Position numbers and translations under genes: made by a program. The notes beneath the pieces are model-generated. The model saw nothing but the letters and a program-made list of their open reading frames with translations. It did no database searches and was not told the DNA's origin. A DNA stretch of 64,000 nucleotides from Tsukamurella ocularis (GTDB lineage: Bacteria > Actinomycetota > Actinomycetes > Mycobacteriales > Mycobacteriaceae), in assembly GCF_024807615.1 (NCBI RefSeq), contig NZ_JANUCJ010000001.1, forward strand, positions 434,001 to 498,000. Reading direction: 5' to 3'. Below, piece after piece: positions 1 through 64,000 of the stretch. How positions within the stretch are numbered: position 1 is the stretch's first letter; each line of letters starts with the position of its first letter.

Positions 1-129
1 AACGTGGGCCGCACCTGGTACTGGGGCCTGCTGGCGAACCTGGCGTTGGGCGGAATTGGCCTCGCCTTCGCGGCCCGCCGCCTGCGGGTTCCCGCGGCGA
101 AGCTGCCGCGGGGCGTGCGGATCGCCTGA
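1..129 (+). CDS. C-terminal fragment of an unidentified membrane protein
   Basis: The window opens inside a reading frame whose last 42 codons end in TGA at 127-129. The visible part has a hydrophobic stretch (YWGLLANLALGGIGLAFA) followed by a basic tail, so it looks like the last transmembrane helix and cytoplasmic end of an integral membrane protein. The family cannot be assigned from this piece. It runs in the same direction as thiC, but a riboswitch leader separates them, so it is probably a separate unit. Confidence 0.55.
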   Translation, partial: NVGRTWYWGLLANLALGGIGLAFAARRLRVPAAKLPRGVRIA

Positions 130-164
130 GACTCCGCCGCAGGTGCGCTACCCTCGGTAACGCA

Positions 165-2833
<2,669 letters not shown>

Positions 2834-2841
<8 letters not shown>

Positions 2842-2898
2842 ACGATGTTCTGGAGAGGAAAACCGCAGGTCGGAATCTCCAAAACATCGTTCAATCGG
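2834..2898. terminator. Long inverted repeat, candidate bidirectional terminator
   Basis: Two 23-base arms (2834-2856 and 2876-2898) are inverted copies with a single mismatch, separated by a 19-base loop. The left arm includes the stop codon of thiD copy 1. The right arm ends just before the stop of the HNH gene on the other strand. Its place between convergent genes fits a terminator, but it has no T tract and is unusually AT-rich for this genome, so it could be a remnant of a mobile repeat. Confidence 0.5.
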
Positions 2899-2906
2899 AG
2901 TGGGGG

Positions 2907-3371
2907 CTACACGCCGGCCGGGCGGAAGGGCTCGCGCACGAGGCGCATGCCCGCCTCCGCCGGCGCGCGGTCGGCCTTGCGGTGGTTGCACTCCGCGCAG
3001 CACGCGACGAGGTTCGTCCACGTGTTGCCGCCGCCGCGGGAGCGCGGGAAGACGTGGTCGATCGTCGTGGCCCGTGCGGCGCAGCCCGCGTACTGGCAGG
3101 CGTGGTCGTCACGGCGCAGGATCTCGGACCGGCTCGCGTGGTCCGCGGTACGGCGGTAGGGCACCGCCGCGTACCGCACGAGCAGCATCGACTTGGGCAC
3201 CTCGATCACCGTGCTCGGGGAGCGCAGCACCCTGGGCGGGTCGTGCGGCTCCAGGGCGAGGGCGACCTCGCGCAACATCATGCCCACGGCGTCCTGCCAG
3301 TGCACCACGTCGAGCGGGCTGTAGTCGGCATTGAAGACCCGCACCGGCGGTGCGGAGGCGAATGTGCTCAC
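2907..3371 (-). CDS. HNH endonuclease family protein
   Basis: A 154-residue protein with a C-terminal HNH nuclease fold. CQYAGC and CAEC supply a zinc-binding pair of Cys motifs, with IDHVFPRSRGGGNTWTNLV between them (catalytic His in DH, Asn in TWTN) and CNHRKADR at the end. The N-terminal half (VRVFNADYSPLDVVHWQDAV) matches the common actinobacterial HNH protein of this size. GTG is taken as start because GGAAGGAGG precedes it by seven bases. It sits alone between two thiD copies and points against copy 1. Substrate unknown; nothing nearby suggests a restriction or homing role. Confidence 0.85.
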   Translation of the reverse strand: MSTFASAPPVRVFNADYSPLDVVHWQDAVGMMLREVALALEPHDPPRVLRSPSTVIEVPKSMLLVRYAAVPYRRTADHASRSEILRRDDHACQYAGCAARATTIDHVFPRSRGGGNTWTNLVACCAECNHRKADRAPAEAGMRLVREPFRPAGV

Positions 3372-3500
3372 ACCGCACCTCCTTCCGGTCGTCCGGGCGT
3401 GGCGAGCACGTCGACGATAGGAGCGCGCACGTGGGCCCGCAACGCCTTTTCACGCGGATGTACCCGCCGACCTGCCGGTTCCCGGCGGTATCCTCAGTCC

Positions 3501-4343
3501 ATGCAGTTCCTCCCCCTGCCCGCAGACGGCGAGACCCCCGTGCGGGTGATGACGATCGCCGGCTCAGATTCGGGCGGGGCCGCGGGGCTCCAGTCCGATC
3601 TGCGGACCTTCGCGCTCGCCGGCGTGCACGGCACGAGCGCGATCACCGCCGTCACGGTGCAGAACAGCCTGGGTGTCACCGGATTCCATCCGATCCCGCC
3701 CGAGACTGTCGCGGGCCAGATTCGCGCGGTGGTGGAGGACATCGGGATCGGGGCGGTCAAGACGGGCATGCTCGCTACCGCGGGGATCATCGACGCGATA
3801 GCCGACACTGCCGAGGAACTCGGGATCGGCGCGCGCATCCCCTTCCTCGTCGACCCGGTCTGCGCCTCACAGCACGGCGACCCGCTGCTCACGCCGGAGG
3901 CACTGGACACCCTGCTGCGCCGTCTGTTCCCGCTCGCGCACCTCGTGACCCCCAACCTCGACGAGGTGCGGCTCATCACGGGCATCGACGTCGTCGACGA
4001 GGCCACGCAGCGCGACGCCGCGCGCGCCCTGCACGCACTCGGCCCGCGCTGGGCCCTGGTCAAGGGCGGCCACTTGCGGACCGCATCCACCAGCACGGAC
4101 GTGCTGTACGACGGTGCCGAGTTCCTCGAGTTCGAGGCGCAACGCCTCAATACCCGGCACGACCACGGCGCGGGCGACACGTTGGGGGCGGCCACCGTCT
4201 GCGCGCTGGCGCACGGCTACGACGTCCCGGGCGCCGTGGCCTTTGGCAAGGAGTGGGTCACCCGGTCCCTCGCGGCCGCCTACGCCGTCGGCGCCGGCCA
4301 CGGGCCGGTCAACGCGTCGTGGCGGCTGCGCGAGCGCCCCTGA
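3501..4343 (+). CDS. thiD: Hydroxymethylpyrimidine/phosphomethylpyrimidine kinase ThiD (copy 2)
   Basis: A 280-residue paralogue of the kinase at 1948-2841, with the same blocks ([48 protein letters not shown]) and the same DHGAGDTL loop. It lacks the long N-terminal extension of copy 1. A TATCCT hexamer at 3489-3494 lies seven bases before the ATG, so the message may be leaderless. No riboswitch is seen upstream, unlike copy 1, which shares the thiC leader. That would give the cell a TPP-independent kinase, perhaps for salvage of HMP. Its last 35 bases overlap the convergent gene at 4309-5490. Confidence 0.93.
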
Positions 4344-5490
4344 GGCCCGACCACCTGTTCATCGCGCCCACCACCAGTGGTAGCGCGAGCACCACGATGA
4401 TGAGCCGCAGGCTCTGGACGGTCGCGATCAGCGCCATATCGGCCTCTGCGCTGCCGGTCGCGCTGGCGACGACGGCGTTGATCCCGCCAGGGGTGGTGGC
4501 CAGATAGGCGTCGGCCAGCGGCACCCCGGTCAGGTACGCCGCCGCGGCGGCGAGGAGCGCGACCACCCCGCAGAGGACGACGATGCCGCCCGCGATCGCG
4601 GGCAACAGGTGCGCGAGCCGGCGCAGCAGGCGGCGGTCGAACATCAGCCCCACTTCCAGCCCGACGACGATGAGCAGCAGTTCCTTGAACGCGCCCTGCG
4701 GCGCGAAGCCGCGGGTGAGCTCGGCGCCGCCGATCACCGCGGCCAGCAACATCGGCCCGATCAGCCCGCCCCCGGGCAGGCGGAGCCTGCGGCCGAGCCA
4801 CATGCCCGCCATCGCGAAGACGAACGCCGTGGACAGACCCGCCACCTGGTCTCCACGCCCCACGATCTGCAGGTCGAGCAACCAGGACTGTGAGGGCGCC
4901 GCGGCGCCGCCGGCCAAGCCCACCAGGACGAACGGCGCCGTGAGGCTCACCAGGAGCACGCGCGAGTACTGCATCACGCCGACGACGTCCTTGCGCGCTC
5001 CGAGTTCGTCGCAGAGGGTGACCACCGCGGACGATCCTCCGGCCATGAGGCCGAGGGTCGCCGTGCGCTGGTCGAGCCCCGAAGCCCAGCGGCTCAGCAC
5101 CCATGCGGTGACGAGGGAGAGCAGCACGGTCAGCACGGAGATCGCGAGGAATGGCGCGAGCACGGGTCCGACGGCCCGCATCGCCTCCAGATTGAGGTAG
5201 CCGCCCAACATGACGCCGATGAACGCCTGCGTCCACCTGCTCACCTCGGCGGGGACGGTGACCTCTCGTCCGATCGCCATGCGCAGCACGGCACCCAGCA
5301 CGAGCGCCGCCAGCAGCGCGGGCGCGGGAACCCCGAGCAGCCCCATCGCCTCGGCCAGTAGCCAGGCCCCGGCGAGGACCGCGAGGTACCGCACGCCCCG
5401 TCGCCCGACGGTGCGCCGCACGAGCCCCGGCGCAGGGTCCCGCACGGGCACGTCCGGGGCGGTCGGCGGGGCGGCGCTCTCGACGGTCAC
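4309..5490 (-). CDS. AbrB-duplication (PF05145-type) integral membrane protein
   Basis: A 393-residue, very hydrophobic protein with about ten membrane segments in two related halves. The blocks GVPAPALLAALVLGA with WTQAFIGVMLGGYL, and LPGGGLIGPMLLAAVIGG, match the repeated membrane domain misnamed AbrB (ammonia-monooxygenase-like YgrK/AbrB family). Function is unproven; a transport role is likely. GTG is preferred as start because AGGAAGG precedes it. The 3' end overlaps thiD copy 2 convergently. No regulatory or operon partner is evident. Confidence 0.8.
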   Translation of the reverse strand: MTVESAAPPTAPDVPVRDPAPGLVRRTVGRRGVRYLAVLAGAWLLAEAMGLLGVPAPALLAALVLGAVLRMAIGREVTVPAEVSRWTQAFIGVMLGGYLNLEAMRAVGPVLAPFLAISVLTVLLSLVTAWVLSRWASGLDQRTATLGLMAGGSSAVVTLCDELGARKDVVGVMQYSRVLLVSLTAPFVLVGLAGGAAAPSQSWLLDLQIVGRGDQVAGLSTAFVFAMAGMWLGRRLRLPGGGLIGPMLLAAVIGGAELTRGFAPQGAFKELLLIVVGLEVGLMFDRRLLRRLAHLLPAIAGGIVVLCGVVALLAAAAAYLTGVPLADAYLATTPGGINAVVASATGSAEADMALIATVQSLRLIIVVLALPLVVGAMNRWSGLRGARAAATTR

Positions 5491-5597
5491 CCTTCCTATG
5501 TAGCACTGCGAACGATCGCCGGAAAGGGACGCCGACGAACGTTCACGCGATGCTTACATATCCTCTGTGAGCTGCACCGATGTGGAGATGAAATGAG

Positions 5598-6356
5598 TCA
5601 CGCATCACGTCGCGCGGCGAGCGTCGCACCTCCGGCCCACAGCGCGCCGATCACCACGACCAGGTACACGAAGGAGACCGGTGCGCCCCACGGGAAGCTC
5701 TCGTCGTAGAGGACGCCCATGAAGTTCTGCAGGTTCGACAGCGGCAGATAGGGCCCCGCCTCCCGAGTCTGCGGGATGGTCGTGATCACGTTGTCGACCA
5801 CGAACAGATAGCCCAGCAGCAGGGTGATGGCGCCGGCGCCGTTCCGCACCGCGCAGCCGACGGCCACACCCAGGACCGCCGCGAAGGCCGTGCCGATCGG
5901 GAAGGCGAGGAATGAGCCCGCGCCCGAGCGGAGCACTTCCGCTGGGGAGCCGTCCACGACCGTGCCGAACAGCAGGACTGCGACGATCATCGCGACGGAG
6001 TAGACCACGGCGCACACCACGGCGACCACGAAGGTCTTCGCCAGCAGGGCGATCCACCGGTTCGGGACGGCGAGGAAGGTCGTCCGGAGCGTGTTGTACC
6101 GGATCTCGGTGGTCACCGACAGCACGCCGATGACACCAGCGAAGGTGATGGCGATGCCCGGCAGGGCGGCGAAGCCCGACAGGGGTGCAAGAGCGACGAC
6201 GCCGATGTCGTCGACGGTCTCCCCGATGTTGCGGACCACCAGCGCGACGATCACAGTGATGGCCAGCGCCGCCGCGGACGATCCGATCAGGAGCCACTTG
6301 GTGGCGCGGACGGTCGCGAGCTTGATGAACTCAGCCTGTACAGCGCGGACGATCAT
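5598..6356 (-). CDS. ABC-2 type transporter permease
   Basis: A 252-residue membrane protein with about six hydrophobic segments and no ATPase motif. The arrangement fits ABC-2 exporters: an N-terminal helix after RAVQAEFIKLATVRATKW, and a paired helix near FRVLSVTTEIRYNTLRTTFL-like residues around 80-95. The start ATG overlaps the stop of the upstream ATPase gene by four bases, so the two are co-translated and should form one exporter. Substrate is unknown; drugs, lipids or peptides are all possible for this group. Confidence 0.85.
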   Translation of the reverse strand: MIVRAVQAEFIKLATVRATKWLLIGSSAAALAITVIVALVVRNIGETVDDIGVVALAPLSGFAALPGIAITFAGVIGVLSVTTEIRYNTLRTTFLAVPNRWIALLAKTFVVAVVCAVVYSVAMIVAVLLFGTVVDGSPAEVLRSGAGSFLAFPIGTAFAAVLGVAVGCAVRNGAGAITLLLGYLFVVDNVITTIPQTREAGPYLPLSNLQNFMGVLYDESFPWGAPVSFVYLVVVIGALWAGGATLAARRDA

Positions 6357-7291
6357 CCGATGCCTCCCGTTCCGCGGTACTCCACAGCTCCGCCCGTGAG
6401 GCGCATGAAGACCTGTTCCAGCGAACCGCTCTGTGGGGCCAGCTCGGCCAGCGGCAGCCCCTCCGCCGCGGCGATCTCACCGACGGCGTCGCTCGTCGTG
6501 CCGCGGACAGTGAGGACGGTCCGCCCGCCGCCGCCGGGCGCGGCCTCGGCCGTCGCATCGACCGCGAGGCCCCGCGAGGTGAGCGCCTGCGCCAACTCTC
6601 GGTCACGCGGGCTGCGCACGCGCACGGTGTGCTCCGAGTTCTGCGCGATGAAGTCGGCCATGGTGCCGTTCCACACGAGGTGCCCCCGGCCGACGATCAC
6701 CACGTCGTCCGCGGTGAGCGCCATCTCCGCAAGAAGGTGACTGGAGACGAAGACGGTACGCCCCTGTGCCGCGAGGGATTTCATGAAGGTACGTACCCAG
6801 ACGATGCCCTCGGGGTCGAGGCCGTTCACGGGCTCGTCGAAAAGCAGCACGCCCGGGTCGCCCAGCAGCGCACCGGCGATGCCGAGGCGCTGCGCCATGC
6901 CGAGCGAGAAGCCCCCGGCCTTCTTCCGCGCCGCGTCCGTGAGGCCGACGGCGGCGAGGCACTCGTCAGCGCGCCCGACGGGGATGCCGCTCGCCACCGC
7001 GAGCCAGCGCAGGTGGTCGCGCGCGGTCCGGTTGGGGTGCACCCATTTCGCATCGAGCAGTGCGCCCACCTTCGTCAGCGGCCGGTCGATGGCGCCGTAC
7101 TCGCTGCCGCCGATCGTCGCGCGGCCGGAGGTGGGGCGGTCGAGCCCGAGGATGCAGCGCATCGTCGTCGACTTGCCCGCACCGTTCGGCCCCAGGAACC
7201 CGGTGACGCGACCGGGCCGCACCGCGAAGGACAGGTCGTTCACCGCCCGCACGGCCCCGTAGGTCTTGGTCAACCCCGCGACTTCGATCAT
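6353..7291 (-). CDS. ABC transporter ATP-binding protein (ABC-2 exporter)
   Basis: A 312-residue ATPase. Walker A is GPNGAGKSTTM near residue 35, the signature is FSLGMAQRLGIAGAL, and Walker B is VLLFDEPVNGLDPEG. The C-terminal 90 residues form the extra domain common in drug or lantibiotic-type ABC-2 ATPases. It is transcribed first and coupled to the permease at 5598. The divergent neighbour is a GAF-LuxR regulator, and a 10-bp-arm inverted repeat lies between them, so that regulator may control the exporter. Confidence 0.9.
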   Translation of the reverse strand: MIEVAGLTKTYGAVRAVNDLSFAVRPGRVTGFLGPNGAGKSTTMRCILGLDRPTSGRATIGGSEYGAIDRPLTKVGALLDAKWVHPNRTARDHLRWLAVASGIPVGRADECLAAVGLTDAARKKAGGFSLGMAQRLGIAGALLGDPGVLLFDEPVNGLDPEGIVWVRTFMKSLAAQGRTVFVSSHLLAEMALTADDVVIVGRGHLVWNGTMADFIAQNSEHTVRVRSPRDRELAQALTSRGLAVDATAEAAPGGGGRTVLTVRGTTSDAVGEIAAAEGLPLAELAPQSGSLEQVFMRLTGGAVEYRGTGGIG

Positions 7292-7351
7292 GGATTCACG
7301 CTAACAATTCTTCGGCCGCGCCGCCGTGACGCGCGGAAGCACCCTCGCCAC

Positions 7352-7377
7352 CGGGAACCACCCAGCTGTGGTTCCCG
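7352..7377. promoter_or_regulatory. Inverted repeat between ABC exporter and LuxR-type regulator
   Basis: Perfect 10-base arms, CGGGAACCAC and GTGGTTCCCG, are separated by six bases. The site lies in the 145-base divergent promoter region, 60 bases from the start of the ATPase gene and 59 from that of the regulator. It is the best candidate operator for the adjacent LuxR-type protein. It could alternatively be a leader hairpin. Confidence 0.45.
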
Positions 7378-7436
7378 TCACACGGACGAACCGGTCATGC
7401 GATGATGAATCACCCGCTGTGACCCCGGAGAGACCG

Positions 7437-8282
7437 ATGACCGCCAGCACGATCGACGCCGATGTCACCCGGTCCACCCTGCGAACCATTCGTACGCGCA
7501 CAGAACTTCCCGTCGCCTTCGTCGGCCTGGTCGATGAGGACCACGTCATCCTCGGCGGCGGCGTCGGCCTGCGCACCCCGGCACTCAACGGCCTCCCGGT
7601 CGCGCGCGGCGCGGGCCTCGGCGGGCACGTCCTGCGCACGGGCCGCCCCACCGCCGTCGCCGACTACGGCACCGCGGGGATCACTCAGCACTACCACGCG
7701 CACGTCCAGGCGGAGGGCCTGCGCTCGATGGTCGCGGTCCCGCTCGTGGTCAACGGAGTGGTGCGCGCCGTCTTCTACGCCGCGGATCACCGGCAGTCCA
7801 CCTTCGGCGACGCCGTTCTGAGCGCGGTCGCGCACACCGTCCGCGACCTCGCCTACGAGCTCCGCGTGCGCGACGAGGTGGCGCGGCGGATGCAGTTCGC
7901 CGAGGCCGCCGCGGCGGAGCGCTCCGCCCTCGGCGGCGTCGACCGGGAGCTCCTGCGCGAGGTCTTCTCCGAGCTCCGCGCGCTCGCCGCGGAGATCACC
8001 GACGGTGCCGTGCGATCCCGCCTCGAATCGGCGTGCGGCCGGATCACCGATCACGGCCGCCCGTCCGACGGTTCCACCCGGCCCGAGCGCCCGCTCACCG
8101 CCCGCGAGCTGGACGCCCTCGCCCATGTGGCCCTGGGCTGCACGAACGCCGAGGTCGCACGGCGCCTGTCGATCAGCGCGGAGACCGTCAAGGCGTACCT
8201 GCGCAGCGCCGGCCAGAAGCTGGGCACGAACACCCGGTTCGAGGCGGTCACCCGCGCCCGCAGCCTCGGCCTCCTGCCGTAG
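7437..8282 (+). CDS. GAF domain LuxR-family transcriptional regulator
   Basis: A 281-residue regulator. Residues about 10-145 form a GAF-type sensor domain (VAFVGLVDEDHVILGGGVGLRT, GLGGHVLRTGRPTAVADY, SMVAVPLVVNGVVRAVFYAA). A linker helix follows, then a LuxR helix-turn-helix at the C terminus (LTARELDALAHVALGCTNAEVARRLSISAETVKAYLRSAGQKLG). This start is chosen over upstream codons because CGGAGAG lies five to ten bases before it. It is divergent from the ABC-2 exporter. The GAF ligand is unknown. Confidence 0.87.
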   Translation: MTASTIDADVTRSTLRTIRTRTELPVAFVGLVDEDHVILGGGVGLRTPALNGLPVARGAGLGGHVLRTGRPTAVADYGTAGITQHYHAHVQAEGLRSMVAVPLVVNGVVRAVFYAADHRQSTFGDAVLSAVAHTVRDLAYELRVRDEVARRMQFAEAAAAERSALGGVDRELLREVFSELRALAAEITDGAVRSRLESACGRITDHGRPSDGSTRPERPLTARELDALAHVALGCTNAEVARRLSISAETVKAYLRSAGQKLGTNTRFEAVTRARSLGLLP

Positions 8283-8305
8283 GGGCCGGGCGCCGTCCCA
8301 CCGCC

Positions 8306-8323
8306 TACCCCCTTTCGGGGGTA
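8306..8323 (+). terminator. Short GC hairpin after the LuxR-type gene
   Basis: TACCCCC and GGGGGTA form a perfect seven-base stem with a TTTC loop, 24 bases after the regulator's stop codon. No T tract follows. It may terminate the regulator transcript, or act in the leader of the transporter gene downstream. Confidence 0.45.
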
Positions 8324-8330
8324 TCAGGGG

Positions 8331-8346
8331 TGTGACTGCGGTCACT
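8331..8346 (+). promoter_or_regulatory. CRP/GlxR-like site upstream of MHS transporter
   Basis: TGTGACTGCGGTCACT fits the CRP-family consensus TGTGA-N6-TCACA at nine of ten fixed positions. It lies 36 bases before the transporter's start codon, where a bound regulator would affect transcription. cAMP control is plausible because the group has CRP/GlxR homologues and this window encodes an adenylyl cyclase. No promoter hexamers are clear. Confidence 0.5.
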
Positions 8347-8381
8347 ACCGTTCGTGGGGTTCACCGACCCGAGGAGCGCAC

Positions 8382-9785
8382 GTGACTGCACCCGAACTCC
8401 CCGCCGTCCCGAAAGCCCGGCTCCGCCGGGTGGCGATGGCCAGCTCGATCGGAACCACGATCGAGTTCTACGACTTCTTCATCTACGGCACCGCCGCCGC
8501 CCTGGTGTTCCCCACCATCTTCTTCTCGAACATGAGCCCCGGCGTCGCGACGCTGGCTTCGTTCGCCACCTTCGCGGTCGCCTTCTTCGCCCGGCCCGTC
8601 GGCGCGATCCTGTTCGGGCACTTCGGCGACCGGATCGGTCGCAAGCGCACCCTGGTGTGGACGCTGCTCATCATGGGCGCCGCAACGGTGATGATCGGCC
8701 TGCTGCCCGGCAGCGAGACCGGCGTCCTCGGGCTGTTCCCGAACGGCATCGGCACGCTCGCGCCGGTACTGCTCGTGGTGATGCGGTTCTTCCAGGGCTT
8801 CGCCGTGGGCGGCGAGTGGGCCGGCGCCACGCTGCTCACCGCCGAGTACGCACCCAAGGGCAAGCGCGGCCTGTATGCGATGTTCCCGCAACTGGGCCCG
8901 TCGTTCGCGTTCTTCCTCTCCAGCGGCACGTTCCTGCTGTTCACGCTCACCGCCGGCGACACCAAGAACGCCGAGAGCGCCTTCATGACCATCGGCTGGC
9001 GCGTTCCGTTCCTGCTGTCCACGCTCCTCGTCCTGGTGGGACTGTGGGTGCGCCTGACCGTGGAGGAGACACCCGTCTTCACCGAGGTCCGCAAGCGCGC
9101 GATGAGCGAGATCAACCGCACGAGGCTGCCCTTCCTGGACGCGATCCGCTTCCAGTGGAAGGAGATTCTCATCGCCGCCGGTGCGCTGGCATCGCTCTTC
9201 TCGCTGTTCTACATGGGCACCGCGTTCCTCACGAACTACGCCACCAAGAACCTGGGCTTCCCGCGTACCACGGTGCTGGCGATGGGTATGGCCGGCGCGG
9301 TCTTCTTCGGGCTCGCCATCGCGGCGTCTGCGATCTACTCAGACAAGATCGGGCGCCGGAAGGTCATCATGACCTCCTGCGGACTGGCCGTGGCCTGGTC
9401 GCTGGTGCTCTTCCCGATCCTGGACACCAAAAGCCTCCCGATGTACGCCGTCGGGCTGATCGGCACGCTGATCATCTTCGGCATCGCCTACGGTCCCGCC
9501 GGTGCCGCGCTGCCCGAGATGTTCCACGAGCGCTACCGCTACACGGGCGCGGGCTTGGGCTACAACCTCGCGGGCATCGTCGGCGGCGCCATCCCGCCGC
9601 TGATCGCCGCGAAGTGGGTGGCGGACGGCAACCAGCTATGGGTCGGCTTCATGCTGGCCTGCCTCTCCGCGGTGAGCGTGCTCTGCTGCTGTTTGATGGC
9701 GGAGACCAAGGACCACGACATCGTCGAGTCCGCGCCGGCCGACCAGGACGACGCGCGCCCCGGCGAGGACCTCGCCAGCGTCTAG
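8382..9785 (+). CDS. MFS transporter, metabolite:H+ symporter (MHS) family
   Basis: A 467-residue permease with twelve predicted membrane segments. The start of the first helix, SSIGTTIEFYDFFIYGTAAALVFP, is diagnostic of the MHS family (proline/betaine, citrate, alpha-ketoglutarate and shikimate carriers). The loop 2-3 motif GHFGDRIGRKRTL and the repeated GRRKVI in the second half are the MFS signatures. The exact substrate cannot be read from sequence; a dicarboxylate or compatible solute is likely. The GTG start follows GAGGAG. A CRP-like site lies upstream and a hairpin downstream. Confidence 0.9.
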   Translation: MTAPELPAVPKARLRRVAMASSIGTTIEFYDFFIYGTAAALVFPTIFFSNMSPGVATLASFATFAVAFFARPVGAILFGHFGDRIGRKRTLVWTLLIMGAATVMIGLLPGSETGVLGLFPNGIGTLAPVLLVVMRFFQGFAVGGEWAGATLLTAEYAPKGKRGLYAMFPQLGPSFAFFLSSGTFLLFTLTAGDTKNAESAFMTIGWRVPFLLSTLLVLVGLWVRLTVEETPVFTEVRKRAMSEINRTRLPFLDAIRFQWKEILIAAGALASLFSLFYMGTAFLTNYATKNLGFPRTTVLAMGMAGAVFFGLAIAASAIYSDKIGRRKVIMTSCGLAVAWSLVLFPILDTKSLPMYAVGLIGTLIIFGIAYGPAGAALPEMFHERYRYTGAGLGYNLAGIVGGAIPPLIAAKWVADGNQLWVGFMLACLSAVSVLCCCLMAETKDHDIVESAPADQDDARPGEDLASV

Positions 9786-9801
9786 TCGACCACGCCGTCC
9801 G

Positions 9802-9851
9802 GGCCCCGCCGACGAGCGCTTCGCGACCATGCGAGCGCCCACGGCGGGGCC
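9802..9851. terminator. GC-rich hairpin between convergent MHS and TetR genes
   Basis: Ten-base perfect arms (GGCCCCGCCG at 9802-9811 and CGGCGGGGCC at 9842-9851) enclose a 30-base loop. The loop has its own partly paired GCGCTTCGC segment. The element lies between two convergent genes, as expected for a bidirectional terminator. Confidence 0.6.
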
Positions 9852-9898
9852 TGCTCTGCTCGCATCATCGTCGCGCGTGAGCCGCGTGCTGTGGACCG

Positions 9899-10504
9899 TC
9901 AGCCGATAGCCCCATACAGCAACAGATCTGTGATCACTCGGGCGGACGCCTCGGGTGTCGACACATCCACGTCGTTGATCGTTCCCGCCACGATGCCCGC
10001 CACGTACGACAGCCATGCTTCGCTGACGAAGACAGGATCCAACCGCTCGTTGATCAGACCGACGTCCCGCGCCTTGTCGAGGGCTGCCCGGATGTCGGCT
10101 GCCGCTGAACGGAACAGCGTGACGTACTGCGCGAACGACTCCGCATCGACACCCGGCACCTCGAGCAACAGGAACCGGTAGGTCTCGCGGTTCTCAGCGA
10201 CTTCGGTAAGCACCGCGAGCGAGCCCTCATGGACCACTGATTCGAGCAGGTCGACGGTCACGGGCGGTTCGAGCCGGTTCAGCGCGGCACGCATCTGCGC
10301 CACCAGAGCGGACGTGTGGCGTTCGACCAGGACCGACAGCATCTGGCGCTTGCTGTCGAAATAGTTGTAGAAGGTGCCGTGGCTGACCCCGGCGCGCTCC
10401 GTGATCTCGCGAACACCGATGGTCGCGTAACCATCCTCGAGAAAAGCGGCGAGAGCAGCGTCGAGCAGTTCGGCTGCGCGGCCGGATCCCACTGGCTCCG
10501 TCAC
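9899..10504 (-). CDS. TetR/AcrR family regulator (second of a coupled pair)
   Basis: A 201-residue TetR protein. The N-terminal helix-turn-helix reads AALAAFLEDGYATIGVREITERAGVSHGTFYNYFDSK-like over residues 16-52, followed by an all-helical ligand-binding domain. Its GTG start overlaps the stop of the upstream TetR gene by four bases (GTGA), so both are made from one message. Two different TetR proteins in a coupled pair at the edge of the mce island suggests regulation of the island, possibly as a heterodimer or as two sensors. The effector is unknown. Confidence 0.87.
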   Translation of the reverse strand: MTEPVGSGRAAELLDAALAAFLEDGYATIGVREITERAGVSHGTFYNYFDSKRQMLSVLVERHTSALVAQMRAALNRLEPPVTVDLLESVVHEGSLAVLTEVAENRETYRFLLLEVPGVDAESFAQYVTLFRSAAADIRAALDKARDVGLINERLDPVFVSEAWLSYVAGIVAGTINDVDVSTPEASARVITDLLLYGAIG

Positions 10505-11205
10505 CTATTCGCCCCCTCGCGGGCGGAGTCGGATAAGATCCCGCGCCGAACCATCGTTGCGGCCGAAGCCACGAAGGCCTCGCGCTGGTCGTCCTCGCCG
10601 GTGAGTGCGAGGATGAAGCCGGGAAGAGCGAGGGTGGGCAGCAGTCGGCCCAAGACGCGACTTTCCGCTACCGGATCCGCCGTTCGGGTTCGCACCCAGT
10701 CACGCTCCCGAGCATGTTCGAGTGCGCGCCCCGCCATTCCGTCGAAGGTCTGATAGAGCCCTTGGATCCGGTAACGGAGTTCCTCGTCGACAGTGCCCGC
10801 TTGCACCAACAGCACTTTGAGGAGCTCCGGTCTGCCGTCGACCAACGCGTACAGGCGATCACCCAGCTCGGAGACGATCTTGCCGGCCTCGGTGAACTCG
10901 CCGGTCGTGGTGACGTCGAACATGTCATCCGGCGAGATGGCGGTCATGAGCTCATCGACGCACATGTCGAAAACCAGATCGAGCAACTCTCGCTTGCCGT
11001 CGACGTACCGGTACAGAGTCCCCTGACCCATCCCTGCACGCTTGGCGATGTCCCCGACCGACGCTTTCTCGTACCCCTGCTCGGCGAAGACCGAGAATGC
11101 GGCCTCGGTCAGCTCGGCGCGGCGTCGTTCGGCCAACCCGACGGAGCGCGGGCGCCCGCGGCGTGGCGCGGCGCCGGCATTCGCTTCGGACGTCAACTCG
11201 GACAT
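10501..11205 (-). CDS. TetR/AcrR family regulator (first of a coupled pair)
   Basis: A 234-residue TetR protein with a basic N-terminal arm (RRGRPRSVGLAERRR) and the helix-turn-helix FSVFAEQGYEKASVGDIAKR-AGMGQGTLYRYVDGK near residues 38-75. It is divergent from the ABC1-kinase gene at 11335. The intergenic region holds the island's shared operator motif, so it is the best candidate repressor of that regulon. The ribosome binding site is weak (GATCTCCT only). It is a paralogue of the coupled downstream TetR only in the DNA-binding region. Confidence 0.88.
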   Translation of the reverse strand: MSELTSEANAGAAPRRGRPRSVGLAERRRAELTEAAFSVFAEQGYEKASVGDIAKRAGMGQGTLYRYVDGKRELLDLVFDMCVDELMTAISPDDMFDVTTTGEFTEAGKIVSELGDRLYALVDGRPELLKVLLVQAGTVDEELRYRIQGLYQTFDGMAGRALEHARERDWVRTRTADPVAESRVLGRLLPTLALPGFILALTGEDDQREAFVASAATMVRRGILSDSAREGANR

Positions 11206-11274
11206 AGGAGATCATCTTATCCGCAGTTGGCGCAACATCGAAAACGAAACGGTGGTACTGCAGAGAGCGTCTTG

Positions 11275-11296
11275 CAATTAATCGACTGACGTATCA
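11275..11296 (+). promoter_or_regulatory. Island operator site 1, upstream of ABC1-kinase gene
   Basis: Reads CAATTA, then TCGAC, then TGACGTATCA in the direction of the downstream gene. It is one of five related sites, one per transcription unit of the island. A second, inverted element (ATACGAGTCG, 11302-11311) follows and is partly symmetrical with CGACTGACGTAT. The site lies 39 bases before the ATG at 11335, and 70 bases from the divergent TetR start. Confidence 0.6.
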
Positions 11297-11334
11297 CTAT
11301 CATACGAGTCGTGTCGAATGCGTGAGGAGCGAAC

Positions 11335-12630
11335 ATGCCGGATATCACCCGGGGAAGTACCCGCCGAACGGCGAAACTGATCAGTCTGCCGCTCGGTGCC
11401 GCGGGCCGTAACGCTGTCGGCTGGGGCAAGAAGCTCGCCGGCGCCGACAAGGCGGAGGTCAACGCCCAGCTCCAAGCACGCGCGGCCGAGCAACTGTTCG
11501 AAGTCCTGGGCGAACTCAAGGGCGGCGCGATGAAGGTCGGCCAGGCCCTCAGCGTGATGGAGGCAGCGGTTCCGGAGGAGCTGTCCGAGCCCTATCGCGA
11601 AGCTCTCGCGAAGTTGCAGAACGAGGCACCGCCAATGGCGCCGGAGGCTGTGCACAAGATGCTGACCCAGCAGCTCGGATCCGGTTGGTCCACGCGCATC
11701 GCCGAATTCGACGACACAGCGGCTGCGTCCGCGAGCATCGGCCAGGTGCATCGCGCGATCTGGCACGACGGACGTGCCGTCGCGGTCAAGGTGCAGTACC
11801 CCGGCGCCGACGAAGCCCTGCGCGCGGACCTCAAAGCGCTGAGAACGCTCAGCCACATCATGAAGCCGCTGACCCCCGGGGCCGACATAGCGTCACTCGT
11901 CGACGAGTTGACCGAACGAACCGAAGCCGAACTCGACTACCGCTACGAAGCGACCAATCAACGGATCTTCGCCAAGGCCTTTCACGAGGATCCCGACGTG
12001 CTCATCCCGAAAGTGATCGCGAGCGCACCGAAGGTACTGGTGTCCGACTGGGTCACGGGCACCCCGCTGAGGGATGTCATCACCAGTGGTCAGCAGCGTC
12101 ATCGCGACGACGCCGCGCGCAAACTGACCCAGTTCGAGCTCAGTTCCCCCAGCAGGACCGGTCTCCTGCACGGGGATCCGCACCCGGGCAACTTCATGAT
12201 CGCCGACGATGGCCGACTCATCGCCCTGGACTTCGGGGCGGTCGCTGAGTTCCCCGACGGCATCCCACCCGCCGTCGGAGCGATCCTCCGTCTGGCGCGC
12301 GACGAGCGATTCGACGAACTCACCGGCCTCCTGCGGGACGAGGGTTTCATTCCCCGGGACTATCAGATCTCGCCGGACGAGATCGAGCAGTATCTCGCGC
12401 CGTACGTAGATCCGCTGCGCAGCGAGTCCTTCCACTTCACGCGCAAGTGGCTCGCGCGCGCATCGAGTAGTGCACTCGACCCTCGAGGGGAACAATTCCG
12501 CACCGGTCGCATGCTCTCGTTGCCGCCGCAGTACCTCATGATATTTCGTGTGCTCCTCGGCGTCGTCGGCATCTGCTCGCAGATGGAGGCTGAGGCGCCG
12601 TACCGCGCGCTCATGGAGCAGTGGACCTGA
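11335..12630 (+). CDS. ABC1/UbiB (ADCK-like) atypical kinase, copy 1
   Basis: A 431-residue member of the ABC1/UbiB family. The diagnostic KxGQ motif is in GGAMKVGQALSVME. The glycine-rich loop is replaced by SASIGQV, the lysine is in VAVKVQYPG, and the catalytic and metal motifs are HGDPHPGN and LDFG. Family members act on quinone or lipid homeostasis at membranes; actinobacteria use menaquinone, so a lipid role is more likely here. GAGGAG precedes the ATG. A second, divergent copy lies at 26892-28283. The pair flank the monooxygenase and mce genes, which suggests they serve the same pathway. Confidence 0.88.
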   Translation: MPDITRGSTRRTAKLISLPLGAAGRNAVGWGKKLAGADKAEVNAQLQARAAEQLFEVLGELKGGAMKVGQALSVMEAAVPEELSEPYREALAKLQNEAPPMAPEAVHKMLTQQLGSGWSTRIAEFDDTAAASASIGQVHRAIWHDGRAVAVKVQYPGADEALRADLKALRTLSHIMKPLTPGADIASLVDELTERTEAELDYRYEATNQRIFAKAFHEDPDVLIPKVIASAPKVLVSDWVTGTPLRDVITSGQQRHRDDAARKLTQFELSSPSRTGLLHGDPHPGNFMIADDGRLIALDFGAVAEFPDGIPPAVGAILRLARDERFDELTGLLRDEGFIPRDYQISPDEIEQYLAPYVDPLRSESFHFTRKWLARASSSALDPRGEQFRTGRMLSLPPQYLMIFRVLLGVVGICSQMEAEAPYRALMEQWT

Positions 12631-12651
12631 GATCCCCGCGGCAGACGAGAA

Positions 12652-12678
12652 CGCCCCAGCCCTCGTGGGGCCGGGGCG
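12652..12678. terminator. Hairpin between convergent ABC1-kinase and small membrane protein genes
   Basis: CGCCCC at 12652-12657 pairs with GGGGCG at 12673-12678, with further pairing of GCCC and GGGC inside. It lies in the 70-base gap between two convergent stops and fits a bidirectional terminator. Confidence 0.6.
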
Positions 12679-12700
12679 CGCCCGGTACGTTCCGCCTCGA

Positions 12701-13054
12701 TCACCTCGTCATACGGTCGACCGCGAAGCGGACGATCCGTTCCGCGAGGTACACACCGTAGGCGAGCAGAGCAACGACGCCCACGGATCGGGATCTGCGC
12801 TCGATCAGTGCGAGACCGATCGCTGCCTCGGAGAGTCCGTTGACGACCACCCACTTCTCCGTCTCGTCCGGGAAGAAGGGCTTCGAGATCAATACGAAGG
12901 GCTTGGGAGCGACGAGGTGCGCCAAGCCAGACGCCGCGAGCGCGATACCGGAGACGCGCGCCAGGACGTCGAACACCGTTCCCGCCGACGACGCCGCCCA
13001 CTTCACGGTGCTCACCGCGCCCGAGACTGTGTTACGCGCCCATACGAGTGTCAT
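12701..13054 (-). CDS. Small membrane protein (DoxX-like topology)
   Basis: A 117-residue protein with three to four hydrophobic segments (around 25-50, 65-85 and 90-110) and a conserved-looking centre, GLAHLVAPKPFVLISKPFFPDETEKWVVVNG. The layout resembles DoxX-like small membrane proteins, but I cannot assign a family firmly. Its ATG overlaps the stop of the monooxygenase gene upstream by four bases, so it is the last gene of the FMO-SDR-FMO operon. It could anchor or supply electrons to these enzymes; that is inference. Confidence 0.7.
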   Translation of the reverse strand: MTLVWARNTVSGAVSTVKWAASSAGTVFDVLARVSGIALAASGLAHLVAPKPFVLISKPFFPDETEKWVVVNGLSEAAIGLALIERRSRSVGVVALLAYGVYLAERIVRFAVDRMTR

Positions 13055-14664
13055 GATCGAGCCTCCTGATTGAGATCAGCGGATAGGACGCCGGCGGGCA
13101 CCGGCAGTGGCGCGCCAGGGTTTCCCGGGGCTGCTGCGAACTCGAAATCGGACAGCGGGAAGTTCTTGCTGGCCCGTGTCGATTGGTAGGCCGTGGTGGG
13201 TCGGAGGAATCCGAAGTCGCCGTGCTTGTCGATGTAGTACGAGTTGGCATCGACGCAGGACTTCCCGTGCATCAGAGTGGCTTTGCCTCGTTCCGAGATG
13301 AAGTCGAAGAACCTATCGGTCGCTTCCGTGCTGACGGCGACCGAGGTCGCACCGCGTCGCTCCGCCTCCCCGATGACTCGGGTGATGATGCGAATAGCGT
13401 TCTCCACCATGACGTGCCAACTGCTCCCACTCCACGCGAACGGGCCGAACACCATGAAGTGATTGGGGAGCTGCGGCATGCAGACGCCCTCGTATGCGCG
13501 GGCGCGGTTGTGCTCGTAGAAGTCAGCGAGGTCGAAGCCGTCCCTGCCGCGCACGGGACGTCGACGGTACGGGTCAGGAGACTGAGACATCTCGAACCCG
13601 GTCGCCAGCACGAGGACATCGATGTCCCGGTGAACGCCGTCTCGAGTCTCGATACCGGTCTCGGTGACGCGGGCGATCGGATCGGTGACCAGATCCACGT
13701 CCGGTCTCGTGTACGTCTTGTAATAGAGGTTCGACACACTGGGCCGCTTACACCCGAACCCGTAGCCGGGCGTCAACTTCTTTCGTAGCTCACCATCGCG
13801 CACTTGGGTGAAGAGGAAGGCTCGGCACGCCCACGCCGGAATCAGCGTCAACGGAGCGATCTGCTTGCCGTACACCGTGACACCGACGAGCCCCACCTCC
13901 ACCGCACCGGCTACCAGTCCACGGACGACGGACTGAAGGACCGGCAGGACCCGGAAGGCGGTGCGTACCATCCGCGGAATCGCGAAGTCGGGTTTGGCGA
14001 ACACCCAGATGGCGCGGCGTTGGTACACATCCAGATGAGCAGCCATCCTGGCCAGCTGCGGAACGAGCTGGACCGAGGTGGCTCCCGTGCCGATCACGGC
14101 TGCCCGTTTGCCCGCGAAGTCGTAGTCGTGATCCCAGACCTGAGTCTGAATCACTTTGCCCTGGAACTTGTCGAGGCCTTCAATGTCTGGCAGTCGCGGT
14201 TCGACGAAGGCACCGAGCGCAGTCACCACGTATTTCGCCGTGACCTCATCGCCCGTTGCCAGTCGAAGCCGCCACCATTGCTTCTCCTCGTCCCACTCCC
14301 TACTGGTCACGTCGGAGTCGAACCGCAGATGCGCTTCGAGCCCGTACTTGCCCACGAGCCGCTCGATGTACTGCCGGACTTCCGCACCCTTGGGAAAGGT
14401 TCGGGACCAATCGGGATTCTTCTCGAAAGAGAACTGGTACACGATTCCCGGAACATCCACTGCAACATCCGGATAGGAGTTCGCGAGCCAGGTGCCGCCG
14501 ACTCCCGGCGCCCGCTCGAGAATGACGAAGTCGCCTATCCCGGCACGCTTGAGGCCGATACCGACTCCGAGGCCCCCGAATCCCGCTCCGATGATCGCCA
14601 CCAGATGGTCGGGCTGAGTCTTCGCGCCCGATGCCTCCCGGACCACTTTCGCCTTCCTGGCCAT
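13051..14664 (-). CDS. Flavin-containing (Baeyer-Villiger type) monooxygenase, island copy 1
   Basis: A 537-residue FAD/NADPH enzyme. The FAD-binding motif GAGFGG is at 26-31, the NADPH motif GTGATS near 193-198, and ATGFEM near residue 360. The family motif GGTWLANSYPDVAVD is present. The Baeyer-Villiger fingerprint FxGxxxHxxxW(P/D) reads FQGKVIQTQVWD, with Gln in place of the key His. Ketone-to-ester oxidation is the family reaction; the altered residue makes the exact chemistry uncertain. The start lies directly at the SDR stop (no gap), and the gene is third in its operon. Confidence 0.88.
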   Translation of the reverse strand: MARKAKVVREASGAKTQPDHLVAIIGAGFGGLGVGIGLKRAGIGDFVILERAPGVGGTWLANSYPDVAVDVPGIVYQFSFEKNPDWSRTFPKGAEVRQYIERLVGKYGLEAHLRFDSDVTSREWDEEKQWWRLRLATGDEVTAKYVVTALGAFVEPRLPDIEGLDKFQGKVIQTQVWDHDYDFAGKRAAVIGTGATSVQLVPQLARMAAHLDVYQRRAIWVFAKPDFAIPRMVRTAFRVLPVLQSVVRGLVAGAVEVGLVGVTVYGKQIAPLTLIPAWACRAFLFTQVRDGELRKKLTPGYGFGCKRPSVSNLYYKTYTRPDVDLVTDPIARVTETGIETRDGVHRDIDVLVLATGFEMSQSPDPYRRRPVRGRDGFDLADFYEHNRARAYEGVCMPQLPNHFMVFGPFAWSGSSWHVMVENAIRIITRVIGEAERRGATSVAVSTEATDRFFDFISERGKATLMHGKSCVDANSYYIDKHGDFGFLRPTTAYQSTRASKNFPLSDFEFAAAPGNPGAPLPVPAGVLSADLNQEARS

Positions 14665-15531
14665 CTAGTTCTCCCCTCCCACGATCTCCGCCTGTCTGCT
14701 GATCCGGGAGTCGTACTCGTGCCGCGCGGGTTTGTCGTACGGCGCCAGTGTGCGATCTGCGCCGAACAGACTGCGGCCGAACAACCACAGACCCTCCGGC
14801 ACTACGTGATAGATCCGCAGGAGCGGCACGGTTCCGGCCGGCGCACCGACGACGGCGGGCCGTCGCGCGAGGGTGCCGACGGCACGCCGAGCCACCACGT
14901 TCGGCGTCACGATTCCCAACCTCTCCCACCACTTGAACGGAATCCCGTCGACCAATTGCGTGCGCACGGCTGACGGCATGACCGTCGAGAGTGTGACGCC
15001 CGTGCCCACCAGTTCCTCACGAGCACTGCGAGCGAACCCAGTCGCCGCGTGTTTGGACGCGACGTAGGATGCCAGTCCAGGCGAGTGAATCGCCCCAGCG
15101 GCGGACGTGATGTTGATGATGTGACCACGTCCGCGAGCGATCATCCTGGGTGCGATCAAGCGGTACGAGTAGTAGTGCGCCCAGAAATTGACGCGCATCG
15201 TCGCCTGCGCGACGGCCAGCGGCTCCTCCAGGAGAGGCCCCACCGGCATGATTCCCGCGTTGTTGACCACGATATCGAGCGGCCCAAGGAGAGCCTCGAC
15301 CTCATCAACGAGGACTTCCAGCGCCTCGGGGTCGCCCGCGTCGAGCTCTCGCCCCACGGCACCGCGGCCGAGTCGCTCCGCCGCGCTCCGCGCCACTTCG
15401 CCGTCCAGATCGGCGATCACGACGACCGCACCCTTCTTGGCGAGCCGTTCAGCGATCGACAGACCGATACCACGGGCGCCTCCGGTGACCAGCGCTACTG
15501 CGCCGCGCGTGTCGAAGGTCTCGAACTTCAT
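14665..15531 (-). CDS. Short-chain dehydrogenase/reductase
   Basis: A 288-residue classical SDR with nucleotide-binding TGGARGIG at 16-23, NNAG near residue 90, and the catalytic set Ser-Tyr-X3-Lys in ITSAAGAIHSPGLASYVASK. The C-terminal extension of about 40 residues resembles the SadH-like enzymes found with monooxygenases in mycolic-acid bacteria. The start ATG overlaps the stop of the upstream monooxygenase by four bases. Likely role: oxidising a secondary alcohol to the ketone used by the neighbouring monooxygenases, or the reverse. Confidence 0.9.
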   Translation of the reverse strand: MKFETFDTRGAVALVTGGARGIGLSIAERLAKKGAVVVIADLDGEVARSAAERLGRGAVGRELDAGDPEALEVLVDEVEALLGPLDIVVNNAGIMPVGPLLEEPLAVAQATMRVNFWAHYYSYRLIAPRMIARGRGHIINITSAAGAIHSPGLASYVASKHAATGFARSAREELVGTGVTLSTVMPSAVRTQLVDGIPFKWWERLGIVTPNVVARRAVGTLARRPAVVGAPAGTVPLLRIYHVVPEGLWLFGRSLFGADRTLAPYDKPARHEYDSRISRQAEIVGGEN

Positions 15532-17099
15532 GCGATCGTCCTGTCTGCGAGGTCCTGTTCCACATCGGTGGAAGTGATATCGATGCCTCGGAACTCGTAC
15601 GCCGACAGATCCACGTTGCGACTCTGCTCCTTCGCCTCGAAAAGGCTCGTCGGCCTGATGTACGGCATGTCGCCGGCGGAGTTGACGTAGTAGGTTCGCA
15701 ACCCGGCATTGACCGAATTGAAGTAGTAGTCGATGTTCTCGTCGTTCCGTCGGATCTTCGCGTGATAGGCGTTGTGCGCGCCCCATTGGACCTCGGCGGA
15801 CTGTGCACCTCGTGCCATCGTCGCCTCGATCACGTTGATAGCGTGGCCGGACGAGATCTCCACGAGCTCATGCCATCCGGTACCGATCCACGAGTACGGA
15901 CCAACCAGGATCCACCGGTTCGGAAGCTGCGGCCCAGCGACCGACTGGTAGGCCTGCAACCGCTCGGAGTTGTAGAAGACTCCGAGATCGAATCCGTCTC
16001 GACCCACCACGGCCCCCTCGACGTAGCTCTCGGGATCGGAGAACAAGTGGTATCCGGTGGCGAGGACGATCGCGTCGAGTTCGAAGACACGCCCATCTCG
16101 AGTGACGATTCCCTCGGGCACGATCCGTTCGATCGGATCCGTGACCAGCTCTACGTTGTCCCGGTTGAACGCCTGGAGGAAGGAGTTCGACAGCGTCGGA
16201 CGTTTGCCCAGGAGTCCGTAGTGCGGCATCAAGCCTTGTCGTGTTCCCGGATCCCGTACCACCGCACGCAGATAGCCGCGATAGACCGTTCGGGCGACGC
16301 GGTCGAATACCGGTGCCCCTAGCCGGAACAATCTTCTCGGTGTCTGGTACACGATCCGCAGCCCTACCTCCACCACGAGATTCGCGATCAAGGACAACAG
16401 ATGCCCGGGCCCCGGCGCCGCGATGAGATTACGAATCGGTGCAGGAGTGGCGAAGTCGGGCTTGGGCAGGGCCCACACAGGCGTCCTCTGAAATACAGAG
16501 AGGGTTGCGACGGCAGGTGCGATCGAGGGCGTGATCTGCACGGAGCTAGCACCCGTGCCGATCACCGCGACACGCTTTCCGACGAGGTCATAGGTGTGAT
16601 CCCACTCGTTCGGACGAAGAACGGTGCCCGCGAACTCCTGATATCCCGGAATACCCGGATCGTCCTTCGCGGTGATGTACGCGCCGACCGCCGAAATGAC
16701 GAACTGCGCGGTGATCTCCTCACCTCCGGAGGTGGAAAGCCGCCACAGGCCGGCGGAATCGTCCCAGTTCTCTCGCTCGATCGACGTATTCCATCTCGCG
16801 TGCTGGTACAGGCCGAAACGGCTCGCCACCTCCCGGTGGTACTCGAAGACCTCGCGCCCCTTGGGGAACATGCGGGACCACTTGGGATTGCGGGCGAATG
16901 AGTACTGGTAAGTGAACCCCGGTACGTCCACCCCGAGCCCGGGATAGTGGTTATCCCGCCAGCTCCCTCCGAAATCCGAGCCGCGCTCGACGATGAGGAA
17001 GTCCGAGATACCACGACGCACGAGCTGCGCGGCGGCACAGATTCCTCCAGGACCGGCACCGATGATCACGATGCGATGTTGAGGCTGTTCAGCCATCAC
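15528..17099 (-). CDS. Flavin-containing (Baeyer-Villiger type) monooxygenase, island copy 2
   Basis: A 523-residue enzyme and first gene of the FMO-SDR-FMO-small membrane protein operon. FAD motif GAGPGG (14-19), NADPH motif GTGASS near 180, and the long family motif GGSWRDNHYPGLGVD are intact. The Baeyer-Villiger fingerprint reads FAGTVLRPNEWD, with Arg at the position of the conserved His. The ATG follows AAGGAGG. An island operator site lies 24-45 bases upstream, between a TTGACA-like hexamer and the gene. It resembles the enzyme at 28907 more than the one at 13051 (shared SDPESY and GRDGFDLG-type blocks). Confidence 0.88.
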   Translation of the reverse strand: MMAEQPQHRIVIIGAGPGGICAAAQLVRRGISDFLIVERGSDFGGSWRDNHYPGLGVDVPGFTYQYSFARNPKWSRMFPKGREVFEYHREVASRFGLYQHARWNTSIERENWDDSAGLWRLSTSGGEEITAQFVISAVGAYITAKDDPGIPGYQEFAGTVLRPNEWDHTYDLVGKRVAVIGTGASSVQITPSIAPAVATLSVFQRTPVWALPKPDFATPAPIRNLIAAPGPGHLLSLIANLVVEVGLRIVYQTPRRLFRLGAPVFDRVARTVYRGYLRAVVRDPGTRQGLMPHYGLLGKRPTLSNSFLQAFNRDNVELVTDPIERIVPEGIVTRDGRVFELDAIVLATGYHLFSDPESYVEGAVVGRDGFDLGVFYNSERLQAYQSVAGPQLPNRWILVGPYSWIGTGWHELVEISSGHAINVIEATMARGAQSAEVQWGAHNAYHAKIRRNDENIDYYFNSVNAGLRTYYVNSAGDMPYIRPTSLFEAKEQSRNVDLSAYEFRGIDITSTDVEQDLADRTIA

Positions 17100-17122
17100 T
17101 ACCTCCTTGGACTTAGAGATAC

Positions 17123-17144
17123 TGACATATCATTCACCTAATTG
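17123..17144 (-). promoter_or_regulatory. Island operator site 2, upstream of FMO-SDR operon
   Basis: On the minus strand it reads CAATTAGGTGAA then TGATATGTCA, the island motif in the same orientation to its gene as the other sites. TTGACA overlaps its 5' end and could be the -35 element, which would place the motif in the promoter spacer, a repressing position. It is 24 bases from the start codon of the monooxygenase at 17099. Confidence 0.6.
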
Positions 17145-17173
17145 TCAATGATCGAATCAGTCACTACAGCAGG

Positions 17174-17899
17174 TCATTTGATACCCGGCAGGCTTGAGGC
17201 AACACCCATCGATTTCGGATCGGGCCCGAAGTTCGCGACCTTCCACCGGCCATCGAGTTGCACCACGACCACCCTCAGCACCATCACCTGCGTGGACTTG
17301 TCCGGCTGTTGCGCCGTGGTGCTGGTCTGGTTGGCGATCACGATGACGTCCCACGGCTGTCCGTTACCCGGCGGGTGCGCGAGGTCGCCGTCGAACTGAC
17401 TGTGTACCACCTCGCCGGAAGCGACCATGCGCAGCTGCTGCTGCAGCTCGACGATCAGTGGACCGGCACCGTTCTCGTTCATCGCGAAGGTGTCACCGAA
17501 GGACTTCGTCGTCCCCTCGGCAAGCGACGTGACGTAGTCAGCAGCGCGATTGAAGTCGATCGTCAGCGCCTTCTTGGTGTAGTCCTCGGCGGTCTTGCGC
17601 ACTGCGGCGAGATCGGTCAATGCGTCGGCGGCTCTGTCGGCTCGCACCTGAGCCTGCGCCACTCTGCGCTCCAGGAAGAAGGCTCCCAGTGCGGCGACGA
17701 GAATGGTCACGAGAAGCGCCGCGAGAACGATGCGGAGTCGGCGTAGCAGTACGCTCACCCGTTCCTGCGTCGAGCTCAGCTCCGCTCGGAGCCGGTCCTT
17801 CTTCGCTCTCTTAGGCTTGGGCGCATCGATCTCGATCGAGGGATCAGGCTCGGTGGCTTCCACGAGGTCAGTGGTCATCGTCTTCCTCTGTTCAGTCAT
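17174..17899 (-). CDS. Mce-associated membrane protein (Mam)
   Basis: A 241-residue protein with a charged cytosolic N-terminal tail (KPKRAKKDRLRAELSS), one membrane helix (about 54-76, RIVLAALLVTILVAALGAFFL) and an extracytoplasmic NTF2-like domain ending in VVVQLDGRWKVANFG. This layout is that of the Mam proteins that follow mceF and stabilise Mce complexes. It directly follows mceF (start next to its stop) and is the last gene of the mce operon. Confidence 0.87.
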   Translation of the reverse strand: MTEQRKTMTTDLVEATEPDPSIEIDAPKPKRAKKDRLRAELSSTQERVSVLLRRLRIVLAALLVTILVAALGAFFLERRVAQAQVRADRAADALTDLAAVRKTAEDYTKKALTIDFNRAADYVTSLAEGTTKSFGDTFAMNENGAGPLIVELQQQLRMVASGEVVHSQFDGDLAHPPGNGQPWDVIVIANQTSTTAQQPDKSTQVMVLRVVVVQLDGRWKVANFGPDPKSMGVASSLPGIK

Positions 17900-18847
17900 C
17901 TATTTCACCGCTAGTTCCACACGTGCGGGCCCGCCGACGGGGAAGGCCCGAATCCACATGTCGGTGAACGCCCCCGCATTCACCCTGATGCCTCGGAGCT
18001 GCCCCGTCACCGGCGCAAGGCTGTCGGCGAAGTCGCCGACCGACGGCAAGAAGGACGACAGAGTCGTCATCAGGTCCGTCAAAGGTGGGCCCAGCGCATC
18101 GAAGCCGCGACTCTGCCGCTGCATGTCACCGAGTCTGCCCAACGCCACGACCACCTTCCCGAAGGCCGGCCCTAGGGCGGTGGCACCCGCACCGATTCCC
18201 GAGATGTACTGCGTCGCTCCCATTCCGGTGAGCCGCATGGTGAGCGACTGCCCCTCGTTGAAGAGTCCGACCGCATCCCGCCCCTTATCGTGAGCGGTCT
18301 GCCCGACCAGGGAGACGATCGCTTTGAGGTTCGCCAACGTCGCCTCGTCCGATGTCACCTGGACCAACAGATCACCCATCCGGCGCACGATCACTGGATC
18401 GATCAGCTCGCCGAGCCGATCGATCTTCGCCGTCAGGTCGCCGGCAGTGGCGGTATCCGCCACCTGCTGCATCGCGATCCCAGAGCCCTCCCGCAGGTAG
18501 GGACCTGCCGCATCGACCGGCCGGAAGTCGAGGTACTGCTCCCCCGCCGCCGAGAGGTTCTGCACCGCGACCTTCGTCGACGCCGGGATCTTCTGCGCGC
18601 CGTCGATCGCGAGCCGCACGCTGAGCCCCTCCGGGCCCGCAATGATCGACCGGACCTTACCGATGGGCAGTCCGAACAGCGTGACGGGCGAGGTCTCCAT
18701 GAGGCCGGATGACCTCTCCATCTGCACGACGACGTCGAAGGTGCGTTTACCCGGTTCGAGCCGGAGCACGTCGACCACGATGTACGCGGACGCGGTCACG
18801 ACGATGACGACCAGGGTGACGACAGCCAGAATCCCTTTACGCATCAA
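17900..18847 (-). CDS. MCE family protein MceF
   Basis: A 315-residue subunit with an N-terminal membrane helix (about 5-27) and an MlaD/Mce domain (FDVVVQMERSSGLMETSPVTLFGLPIGKV). It is shorter than usual for MceF (commonly over 400 residues), lacking a long C-terminal tail. The start overlaps the mceE stop by four bases. As the sixth mce gene it should complete a heterohexameric tunnel that carries lipids across the periplasm to the YrbE permease. Confidence 0.88.
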   Translation of the reverse strand: MMRKGILAVVTLVVIVVTASAYIVVDVLRLEPGKRTFDVVVQMERSSGLMETSPVTLFGLPIGKVRSIIAGPEGLSVRLAIDGAQKIPASTKVAVQNLSAAGEQYLDFRPVDAAGPYLREGSGIAMQQVADTATAGDLTAKIDRLGELIDPVIVRRMGDLLVQVTSDEATLANLKAIVSLVGQTAHDKGRDAVGLFNEGQSLTMRLTGMGATQYISGIGAGATALGPAFGKVVVALGRLGDMQRQSRGFDALGPPLTDLMTTLSSFLPSVGDFADSLAPVTGQLRGIRVNAGAFTDMWIRAFPVGGPARVELAVK

Positions 18848-19860
18848 TACACCCCGATCGCTCGGAGGAAGTCGGCGAGAGCGACGGCTCGGCCGTCCCT
18901 CGTAGTGGAATTCACAATGTTCACCTCGGTGGGTCCGGAAAGGAAGGGTCCCAGCTTCTTCGCGACAAGGTCGCGGATCAGGTCCCCATTCGTGGTCAGC
19001 GAGCGATCGAGCTCGGCCACGGTCGCCACCATCGGATCAAGCATGGAGACCAAGGTCTTCAGATCGCGATGAGTGGGCTGCTCCAGCAGATCCGCGCCCG
19101 GCTTGGTCAAGAACCTCAGATCGGAGATGAGCACGACCATCGACATGAACAGGTCCTGCATCTTGCGGTACCGTTCGGGGCCGATCGTGAGGACGCGATC
19201 GATCGTGGCCGCATTGCGCGCCACTTCGTCCAGGATCTTCGCATCTCCGTCCATGAGTCGCCCCATGACTCGTGTCGATTGGCCGGCCTCCAGAATCTGC
19301 CGAGTCGCCGTCCGTGTCAGCTCGGCGAGCTCGGCACGATTCGCGGGCACAGCACCATTGACCTCACGGATGGTCTTCTGCACACGACCGACCAGACCAC
19401 CGTTGATGAGTTGCCCCACGCTGATCATCACTGTTTCCACGTTGTCCGGCGGCGAGGTCTGGGAGAGGGGAATCGTGTCACCCGGCCGCAGGTATCGCGT
19501 CGACGCCCCGGACGGCACTACCAGTGCGAGGTACAGATCTCCGAGGATCGTGCCCTGGCGCAGCTCAGCCCGAGTCTCGACGGGGAGTCGCACGTCACGG
19601 GCGATCTCGATCGTTGCCGTGGCCGTCCGTTCTCCGAGCGAGACGCTGTCGAGCCGGCCCACCGGAGCGCCGTCGAGCAGAACCTTGGCCCCGGACGGGA
19701 TGTTGAGGACGCTCGAGAATTCGATGTGCACCTTCTGCGTGGGTCCAGATCTCCCGTCCGGAACGGGAATCGCCTCGAGAGTCACTCCGCATCCGGAAGT
19801 GACGGGGACCGACACCAGGAGAAGGGCCGCGAATGCCGCGGCGGTGCGCCGTGCGATCAC
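18844..19860 (-). CDS. MCE family lipoprotein MceE
   Basis: A 338-residue subunit whose signal sequence ends in a lipobox, VTSGC, with the lipidated Cys at 24. This marks it as the LprK/LprN-type MceE position in the operon. The Mce domain follows (VHIEFSSVLNIPSGAKVLLDGAPVGRL), then a helical region that would form part of the tunnel shaft. It overlaps both neighbours by four bases. Confidence 0.92.
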   Translation of the reverse strand: MIARRTAAAFAALLLVSVPVTSGCGVTLEAIPVPDGRSGPTQKVHIEFSSVLNIPSGAKVLLDGAPVGRLDSVSLGERTATATIEIARDVRLPVETRAELRQGTILGDLYLALVVPSGASTRYLRPGDTIPLSQTSPPDNVETVMISVGQLINGGLVGRVQKTIREVNGAVPANRAELAELTRTATRQILEAGQSTRVMGRLMDGDAKILDEVARNAATIDRVLTIGPERYRKMQDLFMSMVVLISDLRFLTKPGADLLEQPTHRDLKTLVSMLDPMVATVAELDRSLTTNGDLIRDLVAKKLGPFLSGPTEVNIVNSTTRDGRAVALADFLRAIGVY

Positions 19861-20987
19861 CGTCCGCCCCCCATGATGAGCTGGACCAGGCCGACGCTGG
19901 ACGAGTCGACGATGCAGTTGGGCGGTTTAGCCACCGCAGCACAGATCCTTGCGGTGTCCTGTCCCCGCAGGTCCACTACTGGTGGCTTCCACATGACCCG
20001 CAGTGCACCGGTCTTCGAGTCGAAGAGTTGATCGGTGACCGTGGCCAGGCCGGGAAGCCGGGCCAGGATGTCGCCGATCCGGGTGGCGTACGGCGCGAGT
20101 GTGTTAACCCATGGACCGAGGTACTTGAGCAGGGCGACGATACGAACCCCATAGTTCCCGAAGAACCTGCCGTAGATGGGTACGAAGTGCGTGGCCCGCT
20201 CGAGCGTCACGGTGAACTCCTCGGAGAAGGCGGTGAAGGCCTTGAGCGACGCGTTCACGGTCTCGATCGTCGTACGGATATCAGGCCAGGACCGGTTCGC
20301 TTGTGCTGTCAGCAGATTCGAGTTCTCCAAAAGTCGACGCAGAACAGCGTCAGTCTCTGGGGCATCCCCGGCCATCTGGACCAGGCTTCGCATCAACGTG
20401 GAGAAGTCCGCTCCGCGTTGCGAGACGACCCGATCCGCTACAGTGCCGATCTGGGCGAGGTCATCAGTACGGGGTTTGCCCGGCGTGCTTTCCGCATCAG
20501 CCCCGAGCGCGTCGGTCAGGAGTCGATCGGTCACCGTGAAGTTCTCGCTGACTCCCCGCGGTGTCTTGGTGCGCGACTGCGGGATGCACGACGTTCGATT
20601 CAGGGACGGTCCGCCGGTATACGGCGCGGAGAACTCCACGCGACGGTCCGTGACGATCGAGTTGTCGATCACCACCGCGCCCACATCGGCGGGCAACGCG
20701 ATGCCGTCATCGACGGACAGCGACATCCGGACACCGCCGGGCCGAGGCTCGATCCGCTGTACAGTGCCCACGGGAACGCCCATCAGGCTCACTGTGTTCC
20801 CCACGTACACCCCCACGGCGTCTCCGAAGTCCGCACACACCGTTGAACGGGCCTGGACGAAGTTCGTCCGCACCAGGCTCGTCCGTGTCGCCACATACCA
20901 ACCGGCGGCACCGACCAGCAATGTCACGACCAGCCCGAGTAGAGCGAGGCGTCCGAACCAGCGCACGTTCGACGCAGATGTCTGCAC
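19857..20987 (-). CDS. MCE family protein MceD
   Basis: A 376-residue subunit with an N-terminal helix (LALLGLVVTLLVGAAGWYVA) and an Mce domain with GDAVGVYVGNTVSLMGVPVGTVQRI. The GTG start is chosen because it lies one base after the mceC stop and AAGAGG precedes it. An ATG seven codons upstream, inside mceC, is an alternative. The C-terminal half is helical with several Cys residues (ARICAAVAKPPNCIV), which could form a disulfide outside the membrane. Confidence 0.88.
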   Translation of the reverse strand: MQTSASNVRWFGRLALLGLVVTLLVGAAGWYVATRTSLVRTNFVQARSTVCADFGDAVGVYVGNTVSLMGVPVGTVQRIEPRPGGVRMSLSVDDGIALPADVGAVVIDNSIVTDRRVEFSAPYTGGPSLNRTSCIPQSRTKTPRGVSENFTVTDRLLTDALGADAESTPGKPRTDDLAQIGTVADRVVSQRGADFSTLMRSLVQMAGDAPETDAVLRRLLENSNLLTAQANRSWPDIRTTIETVNASLKAFTAFSEEFTVTLERATHFVPIYGRFFGNYGVRIVALLKYLGPWVNTLAPYATRIGDILARLPGLATVTDQLFDSKTGALRVMWKPPVVDLRGQDTARICAAVAKPPNCIVDSSSVGLVQLIMGGGR

Positions 20988-20988
20988 C

Positions 20989-22044
20989 TCAGCACCTCTT
21001 CGCAGCATTGGGAACGCAGACCTGGACTCCACGCACGGTCTGCCCTGACTGATCGATGACGACGCCCTGATCGCCGAGCACCTTCCGAAGTTGCTCAAGG
21101 GCGCTGTCGACGGACTTGAGCGATCCCTCGACGGAATCGGCGGCGGGCTTGAGTCGCGAGAGCAGATCCGCGCCGGCGTCCACGGCCTTCTCGAATCCGT
21201 CCTGGTAGAACGATCCGACTCTGTCGAGCAGGACGAACAGTCGTCCGAGGAGGTTGAACACCCTGCGAACCTGGTCGTACCGGACTCCCAGCCCTACCCC
21301 GATCTGCCCGACGTTGTGGATCAGGGTGAAGAGCATGTCGCGGTCCGCCGCTGTGGCGGCGACGTACTCGTCCGAGACACGCAGAGCTCCCCTGAGTTGA
21401 TCGGTGCGCGAGCTCATCTGTTCCGCGAATACCACACTCGCATCGATCAACTCGGTGAGCGCCCCCTCGTTGCCGGACACCGCCTTCCGAGCGGACTCGA
21501 TGATCTTCCGTCCGGTCTTGCCGTCGAGCGGCTCGATTTTGGGCGTGCTCTGCTCGACGATGTACGACATGTCGTAGGTACCGGTCACCCGGTCACGAGG
21601 AATCACCGTCCGCCCGAGATCGGCACCGCCCCGAGGGGCGAGCTGGAGGAATCTGCCGCCCACGGGGGTCAACATCTTCACGCCGATACTCGTCTCGTTT
21701 CCCATCCGTACCGAGGATTTGACCGTGAAGGTGAGCCTGACGCGATCCCCCTCGACCGCGATCCGCTCCACCTTGCCGACGGTGATGCCGGCGACACGGA
21801 CCTGGTCACCGGGCCGGACTCCCGAGGCGTTCCCCATGTCTGCGCGGTATTCGGAGTATCCCGGCGGTCGTACGTAGAGCACGCCCAGCGCGATCGCTAC
21901 GACCCCCACGAGCAGCACAGCGAGTACACCCACCGCGATCTGGTCCCGCCTGTTCTCCTCGTCGCCACGCAGCCGGCCCGTTCCGAGAAGTTCCTGTCCG
22001 CGTTCGAGAAGCTGCTGTCGTGCGGAGATCATCGATGAGCTCAT
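20989..22044 (-). CDS. MCE family protein MceC
   Basis: A 351-residue subunit with a soluble N-terminal tail of about 36 residues, one membrane helix (IAVGVLAVLLVGVVAIALGVLYV) and an Mce domain (YRADMGNASGVRPGDQVRVAGITVGKVERI). The helical C-terminal part is predicted to build the channel. The start ATG overlaps the mceB stop by four bases; a second Met four codons later is possible. Two Cys near the end (VQVCVPNAAKRC) may pair. Confidence 0.9.
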   Translation of the reverse strand: MSSSMISARQQLLERGQELLGTGRLRGDEENRRDQIAVGVLAVLLVGVVAIALGVLYVRPPGYSEYRADMGNASGVRPGDQVRVAGITVGKVERIAVEGDRVRLTFTVKSSVRMGNETSIGVKMLTPVGGRFLQLAPRGGADLGRTVIPRDRVTGTYDMSYIVEQSTPKIEPLDGKTGRKIIESARKAVSGNEGALTELIDASVVFAEQMSSRTDQLRGALRVSDEYVAATAADRDMLFTLIHNVGQIGVGLGVRYDQVRRVFNLLGRLFVLLDRVGSFYQDGFEKAVDAGADLLSRLKPAADSVEGSLKSVDSALEQLRKVLGDQGVVIDQSGQTVRGVQVCVPNAAKRC

Positions 22045-23045
22045 CGGCAGGCAACCACCTTCGTGCCACCGATCAGAATCTGCACCGTCGCAGGCAGATC
22101 CATTCGGCCCCGCGAGCAGGTCATGGTCGGCTCCGGCGCCGGAGGCAGACCTCGTGCGAACCTGTCGAGCAGGCCGGGAACAGACTTGATCGCGTCGATG
22201 ATCTGAGGCGTGGCCGGCACCAGGCGGTGTGCCATCGCTTCCAAGGCCGTCCGATTGTTGTCCAACGCCCCCACGAGGCTCTCGAGCACGTCGATGAGCG
22301 GTACCAGGACACGGTCACCCTCCGACAGCGACTCCTGGACCACGCCGATGTCGGCGGTGAACTTGACGACGGTGGCATTGAGCTGCGTCACCAGTTTCGC
22401 AACCTGTCCCGACCGTCCGGAGATTTCGCCGGCGACCGTGTTCAAGTTCTCCACCATGCGTCCGATCACCTCATCCCGGTTCTTGGTGAACGTCGCGATC
22501 TTCGCCAATGACTGGACGGCCGGTGCCAGCCCGGCGTCGTCACCTTGTAAGACGATCTGAAGGTTCTCCGCAAACGTGTTCAGCTCCGCCGGATCGATTT
22601 CATTGATCAGCGGCGCGACACCGTTGAAGAGCTCAGTGATGTCGAACGACGAGATCGTCCGGGCCGGAGGGATGATCTCCGTCTGATTCTGGTGCGCCCT
22701 CGCGCCGTCCTTCCGGACTATCTCCAGGTATCGCTGGCCGATCAGGTTCTGGTACCGGATCGCGACCTCCGAATTATCCTCGGGCGCGTGCGCGTTCTGG
22801 GCGGTGAACGTCACTCGCGCGAGCGCACCATCGACCTCGACCGAGGTCACCTTGCCGACGGCGACGCCGGCGAGCCGGACACTGTTGCCTCGGTAGAGGC
22901 CCGCGGCATCGTTGAACAGCGCGGAGTAGGTCCCGACCTTCCCCTCGACAGGTGCCACCATCGTCTGCATGATCACCACCATCGCTGTCACGACGACGGC
23001 GATGAAGGCGAGCACCGACACCAGAGACACTCGGAAGCCTGTCAT
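22041..23045 (-). CDS. MCE family protein MceB
   Basis: A 334-residue subunit: N-terminal membrane helix (VSVLAFIAVVVTAMVVIMQTM), Mce domain (YSALFNDAAGLYRGNSVRLAGVAVGKVTSVEV), a RYLEI block that is common in MceB, then a long helical region. It ends in VACR, with a second Cys in MTCSRG. It overlaps mceA and mceC by four bases each, so subunit production is coupled. Confidence 0.9.
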   Translation of the reverse strand: MTGFRVSLVSVLAFIAVVVTAMVVIMQTMVAPVEGKVGTYSALFNDAAGLYRGNSVRLAGVAVGKVTSVEVDGALARVTFTAQNAHAPEDNSEVAIRYQNLIGQRYLEIVRKDGARAHQNQTEIIPPARTISSFDITELFNGVAPLINEIDPAELNTFAENLQIVLQGDDAGLAPAVQSLAKIATFTKNRDEVIGRMVENLNTVAGEISGRSGQVAKLVTQLNATVVKFTADIGVVQESLSEGDRVLVPLIDVLESLVGALDNNRTALEAMAHRLVPATPQIIDAIKSVPGLLDRFARGLPPAPEPTMTCSRGRMDLPATVQILIGGTKVVACR

Positions 23046-24088
23046 TTCGGGTTCGTCTCCTTACTGATGAGCGCGGGCACCGCGATCTGCGGTGCGGCGG
23101 AGAGGATGAGCTCGACGTTCAGACGCGTGCGTCCGTCGCTGCCAGTAGTGAAGGCGTCGGCCGTCCCTTTCAGGGCGGTGCTCAGTCGGTCGTACGCACG
23201 AGGGAAGGACGCGAACGAGACGACCGTCGGCACCCCCAGATCGAGGGCCACAGCGATGATCTTGGTCAACGCGGCATTGTTGTCGTGCAGCATGTTTCCC
23301 AGCGGGAGGACTACCGTCTTGGAAAGCTTGAGGATCGCGTCGTTCGAATTCCGCAGCCTCACGTGATCGTCCACGTATCCCGATGTGTCGAGCGACGTGG
23401 TGACGACGGAGAGCATCGGCGTGATCGCCGGTTGGATCGCGTCGATCGAATCCGCGGCGTCCGTGAGGAACCGCGTCAGAGTGATCTTCTGGTCCTTGGC
23501 CACCTGGGAGACCACTGGAAAGGTCTCCTTCAACAGGCGAACGTACGGGTCGGAATCATTGGTGAGCTTCAGGATCGCATTCACCACCGCGGGATCGCCG
23601 AGCGTTCCCGTCAACTTGCCTGCCCGGTTGAGAACGCTGGTGAGCGTGCCGAAGGACATATCGGAGCGCACCCCCAATGTCTGTCCGTTGGACAGTGGCC
23701 GCCCCCGCTGCACACCCGGCACGAACTCGATGTCCGTCGAGGTGAACATGCTCGACGCCGTGTACACCGGCACCACATCGGTCGTGAGCGCGCGCGCCTG
23801 AGCTGGATCCAAATCCAGCGTCACGTACTGCTTTCCGTCCGCACGCACCTGAACCTCGTCGACCCGACCGATCCGCAGGCCACGGAACCTGACGTCCGTC
23901 CCGGATTGCAACCCGTCGCCAACCTTGTCGGAGGTCAGGGTAACGACGAAACGCTCGTCGAAGCCGCCTGTGGTCCACCGTCCGATCACGTATCCCACCA
24001 CGACGAGAACGATCATGACTGTGACGCCGACTTCAGCCAATCGCCTGCGTGCCGGCTCCCGCCCCGATGGGTCCTTGTACAAAGGCAT
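23042..24088 (-). CDS. MCE family protein MceA
   Basis: A 348-residue subunit and the first mce gene after the two permeases. It has a basic N-terminal tail, a membrane helix (about 20-38) and an Mce domain with VGDGLQSGTDVRFRGLRIGRVDEVQV. MceA-type proteins usually recruit the accessory partners and give substrate preference. Only three bases separate it from yrbEB. No proline-rich or cell-entry extension is present, unlike the Mce1A of tubercle bacilli. Confidence 0.9.
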   Translation of the reverse strand: MPLYKDPSGREPARRRLAEVGVTVMIVLVVVGYVIGRWTTGGFDERFVVTLTSDKVGDGLQSGTDVRFRGLRIGRVDEVQVRADGKQYVTLDLDPAQARALTTDVVPVYTASSMFTSTDIEFVPGVQRGRPLSNGQTLGVRSDMSFGTLTSVLNRAGKLTGTLGDPAVVNAILKLTNDSDPYVRLLKETFPVVSQVAKDQKITLTRFLTDAADSIDAIQPAITPMLSVVTTSLDTSGYVDDHVRLRNSNDAILKLSKTVVLPLGNMLHDNNAALTKIIAVALDLGVPTVVSFASFPRAYDRLSTALKGTADAFTTGSDGRTRLNVELILSAAPQIAVPALISKETNPK

Positions 24089-24091
24089 GCT

Positions 24092-24958
24092 CTACCCCGT
24101 GATCCTCACGCCGGAGTCGAATCCCCAGAACAGCAGCGTCATCACCATGTCGAGCGAGACGACGATCACCAGGCTGGCCCGAATCGCACGTCCCGCAGCG
24201 ACTCCCACGCCCTCCGGGCCACCACTGGCGTAGTAGCCCTGGTAGCTGTGAATGAGGATGACCGCGACCGCGAAGACCACCGCCTTGACCAGCGAGTAGC
24301 CCATGTCCTGCGGGGAGATGAAGGACGAGAAGTAGTGGCCGTACGTTCCCGAGGACTGTCCGTGCACCACGGAGACCATCAGCTCGCAGGTGAGGTAGCC
24401 CGCGATCAGAGTCAGGAGGTAGAGCGGCACGATGGCGACTACGCCCGCGATCACCCGGGTGGTGACGACGAAGGGTATAGGCCTGATCGCGGATGCATCC
24501 AGCGCATCGATCTCCTCCGACATGCGCATCGCACCCACTTCGGCGGTGATCCGGCAGCCCACCTGCGCCGCGAACCCGACCGCTGCGATGAGCGGTCCCA
24601 TCTCCCGGGTCGTCGCGTACGCCGCCACCAGACCGGTCAACGGCCCCATGTTCACCATGTCGAGGAGCGAGAAGCCCTGGATCGCGATCGTTCCCCCCAT
24701 GGCAACGCCGAGGAAGACGAGCACGCCCAGCATTCCGCCGCCGACGATGATGGCACCGTTGCCGAAGACCACGGCACCGATGTGGCTGAGGATGTGCTTG
24801 GGATAGGTCCTGACCGCAAACGGAACCGACCGGAGAGCAAGCATGACGAACCTCGCCTGATGGCCGAGCATCGCGAACGCCGTGACCGGCCTTCCCAACG
24901 CCGCCCCCATCGCGGTGCGCACCCGTCCCAGCCGGAACGGGACGTACGGCGCCGCCAT
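24092..24958 (-). CDS. YrbE-type Mce permease subunit B
   Basis: A 288-residue MlaE-family permease with five to six membrane segments. The conserved cytosolic coupling helix EVGAMRMSEEIDALDASAIRPI is the EExDAL motif expected to contact the MceG ATPase. Its start overlaps the yrbEA stop by one base (TGATG). With the A subunit it forms the membrane gate of the importer. Confidence 0.93.
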   Translation of the reverse strand: MAAPYVPFRLGRVRTAMGAALGRPVTAFAMLGHQARFVMLALRSVPFAVRTYPKHILSHIGAVVFGNGAIIVGGGMLGVLVFLGVAMGGTIAIQGFSLLDMVNMGPLTGLVAAYATTREMGPLIAAVGFAAQVGCRITAEVGAMRMSEEIDALDASAIRPIPFVVTTRVIAGVVAIVPLYLLTLIAGYLTCELMVSVVHGQSSGTYGHYFSSFISPQDMGYSLVKAVVFAVAVILIHSYQGYYASGGPEGVGVAAGRAIRASLVIVVSLDMVMTLLFWGFDSGVRITG

Positions 24959-25791
24959 CAGACGATGCTCCGCATCGGGAAGAACATGGTGGTCACCTGC
25001 GTCAACGCCATGTTCAGACCGAATGCTGCGACGACGCCCACGACCACCGCGGCGTTGACCGAGTCGGCGACCGCCTTCGCGCCGTGCTTGGTCTCCATGC
25101 CCCGCTGGCAGGCGACGACGGCGACCACAAGTCCGAAGATCAACGACTTGCCCACGGCGATCACAACATCCGTCATGGACGAAAACGAGGCGAACGAGGA
25201 GAGATATGACCCGGGCGCGACCCCCATGAAAGCGATCGAGATGAAGTAGCCGGTCGTCACACCCATGATGATGGCCAGGAAGCAAATCAGGGGCGCGACC
25301 CCGACCATGGCGACGATCCGCGGGGCGACGAGGCGACGGACGGGGTTGATTCCCATCGCGCGCAACGCATCGATCTCCTCGCGCATCGCCCGGGCCCCGA
25401 GATCGGACGCCACCGCGGCACCGGCCGCGCCACCCAGCAGCAGCGCGGCGACGATGGGCGCTCCCTGTTGAATCACCCCCAGGCCTCCGGCCGCCCCCGA
25501 TACGCTCGTCGCACCGACCTGCTGCGTCAGGCTGCCGACCTGCGCGGCCACGATCACCCCGAACGGGATGGAGACGAGCACTGTGGGGGTCGCGGTGACT
25601 GTGACGATGAACCAGGTCTGCTTGACGCACTCCCGCCACGAGAATCGCCTGGTCGCGATATCGACGATCGCGTAGTAGACCGCGCCCGCCGCGATCTGGA
25701 TCGCCCGGCCGAAGGTGGCGAGTGAGTCGACCACCGTCCGCGTCAGATAACTGCGGAACCGTCCCAGGACGCCGTCGATCGAGTCGATCAT
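24958..25791 (-). CDS. YrbE-type Mce permease subunit A
   Basis: A 277-residue MlaE-family permease. The coupling motif is in DLGARAMREEIDALRAMGINPV, and several Gly/Ala-rich membrane helices surround it. The start ATG overlaps the stop of the hydrolase gene upstream by four bases, so lipid hydrolase and importer are made together. No ATPase gene is present in the operon; in related bacteria MceG is encoded elsewhere and shared. Confidence 0.93.
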   Translation of the reverse strand: MIDSIDGVLGRFRSYLTRTVVDSLATFGRAIQIAAGAVYYAIVDIATRRFSWRECVKQTWFIVTVTATPTVLVSIPFGVIVAAQVGSLTQQVGATSVSGAAGGLGVIQQGAPIVAALLLGGAAGAAVASDLGARAMREEIDALRAMGINPVRRLVAPRIVAMVGVAPLICFLAIIMGVTTGYFISIAFMGVAPGSYLSSFASFSSMTDVVIAVGKSLIFGLVVAVVACQRGMETKHGAKAVADSVNAAVVVGVVAAFGLNMALTQVTTMFFPMRSIV

Positions 25792-26798
25792 GCCGCGACT
25801 CGTCTGCTGGCGCGCAGGGCGGTGCGAATGTGCTCGGTGATCGAGGCGACGGCACTGCGCGCCTCCGGGATCACATCAGCGCCGACTTGGAAGACGTGCA
25901 ACTGGCCTGGGTACACCTCCAGTGTGACTCGCACTCCTGCTGCGGCGAGGCGAGCGGCGATGTCCTCCGAGTCCGGCCGCAGGATCTCGCCACCACCGAC
26001 CTGAATGAGGGTCGGCGGAAGTCCGCGCAACTCGGCCTCCGTCGCTGACGCCGGCGTGAGCAACTTCTCGAGGGCATCCCGATCCCTCTCGGAGGCAAGG
26101 GTCATCTGCCACATCGCGTGGAGTGCACTGGCGGGGAACAGCGGATCGTTGACGCTCGCGGAGGCGAGCTTGGATGAGGGCTCGAGGTCGATGATGGGCG
26201 ACAGACATACGAGCGCACCGGGCGCCCCGAGCCCACCGTGCAGCCCTTCAAGCGCCACTCGCAGGGCGAAATATCCGCCGGCGGAGTCACCGACGACAGC
26301 GATTCTGTCCGCTGCGATGCCCGCGGTGCGGAGCCGTCGGAAGCCGTCCAAGCAATCGTCGAATGCATCGCTGACGGACGCATGAGGAAGTTTTCGATAG
26401 TTCACTGCAAGGACGGGAACACCTGTGTCACGTGCCAGTCGGGAGACCAGGCGACGATGGGAGCGCAGCCCGCCGACCAGCCAAGCACCGCCATGGAGAT
26501 AGAGGATCGCCGAATCGGATCCCGCGCCAGCGATCCGAGTGTGCTCGGCTTCGCAGTTCCGCAGGCGCACACGCGCACGTTCCACTCCGCGGACCGGCGG
26601 AAGCAGTACGGCCGCGAGATCGACCAGGAAGTACGGCCATGGAAACCGCCAGGTCTTCGACCAGATCGCAATGACCGGGCGCACCACGAACCACGAACCG
26701 GCCGTTGCCAGGCGCGCGACGACGCCCGGGCCGCCCCCCGTTCGCGTCACGACGACACCGCGACCGGATGTGATCCGTCCAGGCTCTGATGCACTCAT
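25788..26798 (-). CDS. Alpha/beta hydrolase, hormone-sensitive-lipase family (LipR-like)
   Basis: A 336-residue esterase. The oxyanion motif HGGAW and nucleophile motif GDSAGG (Ser in VGDSAGGYF) are typical of the HSL family; Asp in RPDSED and His in GQLHVF complete the triad. A hydrophobic N-terminal stretch (WPYFLVDLAAVLLPPV) may bind the membrane. It is the first gene of the mce operon, with GAGGAG before its ATG and operator site 3 upstream. Likely role: cleaving an ester or lactone formed by the monooxygenases, or freeing the import substrate. Confidence 0.9.
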   Translation of the reverse strand: MSASEPGRITSGRGVVVTRTGGGPGVVARLATAGSWFVVRPVIAIWSKTWRFPWPYFLVDLAAVLLPPVRGVERARVRLRNCEAEHTRIAGAGSDSAILYLHGGAWLVGGLRSHRRLVSRLARDTGVPVLAVNYRKLPHASVSDAFDDCLDGFRRLRTAGIAADRIAVVGDSAGGYFALRVALEGLHGGLGAPGALVCLSPIIDLEPSSKLASASVNDPLFPASALHAMWQMTLASERDRDALEKLLTPASATEAELRGLPPTLIQVGGGEILRPDSEDIAARLAAAGVRVTLEVYPGQLHVFQVGADVIPEARSAVASITEHIRTALRASRRVAA

Positions 26799-26834
26799 GT
26801 GATTCTCCTCACTTCGTCAGAAGTATAAACAGAC

Positions 26835-26855
26835 TGACGTCTCATTCGCTAATTG
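26835..26855 (-). promoter_or_regulatory. Island operator site 3, upstream of hydrolase-mce operon
   Basis: On the minus strand: CAATTAGCGAA followed by TGAGACGTCA, the island motif in the same orientation to transcription as the others. A TATACT hexamer (26821-26830 region, minus strand) lies just downstream and could be the -10 element. The site is 37 bases from the hydrolase start codon, in the 93-base gap after the second ABC1-kinase gene. Confidence 0.6.
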
Positions 26856-26891
26856 ATCGCCGGAGCTGACACCGACGGAAGGTGTCTGGGC

Positions 26892-28283
26892 TCAGTCCGA
26901 CTGTCCGGCGCGCCAGCGTTCGATCTCACGTCCCATGGACGTGGCCGGCGGAGCTAATCCGAGCACCTCGGTGGCGATGGCACGCCATGCGCCCGTCGCG
27001 CGGATCTCGCTCAACAGCGCGACGGTGGACATCTCCGTTCGCCGCCCCAGAGCATGCACCTCTTGGAGGCGCTGGCCGACGAACCGATCGTAGAAGCCAC
27101 CGTGCGGCAGCATTGCCGCCGCAATCGCGTCACGTGCGATGTCCGGGGTCAACTGCATCTCGCCGTCGCGCACGTGCCATCCCACGACTGCTTCGATGAA
27201 GTCGGCCAGGTCGTCCGCATCCATCACGTCGGGCCGGCCGATGAAGCCTCCCAGAACCGCCAATTCGTGGACTCGCTCCCGCTCTCCGGAGAGCACCGCA
27301 CCGAAGAGATCTCGCTCGTAGCGGTGATCGTCGGGCTCGAGTTCGATGCACATCCCGAAGTCGACGAAACCGACCCTGCCATCGGACAGCAACAACACGT
27401 TTCCGGGGTGCGGATCGGCGCAGAACCGCCCGGCCCGATACATCTCACCGCAGTAGAAGCGGTAGATGGCCTCGCCGATCCGATCGCGGCGCTGTTGGTC
27501 GTACTCCTTGGCAGCGGTGAACGGATCACCATCGAGGAACTCCGTGACGAGCACTCGCTCGGTGCACAGCTCGGGCACGGGCCGGGGAACCACGATCACC
27601 GGGTGACCTTCGAACTGTTCCGCGAAGTAGCTTTGATTCGCCAACTCCGAGACGAAGTCGAGCTCTGCCATCACCTGTTTGGCGATCTCTGCGCCGAGGG
27701 CATGGGCGTTCGCCGCCGGGAGGTATCGCGACAGGACCTTCATCAGCAGGCGCATGTTCTTCAGATCGGCGCGCACCATCTTGTCGATCTTCGGGTACTG
27801 CACCTTCACTGCGACGACCCGACCGTCATCGAGCATCCCGCGGTAGACCTGCCCGATCGAGGCCGAGGCGATCGGACCCTCCAGCTTCGTGATGCGCGAG
27901 CGTGCGTCGCCGAGCTCCACCTCCAACTGCCGCATCATCGCCGTGTCCGTCCATGGCGGAGCAGTGGAGAACAACGGTGCCAGGCGCTCGGCGAACTCCT
28001 TCCGCGCGCGGCGCCCCGAAATACCGATATCGACCACCGCGAGGAGCTGCCCGAGCTTCATCGCCGCGCCGCGCATGCCACCGAGGACGACCACCAGGTC
28101 GTCTGCGAGAGCAAGAATCGCAGCGTCTCGTGCCGCACGCTCCGCCTGCTCGTCACGGAAGCGCGAGCCGGCGGCGTTCGTCGCGGTACGGACTGCGTGC
28201 CGCATCGCGACACCTCCGATTTTCGCCCCGCGGCGAACCCGTCCGACCGGCAGACTCGACGAGGCGTCACCAGATTCAGCCAT
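26892..28283 (-). CDS. ABC1/UbiB (ADCK-like) atypical kinase, copy 2
   Basis: A 463-residue ABC1-family protein: KxGQ in AAMKLGQLLAVV, ASASIGQV in the loop, lysine in VAVKVQYPK, then CADPHPGN and VDFGMC. Compared with copy 1 it has a longer N-terminal basic region (RRGAKIGGVAMRHAVRTA). A strong GAAGGAGG precedes the ATG. It is downstream of, and in line with, the FMO-SRPBCC pair at 28320-30493, 36 bases away, so it may be read from operator site 4. Function in lipid or cofactor metabolism is inferred from family and context. Confidence 0.88.
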   Translation of the reverse strand: MAESGDASSSLPVGRVRRGAKIGGVAMRHAVRTATNAAGSRFRDEQAERAARDAAILALADDLVVVLGGMRGAAMKLGQLLAVVDIGISGRRARKEFAERLAPLFSTAPPWTDTAMMRQLEVELGDARSRITKLEGPIASASIGQVYRGMLDDGRVVAVKVQYPKIDKMVRADLKNMRLLMKVLSRYLPAANAHALGAEIAKQVMAELDFVSELANQSYFAEQFEGHPVIVVPRPVPELCTERVLVTEFLDGDPFTAAKEYDQQRRDRIGEAIYRFYCGEMYRAGRFCADPHPGNVLLLSDGRVGFVDFGMCIELEPDDHRYERDLFGAVLSGERERVHELAVLGGFIGRPDVMDADDLADFIEAVVGWHVRDGEMQLTPDIARDAIAAAMLPHGGFYDRFVGQRLQEVHALGRRTEMSTVALLSEIRATGAWRAIATEVLGLAPPATSMGREIERWRAGQSD

Positions 28284-28319
28284 CCCGCGCCCTCCTTCGT
28301 CGCGAATTCTATCGAGCGA

Positions 28320-28910
28320 TCACCGAATGCGGCGGCGCTCCGAGACCTCGCCACCGACCATGCGAACTTCGCGCGCACCCCCGTCGCCGACCTCCCTGCG
28401 GACGCCCCGAAGACCGAACCTGAGGACCGGAGTCAGAAGCCTGGAGAGCCACCTGGCGGGAAGCCAACCGACAAACCTCGGCCGGACTCCCATGCGCCAC
28501 ACCAACCGCGAGCCGGCCCCCACCGGCTCGATGCGGTAGTCCTCGAGCCAGGTTCCGAAGAACGGCAGAGTGGCGTCGGTGGCCGTGTACATCATCCTGC
28601 GGCCCGGCTCGACGTGAATGATTCGCTCCCGCTGCGCGTAGACGAGCCAGTGATGGACGTACATCTGGAAGTCGCGGACCACTCCGGGCTCGACGCCGGC
28701 CCCCTCCGGGTAACGACAACCCCACACGGTGGGGAGCCACGACCACATCCGATCACTGGAGACGACTCCCCAGAGTTGGTCGGGAGTCAGGTCAGGGAAC
28801 TCGTAGGACACCTTGGCCAGGAACGGGGCTGCTGAGAAGAAGCGCTCCGCATCGTCGACCGCGACCGGCTCCGTGGCACGGAACCTCAGCAAAGCGAAAG
28901 GCTGCATCAC
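28320..28910 (-). CDS. SRPBCC family lipid-binding protein, copy 1
   Basis: A 196-residue START/Bet v1-like (SRPBCC) protein. The fold is suggested by the N-terminal strand-helix SYEFPDLTPDQLWGVVSS, the central strand RMMYTATDATLPFFGTWLEDYRIEP-like, and the C-terminal long helix. The ending RFVGWLPARWLSRLLTPVLR matches the end of the protein at 30678 (RWIDWFPLRWTAFLARPAMR). GTG at 28910 overlaps the monooxygenase stop (GTGA); the next codon is ATG. Likely role: carrying or presenting a hydrophobic intermediate. Confidence 0.75.
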   Translation of the reverse strand: MMQPFALLRFRATEPVAVDDAERFFSAAPFLAKVSYEFPDLTPDQLWGVVSSDRMWSWLPTVWGCRYPEGAGVEPGVVRDFQMYVHHWLVYAQRERIIHVEPGRRMMYTATDATLPFFGTWLEDYRIEPVGAGSRLVWRMGVRPRFVGWLPARWLSRLLTPVLRFGLRGVRREVGDGGAREVRMVGGEVSERRRIR

Positions 28911-30493
28911 GCCACCGTGCCCGGTGCCGCGACGGCCGCCGCCTGAGTCTGTGCCGTCGTGATCGACTCGTATCGATAGTCATCGCGATCGAATCCTGTA
29001 CTGCGTCGATACGATTGGAGCAGCGTCCACGGACGAACGTAGACGGCCTGCTTCTGCGAGTTGACGAAATAGGTGTTCGACCCGGCGCAGTGCACGTTGA
29101 AGTAGTGGTTCAGATTGGCCCCCTTCGTCACCATGTCCTTGTGGAACGCCTCCTGCGCACCGATCCGGACCTCGACCTTGGTCGCTCCCCGCGTGCGCGC
29201 TTCGGCCAACACCGACGAGATGTGTCGGATCGCGTTCTCGAGGATGTAGTGAAATGCCGTTCCGGTCCAGGAGTAGGGACCGACCATCAGCCATCGATTC
29301 GGTAGACCGGCGACCGATGTCGAGTGGTACGCCCGCAAGCCTTCGTCGTTGTAGTACACCCCCAGGTCGAACCCATCGGCCCCGACCACCGCTCCTTCCC
29401 GGTACGACTCAGGATCGGAGAACATCTCGTACCCGGTGGCGAGCACGAGTAGATCTGCCGGGTGACGCACCCCGTCGGCGGTCACGATCGCATCTCGCTC
29501 GATCCGCGCGATCGATGTCGTGTGCAGCTCCACGTTACGCCGATTGAAAACCGCGAGGTAGCCTCCGCCGAGGGTGCCCCGCGTACAACCGGCGCCGTAC
29601 GCGGGCCTCAACTTGCGGCGGGTCTCCTTGTCCCGGACACAGATCCACATCCAGAGGTCGTACAGACTATGCGCGCCGTGATCGAATCGCCGAGCGCCGA
29701 ATCCGAAGAGCCTGCCCGGCGTGTAGATCAAAACACGCAGCGCCACGTCCACGAACGCCAATGCCGAACCGTGGAGCAGGCCGGCCAGCCCCGGCACTCG
29801 GAGCAGCTGTTGCAGCCATCGAGGGTTGCGGAAGTCGGGCTTGGGGAAGTACCACTGCGGGGTCCGCTGGTAGATGTCGAGATGTGCCGCCCGCTCAGCG
29901 AGCGCCGGCGCGATCTGCACAGCGCTCGACCCGACACCGATCATCGCAGCGCGAATACCCGAGTAGTCGAACTCGTCGTCCCAGTCCGACGGGATCATCA
30001 CCTTCCCCTCGAAGTCTTCAAGACCTGGGATGTCCGGCTTGTCCTTCGGATTGATGTACGCACCCACCGCGCTGATGACGAACCGGCCGGTGATCTGCGA
30101 GCCGTCGTCGATGTGGAGGCGCCACAGGTGAGCCGCTTCGTCCCACTCTTCACGAACGATCGTGGTGTTCAGACGAACCTTGCGATCGAGCCCGGCGTCG
30201 CGCGCGAGACCGACGTGGTATTCCTGAATCTCGCCGCCTTTCGCGAAGAAGTGCGACCAGTCGGCCTTCGGTGCGAACGAGAACTGGTACGCGAGGAAGG
30301 GCAGATCCGCGCCGACATTGGGGTACGTGTTCGCCCGCCACGTCCCGCCCATCGCCGGAGCGCGATCCACCAGCACGAAGTCATGAATCCCGATCTCCTG
30401 CAGCTTGATACCTGCGCAGATACCTCCTGCTCCCGCGCCGATTACCACGACCTCGTAGTCGGGCTGAGGCCATTCCGAGCTGTCGTCGACCAT
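28907..30493 (-). CDS. Flavin-containing (Baeyer-Villiger type) monooxygenase, island copy 3
   Basis: A 528-residue enzyme. FAD motif GAGAGG near residue 17, NADPH motif GVGSSA near 185, long family motif GGTWRANTYPNVGAD. The Baeyer-Villiger fingerprint reads FEGKVMIPSDWD, with Ile where His is conserved. SDPESYREGAVVGADGFDLG is shared almost word for word with the enzyme at 15528. It leads its own operon with the SRPBCC gene, behind operator site 4. The three island copies differ enough to suggest different substrates rather than recent duplication. Confidence 0.88.
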   Translation of the reverse strand: MVDDSSEWPQPDYEVVVIGAGAGGICAGIKLQEIGIHDFVLVDRAPAMGGTWRANTYPNVGADLPFLAYQFSFAPKADWSHFFAKGGEIQEYHVGLARDAGLDRKVRLNTTIVREEWDEAAHLWRLHIDDGSQITGRFVISAVGAYINPKDKPDIPGLEDFEGKVMIPSDWDDEFDYSGIRAAMIGVGSSAVQIAPALAERAAHLDIYQRTPQWYFPKPDFRNPRWLQQLLRVPGLAGLLHGSALAFVDVALRVLIYTPGRLFGFGARRFDHGAHSLYDLWMWICVRDKETRRKLRPAYGAGCTRGTLGGGYLAVFNRRNVELHTTSIARIERDAIVTADGVRHPADLLVLATGYEMFSDPESYREGAVVGADGFDLGVYYNDEGLRAYHSTSVAGLPNRWLMVGPYSWTGTAFHYILENAIRHISSVLAEARTRGATKVEVRIGAQEAFHKDMVTKGANLNHYFNVHCAGSNTYFVNSQKQAVYVRPWTLLQSYRRSTGFDRDDYRYESITTAQTQAAAVAAPGTVA

Positions 30494-30546
30494 CTCGTCT
30501 CCATCCTGTGATGCTCACTGTCGATGAGCATGAACCTAGCTTCGAC

Positions 30547-30568
30547 TGACACGTCAGTCGACTAATTG
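30547..30568 (-). promoter_or_regulatory. Island operator site 4, upstream of FMO-SRPBCC operon
   Basis: TGACACGTCA with flanks forms the most symmetrical copy of the motif: TCGACTGAC and GTCAGTCGA are perfect nine-base arms around AC (30542-30561). On the minus strand it is preceded by CAATTAG, as at sites 1 to 3. It lies 54 bases from the monooxygenase start and 34 bases from site 5. Confidence 0.68.
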
Positions 30569-30591
30569 CTCCTCCAGCTTGCATGGGATCA

Positions 30592-30611
30592 GTTTAGTGA
30601 TTGACGTCTCA
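30592..30611 (+). promoter_or_regulatory. Island operator site 5, upstream of second SRPBCC gene
   Basis: TGACGTCTCA at 30602-30611, followed by GTCG and preceded by GTTTAGTGAT, is the island motif facing the plus-strand gene at 30678. It is the weakest match in the CAATTA block. A further GTCAGT at 30641-30646 may be a degenerate half-site. Confidence 0.52.
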
Positions 30612-30677
30612 GTCGTTGAATGATTTGATCTTACTCACAAGTCAGTTCGTTGCAGTCGCACCCTCAGGGAGTAGCCC

Positions 30678-31244
30678 GTGAACCAGCAACTCGTCCTCGC
30701 CACGGCGGCAGTCGCACTCGTCGCCGTCGTCCTCGGCGCCATCGTCCTCGCCGTTCTCGCCGCGGGCTCGGGAGGGCCACGGCGATTCGCTCTTCGCCGC
30801 CCCGAGCGGGCCGTCGACACCTACATAGACAGGGACGCGTCCTGGGCGGCGGCCGTTACCGCCGAGTCCTCCCAGTCGGCGGACGCCGTCTTCGCACTGG
30901 TCACCGAGCGGCCGTACCTCGGCCGGATCCCCTTCGTCGAAGGCCCGAATCCTCGGTCGGACGGACGGCGTGTCACCAGGACGCCGATCCTGGCCTTCGA
31001 AGAAGACGTGATGGACCAGCAGCGTCGGGTGCATACGACGGTCGGCACGGGCATCTCGGTCCCCCTCGTCATCGCTTCGTTCGCCCAGCGATTCCGAATC
31101 GAGGAGGGCGCCAACGGGTGCCGAGTCGAATGGGCGATCGCAGTGACTCCTCGGTGGATCGACTGGTTCCCACTTCGGTGGACCGCGTTCCTCGCACGGC
31201 CGGCGATGCGCATCGCACTGGGATGGATCCTGCGCGGAGCCTGA
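30678..31244 (+). CDS. Membrane-anchored SRPBCC-like protein, copy 2
   Basis: A 188-residue protein with an N-terminal membrane helix (about 6-28) and a soluble domain that resembles SRPBCC proteins (TAESSQSADAVFALVTER, RFRIEEGANGCRVEWAIAV). Its C terminus is alike in pattern to the SRPBCC protein at 28320. The GTG start follows AGGGAG by six bases. It is divergent from the third monooxygenase and has its own operator site. A role in handling membrane-associated lipid is inferred. Confidence 0.7.
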   Translation: MNQQLVLATAAVALVAVVLGAIVLAVLAAGSGGPRRFALRRPERAVDTYIDRDASWAAAVTAESSQSADAVFALVTERPYLGRIPFVEGPNPRSDGRRVTRTPILAFEEDVMDQQRRVHTTVGTGISVPLVIASFAQRFRIEEGANGCRVEWAIAVTPRWIDWFPLRWTAFLARPAMRIALGWILRGA

Positions 31245-31259
31245 ACCGGGGGCCGGCGC

Positions 31260-32243
<984 letters not shown>

Positions 32244-32253
<10 letters not shown>

Positions 32254-33281
32254 GCCTGCACCTCCTGCTTCAGAACCATATCCGCCACTCGTGCCCCGGT
32301 CACCGGAGCGAGCAGCAACCCGTTGCGGCCGTGCCCCGTCGCCGCGAAGACGCGGCCGCCGAGCGGCGCGATCACGGGGACGTTGCTCGCCGTCGTGGGC
32401 CGCAGACCGGCCGCGACCTCCACGAACTCGTACTCGCGGAGGAAGGGCAGCACGGCGAAGGCGTCATCCAGCAACTCCACGACAGGACCGATCCGCACAC
32501 CGAGGTCGTGGTCGTTCTCGTACTGCGTCGCGCCGACGACCACGCCGTCGGCGCGGGGCACCACGTACACCTGCCTGCCGCGCACCCGGGCGCGCACCGT
32601 CACTGCCGGGGGCGGAAGGCAGGTCGGTCCACGCCGCAGCCGCACCACCTCGCCCTTCACCGGCCGCACGCCCAGACCTGCCACAAGCGAACCGGAATCC
32701 GCACCGGCGCAAATGATCACGGCGTCACCTGGGAGGCCTTCGAGCGCCGCGGCGCCATCGACCGCCGCGGCACGGAAGGCCACGCCCTCCGCCGCGCACG
32801 CGGCCCGGAGCGCCCCGTGCAGCAGGCGGTTGTCGACCGAGATCTCGTCGGGTGCCGACGCGGCGGCCCGGATCCGCGGCGACGCACCGGGAACCGCGCG
32901 GGCCGCGGCCGACGGGCGCAGCGGTGCGAACAGCGCGGAGTCACCGATCGCGGCGGCGACGGTCTCCAGGTCGGCGGCGTCGCCCTCGTCGACGGCGAGG
33001 TGCACGGTGCCGCGCGACGTGATCAGCAGACCGTCGGCGTAGGGCTGCAGGTCGCGCGCGAATGCGTCCCACAGGCCCAGGGATTCGACGCCGAGCCGGT
33101 TCAACTCCTCCTCGCCGGGCCACGCCTCCGAGTACGGGGCGATCATGCCGCCCGCCACCCACGAGGCCCCCGACCCGGGCCGGGAATCGACGACGGTGAC
33201 GATGCCCCCACGCCGCGCCAGCGTCCAGGCGACGGTGAGGCCGACGGTGCCTCCGCCCACGACCGTCACAGTCTTCTTCAC
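32244..33281 (-). CDS. thiO: Glycine oxidase ThiO
   Basis: A 345-residue FAD enzyme that oxidises glycine to dehydroglycine for thiazole formation. The N-terminal motif VTVVGGGTVGLTVAWTLARR binds FAD, and GASWVAGGMIAP follows as in ThiO. The GTG start is preferred: a longer frame would begin at an ATG inside the riboswitch aptamer (TAATGCC), which is not credible. AAGGAAGG, the 3' end of the riboswitch, serves as ribosome binding site. Oxygen-dependent thiazole synthesis fits an aerobic actinomycete. Confidence 0.94.
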
Positions 33282-33289
33282 GCCTATGG

Positions 33290-33380
33290 ATCCTTCCTTC
33301 GCCGGCATTACCCGGATCAGGTCTGACGGTCAGGGGCGCCACGTGCCCCACTCTCAGCCCCGCGGCGGGAGCTCCCGTGT
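33290..33380 (-). promoter_or_regulatory. TPP riboswitch upstream of thiO-thiS-thiG
   Basis: On the minus strand the blocks are CACGGGAGC, then GGCTGAGAG, then ACCTGATCCGGGTAATGCCGG and GAAGGAAGG. All the universally conserved TPP-aptamer segments are present, and the match is stronger than in the thiC leader (ACCTGATCC against ACCTGTCC). It overlaps the thiO ribosome binding site, so control of translation is likely. thiE starts divergently just beyond it. Confidence 0.95.
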
Positions 33381-33421
33381 GTACGTGATTCAGCCTACTC
33401 CGCCACGCCTACGCTGGGGCC

Positions 33422-34087
33422 ATGATCTCCCCCCGCGAGCGGCTCGCCTCCGCCTCCCTGTACCTGTGCACCGATGCCCGCCGCGAGCGCGGCGACCTGG
33501 CCGAGTTCGTCTCCGCGGCGCTGCGCGGCGGCGTCGACATCGTGCAGCTACGCGACAAGGGCTCGGCGGGCGAGCGGGAGTTCGGAGCGATCGAGGCCGC
33601 ACAGGAGATCGACCTCGTCGCGCAACTGCGGGAGATCGCGCACGAGCACGGCGCGCTCGTTGCGGTGAACGACCGCGCCGACATCGCGTACGCCGCCCGC
33701 GCCGACGTGCTACACCTCGGCCAGGATGACCTGCCGGTGTCGATGGCCCGGGATATCGTCGGGCCGGACGTCGTGATCGGGCGGTCCACGCACGACGGTG
33801 CCCAGGCCCGCGCTGCCGCCGCCGAGGACGGCGTCGACTACTTCTGCACCGGACCATGCTGGCCCACACCCACCAAGCCGGGACGCGCAGCGCCGGGCCT
33901 GCCGTTGGTCCGCGAGACCGCCGCGATCGCGTCCACGCGGAAGTGGTTCGCGATCGGCGGCATCGACCTGGCGCGCGTCCCCGAGGTGACCGCCGCGGGC
34001 GCCGACGCCATCGTCGTCGTCCGCGCCATCACGGCCGCCGACGATCCCGAAGCCGCCGCCCGCGCCCTCAAGGCCGCCCTCCGCTGA
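33422..34087 (+). CDS. thiE: Thiamine-phosphate synthase ThiE
   Basis: A 221-residue TIM-barrel enzyme joining HMP-PP and thiazole phosphate to thiamine phosphate. Motifs: [36 protein letters not shown], and FAIGGIDL with the phosphate-binding Gly pair. [16 protein letters not shown] is the mobile loop. It is divergent from thiO; its leader is short and has no riboswitch of its own, so it may escape direct TPP control. Confidence 0.95.
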
Positions 34088-34097
34088 GCCGGGCGCC

Positions 34098-34180
34098 TCC
34101 CTAGCGGGAGGTGCTCCACCTTCGCGTGTCGTGCACTCCCTATGTCCATGGACATAGGGAGCTGGCCGCCCCGCTAGGGA
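34098..34180. repeat. 83-bp palindromic repeat element, copy A
   Basis: Bounded by TCCCTAGCGGG and CCCGCTAGGGA (11-base terminal inverted repeats, 12 with flanks). Inside lies a perfect 26-base palindrome at 34136-34161 centred on GTCCATGGAC. Copy B at 39500-39582 is the same length and aligns to it in reverse orientation over nearly its whole extent. Both copies sit between convergent genes. It could act as a bidirectional terminator, a REP-type element or a small non-autonomous insertion (MITE). No target duplication is obvious. Confidence 0.78.
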
Positions 34181-34204
34181 GCGCGCGGAAGGGAGTGCGG
34201 GGCG

Positions 34205-34675
34205 CTAGTCCTCCGCGAGGGCGCGGACCTGGACCTGGAGATCCGGCCAGGCGGCGGCGAAGGCGGGGTGCAGCTTGCGGTCGGTCACCGAGCCCAGCGA
34301 GACCCACTCCAACGCCGTGGACTCCTCGTTGGGCACGAGATCGCGCGGCTCGACGAGACGGGCGAGCACCGTCGTATAGGTCCAGCCGACCTGCGAGCGG
34401 GCGGTGACCACCTCGGAAAGTACCTCAAGTGACGTGGGCGGGAGGCCCGTCTCCTCGAAGGCCTCGCGGAGTGCGGCGTCGGCGGCGGACTCGTGCGAGT
34501 CGCGTGCTCCGCCGGGCAGCGCCCAGGTTCCGCCCTGGTGGCTCCACCATGCGCGGTGCTGCAGTAACACCCGGCTCTCGTCCGGCGACAGAGCCAACAG
34601 ACCCGCGGCGCCGAACCGGCCCCAGAACCGGGAGCCGTCCGGGTCGCGGACCCAGCCGTTCCCGTCACCCAACAC
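34205..34675 (-). CDS. mutT3: Nudix hydrolase, MutT3-like
   Basis: About 156 residues with the Nudix box GGARDSHESAADAALREAFEETGL and the family-specific GDGNGWV and FWGRFGAAGLL near the N terminus. Position (next to thiE, divergent from glnX) and these blocks match mycobacterial mutT3. Homologues clean up oxidised or damaged nucleotides; activity here is inferred. Start is uncertain: GTG at 34675 has GGTGG five bases upstream, but GTG codons at 34684 and 34705 are also open. Confidence 0.85.
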   Translation of the reverse strand: MLGDGNGWVRDPDGSRFWGRFGAAGLLALSPDESRVLLQHRAWWSHQGGTWALPGGARDSHESAADAALREAFEETGLPPTSLEVLSEVVTARSQVGWTYTTVLARLVEPRDLVPNEESTALEWVSLGSVTDRKLHPAFAAAWPDLQVQVRALAED

Positions 34676-34827
34676 GACTCCCACCGTAGCGGACGAAGCG
34701 GCCACTCGGGGCGCGCACAATGCGCGTCATCGCGTCTGCAGGAGGGGGTCGCGCGATAGGGTCGAAGGCACCACGTTCGCAGTGACCCGACCCGGCCGAA
34801 GGGTGGCTCTCAGGGAAGGAGCAGACG

Positions 34828-36165
34828 GTGACAGCCCAGGCGTCGAAGAATCGGCAGCTGTCGTCCCTGCGCCTCCGATCCTTTCCGGAATCCTCGGTAT
34901 TCGCGGAACTGCGGGAGTTCTTCACCTCCAGCCCGGGCAAGCTCGTCTCCATGGCTCTCGTGCTCATCACGATGTGCTTGTTCGCCGGATGGTTCACGTC
35001 TGCGGCGCAGCTCTCCCGAACCGAGGTGCTGCAGCAGAACCTGGCCGACTACGAGCCGCGCGCGCACGCCGCACAGGTCCTCTACAGCTCGCTCTCGGCG
35101 GCCAACGAGTCCGCCAACGCCGCCTTCGTCGCGGGCGGCCTCCCGTCCGACGAGATCCAGGGCAGCTACAGCATCGCCCTCGCCACCGCCGGCAAGGCGC
35201 TCATCACCTCCGCAACGAGCCTGCCGGCGGACGACGGCCGCGCTCACGACAACCTCGACACGATCGCGATGAACCTGCCCGTGTACACCGGCTTGGTCGA
35301 GACGGCGCGCACGAACAATCGGCTCGACAACTCGGTCGCTGCCGCCTATCTGGCGACGGCCTCGACCCTGATGCAGGACACCCTGCTGCCCGCGGCGGAG
35401 AGCTTCTACCGCGAGGAGACGGAGAACCTGCGCCGCACGCACGATCAGTTCGCCTCGCCGCCGTGGGCCATCTACGGGGTGCTCGGCATCGCGCTGGCGT
35501 CGGTACTGCTCACTCACCAGTACCTCGCGCGGCGCACGCAGCGCCGGGTCAACCGCGGCCTGGTTGTCGGGGCGGCGGCGCTGACGATCGCGATGACCTG
35601 GGTGGTGGTGGCGGGCTTCACCTCGTCGACCTATTCGCTGCGCGCCGAGCAGCGCGGGACCGCCGCGGTCGATGCGCTCTCGCAGGCCCGCACCCTCACG
35701 CAGAAGGCCCGATCCATGGAGACGATGGCGCTGGTGCAGCGCGGCGCCGGACGCGGCGTGCCGGCCACGGCCTTCGCCGAGACGCTGCAGAGCGCGGAGA
35801 AGGACCTCGAATCCGTCGCCGACTCCGACCCGCAGATCGCCGCCGCCGTCGATGCGGCGCGGGCCGACGCGCAGCGCTGGGTCACCGCGCACCAGCAGAT
35901 CGCGGCACGTGAGGCGACGGGCGACTACCTGGGTGCGACGCGGCTGGCCATCGGCACCGACCCCGGCTCCGCGGCCGTCGCGTACCGCTCCCTCGACGGG
36001 AACCTCACGGCGGCGATCGACCGGGCCCGCACCCTGTACCGCGACAACGTCAACACCGCCCGGTTCGCGATCGCCTTCTCCGGACCGGGCGCGTTCATCC
36101 TCTGCGTGCTCGCTGCCGCTGGGGTCGCCGCGGGCTTCTACCCCCGGGTCAGGGAGTACCGATGA
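34828..36165 (+). CDS. glnX: GlnX-like membrane sensor protein (Rv0412c homologue)
   Basis: A 445-residue protein with four membrane helices (about 41-60, 213-233, 250-270 and 420-440) and two large extracytoplasmic helical loops. By place and length it is the GlnX partner of PknG and GlnH in mycolic-acid bacteria. There, GlnH senses aspartate/glutamate outside and GlnX passes the signal to the PknG kinase. The GTG follows AGGGAAGGAG. Its stop overlaps the glnH start by four bases. Confidence 0.9.
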   Translation: MTAQASKNRQLSSLRLRSFPESSVFAELREFFTSSPGKLVSMALVLITMCLFAGWFTSAAQLSRTEVLQQNLADYEPRAHAAQVLYSSLSAANESANAAFVAGGLPSDEIQGSYSIALATAGKALITSATSLPADDGRAHDNLDTIAMNLPVYTGLVETARTNNRLDNSVAAAYLATASTLMQDTLLPAAESFYREETENLRRTHDQFASPPWAIYGVLGIALASVLLTHQYLARRTQRRVNRGLVVGAAALTIAMTWVVVAGFTSSTYSLRAEQRGTAAVDALSQARTLTQKARSMETMALVQRGAGRGVPATAFAETLQSAEKDLESVADSDPQIAAAVDAARADAQRWVTAHQQIAAREATGDYLGATRLAIGTDPGSAAVAYRSLDGNLTAAIDRARTLYRDNVNTARFAIAFSGPGAFILCVLAAAGVAAGFYPRVREYR

Positions 36166-37142
36166 TGCGCCGCACACTGCAGGGGATCGCCCTCGCTCTG
36201 ACCGTCGCGCTGGCGTCGACGGGCTGCGTCGTCGCTGCGCCCGAGGCCCCCGGTGACGCGGTGACCGGCGTCGTCCAGCCGGTGCCCGGCTCCGGCTCCA
36301 TCGTCCCGACCGATGCCCCGATACCGTCCGAGGTGTCGATGTGCACCGCGACGCCGTCCCCGTCGGGTCTGCCCGCGCCGGGTCAGATGGTGCCGGGCAC
36401 GACGATGGCGGACATCCAGGACCGTGGCCGCCTCGTGGTGGGCATCGACATCGGCTCCAACCTGCTCTCCTTCCGCGACCCCATCACGGGCGAGATCAAG
36501 GGCTTCGACGCCGACGTCGCGCACCAGATCGCCGCCGCGATCTTCGGCGACCCCGACCGCATCCACTTCCGGATCCTCTCCACCGCCGAGCGGCAGAGGG
36601 CGCTCGTGGAGGGCACCGTCGACGTGGTGGTCAAGACGATGTCGGCTACCTGCGAGCGGGCGAAATCGGTGGCCTTCTCCGCCACCTACTTCATCGCCCA
36701 GCAGCGCATCCTGGCACCGCGGGGCGCGCCGATCAACACCGTCGGCGATCTCTCCGGACGGCGGGTGTGCGAGGTGCGGGGCACCACCTCGCTCGACCGG
36801 GTGCGCCGGCTGGTGCCGAGCGCGTCCGTCGTCGCCGTGGACTCCTGGTCGGACTGCCTCGTGATGCTGCAGCAGTCGCAGGTGGACGCGATCTCCACCG
36901 ACGACGCGATCCTCGCCGGGCTCGAGGACCAGGACCCGAACCTCACCATCACCGGTCCGTCGATGGGGCTCGAGTACTACGCCGTCGGCGTCGGGAAGAA
37001 CCGGACCGACCTCGTGCGTTTCATCAATGGGGTGCTTCTGCGGATGGCCTTCGACGGGACGTGGATGCGCCTGTACAACCAGTGGTTCGCGCCGTCGCTC
37101 GGCCAGGTCTGGTCGGCGCCGGCGGCGAGGTACGAGGGGTGA
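36162..37142 (+). CDS. glnH: Amino-acid-binding lipoprotein GlnH
   Basis: A 326-residue solute-binding protein (family 3). The signal sequence ends in the lipobox ASTGC with Cys22 lipidated. RGRLVVGIDIGSNLLSFRDP and GEIKGFDADVAHQIAAAIF are the first lobe motifs of polar amino acid binding proteins. No permease or ATPase follows; instead it lies between glnX and pknG. That supports a sensing role (aspartate/glutamate) rather than transport. Confidence 0.93.
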   Translation: MMRRTLQGIALALTVALASTGCVVAAPEAPGDAVTGVVQPVPGSGSIVPTDAPIPSEVSMCTATPSPSGLPAPGQMVPGTTMADIQDRGRLVVGIDIGSNLLSFRDPITGEIKGFDADVAHQIAAAIFGDPDRIHFRILSTAERQRALVEGTVDVVVKTMSATCERAKSVAFSATYFIAQQRILAPRGAPINTVGDLSGRRVCEVRGTTSLDRVRRLVPSASVVAVDSWSDCLVMLQQSQVDAISTDDAILAGLEDQDPNLTITGPSMGLEYYAVGVGKNRTDLVRFINGVLLRMAFDGTWMRLYNQWFAPSLGQVWSAPAARYEG

Positions 37143-39479
<2,337 letters not shown>

Positions 39480-39499
39480 CGCGCGCCCCGCTCGCGCGC

Positions 39500-39582
39500 T
39501 CCCTAGCGGGGCGGCCGCCTCCCCATGTCCATGGACGTGGGGAATGCACGGCGCGCAATGGCTATTCACGTCCCGCTAGGGA
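39500..39582. repeat. 83-bp palindromic repeat element, copy B
   Basis: Ends are TCCCTAGCGGG and CCCGCTAGGGA, as in copy A. The internal palindrome is shorter and has one mismatched pair (39521-39542, centred on GTCCATGGAC). Aligned in reverse orientation to 34098-34180, most positions agree and the lengths are equal. It lies between the convergent pknG and siderophore ATPase genes. Confidence 0.76.
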
Positions 39583-39607
39583 CCGTTGCGGCGGTGCTGC
39601 GGCCCCC

Positions 39608-40447
39608 CTACTCCGAGCCGGTACGGCGGGTGCCGATCGGCACGATGCACGGGCGGCCCGGGGCGACGGGATCGTCGATCACCTTGGAGTGGAGCCCGAA
39701 GGTCTCGCGCAGCATCTCCTCGCTGATGACGTCCGCAGGCGCACCCTGGGCGACCACGGCACCGTCCTTCATCGCGATGATGTTGTCGCTGTAGCGGATG
39801 GCGAGGTTCAGGTCGTGCAGCACCATGACGATGGTCCGCCCCTGGCTGCTGAGCTCATCGACGAGGTCGAGCACGTCGAGGGCGTGTGAGAGATCGAGGT
39901 AGGTGGTGGGCTCGTCGAGCAGCAGCAGGTCGGTGCCTTGCGCGAGGGTCATCGAGATCCACACCCGCTGCCGCTGGCCGCCGGAGAGGGAGTCGACGGT
40001 GCGGTCCGCGAGATCGCGGACGCCGGTCTGCTCGAGCGCGGCGTCGACGACCTCGGCGTCGTCGGAGCTCCATTGCCGCAGCCAGGTCTGATGGGGGTGC
40101 CGGCCGCGGGCCACGAGGTCGCCGACGGTGAGGCCCTCAGGCGCAAGCGGGCTCTGCGGCAGCAGGCCCATCGTCGTCGCGATCTGCTTCGACTTGAGCT
40201 TGGCGATGTCCTTCCCGTCGAGCACCACGTGCCCGGACGAGGGCTTGATCAATCGGGCCAGGGTGCGCAGCAGCGTCGACTTGCCGCAGCCGTTGGGGCC
40301 GATGATCGTGGTGACGACGCCCGACGGGATGTCGAGGTCCAGGTCGTCGAGGATCGTCACCGGTCCATAGCCGGAGGTGACCTTGCGGGCGCCCAGGCGC
40401 GACGGTGCCGTCGTCGCGGTTTCGGTGGTGGTCACGGCCTGATTCAC
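39608..40447 (-). CDS. Iron-siderophore ABC transporter ATP-binding protein (FecE/FepC family)
   Basis: A 279-residue ATPase: Walker A GPNGCGKSTLL, signature LSGGQRQRVWI, Walker B LLLLDEPTTYLD, switch His in VMVLHDLN. LPQSPLAPEGLTVGDLVARGRHPHQ is typical of ferric-siderophore ATPases. The GTG start overlaps the permease stop by three bases. Third gene of the operon starting at 42635. Confidence 0.94.
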   Translation of the reverse strand: MNQAVTTTETATTAPSRLGARKVTSGYGPVTILDDLDLDIPSGVVTTIIGPNGCGKSTLLRTLARLIKPSSGHVVLDGKDIAKLKSKQIATTMGLLPQSPLAPEGLTVGDLVARGRHPHQTWLRQWSSDDAEVVDAALEQTGVRDLADRTVDSLSGGQRQRVWISMTLAQGTDLLLLDEPTTYLDLSHALDVLDLVDELSSQGRTIVMVLHDLNLAIRYSDNIIAMKDGAVVAQGAPADVISEEMLRETFGLHSKVIDDPVAPGRPCIVPIGTRRTGSE

Positions 40448-41535
40448 TTGGCCCCCTTGAGGTTCTGGCGGACGAGGAGATAGACGAGGAACGGGCCGCC
40501 CACGGCGGCGGTGATGATGCCCACCGGCAGCGCGACGGCGAACAACGTGCGCGCCGCGAGATCGGCGCAGGAGAGCAGTGCCGCACCCATGAGCGCCGAC
40601 GGGATCAGCGGCGGCGTGGGCAGCCGGGTCAGTCGCATCGCGAGCTGGGGCGAGACGAAGGCGATGAAGCCGATCGGGCCGGCGGCGGCGACCGCCGCGG
40701 AGGCGAGGAGCACCGAGGCGATGAGCAGCACCGCGCGGTTGAACCCGAGGCGCACGCCGAGGCCGAGCGCCACGTCGTCGCCGAGCTGGACGGCGCGCAG
40801 CGGAAAGGCCGCGGCAAGCGCGATGACTGCGGCGGGCACGCCGAGACCGAGTGCGGTCCACACGTCCGACCAGTCGCGGCTCTCGAGCGAACCGACGAGC
40901 CAGGTCTGCGCGCGGGCCACGTCGCGGATGTCCGCGCGCACCAGCATCCAGTCGACGAGAGCCCGCATGAGGAAGGTGATGGCGATGCCGACGAGGATCA
41001 GCCGCATCCCGTCGACCCCGCCGCGGACGGCGAGGAGGTAGACCAGCCCGCCTGTCACGAGGCCGCCGGTGACCGCGACGACGGGGAGCCCGAAGTCGGT
41101 GTTGAGGGTGGCGGCAAGGGTGCCGGTCGAGGTCACCAGGAAGACGGCGGCCACGCCCGCGCCGGCTGTGACGCCGAGGATGTCCGGGCTGGCCAGGGGG
41201 TTCCGCGCGATCGATTGGACGATGGCGCCGGACATGCCGAGGGCCGCGCCGACGACCAGTCCCACGAGGGCGCGCGGCATGCGCAGTTCCATGACGATGA
41301 AATGCGTCGTCGAATCGCCGGTACCGGTCAGTGCTTGCAGGACCTCGCCGAAGGTCATCGGGAAAGCGCCGAGACGGATGCTCGCACAGAAGGCGATGAA
41401 GGCCACCAGCGCGAGGAAGAGGGTGACGGCGACGGGCCACGGCCGCCACACGAAGGACACGACATTCCCGAACCGGAGGCCGGGCCGGATCGGGGGCTTC
41501 TTCTGCTCGTCGACCGTGTCGAGGGTGGTGCTCAT
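40444..41535 (-). CDS. FecCD-family siderophore permease, subunit 2
   Basis: A 363-residue permease with about ten membrane helices. FecCD signatures seen: LRMPRALVGLVVGAALGMSGAIVQ, NPLASPDILGVTAGAG and GPIGFIAFVSPQLAMRL. The ATG overlaps the stop of the other permease by four bases. The N-terminal tail (MSTTLDTVDEQKKPPIRPGLRFGNV) is cytosolic. Substrate would be a ferric siderophore delivered by the divergent lipoprotein. Confidence 0.93.
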   Translation of the reverse strand: MSTTLDTVDEQKKPPIRPGLRFGNVVSFVWRPWPVAVTLFLALVAFIAFCASIRLGAFPMTFGEVLQALTGTGDSTTHFIVMELRMPRALVGLVVGAALGMSGAIVQSIARNPLASPDILGVTAGAGVAAVFLVTSTGTLAATLNTDFGLPVVAVTGGLVTGGLVYLLAVRGGVDGMRLILVGIAITFLMRALVDWMLVRADIRDVARAQTWLVGSLESRDWSDVWTALGLGVPAAVIALAAAFPLRAVQLGDDVALGLGVRLGFNRAVLLIASVLLASAAVAAAGPIGFIAFVSPQLAMRLTRLPTPPLIPSALMGAALLSCADLAARTLFAVALPVGIITAAVGGPFLVYLLVRQNLKGAK

Positions 41536-42635
41536 ACCTTGACCGCCTTCCGCCACCAGACGAGAGCCACGAAGAAGGGCGCGCCGAAGAGCGCCACGAC
41601 GATGCCGACCTCGAGCTCGCCGGGTCGGGCGACCACGCGGCCGACGATGTCGGCGGCCAGCAGCAGCCAGGCGCCCATCAGCGCCGAGTACGGCAGCAAC
41701 CAGCGGTAGTCGGGGCCGGTGAAGTAGCGCACGATGTGCGGCACCATCAGCCCGAGGAAGGAGATGCTGCCGCAGGCCGCGGTGGCGCCGCCGACGAGCA
41801 GGGTCACGGCGGCGATGCCGACGGTGCGCGCCAGGCCGATGTTCAGGCCCAGGCCCTTTGCGACGTCGTCGCCCATGTTGAGCAGGTTCACCGCGGGCCC
41901 GTTGGCCAGGGCGAGCAGCAGGCCGACGGCGATGAACGGCACGACCACGAGGATGACGTCGTAGCCGCGGCCGACGACGGCGCCGGCGTTCCAGAACCGG
42001 AGGGTGTCGAGCGAGGCGTTGTCGCTGAGTGCGATCGCCGAGGTCATCGAGCTGAGGAACATGGCGACGCCCATGCCGGCGAGCACCAGGGTCAGCGGCG
42101 AGCCGACGCCGCGGCCGAGGCTGGAGAGCCCGAAGACGAGGATCGCGGTGAGCGCGGTCCCGAGGAAGGCGAACCAGACGTACTGGATCGGCTGGGTGAG
42201 GCCGCCGAGGAAGGTCGCGCAGACCACGGCGAAGGCGGCGCCCTGCGTGAGGCCGAGGAAGCCGGGATCGGCGACGGGGTTGCGGGTGTGTCCCTGGATC
42301 AGCGCGCCCGCGATCGCCAGCGCCGCGCCGGCGATGAGCGCCAGCAGGGTGCGGGGCACCCGCAGCGTCTGGATGATGATCGCGGCCTGGTTCAGTTCGG
42401 GGTCGGCGGGGTTCGGCCCGGTCGTGTACCGGTGCCACAGGCCGTCCCACACCAGCGAGGGCGCGAGGCTGCGGGAGCCGATCGCGAGCGAGGCGATCAC
42501 CGTCACCACCAGCAGCACGATCAACAGCACCAGCCCGAACAGGCGGCGCTTGCGCCGGGGGGCGCCGGAGGTCGTCTCCGGCCGCGCGGGCGGGGTGCCC
42601 CCGGCGGGGGCCTCCTCAGTCGCAGATAGGGTCAC
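41532..42635 (-). CDS. FecCD-family siderophore permease, subunit 1
   Basis: A 367-residue permease and first gene of the importer operon. Signatures: LRVPRTLLALIAGAALAIAGALIQ, NPVADPGFLGLTQGAA and GSISFLGLMVPHIVRYF. A Pro/Arg-rich cytosolic tail of about 30 residues precedes the first helix. It is divergent from the binding-protein gene with a 43-base gap that holds an iron-box-like sequence, so both units are likely iron regulated. Confidence 0.93.
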   Translation of the reverse strand: MTLSATEEAPAGGTPPARPETTSGAPRRKRRLFGLVLLIVLLVVTVIASLAIGSRSLAPSLVWDGLWHRYTTGPNPADPELNQAAIIIQTLRVPRTLLALIAGAALAIAGALIQGHTRNPVADPGFLGLTQGAAFAVVCATFLGGLTQPIQYVWFAFLGTALTAILVFGLSSLGRGVGSPLTLVLAGMGVAMFLSSMTSAIALSDNASLDTLRFWNAGAVVGRGYDVILVVVPFIAVGLLLALANGPAVNLLNMGDDVAKGLGLNIGLARTVGIAAVTLLVGGATAACGSISFLGLMVPHIVRYFTGPDYRWLLPYSALMGAWLLLAADIVGRVVARPGELEVGIVVALFGAPFFVALVWWRKAVKV

Positions 42636-42640
42636 GACCG

Positions 42641-42659
42641 TAATGATAGGCTGCCCTTC
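42641..42659. promoter_or_regulatory. IdeR/DtxR-like iron box at the siderophore importer
   Basis: TAATGATAGGCTGCCCTTC matches the iron-box consensus TTAGGTTAGGCTAACCTAA mainly in the core TAGGCT-N2-CCT. It is weaker than the boxes at 54808 and 56682. Its place in the 43-base divergent promoter between permease and binding protein supports it: bound IdeR would block both directions. Confidence 0.55.
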
Positions 42660-42678
42660 ATTTCAAGGAAGGGGCGGT

Positions 42679-43605
42679 ATGCGTCTGGTCTCAGCGGTGC
42701 TCGCGATCCTGCTCTCGTTCGCCCTCGCGGCGTGCGCGGCGGTCTCCGATCCGGGCGCGCCGAGCGAGGCGCCGGCCGCGCCGCAGCGGGTGGCCTCGCT
42801 GGGCCTGGGCGACGTGGACACGCTCCTCGCACTCGGCGTGGTCCCCGTGCTGGTCGCGCCGTGGGCGCAGGACGCGAAGGAACCCGTCGGCGAGTGGGCG
42901 AAGCCGCTCCTGCAGGGCAAGAACCCGCAGATGCTACTCGGCACAGGCACCAACCTGGACACCAAGGCCATCGAGACCCTCGCCGCGACGAAGCCCGACG
43001 TGATCGTCGCCGTGAACTCCGGTTTCGACGACGCCACCTTCGCCCGACTGGAGGCCGTCGCGCCTGTGGTCCGGCGGCCCGCCCAGTTCTCCGCCTGGAG
43101 CGTGCCCTGGGAGGACCAGGTCCGCGCCATCGCCGGCGGCGTCGGCCGCGCCGCGCAGGGCGACGCGCTGATCACCAAGACGCAGGAGACGATCCGGCGC
43201 ACGCAAGAGCAGCACCCGCAGTACAAGGGAAAGACGGCAGCCACCATCCTGCCCAAGTCCGACGGGGGCTTCTACGTGTACGCCACCACCGACGGCCGCG
43301 GCCAGGTGCTCACCATGCTCGGTTTCGCGCTGCCCGAGACCGTCTCCTCGCTGGTCCCCGCCGGCAAGTTCTTCGCCGAGATCTCCGCGGAGCGCGTGAG
43401 CGTCCTCGACCTCGACACCCTCGTCTACCTGGACTATGGCACCAAGGTCGACGAGGACACCGGCTTCCGCGCGCTCGCCGTGAGCCGCGAGAACCGGGTC
43501 ACCACCATCGACCGCACTCTCGGCAATGCGATGTCGATGCCCAACCCGGTGACCATCGAGTGGGTACTGCAGCAGCTGCCGCCGCGGCTCCCCGCCTTCG
43601 CCTGA
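42679..43605 (+). CDS. Iron-siderophore binding lipoprotein
   Basis: A 308-residue periplasmic-binding protein (TroA/FepB class). Signal peptide ends with lipobox LAAC, Cys19. RVASLGLGDVDTLLALGVVPV and TLAATKPDVIVAVNSGFD are the typical first-lobe blocks of siderophore receptors. ATG follows AAGGAAGGGG. It is divergent from its permease operon. A short inverted repeat (CTGACC/GGTCAG, 43602-43628) spans the convergent end with the cyclase gene. Confidence 0.92.
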   Translation: MRLVSAVLAILLSFALAACAAVSDPGAPSEAPAAPQRVASLGLGDVDTLLALGVVPVLVAPWAQDAKEPVGEWAKPLLQGKNPQMLLGTGTNLDTKAIETLAATKPDVIVAVNSGFDDATFARLEAVAPVVRRPAQFSAWSVPWEDQVRAIAGGVGRAAQGDALITKTQETIRRTQEQHPQYKGKTAATILPKSDGGFYVYATTDGRGQVLTMLGFALPETVSSLVPAGKFFAEISAERVSVLDLDTLVYLDYGTKVDEDTGFRALAVSRENRVTTIDRTLGNAMSMPNPVTIEWVLQQLPPRLPAFA

Positions 43606-43624
43606 CCGTCACCGTCGGGCCGGG

Positions 43625-45184
43625 TCAGCGCTTCGCGACGTACATCCGAGTCTCCTGGGAGCGCCCCCGCAGCACGTCGACGGGGCCGGGCCGCCACCGC
43701 GCGCACTCCCCCGGGTCGGCGGTCTCGACCGCCGGGGCCGAGGCCCATGGCACCGTCGGGTCCGCCTTGGCATAGGTCGACAGCCGAGCCGCCTCGTTGA
43801 CCGGGTCGCCGATCACGGTGTACTCGAACCGATCCGCCGCGCCGACGTAGCCGGCGACGACGACGCCGTAGGTCACACCGCAGCCGGCCCGGACCTCCGG
43901 CACCTCCAGCGCGAGGCGCCGCATCATCGCCCGCGACGCCGAGAGCGCGGCGCCGGCCGGATCGGTCAGCGGGGCGGGCGCACCGAAGATCGCGAGCACC
44001 GCGTCGCCTTCGAACTTGTTGACCAGCCCGCCACGGCTGTTCACCTCCGCGACGACGACCCCACAGAACCGGTTGAGAATCCGGACCACCTGCGCGGCGG
44101 GACGCTCGGCAGCCAGCGCCGTGGAGCCGACGAGGTCGATGAAGATCACCGCGACGGTCTGCTCGACGCCGCCCAGCTCGGGTTCGCTCTCGATGGTGGC
44201 GCGGGCGACCTGCTCGCCGACTTGCCGGGCGTACAGGTCCCGGACCCGCTCCCGCTCGCGCAGCCCCGCGGCCATCGCGTTGAAGCCCAATTGCAGGTCG
44301 CCCAGCGAGGTGCCGTCGTAGACCACGACCTCGGTGTCGTACCGGCCCTCGGACACCCGGCGCATGCCGGTGGTCACGCTCTTGACCGGGGCGGAAACGC
44401 GCGAGGACGAGAGCAGGTTGAACGTCATGCCGGAGAAGAAGCCGCCAGCGGCGAGGGCGCACATGCTCACGGCGATACCGGGCACGGTAGCGGCCGGCTC
44501 GAAGAGCGCGAACAGCGCGACGGTGATGACGCCGAGGAAGGGCAGCCCAGATCCGAGCAGCCACAGCCTCAGGGAGCGGCCCTGCAGGCTCTGGTGCCGC
44601 GGCTCGGGCCGGGTGACCTGCAGCGCGATCGCCGTGACGGGCCGCATGCTGAACTCCATCAGGACCCGCACGACGCCCGAGGTCATCAGTCCGGCGCCCA
44701 ACACCACCAGGGAGACCTTCGGCACCAGGTCCGGGTCGACACGGCCGTAGAGCCAACCGAACAGGATCGCCGCGCACAGCCAGGCCATCATCTCGAACCA
44801 GTAGAGGCGGCGCGGTAGGGCGAGGGCGTCGGAGGCCTCCTGCTGCGTCGGCGGGTCGTCGCCGCCGGTCCACCGCAACGAGCGGTAGACCAGCCAGAAG
44901 GTGTACAGGTGGCCCACGACGAGGCCCGCCGCGATGTATGACGGCACCGCCACGGTGTTGACGGTGTGCAGTTCGGGTCGCTGCACGGAGGGCTCGGGGA
45001 TGCCTACCACGATCAGCATGGCCGCGAACCCGCCGCCGAGGAGCGTCGCGACGGAGGTGCTCGCGGCGATCAGCGCGACGGTGCGGGTCCTGCGCCGGCG
45101 GGCGCCGTCGGTGCGGGTCCCGAGGAGCGGCGAGCCGTAGTCGGCCCCGTCGCCCTCGATCCCCACCGCGCGCCCGAGGGGCAT
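43625..45184 (-). CDS. Membrane-bound class III adenylyl cyclase with HAMP domain
   Basis: A 519-residue cyclase. About six membrane helices fill residues 35-255; a HAMP domain follows (SVSAPVKSVTTGMRRVSEGRYD, about 262-320); the cyclase domain is C-terminal. Catalytic residues: metal Asp in FIDLVGS (about 350), substrate-specifying Lys in NKFEGDAVLAIFG, second metal Asp in the same block, and NEAAR for the transition state. The Lys and Asp at the specificity positions favour ATP. Its ATG overlaps the ackA stop by one base (TGATG), which ties cAMP synthesis to acetate metabolism. It resembles the Rv1318c-Rv1320c/Rv3645 group. Confidence 0.92.
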   Translation of the reverse strand: MPLGRAVGIEGDGADYGSPLLGTRTDGARRRRTRTVALIAASTSVATLLGGGFAAMLIVVGIPEPSVQRPELHTVNTVAVPSYIAAGLVVGHLYTFWLVYRSLRWTGGDDPPTQQEASDALALPRRLYWFEMMAWLCAAILFGWLYGRVDPDLVPKVSLVVLGAGLMTSGVVRVLMEFSMRPVTAIALQVTRPEPRHQSLQGRSLRLWLLGSGLPFLGVITVALFALFEPAATVPGIAVSMCALAAGGFFSGMTFNLLSSSRVSAPVKSVTTGMRRVSEGRYDTEVVVYDGTSLGDLQLGFNAMAAGLRERERVRDLYARQVGEQVARATIESEPELGGVEQTVAVIFIDLVGSTALAAERPAAQVVRILNRFCGVVVAEVNSRGGLVNKFEGDAVLAIFGAPAPLTDPAGAALSASRAMMRRLALEVPEVRAGCGVTYGVVVAGYVGAADRFEYTVIGDPVNEAARLSTYAKADPTVPWASAPAVETADPGECARWRPGPVDVLRGRSQETRMYVAKR

Positions 45185-46341
45185 CAGAGTGCCGCTGCTT
45201 CGCGGGCGATCGCGAGTTCCTCGTTGGTCGGGATCACGAGCACGGCCACGGGAGCCTCATCGGGCGAGATTCGCGTGGGCTCGGTGATGCGGCCCGCGTT
45301 GCGCGCGGGATCGACGACGATGCCGAACCGCTCCAGCCCCGCGAGGGCGTCGGCGCGTACCTGCGCGGCGTTCTCGCCGACCCCGGCGGTGAAGGTGATG
45401 GCATCGGCCCCGCCGAGGTCGACGAGGTAGGCGCCGATGTACCGGCGGAGGCGGTGGATGTACACGTCGTAGGCGAGTTTCGCGTTCTCGTCGCCCTGCT
45501 CGATGAGCGCGCCCAGCGCGCGGAAGTCGTTCTCCCCCGCGAGGCCCTTGAGCCCCGAGCGGCGGTTGAGCAGGTCGTCGATCTCGTCGATGCTCATGCC
45601 CAAGTTGCGCCCGAGGTGCAGCACCAGGCCCGGGTCGACGTCGCCGCTGCGGGTCCCCATGACGAGGCCCTCGAGCGGGGTCAGGCCCATCGACGTGTCG
45701 ACGGCGCGGCCGCCGCGGACGGCCGAGGCGGAGGCGCCGTTGCCCAGGTGCAGCACGATCTGGTCCACCTCGGCGTTCGGGCGTCCCAGGAACGCAGCGG
45801 CCTGCTGCGAGACGTACTCGTGCGAGGTGCCGTGGAAACCGTAGCGGCGCAACGCGTGTTCCGCGGCGAGCTCGCGGTCGATCGCGTAGGTGGCCGCCGC
45901 GGGCGGAAGGTCGTAGAAGAAGGCCGTGTCGAAGACCGCCACCTGCTTCACTCCGGGCAGCAGCTCGCGCGCCACCTCGATGCCCTGCGCGTTGGCCGGG
46001 TTGTGCAGGGGCGCCAGCGAACTGAGCCGGCGGATCTCGGCGAGCACGTGGTCATCGATGAGCGTGGGCGAGTGGAAGGAGCGGCCGCCGTGCACCACCC
46101 GGTGGCCGACGGCGGCGATGCCCGCCGGGGTGCCGGCACCGTCGGCGAGGTCGAGTCCGCGCGCGGTGAACTCCGTGAACACCCGGCGCAGCGCGGCCTT
46201 GTGGTCGGGCACGTCGCTCTCGCCGATCCGCTCGACGATGCCGCCGTGCACCACCTCGCCCGTCTCCGGGTGCAGCAGTTGGTACTTCAGCGACGACGAG
46301 CCGGAGTTGAGGACCAGGACCGTCCCCGCGACGGCGCTCAT
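45184..46341 (-). CDS. ackA: Acetate kinase AckA
   Basis: A 385-residue kinase interconverting acetyl-phosphate and acetate with ATP. Family blocks: [43 protein letters not shown] and [20 protein letters not shown]. The ATG overlaps the pta stop by four bases. Together with pta it forms the reversible acetate switch; in this window the operon runs on into a cyclase gene. Confidence 0.97.
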
Positions 46342-48449
46342 CGGGCGCTCCGGTCCGCGGCGAAGGCCTGGGCCTGGATCGCGGTGATGGCGACGGTGTT
46401 GACGATGTCCTCGACCAGCGCGCCGCGCGAGAGGTCGTTGATCGGGGCGTTGAGGCCCTGCAGCACGGGGCCGATCGCGATGGCGCCGGCGGAGCGCTGC
46501 ACGGCCTTGTAGGTGTTGTTTCCCGTGTTGAGGTCGGGGAAGACGAGCACCGTCGCCTTGCCCGCCACGGCGGAGTCGGGCATCTTCGACGCCGCGACGC
46601 CGGGGTCGACGGCCGCGTCGTACTGGATCGGGCCCTCCACCAACAGTTCCGGGGCGCGCTCGCGGACGAACGCGGTGGCGGCGCGCACCTTGTCGACGTC
46701 GGCGCCGGTGCCGGACTCGCCCGTCGAGTAGGACAGCATCGCGATCCGCGGGTCGATCCCGAACTGGGCGGCGGTCTGCGCCGACGAGATCGCGATGTCG
46801 GCCAGCTGCGTCTCGGTCGGATCGGGCACCACGGCGCAGTCGCCGTAGGCGAGAACCTTGTCCGCCAGGCACATCAGGAAGATCGACGACACCGTCGAGA
46901 CGCCCGGCTTGGTCTTGATGATCTCGAAGGACGGCCGGATGGTGTGCGCGGTCGTGTGCGCGGCGCCGGAGACCATGCCGTCGGCCATGCCGAGGTGCAC
47001 CATCATCGTGCCGAAGTAGCTGACGTCCACCACGGTCTCGGCGGCGCGCTCGAGCGTCATGCCCTTGTGCTTGCGCAGCTCGTAGTAGGCCTGCGCGAAC
47101 TTGTCGACGAGGTCGGTCGCGCGCTTGGGGTCGATCACGTCGGTGTCCCCGAGATCGACGCCCAGCTCGGCGGCGCGGGCCCGCACGCGGGACTCCTGGC
47201 CGAGGATGGTCAGGTCGGCCACCTCGCGCTGCAGCAGCCGACCGGCGGCGCGCAGGATGCGGTCGTCGCCGCCCTCGGGCAGCACGATCCGCTTGCGGTC
47301 GGCGCGGGCCCGGGCGATGAGGCTGTACTCGAACATCTGCGGGGTCACGACGCCCGGGTTGGAGACCTGCAGCGCCTCCAGCAGCGCGTCCGAGACGACG
47401 TACTTCTCGGTGAGCGCGATCGCGAGGTCCACCTTGCGCTCGGAGCCGGGGCCGACGCGGCCCCGGGTCGTCGCCGCGAGCCGGGCGGTCTCGTACGTGC
47501 CGTACTCGACGGAGATGATCGGCACGTTGGGCTTGAGGCCGTCGACCAGGGCCGCGGTCATCGGGTGCGGCATGTACCCGCCGTTGAGGATGATCCCGGC
47601 CAGTGACGGGAAGCCGTTCGCCCGGTGTGCGGTCACCATGGCGAGGAGCACCTCCGACCGGTCGCCCGCGGCGACCACGGCGACGCCCTCGGTGATCCGC
47701 TCCAGGCTGTGCTCAGCGGTCATGCCCGCGACCAGCACGGACATCGCCTCGCGCGAGAGCAGCTCGGGGTCGCCCCAGAGCAGCCGGCCGCCCATGGCCT
47801 CCATCAGCTCGCCCATGGTGGGCGCGGTGAGCACGGGCTCCTCTGGCAGCACCCAGACGGGCAGGCCGGTGTCGGCCTTGAGCGCCTCGCACACCGCCTC
47901 GAGCTGCTGCGGCGCGCATCTGTTCGCGATGATCGACGCGGTGTGGGCGTGGTTGGCCCTGATCTCCGCCATCGACTGCTCGGCGACGGCGACGACCTGC
48001 TCGGGCGTGCGGTCGAGGGCCTTGACCGCGAGCAGGATCGACGAGCCCAGGTTGGCGGCGATCCGCGCGTTGAAGGAGAGCTCCGTCGGCGTGGTCACGT
48101 CCGTGTAGTCGGAGCCGAGGACCAGCACGAAGTCGCACTTGTCCGCGACGGCGTGGAACCGGCTCACGATCTCGGCGATCGCGGCGTCCGGGTCCTCGTG
48201 CACCTGCTCGTAGCTGACGCCGACGCACTCCTCGTAGTCGAGCTCGGCCGTGGCCTGCTCGATGAGCAGCTCCAGGATGTAGTCGCGCTGCTCGCCCGTC
48301 GACCGTGGGATGGGCCGGAACACGCCGATCGTCCACCCGGTGGACGTGAGGAGGTTCATCGCGCCGAGCGCGATGGTGGACTTGCCCGTGTCCCCCTCGG
48401 GGGAGGCGATGTAGATGCTGGTCGTCTTCGGTGCTCGATCCGCGGCCAT
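46338..48449 (-). CDS. pta: Phosphate acetyltransferase Pta (long form)
   Basis: A 703-residue enzyme converting acetyl-CoA and phosphate to acetyl-phosphate. It is the long form: N-terminal P-loop BioD-like domain ([15 protein letters not shown]), central DRTGG-type domain, and C-terminal catalytic PTA domain ([48 protein letters not shown]). Starts 24 bases after fgd, as in mycobacteria, where the order fgd1-pta-ackA is the same. Confidence 0.97.
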
Positions 48450-48473
48450 GGGATTTACTATCGCAGCCGCGGG

Positions 48474-49484
48474 TCAGCCGAGCGCGCGCAGGCGGGGCTC
48501 GAGATCGCGCTGGAAGTTGTCCAGGAACCGGCGCTGGTCGTGGCCGGGTGCGTGGAGGACGAGGTGGTTGAGCCCGGCGTCCACGTACTGCTTCACTGCC
48601 GCGACCGCCTCATCGGGATCGGACGCGACGATCCACCGCTTGGCGACCTGCTCGATGGGCAGCTCATCGGCGAGGCGCTCCATCTCTGCGCTCGAGTTCA
48701 CGGAGTGCTTCTGCTCCGCGGTGAGCGAGAGCGGCGCCCAGAAGCGGGTGTTCTCCAGCGCCAGTTCGGGATCCGGGTCGTAGCTGATCTTGATCTCGAT
48801 CATCTTGTCCAGCGCGCCGAAGTCGCGTCCGGCGAGGTCCGAGCCCTCCTTCGCTGCGGGGATGAGCTTGTCGGTGTAGAGCTCCATACCCTTGCCGGAG
48901 GTGCAGATCATGCCGTCGCCCACGCGGCCCGCGTACTTGGCCACGACGGGGCCGCCGGCGGCGATGTACACCGGCACGGGCTTGTCCGGGATGTCGAAGA
49001 GGACGGCGTCCTTGGTGTGGTAGTAGTCGCCCTCGAAGTTCGTGATCTCGCCGGACCACAGCTCGCGCATGAGCCGCACGGACTCCCGCAGCCGCGCGAA
49101 GCGCTCCTTGAACTCAGGCCACTCGCCCTGGAAGCCCGTGGCGTACTCGTTGAGCGCCTCTCCCGAGCCGGCGCCGAGGAAGATGCGATCGGGGTACATG
49201 CACGCCATGCTCGCGAAGGCCTGCGCGATCACCGCGGGGTTGTAGCGGAACGTGGGCGTCATGACCGAGGTGCCGATCTTCACCCGTTCGGTGCGCTCGC
49301 CGACGGCGGCCATCCAGGCGAGGGAGAACGGGGCGTGCCCGCCGTTGACGCGCCAGGGCTGGAAGTGATCGCTCACGGCGACCGAGTCCATGCCCGCGGC
49401 CTCCGCCGCGACCGCGATCTCCACCAGTTCGCGGGGCCCGAACTGCTCCGCCGATGCCTTGTACCCCAGCTGCAACTTCGCCAT
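48474..49484 (-). CDS. fgd: F420-dependent glucose-6-phosphate dehydrogenase
   Basis: A 336-residue luciferase-like TIM-barrel enzyme, exactly the length of mycobacterial Fgd1. It oxidises glucose-6-phosphate and reduces cofactor F420. VSDHFQPW holds the active-site His40 and Trp44; [10 protein letters not shown] includes the catalytic Glu near 109; [17 protein letters not shown] and [19 protein letters not shown] are near-identical to the mycobacterial enzyme. The ATG is preferred over GTG three codons earlier by homology. Implies that this organism makes F420. Confidence 0.96.
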
Positions 49485-49569
49485 GCGCCTCACACTACTG
49501 CGTCCGATCGGACACCGTCACTGTGCGCAGCGGCCTGGGACTTCGCCGACGGCAGCGACGTTCGCTCGC

Positions 49570-50478
49570 CTATCGGGAGGCGGGGTCGTCGGCGCGGGAG
49601 GCTCCGTACTCGGTCTCGAAGACGCGGCCGTCCTTGGCCATGACGAGGCCGTACGTGCTGACGATGACGGCGTCGGTCCGCGGGTCCTCCTTGTCGACAC
49701 CGCCGTACACCTGGGAGGCCTGGGTGTCGTCGAAGGTCTCGCCGCGTTCCGCACCACGGACCAGGACGTAGGAGCGCGCCGCGACGGCCTGCGCCTGCAG
49801 CGCCGCGACGCCGCCCTCATCGGCCCAGCCGGGCGAGTTCTCGACGGGGACCACGCTGCGCACGTAGTCCTCGATACCCACCACGTTGAGCACCGCGCCG
49901 TCGCGGGCGACGAGCCGGCCGCGATACCGGGCGTTGTCGCCGCAGAACCGCAATACCTGGTCGGGGGCGATGCCCTGGTCCGCCGTGAGTGGACTGACGG
50001 TGCGGTCCGCGGATTCGACGGTGCCGAGCACCTGCCCGCCGCAGCCCTGCCGAATCGTGGCGGTGGTCCCGTCGATGCTGACGGCCTGCCCCGGCATGAC
50101 CTGCTTGCCCCCGACGAGGGCGCCCGCCGGCGCCAGCACGTCGACGCGGCTCCGCTCGCTGAGGCGGACCGTGACAGGGAGGCCGGTGTGGACGGTGCCC
50201 AGAGTGGTGCCGGGGTAGTAGAAGGCGAGGATCCGCTGCGCATCCCATCCCTGCTTGGCATAGGTGAGCGCGCCGAGCTGGCTCATGCCGCGGCCATGCC
50301 CGCCGGAGGCTCCCGGAGCGACATCGCCCGGGGCGTCGACGAGCGCTGTCTCAGGCAGCGTCCCCGTTCCCGCGAGGACCCCGCCGATGGCCAGGACGGG
50401 TATCGCCGCGAGGAGCGCGGCTCGGGCGGCACGACTGCGCCGCGATCGCCGGGGGCCGCCGTCGATCCACACGGGCAT
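49570..50478 (-). CDS. SpoIID/LytB domain protein
   Basis: A 302-residue exported protein: basic N terminus, one membrane helix (about 17-37), then a SpoIID/LytB-type domain. Blocks: GHGRGMSQLGALTYAKQGWDAQRILAFYYPGT, VVGIEDYVRSVVPVE and LQAQAVAARSYVL. SpoIID proteins trim peptidoglycan (denuded glycans) in spore formers; in actinomycetes a cell-wall role is assumed. The ATG follows GAAGGAG. Upstream is a 221-base divergent region shared with the ABC exporter gene. Confidence 0.9.
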   Translation of the reverse strand: MPVWIDGGPRRSRRSRAARAALLAAIPVLAIGGVLAGTGTLPETALVDAPGDVAPGASGGHGRGMSQLGALTYAKQGWDAQRILAFYYPGTTLGTVHTGLPVTVRLSERSRVDVLAPAGALVGGKQVMPGQAVSIDGTTATIRQGCGGQVLGTVESADRTVSPLTADQGIAPDQVLRFCGDNARYRGRLVARDGAVLNVVGIEDYVRSVVPVENSPGWADEGGVAALQAQAVAARSYVLVRGAERGETFDDTQASQVYGGVDKEDPRTDAVIVSTYGLVMAKDGRVFETEYGASRADDPASR

Positions 50479-50661
50479 CCTCGGGTCTCCTTCAGTCGTC
50501 AGCCACGAGCCCGTGGGGCCGACGTGACTGTTGTGATTATTGAGACTCAAGTAAAGATCGAGGGTTGTCAAGCGCTGAGCGCCATCGGCGTGCCCGGGAA
50601 CACGCTCCCGAGTCGATGCAGCGCCGCGATCGAACGCCGCCTTCGCCGAGCGCGAACGGAC

Positions 50662-50692
50662 TGGACATCAACGTAACTTGAGGTCCTAGGCT
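50662..50692 (+). promoter_or_regulatory. MerR/SoxR-type promoter of the ABC exporter gene
   Basis: A -35 TGGACA (50662-50667) and -10 TAGGCT (50687-50692) are 19 bases apart, the long spacer used by MerR-family activators. An imperfect palindrome fills it, with half-site AACTTGAGGTCC (50675-50686) and a related half GGACATCAACGT. AACTTGAGGT is the classical SoxR/MerR half-site. The predicted start point falls on the ATG at 50700, so the mRNA is probably leaderless. Confidence 0.6.
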
Positions 50693-50699
50693 TCAATGC

Positions 50700-52568
50700 A
50701 TGAGCATGGAATCGGTCGCGTGGAGCACGCTGTATCAGACCAATCGGTCGCTCGACGCACCGTCGCGCCGCCCGGGCGAGACGATGCGCCGGATGGGTCC
50801 GTTCGCCCGCCCGCACCGCTGGCGGCTCGCCGCGTTCCTGGGCCTGTCGGTCTTCTCCGCGCTGCTCGCGGTCGCCACTCCTCTGCTCGCCGGCCAGGTC
50901 GTCGACCGGATCGTCGGCGGCGGCCCGACCAGCACCGTCGTCGAGATCGCGCTCCTCATCGCCGCCATCGCGATCGTCGGCGCCGGGGTGGACCTGCTCT
51001 CCCGCTGGTTCTCCTCGCGCATCGGCGAGGGCCTGATCTACCAGCTGCGCACCGCGGTCTTCGACCACGTCCAGACGATGCCGGTGGCCTTCTTCACCCG
51101 CACCCGCACGGGCGCGCTGGTCAGCCGCCTCAACAACGACGTGCTCGGCGCGCAGCGCGCGTTCTCCGATACCCTCGCCGGCGTCGTGACCAACGTCGTG
51201 ACGCTGGCGCTCACGCTGGGCGTCATGCTCAGCATCTCGTGGCAGATCACGCTGCTCGCGCTGGTGCTGCTGCCGGTCTTCATCATCCCGTCGCGCAGCA
51301 TGGGCCGCAGGATCGCCGGCATGTCGCGCCGTGCGGCCCGGCACAACGCGTCGATGAGCGACCAGATGACCGAGCGCTTCTCCGCGCCCGGCGCCACCCT
51401 GGTGAAGCTGTACGGCCGCCCCGACCTCGAATCGCACGCCTTCGCGACGCGCGCCGCGGCGGTCCGCGACATCGGCGTGAGCACGGCGATGTGGCGCATG
51501 ACCTTCGTGACGATCCTGACGCTGGTCAGCTCCCTGGCCCTGGCGCTGGTCTACGGCCTCGGCGGCTTCTACGCGATCCGCGGCGACCTGCAGGCGGGCG
51601 CTGTGGTGTCCCTCGCCCTGCTGCTCACCCGTCTGTACGTGCCGCTCACCGCGCTCGCCAACGCCCGGGTCGAGGTGATGACCGCCCTGGTCTCCTTCGA
51701 GCGGGTCTTCGAGGTGCTGGACCTGGAGCCGATGGTGCGCGACGCGCCGGACGCGCGCGACATCGCGAAGGGCCCCACCGAGCTGCGGTTCGAGGGCGTC
51801 GACTTCGCCTACCCCTCGGCCGAGAAAGTCTCGCTGGCCTCGCTGGAGGAGGTCGCGCAGCTCGACACCCGCGGCGGCGAGACCGTGCTGCACGGGATCG
51901 AGTTCACGGCGGCGCCCGGCTCGATGGTCGCGCTGGTCGGCAGCTCCGGCGCCGGCAAGTCGACGATCGCGCAGCTCGCCACCCGCCTCTACGACCCCGA
52001 CGCCGGGGCGGTCACCCTGAACGGCGTGGACCTGCGCGACGTCACCGCCCGGAGCCTGCACTCCGCCGTCGGCCTGGTGACCCAGGACGGGCACCTGTTC
52101 CACGACACCATCCGCGCGAACCTGGTGCTCGCGAACCCGGGCGCGTCCGAGGCCGACATCCGGGACGCGCTGCGGCGCGCACGCCTCGAGGAGCTGGTCG
52201 CGCACCTTCCCGACGGCCTCGACACCGTCGTCGGCGAGCGCGGCTACCGCCTCTCCGGCGGCGAGCGCCAGCGCCTCACGATCGCGCGACTGCTGCTCGC
52301 GCAGCCCTCGGTCGTCATCCTCGACGAGGCCACCGCGCACCTGGATTCGACGTCCGAAGCCGCCGTGCAGGCCGCGCTCGCCGAGGCGCTGGCCGACCGC
52401 ACCTCGCTCGTGATCGCGCACCGTCTGTCGACGATCCGCGCGGCCGACCAGATCCTGGTGCTGGAGGCCGGACGCATCGTCGAGCGCGGGACACACGACT
52501 CGCTGCTCGCGCGCGGCGGCCGCTACGCCGAGCTCTACCGCACGCAGTTCGCCGACCAGGCGGCCTGA
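50700..52568 (+). CDS. ABC exporter, fused permease and ATPase (multidrug type)
   Basis: A 622-residue half-transporter. The N-terminal membrane domain (about 40-330) has six helices; the ATPase domain has Walker A GSSGAGKST, Q loop VTQDGHLFHDTI, signature LSGGERQRLTI, Walker B VVILDEATAHLD and switch His in VIAHRLS. It should work as a homodimer exporting drugs or lipids. No partner half-transporter is adjacent. A MerR/SoxR-type promoter upstream suggests induction by a toxic or redox-active compound. Confidence 0.93.
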   Translation: MSMESVAWSTLYQTNRSLDAPSRRPGETMRRMGPFARPHRWRLAAFLGLSVFSALLAVATPLLAGQVVDRIVGGGPTSTVVEIALLIAAIAIVGAGVDLLSRWFSSRIGEGLIYQLRTAVFDHVQTMPVAFFTRTRTGALVSRLNNDVLGAQRAFSDTLAGVVTNVVTLALTLGVMLSISWQITLLALVLLPVFIIPSRSMGRRIAGMSRRAARHNASMSDQMTERFSAPGATLVKLYGRPDLESHAFATRAAAVRDIGVSTAMWRMTFVTILTLVSSLALALVYGLGGFYAIRGDLQAGAVVSLALLLTRLYVPLTALANARVEVMTALVSFERVFEVLDLEPMVRDAPDARDIAKGPTELRFEGVDFAYPSAEKVSLASLEEVAQLDTRGGETVLHGIEFTAAPGSMVALVGSSGAGKSTIAQLATRLYDPDAGAVTLNGVDLRDVTARSLHSAVGLVTQDGHLFHDTIRANLVLANPGASEADIRDALRRARLEELVAHLPDGLDTVVGERGYRLSGGERQRLTIARLLLAQPSVVILDEATAHLDSTSEAAVQAALAEALADRTSLVIAHRLSTIRAADQILVLEAGRIVERGTHDSLLARGGRYAELYRTQFADQAA

Positions 52569-52587
52569 GACGGGGCGTCAGCCGGGC

Positions 52588-52950
52588 TCAGTGCCCGCCG
52601 GCGTAGGCGATGCAGAACTCGTTGCCCTCGGGGTCCTGGAGCACCGTCCACTGGATGCCCCACCCGTCGTGCTCGCGCACCGTCGTCGCGCCGAGCGCCT
52701 CGACGCGCGCGACCTCCGCCGCGCGGTCGTCCGCCACGAGGTCCAGGTGCAGGCGGTTCTTCACGGTCTTGCCCTCGGGCACCGCGAGGAACATCATCCG
52801 CGGCAGAGCAGGATTCGCGTAGCCGATGGTGCGCATGAAGGCGTTGCCGTCGTTCTCGTCGACGGGCACGCCGAGCACCTGCGACCAGAACGCCGCCTGT
52901 CCGGCGACGTCGGCGCAGTCGAGGTTGATCATCTGCAGCGTGAGGGCCAT
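52588..52950 (-). CDS. VOC (glyoxalase/dioxygenase superfamily) protein
   Basis: A 120-residue single VOC domain: two beta-alpha-beta-beta-beta units, INLDCADVAGQAAFWSQVLG at the start, NRLHLDLVADD with a metal-ligand-type His, and TVLQDPEGNEFCIAY with Glu near the end. This small class often binds drugs or serves as an enzyme of unknown substrate. It lies one base after the MerR-type regulator gene, in one operon. The ATG start has AAGGAGAA upstream. Confidence 0.85.
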   Translation of the reverse strand: MALTLQMINLDCADVAGQAAFWSQVLGVPVDENDGNAFMRTIGYANPALPRMMFLAVPEGKTVKNRLHLDLVADDRAAEVARVEALGATTVREHDGWGIQWTVLQDPEGNEFCIAYAGGH

Positions 52951-52951
52951 G

Positions 52952-53776
52952 TCAGTTCTCCTTCGTCGCGGCGGCCTGGACGGGCCACCAGATCTCGGTG
53001 CGCAGGTCCGCGGGGGTCGCGGCGGCACAGGGGTCCACGAGGTAGCGCTCGATGACGGCGCCGCCCGCGTCGGTGGCGTTGCGGGCCACCCACGCGCCGA
53101 GCTGGCCGTACGTCTCGTCGAACGTCGAGTACGAGCCGTGGTGCACGGCGACGGCGCACAGCGCGCGGCCCAGCCGCCGGTTGCGCACCCGCCCGGTCAC
53201 GGCGCCGGGGCCGGAGACGGGGATCAGCGCGGCGACCTGTTCGACCTCGGCGACCTGCGACGGGTACTCGGCGAGCGAGGGCCCCGTCACCGTGAGGCCC
53301 GATGCCGCCGCGCACGCCTCGAGCTCGGAGTAGGCGGCGTCGAGGAACTCGGGAAGACGCGCGTGCTCGACGGTGCCGGCGATCTCGAGCACGTCGATCG
53401 CCTCGAACTCGCGCAGGTGGGTGGGCGTGTGCGCGACCGGGGCGGTCGCGTTCTGCAGCGCGACGATGGCCCGCTCCAGGTCGGCACGACGCTCCCGCAG
53501 CGTCGCCTCGTGCTCGGCGAGGATCTCCCGGGTCACGTCGGGGTCGCGCGCCTCCAGCACCCGCGCGACGGCCGCGAGCGGCACGTCGAGATCGCGGAGC
53601 CGGGAGAGCACCGCGGCGTCGTGCACCTGCGCCGCGTCGTAGTGCCGGTAGCCCGTCGCGGGGTCGATCGCGGCGGGCACCAGCACACCCTGCTCGTGGT
53701 AGCGGCGCAGCTGCTTGACGGAGAGCAGGGTTGCGCGCGAGAACATCCCGATCGACATGAGGCCCGGTGTGGTCAC
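52952..53776 (-). CDS. MerR family regulator with GyrI-like effector domain
   Basis: A 274-residue regulator: MerR helix-turn-helix at the N terminus (FSRATLLSVKQLRRYHEQGVLVPAAIDPATGYRHYDAAQ), dimer coiled coil (about 80-125), then a GyrI/SRPBCC-like effector domain as in BmrR or TipA-type drug sensors. GTG at 53776 is chosen because the predicted transcription start falls on it; ATG at 53758 is the alternative. It is co-transcribed with the VOC gene and probably autoregulated through the long-spacer promoter just upstream. Confidence 0.88.
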   Translation of the reverse strand: MTTPGLMSIGMFSRATLLSVKQLRRYHEQGVLVPAAIDPATGYRHYDAAQVHDAAVLSRLRDLDVPLAAVARVLEARDPDVTREILAEHEATLRERRADLERAIVALQNATAPVAHTPTHLREFEAIDVLEIAGTVEHARLPEFLDAAYSELEACAAASGLTVTGPSLAEYPSQVAEVEQVAALIPVSGPGAVTGRVRNRRLGRALCAVAVHHGSYSTFDETYGQLGAWVARNATDAGGAVIERYLVDPCAAATPADLRTEIWWPVQAAATKEN

Positions 53777-53782
53777 GGGTCG

Positions 53783-53814
53783 AGTATGGGGTCTCCCCCC
53801 GAGGGGAGGGTCAA
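53783..53814 (-). promoter_or_regulatory. Long-spacer MerR-type promoter of the regulator-VOC operon
   Basis: On the minus strand: -35 TTGACC (53809-53814), 20-base spacer, -10 CATACT (53783-53788). The spacer holds an inverted repeat CTCCCC-N4-GGGGAG. A 19-20-base spacer with a dyad is the hallmark of MerR-activated promoters. The start point lies six to seven bases on, at the GTG of the regulator, so the transcript is probably leaderless. Confidence 0.7.
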
Positions 53815-53842
53815 GTCCGGCGCCGCGGGCTACGGTCGAGCG

Positions 53843-54061
53843 ATGACCGTCTCCGCCCCCACCGCCGCCGGACACCTCACCCCGGCGGAGCGCGTCGCGC
53901 CCGTGGCCCACACGTCGGGCGAGCACTGCGCGATGTGCAGCGCCGCGCACGCCTGGGTCGGGCTGGACCGCATCGACTACGCGGGGACCAGGGAGCGGTT
54001 GGTCGCCTGGCACACGGGATGGGGCACCCTGCACGCGCGCGCGGCGGGGGTCGACGCATGA
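53843..54061 (+). CDS. Small hypothetical protein with HxxxxCxxC-like motif
   Basis: A 72-residue soluble protein. The centre reads HTSGEHCAMCSAAHAW, with two Cys and two His that could bind a metal. No family recognised. The rest (LDRIDYAGTRERLVAWHTGWGTLHARA) is amphipathic. Its stop overlaps the start of the ankyrin lipoprotein by four bases, which argues that it is a real gene and part of that unit. Divergent from the MerR-type regulator. Confidence 0.6.
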   Translation: MTVSAPTAAGHLTPAERVAPVAHTSGEHCAMCSAAHAWVGLDRIDYAGTRERLVAWHTGWGTLHARAAGVDA

Positions 54062-54801
54062 GGAGCCTCGCCGCCATCGCCGCCGCGGTGCTGCTCGCAG
54101 GCTGCTCGGTCGAACAGGTCGAACAGCTCCCGCCGGCTCCGTCGAGCACACAGACGGCCCCGTCGGGCCCGGCCGCGGCACCGTCGTCGACGGTGCGCCC
54201 CGCCCCTACCCCGGAAGCGACCCGGGCGCTGGTGCGCGCGGTCACCGACGGGGACCTCGCGGCGACCCGCGCCGCCATCACCGACGGCGCCGACCTGGAG
54301 GTGCGCATCACCCGCGCCCGCACGGCGGTGGTGGCGGCGACGAAGGCCGGGCACACGCAGATCGCGCTGGCCCTGCTCGACGCGGGCGCGGACCCGAACG
54401 CTAAGGACGACATCCAGGACTCCGCGTACCTCTACGCGGGCGCGGAGGGGATGACCGAGATCCTCGCGTCGACGCTGCGGCACGGCGCGAACGTGCGCAG
54501 CCTCAACCGCTATCGCGGGACGGCACTGATCCCGGCGTGCGAGCACGGGCACGTCGAGAACGTGAAGCTGCTGATCGCCGCCGGGGTGGACGTGGATCAC
54601 GTCAACAACTCGGGCTGGACCTGCCTGCTGGAGGCGGTGATCCTCGGCAACGGCGACGCGGACCACGTGGAGACGGTCCGCCTCGTGCTCAACGCGGGCG
54701 CCCGCCCGGACCTCGCGGACCGGCAGGGCGTCACCGCGCGACAGCACGCCGTCGCGCGCGGGCAGACCGCCGTCGCCGCGGAGATCGACCGGCACCACTG
54801 A
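54058..54801 (+). CDS. Ankyrin-repeat lipoprotein
   Basis: A 247-residue exported protein. A lipobox LLAGC gives lipidation at Cys16; a Pro/Ser/Thr-rich linker (about 20-55) follows, then about five ankyrin repeats (for example GHTQIALALLDAGADPNAKD and GHVENVKLLIAAGVDVDHVN). Ankyrin lipoproteins probably bind a protein partner at the outer face of the membrane. Coupled to the small CxxC protein upstream. An iron box follows its stop codon but belongs to the next operon. Confidence 0.88.
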   Translation: MRSLAAIAAAVLLAGCSVEQVEQLPPAPSSTQTAPSGPAAAPSSTVRPAPTPEATRALVRAVTDGDLAATRAAITDGADLEVRITRARTAVVAATKAGHTQIALALLDAGADPNAKDDIQDSAYLYAGAEGMTEILASTLRHGANVRSLNRYRGTALIPACEHGHVENVKLLIAAGVDVDHVNNSGWTCLLEAVILGNGDADHVETVRLVLNAGARPDLADRQGVTARQHAVARGQTAVAAEIDRHH

Positions 54802-54807
54802 GACAGT

Positions 54808-54826
54808 ATTGGCAAGGCTCGCCTAT
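54808..54826 (+). promoter_or_regulatory. IdeR-type iron box upstream of methyltransferase operon
   Basis: ATTGGCAAGGCTCGCCTAT matches the mycobacterial iron-box form TTAGGCAAGGCTxGCCTTx in its core GGCAAGGCTCGCCT. The same 14-base core occurs at 56682-56700. It lies 43 bases before the methyltransferase ATG, where IdeR would block transcription in iron-replete cells. Confidence 0.78.
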
Positions 54827-54868
54827 TTAGTGCAATACTCTCCGGTAAATACCGAGAGAGGCGGCGAG

Positions 54869-55675
54869 ATGCCCGAACCCACCAACGAACTCCCGCTGCA
54901 CGCTCGCAGGACCGAGGACCTGCCCGGCCACTGGCTGCTCGCACGCCTCGGCAAGCGGGTGCTCCGGCCCGGCGGCCGGAAGATGACCAAGGACCTGCTC
55001 ACCGACGCGGGCCTGCAGGGTGCCGACGTGGTCGAACTCGCCCCCGGCCTGGGCAAGACCGCTGCCGAGATCGTGGGCCGCGCCCCCGCGTCGTACGTCG
55101 GCGTCGAATCCGACCCGGCCGCCGCGGACTGGACGGGCGCGGCGGTGGGTGCCGCCGGCCGCGTCGTTGTCGCGGAGGCCCAGGCCACCGGCCTGGACGC
55201 GGGCAGCGCCGACGTCGTGATCGGCGAGGCGATGCTGACGATGCAGACCGAGCGCGGGAAGAAGGAGATCGCCGACGAGGCGCACCGCGTCCTCCGCCCC
55301 GGCGGCCGCTACGCGATCCACGAGCTCGCGCTGCACCCCGACACGCTGCCGGACGAGACCAAGACCGAGATCCGCAAGGCCCTCGCCCGATCGATCAAGG
55401 TGAACGCGCGCCCGCTCACCGAGGACGAGTGGCGGGCGACGCTCGACCGGTCGGGCTTCGATGTCGAGGTCGTCCGGTTCGCGCCGATGGCACTGCTCGA
55501 GCCCCGGCGCGTCATCGCCGACGAGGGCGTCGCGCGGACCCTGCGGTTCGTGGGCAACGTCCTGCGCGACGGTCCGGCACGCAAGCGCATTCTCGCGATG
55601 CGCACGGTGTTCACCCGGCACAAGGCCAACCTGGCCGCGATCGAGATCGTCGCCGTGAAGCGGTCGGAGGCGTGA
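54869..55675 (+). CDS. SAM-dependent methyltransferase (class I)
   Basis: A 268-residue methyltransferase with motif I VVELAPGLGKTA (about 54-65), the acidic residue in YVGVESD, and the post-motif blocks ADVVIGEAMLTMQ and HRVLRPGGRYAIHEL. Substrate unknown. It heads a three-gene operon (methyltransferase, cupin, helix-turn-helix regulator) with four-base overlaps, behind an iron box. The operon is therefore probably expressed under iron starvation. Confidence 0.88.
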   Translation: MPEPTNELPLHARRTEDLPGHWLLARLGKRVLRPGGRKMTKDLLTDAGLQGADVVELAPGLGKTAAEIVGRAPASYVGVESDPAAADWTGAAVGAAGRVVVAEAQATGLDAGSADVVIGEAMLTMQTERGKKEIADEAHRVLRPGGRYAIHELALHPDTLPDETKTEIRKALARSIKVNARPLTEDEWRATLDRSGFDVEVVRFAPMALLEPRRVIADEGVARTLRFVGNVLRDGPARKRILAMRTVFTRHKANLAAIEIVAVKRSEA

Positions 55676-55989
55676 GCGCGGGCTGGGCCGAGGTCGACGG
55701 GCTCGCCGCGGGAACCCCGAAGGCCGGCGACGCCCCCGACGTGAAGCTGCGGCAGCGCACCGACGCCGCACGCATCATCCAGATCACCTTCGCCGCAGGC
55801 CAGAGCATGCCCGGACACAGCGCGCCCCGGCCGATCGTGCTCCTCGGGCAACGCGGCACCGTCACCGTCGAGATCGACGGCGATGTGGTCGTTCTCGAGT
55901 CCGGGCGGGCGGTCCAGCTCGACGAGCGCGTCCCACACTCCCTCACCGCGGTCACCGACGCCGACGTCACCCTCATACTGGTGGGGTGA
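55672..55989 (+). CDS. Cupin-domain protein
   Basis: A 105-residue small cupin: DAARIIQITFAAGQSMPGHSAPRPIVLLGQRGTVTVEIDG is motif 1, and RAVQLDERVPHSLTAVTDADVTLILV is motif 2. His residues for one metal are present (GHSAPR, PHS), with few others, so the metal site may be incomplete. GTG start overlaps the methyltransferase stop (GTGA). Likely a small-molecule or metal-dependent sensor or enzyme in the iron-starvation operon. Confidence 0.8.
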   Translation: MSAGWAEVDGLAAGTPKAGDAPDVKLRQRTDAARIIQITFAAGQSMPGHSAPRPIVLLGQRGTVTVEIDGDVVVLESGRAVQLDERVPHSLTAVTDADVTLILVG

Positions 55990-56669
55990 GCGCCCGGGCC
56001 CCGGGCGAGAGGGTCCGGGAGGTCATGCGCATGGAATCGGCGGGACGCGACGGGGTGCTGACGCTCGTGCGCACGAGGGGTCCGATGACCGCCACCGAGG
56101 TCGCCGACGCGCTGGACGTCCACGTGAGCACGGCCCGGTTCCACCTGACCAACCTGGTGGAGTCCGGCCTGGTCGAGACTGCTCCGGACAAGCGACGCAC
56201 CGTCGGCCGGCCGCGCGTCACCTACGCTGCCCGCCCGCAGGCGCCGACGGGCGAGCTCCTCGGACTGCTCCTCGCACAGCTCGGTCCCACGCCCGAGCTA
56301 CGCGAGCGGGCGGCGGCCGACGCCGGCCGACTGTGGGCCGCGTCGCGCACCGTCGTCGCGCCGTCCGACGGCCTGCCGGACCCCGCGGCCGTCGCGGGCG
56401 CGATCCTGCGCGTCCTCGGCTTCGAGATCGAGTCCACGACCAGCGCGTTCGGAACGCACACGCTGCAGATCTGCGCGTGCCCGCTGCAGAGCCTGGCGGG
56501 CGGCTCACCCGAGGTCGCGCGCGGCGTGGTCCGGGGCGCCGTCGAGCAGGCCCTCGCGATCGCCTCACCCTCTCTCGGCTCGCAGTACGCGGTGCACGTG
56601 CAACCGGATCCCCACGGCGACTGCGCGATCGGCGTCCGCCTGGCCCCGATGGCAGTCCGCAGCGTGTGA
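55986..56669 (+). CDS. ArsR-like (COG2345/SufR-type) helix-turn-helix regulator
   Basis: A 227-residue regulator with an N-terminal winged helix (GPMTATEVADALDVHVSTARFHLTNLVESGLVE) and a C-terminal domain with ICACPLQSLA. That block resembles the Cys region of SufR-type iron-sulfur regulators, where further Cys residues follow. Here the expected later Cys is replaced (PEVARGVV), but DCAIGV near the end offers one more. It may sense iron-sulfur status; ligand set is incomplete, so this is uncertain. GTG overlaps the cupin stop (GTGA). Confidence 0.78.
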   Translation: MSARAPGERVREVMRMESAGRDGVLTLVRTRGPMTATEVADALDVHVSTARFHLTNLVESGLVETAPDKRRTVGRPRVTYAARPQAPTGELLGLLLAQLGPTPELRERAAADAGRLWAASRTVVAPSDGLPDPAAVAGAILRVLGFEIESTTSAFGTHTLQICACPLQSLAGGSPEVARGVVRGAVEQALAIASPSLGSQYAVHVQPDPHGDCAIGVRLAPMAVRSV

Positions 56670-56681
56670 TCGACATCTCCA

Positions 56682-56700
56682 CAAGGCGAGCCTTGCCTAA
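56682..56700 (-). promoter_or_regulatory. IdeR-type iron box upstream of MTB12-like gene
   Basis: On the minus strand: TTAGGCAAGGCTCGCCTTG, a near-ideal mycobacterial iron box. The core GGCAAGGCTCGCCT is identical to that at 54808-54826 but inverted. It lies 64 bases before the secreted-protein ATG and 13 bases after the stop of the regulator gene. Confidence 0.85.
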
Positions 56701-56763
56701 TTTATTTGAATGAGTCAGACTCCTTTTTATCCGGGCGACCGTCGTCCGGTGAGAGAGGAACCG

Positions 56764-57231
56764 ATGCCGACCATCCGCCCGCGCACCGTCGCCGCCGCCA
56801 CGCTCGTCGCCCTCAGCGCGCTCGTGCCCGCCGCTCCCGCCCTCGCCGCCCCCGGCCCTGGATTCCGCGTCACCTCGGAGAACCCCACCGCGGCCGAGCT
56901 GAACGACCTGGTCCAGTTCATCGTCACCACGCCCGCCAGCGACGCCGACAAGGCCGCCAACGTCGAGGGCGGCATGTCGTCGGTCGTCGTGCCCCGCACC
57001 GTCTACACCCTGGGCCTGTTCCGCGCGCCGCGCGGCTCCAGCGAGGTGACGGGCCCACTGGCCCGCAACGGCAACCGGGTCAGCGGCAACCTGACGGCGA
57101 GCTCGGTCGGCATCCCCACCGTCCGGATGAAGGTCGACTTCGTCCGTGAGGGCGGCAACTGGAAGCTCGCCACGAGCTCGATGTGTGAGGGCGTCAAGGC
57201 CGTCGGCCTGCCCATCTTCTGCAACGCCTGA
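56764..57231 (+). CDS. Secreted MTB12/CFP-2-like protein
   Basis: A 155-residue exported protein with a Sec signal peptide (cleavage after PALA, about residue 28). The mature part follows the pattern of the low-molecular-weight antigen MTB12: NPTAAELNDLVQFIV, VEGGMSS, then VDFVREGGNWKLATSSMCEGVK. Two C-terminal Cys (SSMCEG and PIFC) probably form a disulfide. GAGAGAGGAA precedes the ATG. First gene of an operon with an ABC exporter, behind a strong iron box. Function unknown; a role in iron acquisition is suggested by context. Confidence 0.8.
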   Translation: MPTIRPRTVAAATLVALSALVPAAPALAAPGPGFRVTSENPTAAELNDLVQFIVTTPASDADKAANVEGGMSSVVVPRTVYTLGLFRAPRGSSEVTGPLARNGNRVSGNLTASSVGIPTVRMKVDFVREGGNWKLATSSMCEGVKAVGLPIFCNA

Positions 57232-57896
57232 TGATCGCCGTCCAGGAGCTGCGAGTGCACCGCTCCCGGCGCCCGGTCCTGCGAGGCGTCACGCTCACCG
57301 TCCCCGACGGTGCCGTGACCTACCTGCTGGGACGCAACGGCGCCGGCAAGTCGACTCTGCTCCGCGCCGTCGCCGGGCTGGTCCGGCCCAGTGCGGGCAC
57401 CGTCGACCCGGGCGGCGACATCGGCCTGCACCTGGGCCCGGACACGGCCGACCCTGGTCACACCGTGCGCCGCCACCTGCGCTGGGTCGCCGCAGCGTCG
57501 GGGTGCCCGCGGTCGCGCGTGGGCGCCGTGATGGGCGACGCCGGCCTCGGCGAGGTGGCCAGAACCCGGATCGGCGCCCTCTCCCTGGGCTGGCGGCAAC
57601 GCGTCGCGGTCGCCGCGGCCCTGCTCCCCGAGGCGGGCACCGTCGTCTTCGACGAGCCGCTCAACGGCCTCGACATCGACGCGGCGCTGTGGTTCCGCGG
57701 CGTGCTCGCCGACCTCTCCGCCCGCGGCGCGAGCGTCCTCGTCGCGACGCATCACCTCGACGAGGCGTTGCGCACCGGCGACCGGCTCGCGGTACTCGCG
57801 GGCGGGCGGATCGTCGGCGAGCACGTCCCGTCGGACTTCGCCGACGGCGCCTCCCTCGAGGCCGTGTACCTGCGCGCGATCGGCGCGGCGGCGTGA
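57231..57896 (+). CDS. ABC transporter ATP-binding protein
   Basis: A 221-residue ATPase: Walker A GRNGAGKSTLL, signature LSLGWRQRVAVAAAL, Walker B TVVFDEPLNGLDID, switch His in VATHHLDE. The ABC-2-type form (short, no C-terminal domain). Its start overlaps the upstream stop (TGATG), and the permease gene overlaps its own stop. Likely an exporter subunit co-regulated with the MTB12-like protein by iron. Confidence 0.9.
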   Translation: MIAVQELRVHRSRRPVLRGVTLTVPDGAVTYLLGRNGAGKSTLLRAVAGLVRPSAGTVDPGGDIGLHLGPDTADPGHTVRRHLRWVAAASGCPRSRVGAVMGDAGLGEVARTRIGALSLGWRQRVAVAAALLPEAGTVVFDEPLNGLDIDAALWFRGVLADLSARGASVLVATHHLDEALRTGDRLAVLAGGRIVGEHVPSDFADGASLEAVYLRAIGAAA

Positions 57897-58681
57897 CGGT
57901 CCTCGCCCGGGCCGCCCGCGCGGAGGTGGTGCGCGCCGGAGGACTGCGCGGAGCGGGCGCGGTGCTCCTGGCCCTCGCGATCGCGGTCCCGGCCGCGGTG
58001 ACACTCGCGGTCGCGGCGCTCGCGGAACACGTCGCGCGGCTCGCGTCGTCCGTCCAGGTCACCGCGGTCGCGACGACGAACTCCGCGTACTGGCTGCTGT
58101 CGCTGACCCCGGTCACGTGCTGCGCGGTCGCGGCGTACGCGGCGGCGGGCTCGGCACGCCGCGAGTGGGATCGCTTCCTGGTCCCGAACCAGGCCGTCGG
58201 AGCCGCGGCCCGGTGGCTGGTCTTCGGTGGCTTCGCCGCGGCCGCGACCTCGGGACTCACCGCGATCACGCTCGCCGCGCTGCCCCTCGTCTTCCCCCGC
58301 GTCTACGGCGACGTGCAACTGGTGAGCGGCGCGGGCGCGCGGATGGTCGTGGTGGGCGGAGTCACCGCGTTCCTATTGGTGGGCGCCGCGATCGGCGTCG
58401 CGCTCCTGCTCCGGCATCCAGTCGCGGCCCTGATCGCCGTGGTCGGGTGGGCGGGGATCGTCGAGCCCGGCATCGCACTGGTCCCCGGCGCGGCGAACGC
58501 CCAGCGGTACATGCCCTTCCTCAACGCCATCTACGCGAGCGGGCAGGAGCTGATCTTCGCGCCGCCCTGGTCGCCCGACGGTGCCGTCGCCTACCTCGCC
58601 GCACTCTGCCTCGGCGTGTTCGCAGCGGGACTGCTCAGCAAGCTCAGGCCGCTTCGCTGCGCTGCGCCTCGGCCTCGGTGA
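57893..58681 (+). CDS. ABC transporter permease (ABC-2-like)
   Basis: A 262-residue protein with about six membrane segments and no other recognisable domain. It overlaps the ATPase gene by four bases (GTGA), so it is the membrane partner of that exporter. Its 3' end overlaps the convergent hydrolase gene by 38 bases. Substrate unknown; iron-box control of the operon suggests a siderophore-related or metal-stress role, but this is inference. Confidence 0.8.
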   Translation: MTVLARAARAEVVRAGGLRGAGAVLLALAIAVPAAVTLAVAALAEHVARLASSVQVTAVATTNSAYWLLSLTPVTCCAVAAYAAAGSARREWDRFLVPNQAVGAAARWLVFGGFAAAATSGLTAITLAALPLVFPRVYGDVQLVSGAGARMVVVGGVTAFLLVGAAIGVALLLRHPVAALIAVVGWAGIVEPGIALVPGAANAQRYMPFLNAIYASGQELIFAPPWSPDGAVAYLAALCLGVFAAGLLSKLRPLRCAAPRPR

Positions 58682-59606
58682 GGTGCTCGGAGAGGAAGGC
58701 GACGGCCGTCTTGTACGCGGCCCACGACTCGGGCGTCAGGCCCGCGCTGACGACGAAGGCGTGCACCTGTCCGTCGTAGACGTGCACCTCGTTCTCGACC
58801 TCGGCGCGGTCAAGGGCGGCGTGCAGCTCCAGCGAATCCAGCTCCAGCGCTTCGCGGCTCGCGGCGAACAGAATGCTCGGCGGGAAGTAGCGGGCGGTGG
58901 CGTCCGTGGTCATGTCCTCCGGACCGCGCAGTTCCTCCGGACCGCGGCCCAGCACCGTGCGCAGCTTGCGGATCTTGCCCAGCGGCAGCATCGCGTCGTG
59001 CCGCGAGGAGCGCGGAAGACCGGCGCTGATGTCGAGGAACGGGGAGAAGCCCGCGAACGCCGTCGGCCCCTGGATACCCGCCTCGGCGGCGTACTGGATC
59101 ACTTTCGCGCACACGAAGCCGCCGGCGGAGTCGCCCGCTACGAGGATCCGGTCGACCTCGCCCGAGTCCAGCAGCTCGCGGTACGCGGCGAAGCCGTCGG
59201 CGACGGACGTGCCGACGCCACCGTCGGGGTACTGCCGGTACTCGACGTTGTAGACCGGCACCCGCAGGCCGCGAGCCAGCAGCACCGCGATCCGCCGGTG
59301 GGTGTCCAGGTTGCAGCCGATGAACGCGCCGCCGTGGTAGTAGACGAGGGCAGCGCGCGGGTGCGGGTCGGCGTCACCGTCGGGAATGATGCGTTCGGTG
59401 GGCACGCCGCCGAGGAGGATCTTCTCGATCCGCACGCCGCGCACCGACTGGGGCACCCGGCTCAGGTACGGCTCCGCGGCGCGGAGGATCGGCAGGGTCC
59501 GATCGCTCATCGGGAAGACCCGGAAGATGGTCTTCATCACGATCCGGACGAACCACAGCACGATCAGGGCGCGCACACTGCGGCCACGATGAGCGATGAC
59601 GGCCAT
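58644..59606 (-). CDS. Alpha/beta hydrolase, hormone-sensitive-lipase family
   Basis: A 320-residue esterase: oxyanion motif HGGAFIG, nucleophile GDSAGG, Asp in ELDSLELH and His in GQVHAFVV. A hydrophobic N-terminal segment (VRALIVLWFVRIVMKTIF) may anchor it. ATG at 59606 is chosen because AAGGAG lies eight bases upstream. A 14-base palindrome sits 16 bases before the start. It is divergent from the Pls/PosA-type synthetase gene, with which it may share control. Confidence 0.9.
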   Translation of the reverse strand: MAVIAHRGRSVRALIVLWFVRIVMKTIFRVFPMSDRTLPILRAAEPYLSRVPQSVRGVRIEKILLGGVPTERIIPDGDADPHPRAALVYYHGGAFIGCNLDTHRRIAVLLARGLRVPVYNVEYRQYPDGGVGTSVADGFAAYRELLDSGEVDRILVAGDSAGGFVCAKVIQYAAEAGIQGPTAFAGFSPFLDISAGLPRSSRHDAMLPLGKIRKLRTVLGRGPEELRGPEDMTTDATARYFPPSILFAASREALELDSLELHAALDRAEVENEVHVYDGQVHAFVVSAGLTPESWAAYKTAVAFLSEHLTEAEAQRSEAA

Positions 59607-59621
59607 GTCGAACACTCCTTG

Positions 59622-59635
59622 TTACTGGCCAGTAA
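59622..59635. promoter_or_regulatory. Palindromic operator TTACTGGCCAGTAA
   Basis: A perfect 14-base palindrome in the divergent region between the hydrolase (59606) and the synthetase (59758). Its shape and the lack of a spacer are typical of TetR-family operators. At 16 bases from the hydrolase start it would block that gene; effect on the synthetase, 122 bases away, is less certain. No regulator gene adjoins it. Confidence 0.6.
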
Positions 59636-59757
59636 TCTGTGCCACCAGGATAGCCCCGCCGGTCGATGCGGCGACATCCGCGTGACCTGACACAATCAAC
59701 CCGAAGTTCTGTGTTCTCTGTCGTGCCCGTCTGCATAACCGGAGGAAGTCGGCCATC

Positions 59758-62700
59758 GTGGTCCCGAACGAGATCCCCCCGCAGTACCTGTTGTCCGCCC
59801 AAGCACCCGAGCCACGCACCCTGATCGACATCCTCCGGGCGACCGTCGACGCCTACCCCGAGGTGCCCGCCATCGACGACGGCGACGCGGTCCTTACCTA
59901 CTCCGAGCTGTGGGAGGAGGTTCTCGAGGGCGCCGCCTTCCTCGGCCGCAGCGGCGTGCAGGCCGGCGACCGCGTCGGCATCCGGATGCCGTCCGGGCAC
60001 CGCTCGCTCTACATCGCGATCCTCTCGACGCTCGCCGCGGGCGCCGCGTACGTGCCCGTCGACGCCGACGACCCGCAGGAGCGGGCCGACCTCGTCTTCG
60101 GGGAGGCGCACGCCGCCGCGATCTTCACCGGCGACGGGCTGTGGCGCGCGCCGTCGACCAAGGAGCGGGCGGCGGCGATCGAGGCCGGCACCGTCGAGCC
60201 CGGCAACCGCCTGCCCGTGCCCTACGACGACTCCTGGATCATCTTCACGTCCGGATCCACCGGCACTCCGAAGGGCGTGGCCGTCACGAACCGCAACTCC
60301 GCGGCCTTCGTCGACGCCGAGGCGCGCCTGTTCCTGCAGGACGAGCCGCTGCGTCCCGGCGACCGCGTGCTCGCCGGCCTGTCCGTCGCCTTTGATGCCT
60401 CGTGCGAGGAGATGTGGCTCGCCTGGCGCCACGGCGCGTGCCTGGTGCCCGCGCCGCGCTCGCTGGTGCGGTCCGGCATGGACCTCGGGCCCTGGCTGGT
60501 CTCGCGCGACATCTCCGTGGTGTCGACGGTGCCTACGCTCGCCGCCATGTGGCCCGCGGAAGCGCTGGAGGCGGTCCGCCTGCTCATCTTCGGCGGTGAG
60601 GCCTGCCCGCCCGAGCTGGCGCAGCGGCTCGCCGTCGACGGCCGCGAGGTGTGGAACACTTACGGCCCCACCGAGGCCACCGTCGTCGCGTGCGCCGCGC
60701 CGCTCGACGGGCAGGGCCCCGTGCGGATCGGCCTCCCCCTACAGGGCTGGGATCTCGCGGTGGTCGACCCCGCCACGTCGCTGCCGGTGGCAGTCGGCCA
60801 GTCCGGCGAGCTGGTGATCGGCGGCGTGGGCCTGGCCCGCTACCTCGACCCGGCGAAAGACGCCGAGAAGTACGCGCCGATGGAGACGCTCGGCTGGGAG
60901 CGCGCCTACCGCTCCGGCGACCTGGTCCGCCTCGAGCCCGAGGGCCTGCTCTTCGAGGGGCGCGCCGACGACCAGGTCAAGGTCGGCGGCCGCCGCATCG
61001 AGCTCGGCGAGGTCGACACCGCGCTGCAGAACCTGCCCGGCGTCTCCGGCGCGGCCGCGGCCGTGCGGAAGAACTCGGCCGGCACGTCGATGCTCGTCGG
61101 CTACCTCGCGTCCACGGACCCCGACTTCGACCTCAAGGCCGCCCGCGAGCTGCTCGCCGAGCAGCTCCCGGCAGCGCTGGTCCCGCGACTCGCACTGGTG
61201 GACGAGCTGCCGACGCGCACGTCGGGCAAGGTCGACCGGAACGCTCTCCCCTGGCCGCTCCCGGGTTCCGACGACACCGACACCGGCGATCTCGAGGGCA
61301 CCGCGGCCTGGGTCGCCGAGCGCTGGTCCGGCATCCTCGGCGCGTCGATCACGAGCGAGGACGCCGACTTCTTCGCCGAGGGCGGCGGCTCGCTCAGTGC
61401 TGCCCAGCTGGTGACGGCGCTCCGCGAGCAGTACTCGTCGGTCACCGTCGCCGACCTCTACGACCACCCGCGCCTCGGATCGCTCGCGTCGTACCTGGAC
61501 TCGCTGCGGCCCGCCGAGGTCGCCGAGCCGCGCTACGTCAGGCCGACGCCGCGGTCGACGGGCGTCGCGCAGATCCTGCTGTCAGTGCCCCTCACCACCC
61601 TCACCGGCCTGCAGTGGCTCACGTGGATGGCGATCGCCAACAACGTCTTCGCCTGGGCCACCGGCTCGACGCTGCTGCCCACGCTGAACTGGTGGGTCGT
61701 CCTCGCGCTGTTCCTGGTGTTCATCACCCCGATCGGGCGCATGGCGCTGTCGGTGATCGCCTGCCGCCTCTTGCTCGGCGGCCTGCAGCCCGGCGTCTAC
61801 CGTCGGGGCGGCCCCGAGCACCTGCGACTGTGGATCGCCGAGCGGTTCACCGCGGCGTCGGGCGCCGAGAACCTCTCCGGCGCACCGTGGATGATCTACT
61901 ACGCCCGCGCCCTCGGCGCCACCATCGGCCGCGGCGTCGACCTGCACGCCCTGCCCCCGGTCACAGGCATGCTCGAGCTGGGCGACCACGCCTCCGTCGA
62001 GCCCGAGGTCGACCTCGCAGGCCACTACCTCGACGGCGACGAGCTGCACATCGGCGCGATCAGCATCGGCGAGGAGGCCTCGATCGGGGCACGGTCCACG
62101 CTGCTGCCCGGCGCGAAGATCGGCAAGCGTGCCGAGGTCGGCCCCGGCTCCGCGGTATTCGGCAAGGTCAAGGCGAAGCAGCACTGGGCCGGCTCTCCCG
62201 CGGAGAAGATCGGCAAGGCCGAGCACCCGTGGCCCGCGGAGCATCCACCGCGCAAGCCTTACTGGGTGTTCGTGTACGGCGTCAGCTCGGTTCTGCTGGC
62301 CGGCCTGCCGATGGTCGCGATCGGTGCGGGGCTCGCGCTCCTCGGTTGGATCGTGCGCGACGATTCGAACCTCAAGGAGGCGGCGCTGCACGCCCTTCCG
62401 GCCCTCCCCGTCGCGGTGATCGTCTCGCTCACCGTGTACGCCCTGCTCACCCTGATCGCCGTCCGGCTGCTCGCGATCGGCCTCAAGCCGGGATACCACG
62501 CGGTGCGCAGCCGCATCGGCTGGCAGGTGTGGGCGACCGAGCGCCTCATGGACGCCGCGCGCACCTTCCTCTTCCCGCTGTACGCCTCGCTGCTGACCCC
62601 GATCTGGTTCCGCATGCTGGGCACCAAGGTGGGCAAGGACGCCGAGATCTCCACCGCGATGGTGATCCCCAAGTTCACGACGATCGGCGAGGGCTCCTTC

Positions 62701-63666
62701 CTCGCCGACGACACCATGGTCGGCAGTTACGAGCTCGGCGGCGGCTGGATGCGTATCGATGAGGCGAAGATCGGCAAGCGCGCCTTCCTCGGCAACTCGG
62801 GGATGACGGGGCCGGGCCGCCGCGTCCCGAAGGACGGCCTGGTAGCCGTGCTGAGCGCGACCCCGTCGAAGGCGAAGAGCGGCAGCTCCTGGCTCGGCTC
62901 TCCCCCGGTCCGTCTGCGCCGCACTGCCGGCAACACGGACTCGACCTTCACCTACAACCCGTCGTTCGCGCTGCGCGTCGCGCGCGGCTCAGTCGAGACG
63001 GCGCGCTTGCTGGCCGTCTTCGTCAGCTTCGGCCTCGGCCTGGCGACCTTCGTGTCGCTGAACTACTTCGTGATCAACGTGGGCTGGTGGCTCGCCGCCC
63101 TGCTCTCCGGCGTGACCCTGCTCGTGGCCGGCGCGATCGCCTGCTGCGTCGCCGCGGCCGCGAAGTGGCTGGTGGTCGGGCGGATCGGCCGCGAGGAGCA
63201 CCCGCTGTGGTCCTCGTTCGTCTGGCGCAACGAGCTCTCCGACGCGTTCGTCGAGTGCGTCGCGGCGCCGTGGTTCGCGCACGCCGCCACCGGCACCCCG
63301 ATCCTCAACCTGTGGCTGCGGATGCTGGGCGCGAAGATCGGCCGCGGCGTCTGGTGCGAGACCTACTGGCTGCCCGAGGCCGACCTCGTGACCCTCGGCG
63401 ACGCCGCGACCGTTTCGCGCGGCTGCGTCGTGCAGACGCACCTCTTCCACGACCGGATCATGGCGATGGACACCGTGGTGCTCGGCAAGGGCGCCACGCT
63501 GGGCCCGCACTGCGTCGCCCTCCCGGCGTCGTCCGTGGGCGACGGTGCCACCGTCGGCCCGGCGTCGCTGGTCATGCGCGGCGACTCGGTGCCCGCCAAC
63601 ACCAAGTGGCAGGGCAACCCGATCTCGCCGTGGATCTTCAACGAGGGCAAGCGCAAGCGCGACTGA
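59758..63666 (+). CDS. Pls/PosA-type non-ribosomal peptide synthetase
   Basis: A 1302-residue single-module enzyme with no thioesterase. Order: adenylation domain (about 20-510; FTSGSTGTPKG at 163-173, NTYGPTEATV, YRSGDLVRLEPEGLLFEG); carrier domain with phosphopantetheine Ser545 in GGGSL; then a membrane region with three tandem left-handed-beta-helix domains (about 770-805, 960-1040 and 1200-1285) separated by paired membrane helices. This is the layout of epsilon-poly-lysine synthetase Pls and relatives. The GTG start is about 15 bases from GGAGGAAG, a long spacing. Product unknown: a short amino-acid homopolymer or lipid-linked peptide. Confidence 0.9.
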   Translation: MVPNEIPPQYLLSAQAPEPRTLIDILRATVDAYPEVPAIDDGDAVLTYSELWEEVLEGAAFLGRSGVQAGDRVGIRMPSGHRSLYIAILSTLAAGAAYVPVDADDPQERADLVFGEAHAAAIFTGDGLWRAPSTKERAAAIEAGTVEPGNRLPVPYDDSWIIFTSGSTGTPKGVAVTNRNSAAFVDAEARLFLQDEPLRPGDRVLAGLSVAFDASCEEMWLAWRHGACLVPAPRSLVRSGMDLGPWLVSRDISVVSTVPTLAAMWPAEALEAVRLLIFGGEACPPELAQRLAVDGREVWNTYGPTEATVVACAAPLDGQGPVRIGLPLQGWDLAVVDPATSLPVAVGQSGELVIGGVGLARYLDPAKDAEKYAPMETLGWERAYRSGDLVRLEPEGLLFEGRADDQVKVGGRRIELGEVDTALQNLPGVSGAAAAVRKNSAGTSMLVGYLASTDPDFDLKAARELLAEQLPAALVPRLALVDELPTRTSGKVDRNALPWPLPGSDDTDTGDLEGTAAWVAERWSGILGASITSEDADFFAEGGGSLSAAQLVTALREQYSSVTVADLYDHPRLGSLASYLDSLRPAEVAEPRYVRPTPRSTGVAQILLSVPLTTLTGLQWLTWMAIANNVFAWATGSTLLPTLNWWVVLALFLVFITPIGRMALSVIACRLLLGGLQPGVYRRGGPEHLRLWIAERFTAASGAENLSGAPWMIYYARALGATIGRGVDLHALPPVTGMLELGDHASVEPEVDLAGHYLDGDELHIGAISIGEEASIGARSTLLPGAKIGKRAEVGPGSAVFGKVKAKQHWAGSPAEKIGKAEHPWPAEHPPRKPYWVFVYGVSSVLLAGLPMVAIGAGLALLGWIVRDDSNLKEAALHALPALPVAVIVSLTVYALLTLIAVRLLAIGLKPGYHAVRSRIGWQVWATERLMDAARTFLFPLYASLLTPIWFRMLGTKVGKDAEISTAMVIPKFTTIGEGSFLADDTMVGSYELGGGWMRIDEAKIGKRAFLGNSGMTGPGRRVPKDGLVAVLSATPSKAKSGSSWLGSPPVRLRRTAGNTDSTFTYNPSFALRVARGSVETARLLAVFVSFGLGLATFVSLNYFVINVGWWLAALLSGVTLLVAGAIACCVAAAAKWLVVGRIGREEHPLWSSFVWRNELSDAFVECVAAPWFAHAATGTPILNLWLRMLGAKIGRGVWCETYWLPEADLVTLGDAATVSRGCVVQTHLFHDRIMAMDTVVLGKGATLGPHCVALPASSVGDGATVGPASLVMRGDSVPANTKWQGNPISPWIFNEGKRKRD

Positions 63667-63720
63667 TCCGGCGATCCGCCACTAGGGTTGGCACCGACAC
63701 CCCCGACGAAAGGGTCACCC

Positions 63721-64000
63721 GTGAGCGACGGGCTCGAGATCACCCCGTTCCAGCCGAGCGACGTGGCGGAACTCCTCGTCCTGCAGCGCTGCTGTTGGGT
63801 GCAGGAGGCGATCGCGAACGACAGCCTTGAGATCCTGCCGCTGACCGAGACCCACGACGACATCCTGGAGTGGGCCGCACAGTGGGCGACGTTCGTCATG
63901 CGGCTCGACGGCCGGCTGATCGGCGCGGTCCGCGGCCGGGCGGAGCCGAACCACCGCTGGCACATCGGACGCATCATGGTGGCGCCGGATCTCGCGGGTC
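63721..64000 (+). CDS. GNAT family N-acetyltransferase, 5' part
   Basis: The first 93 codons of a gene that runs off the window. GTG start follows GAAAGGG. The visible part has the GNAT beginning ITPFQPSDVAELLVLQRCCW and the strand-turn FVMRLDGRLIGAVRGR, HIGRIMVAPDLAG, which leads into the acetyl-CoA-binding motif. The substrate cannot be judged from this part. Confidence 0.82.
   Translation, partial: MSDGLEITPFQPSDVAELLVLQRCCWVQEAIANDSLEILPLTETHDDILEWAAQWATFVMRLDGRLIGAVRGRAEPNHRWHIGRIMVAPDLAG

Follow-up and report, generated by a model that had tools for sequence, protein, structure and literature searches.

The locus described here raises the question of whether an Mce lipid importer, three flavin monooxygenases, a short-chain dehydrogenase/reductase (SDR), an HSL-type hydrolase, two ABC1 kinases and two SRPBCC proteins encoded side by side in Tsukamurella ocularis form a single pathway, or are neighbours by chance. 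Their genes occupy an island of ~21 kb (positions 9899-31244 of the window, i.e., of the 64,000-nucleotide stretch of contig NZ_JANUCJ010000001.1 analysed here). Pfam and NCBIfam scans recovered the reported genes at their coordinates (Table 1), apart from the mam gene, which has no family match, and thereby confirmed the inventory drawn up in a sequence-only reading of the same DNA (TetR pair, monooxygenases, SDR, HSL hydrolase, yrbEAB-mceA-F, ABC1 and SRPBCC genes). The borders of the island are real: the G+C content drops to 64.3% across positions 9886-31259 (70.5% to the left and 71.6% to the right within the window), GC3 drops to 0.73-0.88 (0.88-0.94 for the majority of flanking genes, out to 36 kb) and alignments with genomes of the same genus stop near ~9850 and ~31296. 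The island is absent from all 15 other genomes of the genus; at the corresponding locus, the thiG locus, 10 of them have only TetR-TetR-ABC1b left, without mce.

Table 1. Genes and candidate operators of the island (positions in the window; operator scores are matches to the 12 scored consensus positions).
Feature	Positions	Strand	Basis
TetR1, TetR-family regulator, second of pair	9899..10504	-	PF00440 54.1 bits
TetR2, TetR-family regulator, first of pair	10501..11205	-	PF00440 54.3 bits
Candidate operator GACTGACGTATCACTA	11284..11299		TetR2/ABC1a gap; 10/12
ABC1a, ABC1/UbiB-type ATPase of MABP-1 (Rv3197) type	11335..12630	+	PF03109 197.6 bits; NF050082 566.8 bits, below cut-off 800
orfX, 117-aa small membrane-type protein	12701..13054	-	relatives in several related clusters
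BVMO1, class B flavin monooxygenase	13051..14664	-	family scans; fingerprint His -> Gln
SDR, short-chain dehydrogenase/reductase	14665..15531	-	PF00106 158 bits on longer ORF; TGGARGIG, YVASK motifs; ATG at 15531
BVMO2, class B flavin monooxygenase	15528..17099	-	family scans; fingerprint His -> Arg
Candidate operator TACTGACATATCATTC	17120..17135		upstream of BVMO2-SDR-BVMO1 operon; 10/12
Mam-like (Mce-associated) protein	17174..17899	-	position; matches at same spot in other clusters
MceF	17900..18847	-	PF02470 44.6 bits
MceE	18844..19860	-	PF02470 53.1 bits
MceD	19857..20987	-	PF02470 43.9 bits on longer ORF; GTG at 20987 taken as start
MceC	20989..22044	-	PF02470 54.8 bits
MceB	22041..23045	-	PF02470 55.9 bits; PF11887 (Mce4_CUP1) 44.4 bits
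MceA	23042..24088	-	PF02470 41.3 bits
YrbEB permease	24092..24958	-	PF02405 197.9 bits on longer ORF; ATG at 24958
YrbEA permease	24958..25791	-	PF02405 194.4 bits; closest solved chain YrbE1A of 8fed
HSL-type alpha/beta hydrolase, first gene of mce operon	25788..26798	-	PF07859 (Abhydrolase_3) 166.8 bits; GDSAG motif
Candidate operator GACTGACGTCTCATTC	26832..26847		upstream of HSL-yrbE-mce operon; 11/12
ABC1b, ABC1/UbiB-type ATPase of conserved set	26892..28283	-	PF03109 185.5 bits; KLGQ, VAVK, DPHPGN, DFG motifs
SRP1, SRPBCC (START-like) protein	28320..28910	-	PF10604 55.7 bits (cut-off 27.4)
BVMO3, class B flavin monooxygenase	28907..30493	-	family scans; fingerprint His -> Ile
Candidate operator GACTGACACGTCAGTC	30544..30559		BVMO3/SRP2 gap; exact consensus
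Candidate operator GATTGACGTCTCAGTC	30599..30614		BVMO3/SRP2 gap; 11/12
SRP2, SRPBCC-like, N-terminal hydrophobic stretch	30678..31244	+	PF10604 25.7 bits (E 1.6e-5), slightly below cut-off

The importer has the layout of actinobacterial Mce transporters, with two MlaE-type permeases (24092-25791) followed by six MCE/MlaD proteins (17900-24088); an MceG-type ATPase was not detected in the island. The mam gene of the sequence-only reading is placed by its position and by counterparts in other clusters, but positions 17174-17899 have no match in the family scans. The small protein orfX, which that reading had overlooked, likewise matches no family in these scans. The yrbEAB-mceA-F architecture and the Mce4_CUP1 domain (PF11887) of MceB recall the mce4 cholesterol importer; however, the similarity of MceA is weak, with E values of 2.8e-4 against Mce4A and 3.7e-4 against the Mce chain of 8fed, and no steroid-ring degradation genes were found in the island. 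The predicted model of SRP1, of medium confidence, matches Bet v 1-type folds, and counterparts of SRP2 are located near the G. araii, G314 and G299 clusters.

The three monooxygenases had been taken for Baeyer-Villiger enzymes. We compared them with the criteria for type I Baeyer-Villiger monooxygenases given in PMC4498894 and PMC9044951, the latter also defining the catalytic Asp/Arg dyad. The first Rossmann motif, GxGxx[GA], is found in all three enzymes, and the second reads GTGATS, GTGASS and GVGSSA in BVMO1, BVMO2 and BVMO3, respectively, a strict fit only in BVMO3. The first fingerprint, [AG]GxWxxxx[FY]P[GM]xxxD, fits BVMO2, the G/M position reading P-D in BVMO1 and P-N in BVMO3, and its Asp is invariant across the five aligned sequences. 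The KRP of BVMO2 aligns with the KRP of TmCHMO, and BVMO1 and BVMO3 have KRP or TRG at the corresponding position, so that the catalytic Asp and Arg are present in all three enzymes according to these alignments. The Baeyer-Villiger label is nevertheless unproven, because the histidine of the fingerprint FxGxxxHxxxW[PD] is missing from all three.

A search of related genomes showed that mce, ABC1b-like, HSL, SDR and at least two flavin monooxygenase genes occur together at nine loci in six genera (the window; G375, G256, G057 and G314; G042:C24; G364; G207; G056), with hosts that include Gordonia effusa, G. araii, G. hirsuta and Antrihabitans stalactiti. Identity to the window proteins is ~40-84% in four Gordonia (lower for a few extra paralogs), 26-71% in Antrihabitans and 27-60% in G207 and G056; G364 has the enzymes, the kinase, the TetR pair and the palindrome described below, with a more distant mce operon. 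The claim that all units form one system is supported by this recurrence and by a shared candidate operator, a comparison of related neighbourhoods having been the test suggested in the sequence-only reading, but the units also occur apart. ABC1b and TetR genes are found without mce in G059, G131, G092 and G104, BVMO1 occurs outside the set at G061:C43 and G015:C12, and BVMO2 does so in Segniliparus; Gordonia G299 has the enzymes, the kinase and the TetR pair, yet no mce within 40 kb, and no mce is present in the 16 kb examined of Gordonia UBA7599. Such separate occurrences, together with the solitary TetR-TetR-ABC1b of the genus, are what would be expected if independent modules had met at the thiG locus beside an older resident trio. 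We consider this chance neighbourhood highly improbable, since the same set is present at nine loci in six genera, the palindrome recurs in the gaps although the units seem to be transcribed separately, and the linkage between Mce and ABC1b is specific to one clade. The island looks like one real pathway because the set recurs in related groups and shares the palindrome in most of them.

Both ABC1 genes counted in the sequence-only reading exist, the assignment to the ABC1/UbiB atypical kinases being based on PF03109 scores over the cut-off and on the KxGQ, VAVK and DFG motifs, but ABC1b alone is a member of the conserved set. Of the 9 best MceC places, 7 have an ABC1b-like gene within 20 kb, against 2 of the 83 that follow (Fisher 1.4e-7; 6 of 8 and 1.1e-6 with the window left out), the MceC score limit behind this split having been set after the list was seen. 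Two loci with window-type Mce, G133 and G065, have no ABC1b-like gene within 25 kb. At the level of gene order, the Mce clade of the window is linked to one ABC1 kinase, ABC1b. The other kinase, ABC1a, is of the Rv3197/MABP-1 type and 74% identical to a second copy in its own genome (contig C4). Its presence could suggest a detoxification or antibiotic-tolerance island, in which the kinases would bind macrolactone-like or toxic lipids, the oxygenases and the hydrolase would degrade them and the TetR proteins would sense them. TetR control is typical of drug responses, and a full importer would be odd in such an island. MABP-1 binds erythromycin (PMC6208485), but ABC1a was never the top match at another cluster, and we regard this reading as very unlikely.

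The palindrome GACTGA-N4-TCAGTC is the consensus of a candidate operator, and all five sites of the island fall in promoter gaps, within 622 noncoding bases. At up to two mismatches, the genome contains 61 places (35 for a reversed control pattern), therefore ~0.01 sites would be expected in the noncoding bases of the island, against five observed, a count that is partly circular, the palindrome having first been spotted in these same intergenic regions. At zero or one mismatch, three of the nine genome places fall in the island. In a less circular comparison, in which two stretches were scanned where HSL precedes yrbEA, the palindrome is present upstream of the mce head at 10 of 12 loci of the window's Mce clade (two have none there) and at 1 of 14 other mce loci, namely G364. 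The sets of G207 and G056 have neither a TetR-pair match nor a site of at least 11/12.

The regulator reading this palindrome would most likely be the adjacent TetR pair, whose reading frames overlap (9899-10504 and 10501-11205) and which is present at 8 of 13 BVMO1-ortholog loci. The pair is also retained in 11 of the 15 other genomes of the genus; nine of these have no site of at least 10/12 in the stretch scanned, and the sole nearby site in L089 (10/12) and L093 (11/12) corresponds to the 3' end of TetR1, outside the promoter gap. Since the pair stands without a promoter-gap palindrome in these 11 genomes, its assignment to the palindrome is not proven. Mce3R (9b7y) ranks second in the PDB match lists of both TetR1 and TetR2. 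The mce3 operon of Mycobacterium tuberculosis resembles the island in that its regulator combines two different TetR units and controls lipid genes; however, Mce3R is one fused protein with a non-palindromic 25-bp site (PMC11667970), whereas the island has two separate TetR genes and a palindromic candidate site, and thus departs from the Mce3R type of regulation in both respects.

The mymA operon of M. tuberculosis also groups a flavin monooxygenase, an HSL-type hydrolase and an SDR, and is not known to contain mce, ABC1 or SRPBCC genes. It further comprises the AraC-type regulator VirS, adhD, tgs4 and fadD13, families that were not found among the scanned island proteins. Unlike the three island enzymes, MymA satisfies the type I fingerprints (PMC9044951). 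Mutants of ethA and mymA indicate roles in lipid and mycolic-acid metabolism and in the cell envelope (same source), and Pfam scans detected no acyl-CoA ligase, thiolase or acyl-CoA dehydrogenase among the island genes. Both observations would fit envelope-lipid remodelling rather than catabolism, the cell retrieving or modifying its own outer lipids and tailoring them with the oxygenases, the SDR and the hydrolase, as is thought for mymA. This appears unlikely: among the 16 genomes of the genus, a single one has a BVMO1 ortholog, so the envelope of the genus can do without the set. In addition, as would be expected of a nutrient pathway, the related G061 locus encodes a secretory lipase and an AMP-binding enzyme alongside window-type Mce and an ABC1b-like protein. 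MmGI-1 of M. massiliense, a proposed horizontally acquired island, resembles the present one in its mce operon and lipid genes; it carries beta-oxidation genes, and the words 'monooxygenase' and 'ABC1' are absent from the main text of the paper describing it (PMC4263727).

Altogether, it is somewhat probable that the island is one substrate-induced regulon for lipid import and oxidation. Its promoters would be repressed by a regulator of the TetR type, in all likelihood the adjacent pair, that binds the palindrome and is released by a ligand, either the lipid itself or one of its breakdown products. The Mce complex would carry a hydrophobic molecule as far as the inner membrane or across it, ABC1b, an ATPase of the UbiB/COQ8 type, may aid in lifting the lipid out of the membrane, and the SRPBCC proteins may ferry it to soluble enzymes. 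The SDR and the three flavin monooxygenases would oxidize it stepwise, and the HSL hydrolase would split an ester, either imported or formed along the pathway. The sequence itself shows the genes, the conservation of their linkage, the palindrome that they share and the association of this Mce clade with ABC1b, whereas the operator function of the palindrome, the identity of its regulator, the direction of transport, the order of reactions, the parts played by ABC1b and the SRPBCC proteins, and the substrate are inferred. The terpenoid, steroid-ring or wax-like substrate suggested in the sequence-only reading would be speculative. In ubiquinone biosynthesis, a membrane lipid is similarly handled by a UbiB-family ATPase together with START-fold proteins and flavin monooxygenases, but these monooxygenases are of another class and the UbiB/COQ8 system serves biosynthesis, whereas the island has an importer; the parallel is functional only.

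We propose more tentatively, as a possibility that we would still call doubtful, that importers of this Mce clade work with their own UbiB/COQ8-type ATPase and with carriers of the START fold, which would lift the imported lipid off the membrane and supply it to a bank of non-canonical, His-less flavin monooxygenases, a single palindromic operator controlling the whole set. The proposal bears on two questions, namely how lipids pass from Mce systems to cytoplasmic enzymes and which roles bacterial ABC1/UbiB proteins have beyond quinone synthesis. If true, it would imply that Mce import is followed by an ATP-driven lipid hand-over and that bacteria have a counterpart of the COQ8-carrier-hydroxylase arrangement. 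A cassette that ties an Mce clade to one ABC1 kinase and a candidate operator, in sequenced Gordonia, makes both questions testable.

Family scans of the island found the gene classes listed by the sequence-only reading, all but the 'mam' gene, which matched no family and is placed by its position; one SRPBCC protein scores slightly under the Pfam cut-off (see table). No Pfam match at E up to 1 was obtained for the Mam-like protein or for orfX, an ORF absent from that reading. Relatives of orfX, a small membrane-type protein with invariant residues (e.g., H46, N72, G73 and E76), lie near several related clusters and other mce loci. The 21-kb block has a G+C content of 64.3%, versus 70.5% and 71.6% in the remaining window, and alignments with genomes of the same genus end at its edges. 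Two segments of the left flank each have a second match in same-genus loci (~70-75% nucleotide identity), a pattern that points to a putative tandem duplication.

Coordinates and placement of features in the window and in related loci
Feature	Sequence	Position	Description
Gene set	window	9899-31244	island
Left-flank segments	window	~2035-2811; ~3543-4325	second match in same-genus loci
orfX	window	12701-13054	ORF
SRPBCC protein	window	30678-31244	under Pfam cut-off
Palindrome, one site	window		gap TetR2/ABC1a
Palindrome, one site	window		gap BVMO2/Mam
Palindrome, one site	window		upstream of HSL-yrbE-mce
Palindrome, two sites	window		gap BVMO3/SRP2
Palindrome, sixth match	window	49992	outside the island
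Monooxygenase paralog	L118 (Gordonia effusa)	11590-13098	extra copy adjoining the cluster; Val at fingerprint position, no KRP/TRG match
Second ABC1b-like kinase (45%)	L193 (G156:C3)	9738-19899	from a different species of the genus; beside TetR pair and mce operon, no monooxygenases
Gene cluster	L045 (G061:C23)	5832-19726	ABC1b-like kinase and mce operon with an AMP-binding enzyme and a secretory lipase; three palindrome sites of 11 or 12 positions
Palindrome, exact site	L201 (G026:C55)	18122	~7.6 kb from ABC1b-like gene; stretch without mce

Orthologs of the flavin monooxygenase BVMO1 with at least 57% identity occupy 13 places in 401 family genomes, the next match being at 53%. The SDR gene is adjacent or within 4 kb at 10 of these places, an mce operon lies within 20 kb at nine, and ABC1b is found at eight, the same eight that carry the TetR pair. 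The named set-bearing hosts are Gordonia effusa, G. araii, G. hirsuta and Antrihabitans stalactiti; among them, G. hirsuta DSM 44140 and the G. effusa strain are type strains. BVMO1 occurs without the set at two places (G061:C43 and G015:C12), no mce gene lies within the 40 kb fetched from the Gordonia genome G299, and pieces of the set are scattered in Segniliparus. A contig search with the BVMO2 alignment retrieved 14 loci; the same search with MceC as query retrieved no relative.

We also compared 20 regions around 19 ABC1b-like places for genes of the set. Two genomes with further genus codes (G207 and G056) carry mce, ABC1b-like and HSL genes, several SDRs and several flavin monooxygenases, all of distant similarity; one genome (G156) has ABC1b, the TetR pair and mce but lacks the monooxygenases; and in four (G059, G131, G092 and G104) ABC1b is accompanied by TetR genes but not by mce. 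At the remaining 12, ABC1b has nothing else of the set around it, or only a distant BVMO, SDR or HSL match. The set is therefore recurrent and modular.

The link between the mce operon and the kinase is also visible from the Mce side: an ABC1b-like gene lies within 20 kb at seven of the nine MceC places with a score of 179 bits or more (151 genomes), a limit chosen after the list was seen, versus two of the next 83 among the matches listed. ABC1b retains the KxGQ, VAVK and DFG motifs; among solved structures it is closest to MABP-1 (5yjz) and the ABC1 family protein 7cy2, followed by COQ8. The second kinase of the island, ABC1a, is MABP-1-like and 74% identical to another copy in its own genome; since it is the best match at none of the other clusters, we treat it as a passenger or accessory.

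Intergenic inverted repeats of several clusters converge on the palindrome GACTGA-N4-TCAGTC, a candidate operator. The number of sites in the window alone means little; six matches were reached in 9 of 100 shuffled windows. The five island sites fall within 622 noncoding bases, versus 61 places in the 4.3-Mb genome (35 for a control pattern), and their placement in the island gaps, rather than their number, would be unlikely by chance. In a scan of the 500 bp upstream of yrbEA, and upstream of HSL where it is close, a site matching at least 10 of the 12 consensus positions precedes the mce head in 10 of 12 loci of the Mce clade of the window's operon versus one of 14 other mce loci, this sole exception (G364) being a set-bearing locus with a more distant mce operon. 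The 33 control loci contain 32 such matches in 630 kb, 23 of which, and 15 of the 16 with at least 11 positions, belong to set-bearing or clade loci (L043-L047 and L105-L107). Sites are found ahead of BVMO2 where the set is absent, in Segniliparus (L104; 11/12 positions, 154 bp upstream) and in Gordonia UBA7599 (L108), and the sets of G207 and G056 have no site of at least 11 positions. Other genomes of the genus each contain 1-7 strand-wise matches with at most one mismatch, versus 0-4 for the reversed control. Two clade mce operons (L044 and L046, in G133 and G065) combine an exact site with a TetR pair. L044 also encodes a pyridine-nucleotide (ferredoxin-reductase-like) oxidoreductase and an enzyme resembling fatty acid desaturases, which may represent a further oxidation module under the same candidate switch. 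The assignment of the regulator is less certain, because a near-match lies beside TetR1 in only two of the genus genomes with the small state of the locus and none is present in the other nine with the TetR pair.

This small state is the common one at the thiG locus of the genus (16 genomes in our collection, including that of the window). Of the 15 other genomes (L089-L103), 10 have TetR-TetR-ABC1b alone, a minimal module without mce, flanked by the MFS gene and thiG, one has the TetR pair alone, and four have no island genes; two of these four (L102 and L103) also lack a match to the MFS flank gene, and in one empty genome 30 bp separate the flanks. In none of the 15 genomes does a BVMO1 match go below E 2e-132, where paralogs of 41-43% identity score. 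It is possible that the window genome retained the full set and that the other members lost it, and the small state is plausibly a remnant of a full island. In a quick tree with SH-aLRT supports only, the ABC1b of the window branches as sister to the ten native copies together, beside their clade and outside it (support of 97 for the group that joins them and 90 for the native clade), followed by the Gordonia copies, then those of Antrihabitans, G364 and G061. The TetR pair and ABC1b have 65-66% G+C in the window versus 72-73% in the native copies of the three relatives measured, and their nucleotide identity to relatives is mostly 67-74% (82% in one 158-bp piece) versus mostly 76-95% for flank pieces. 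These differences are a stronger argument for transfer than the G+C of the island, which is weakened as a proof by itself by three other mce loci of the same genome with 65.5-68.6% G+C in the fetched stretches. We infer that a sister lineage bearing the full set was the source of an allele that replaced the locus. Homologous replacement is the better guess for its entry, because the window contains no tRNA, the scanned island and near-flank proteins include no integrase or transposase family, and the longest exact flank-to-flank repeat is 10 bp and inverted.

BVMO1, BVMO2 and BVMO3 all belong to class B of the flavin monooxygenases. In NCBIfam they score best with the PtlE model, but far under its cut-off, and BVMO2, the sole enzyme searched against the PDB, has cyclohexanone monooxygenase as its best match. 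Two papers treat the FxGxxxHxxxW[PD] fingerprint as a hallmark of type I Baeyer-Villiger enzymes (PMC4498894, PMC9044951), one of them adding that it can be degenerate (PMC9044951). Its His is replaced by Gln in 11 BVMO1 sequences, by Arg in nine BVMO2 sequences and seven more distant relatives from Nocardia, Rhodococcus and Mycobacterium (L111-L117), and by Ile in five BVMO3 orthologs. The pattern is unmatched in two BVMO1 relatives at 57-58%; paralogs have Val, Tyr or Arg at this position at 47-50% identity and His at 34-42%. The Gordonia effusa enzyme grouped with BVMO3 is a different paralog, with Val. In G207 and G056, the BVMO1-like enzyme has His and the BVMO2-like one Arg; the BVMO3-like enzyme of G207 has Tyr. 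Since the catalytic Asp and Arg are retained in the window enzymes while the His is replaced, Baeyer-Villiger chemistry is possible, not established. The sequence-only reading had proposed this chemistry, a cyclic or long-chain ketone or alcohol as substrate and two ABC1 kinases as part of the system, none of which found support; its central idea of one import-and-oxidation system is partly upheld, and strengthened by the linkage and the palindrome. Among the open-licence PMC papers listed, as assessed by title, term counts and the opening of the abstract, none reports Baeyer-Villiger or ABC1 genes together with an mce operon.

Mce complexes are movers of hydrophobic lipids, SRPBCC proteins bind hydrophobic ligands, and TetR proteins are for the most part ligand-released repressors. 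The model of SRP1 (mean pLDDT 65.6, from five sequences), used for its fold class alone, resembles Bet v 1-type folds. COQ8-type ATPases have been proposed to pull hydrophobic precursors out of membranes (PMC8346625). With gene content, linkage, the common palindrome and the kinase link as its sequence basis, this organization suggests that the Mce complex would import a lipid, which ABC1b and the SRPBCC proteins would hand over to be oxidised by the SDR and the monooxygenases and cleaved by the HSL hydrolase, with the TetR pair exerting substrate-induced control. On balance, we lean towards the island being a substrate-induced regulon for lipid import and oxidation.
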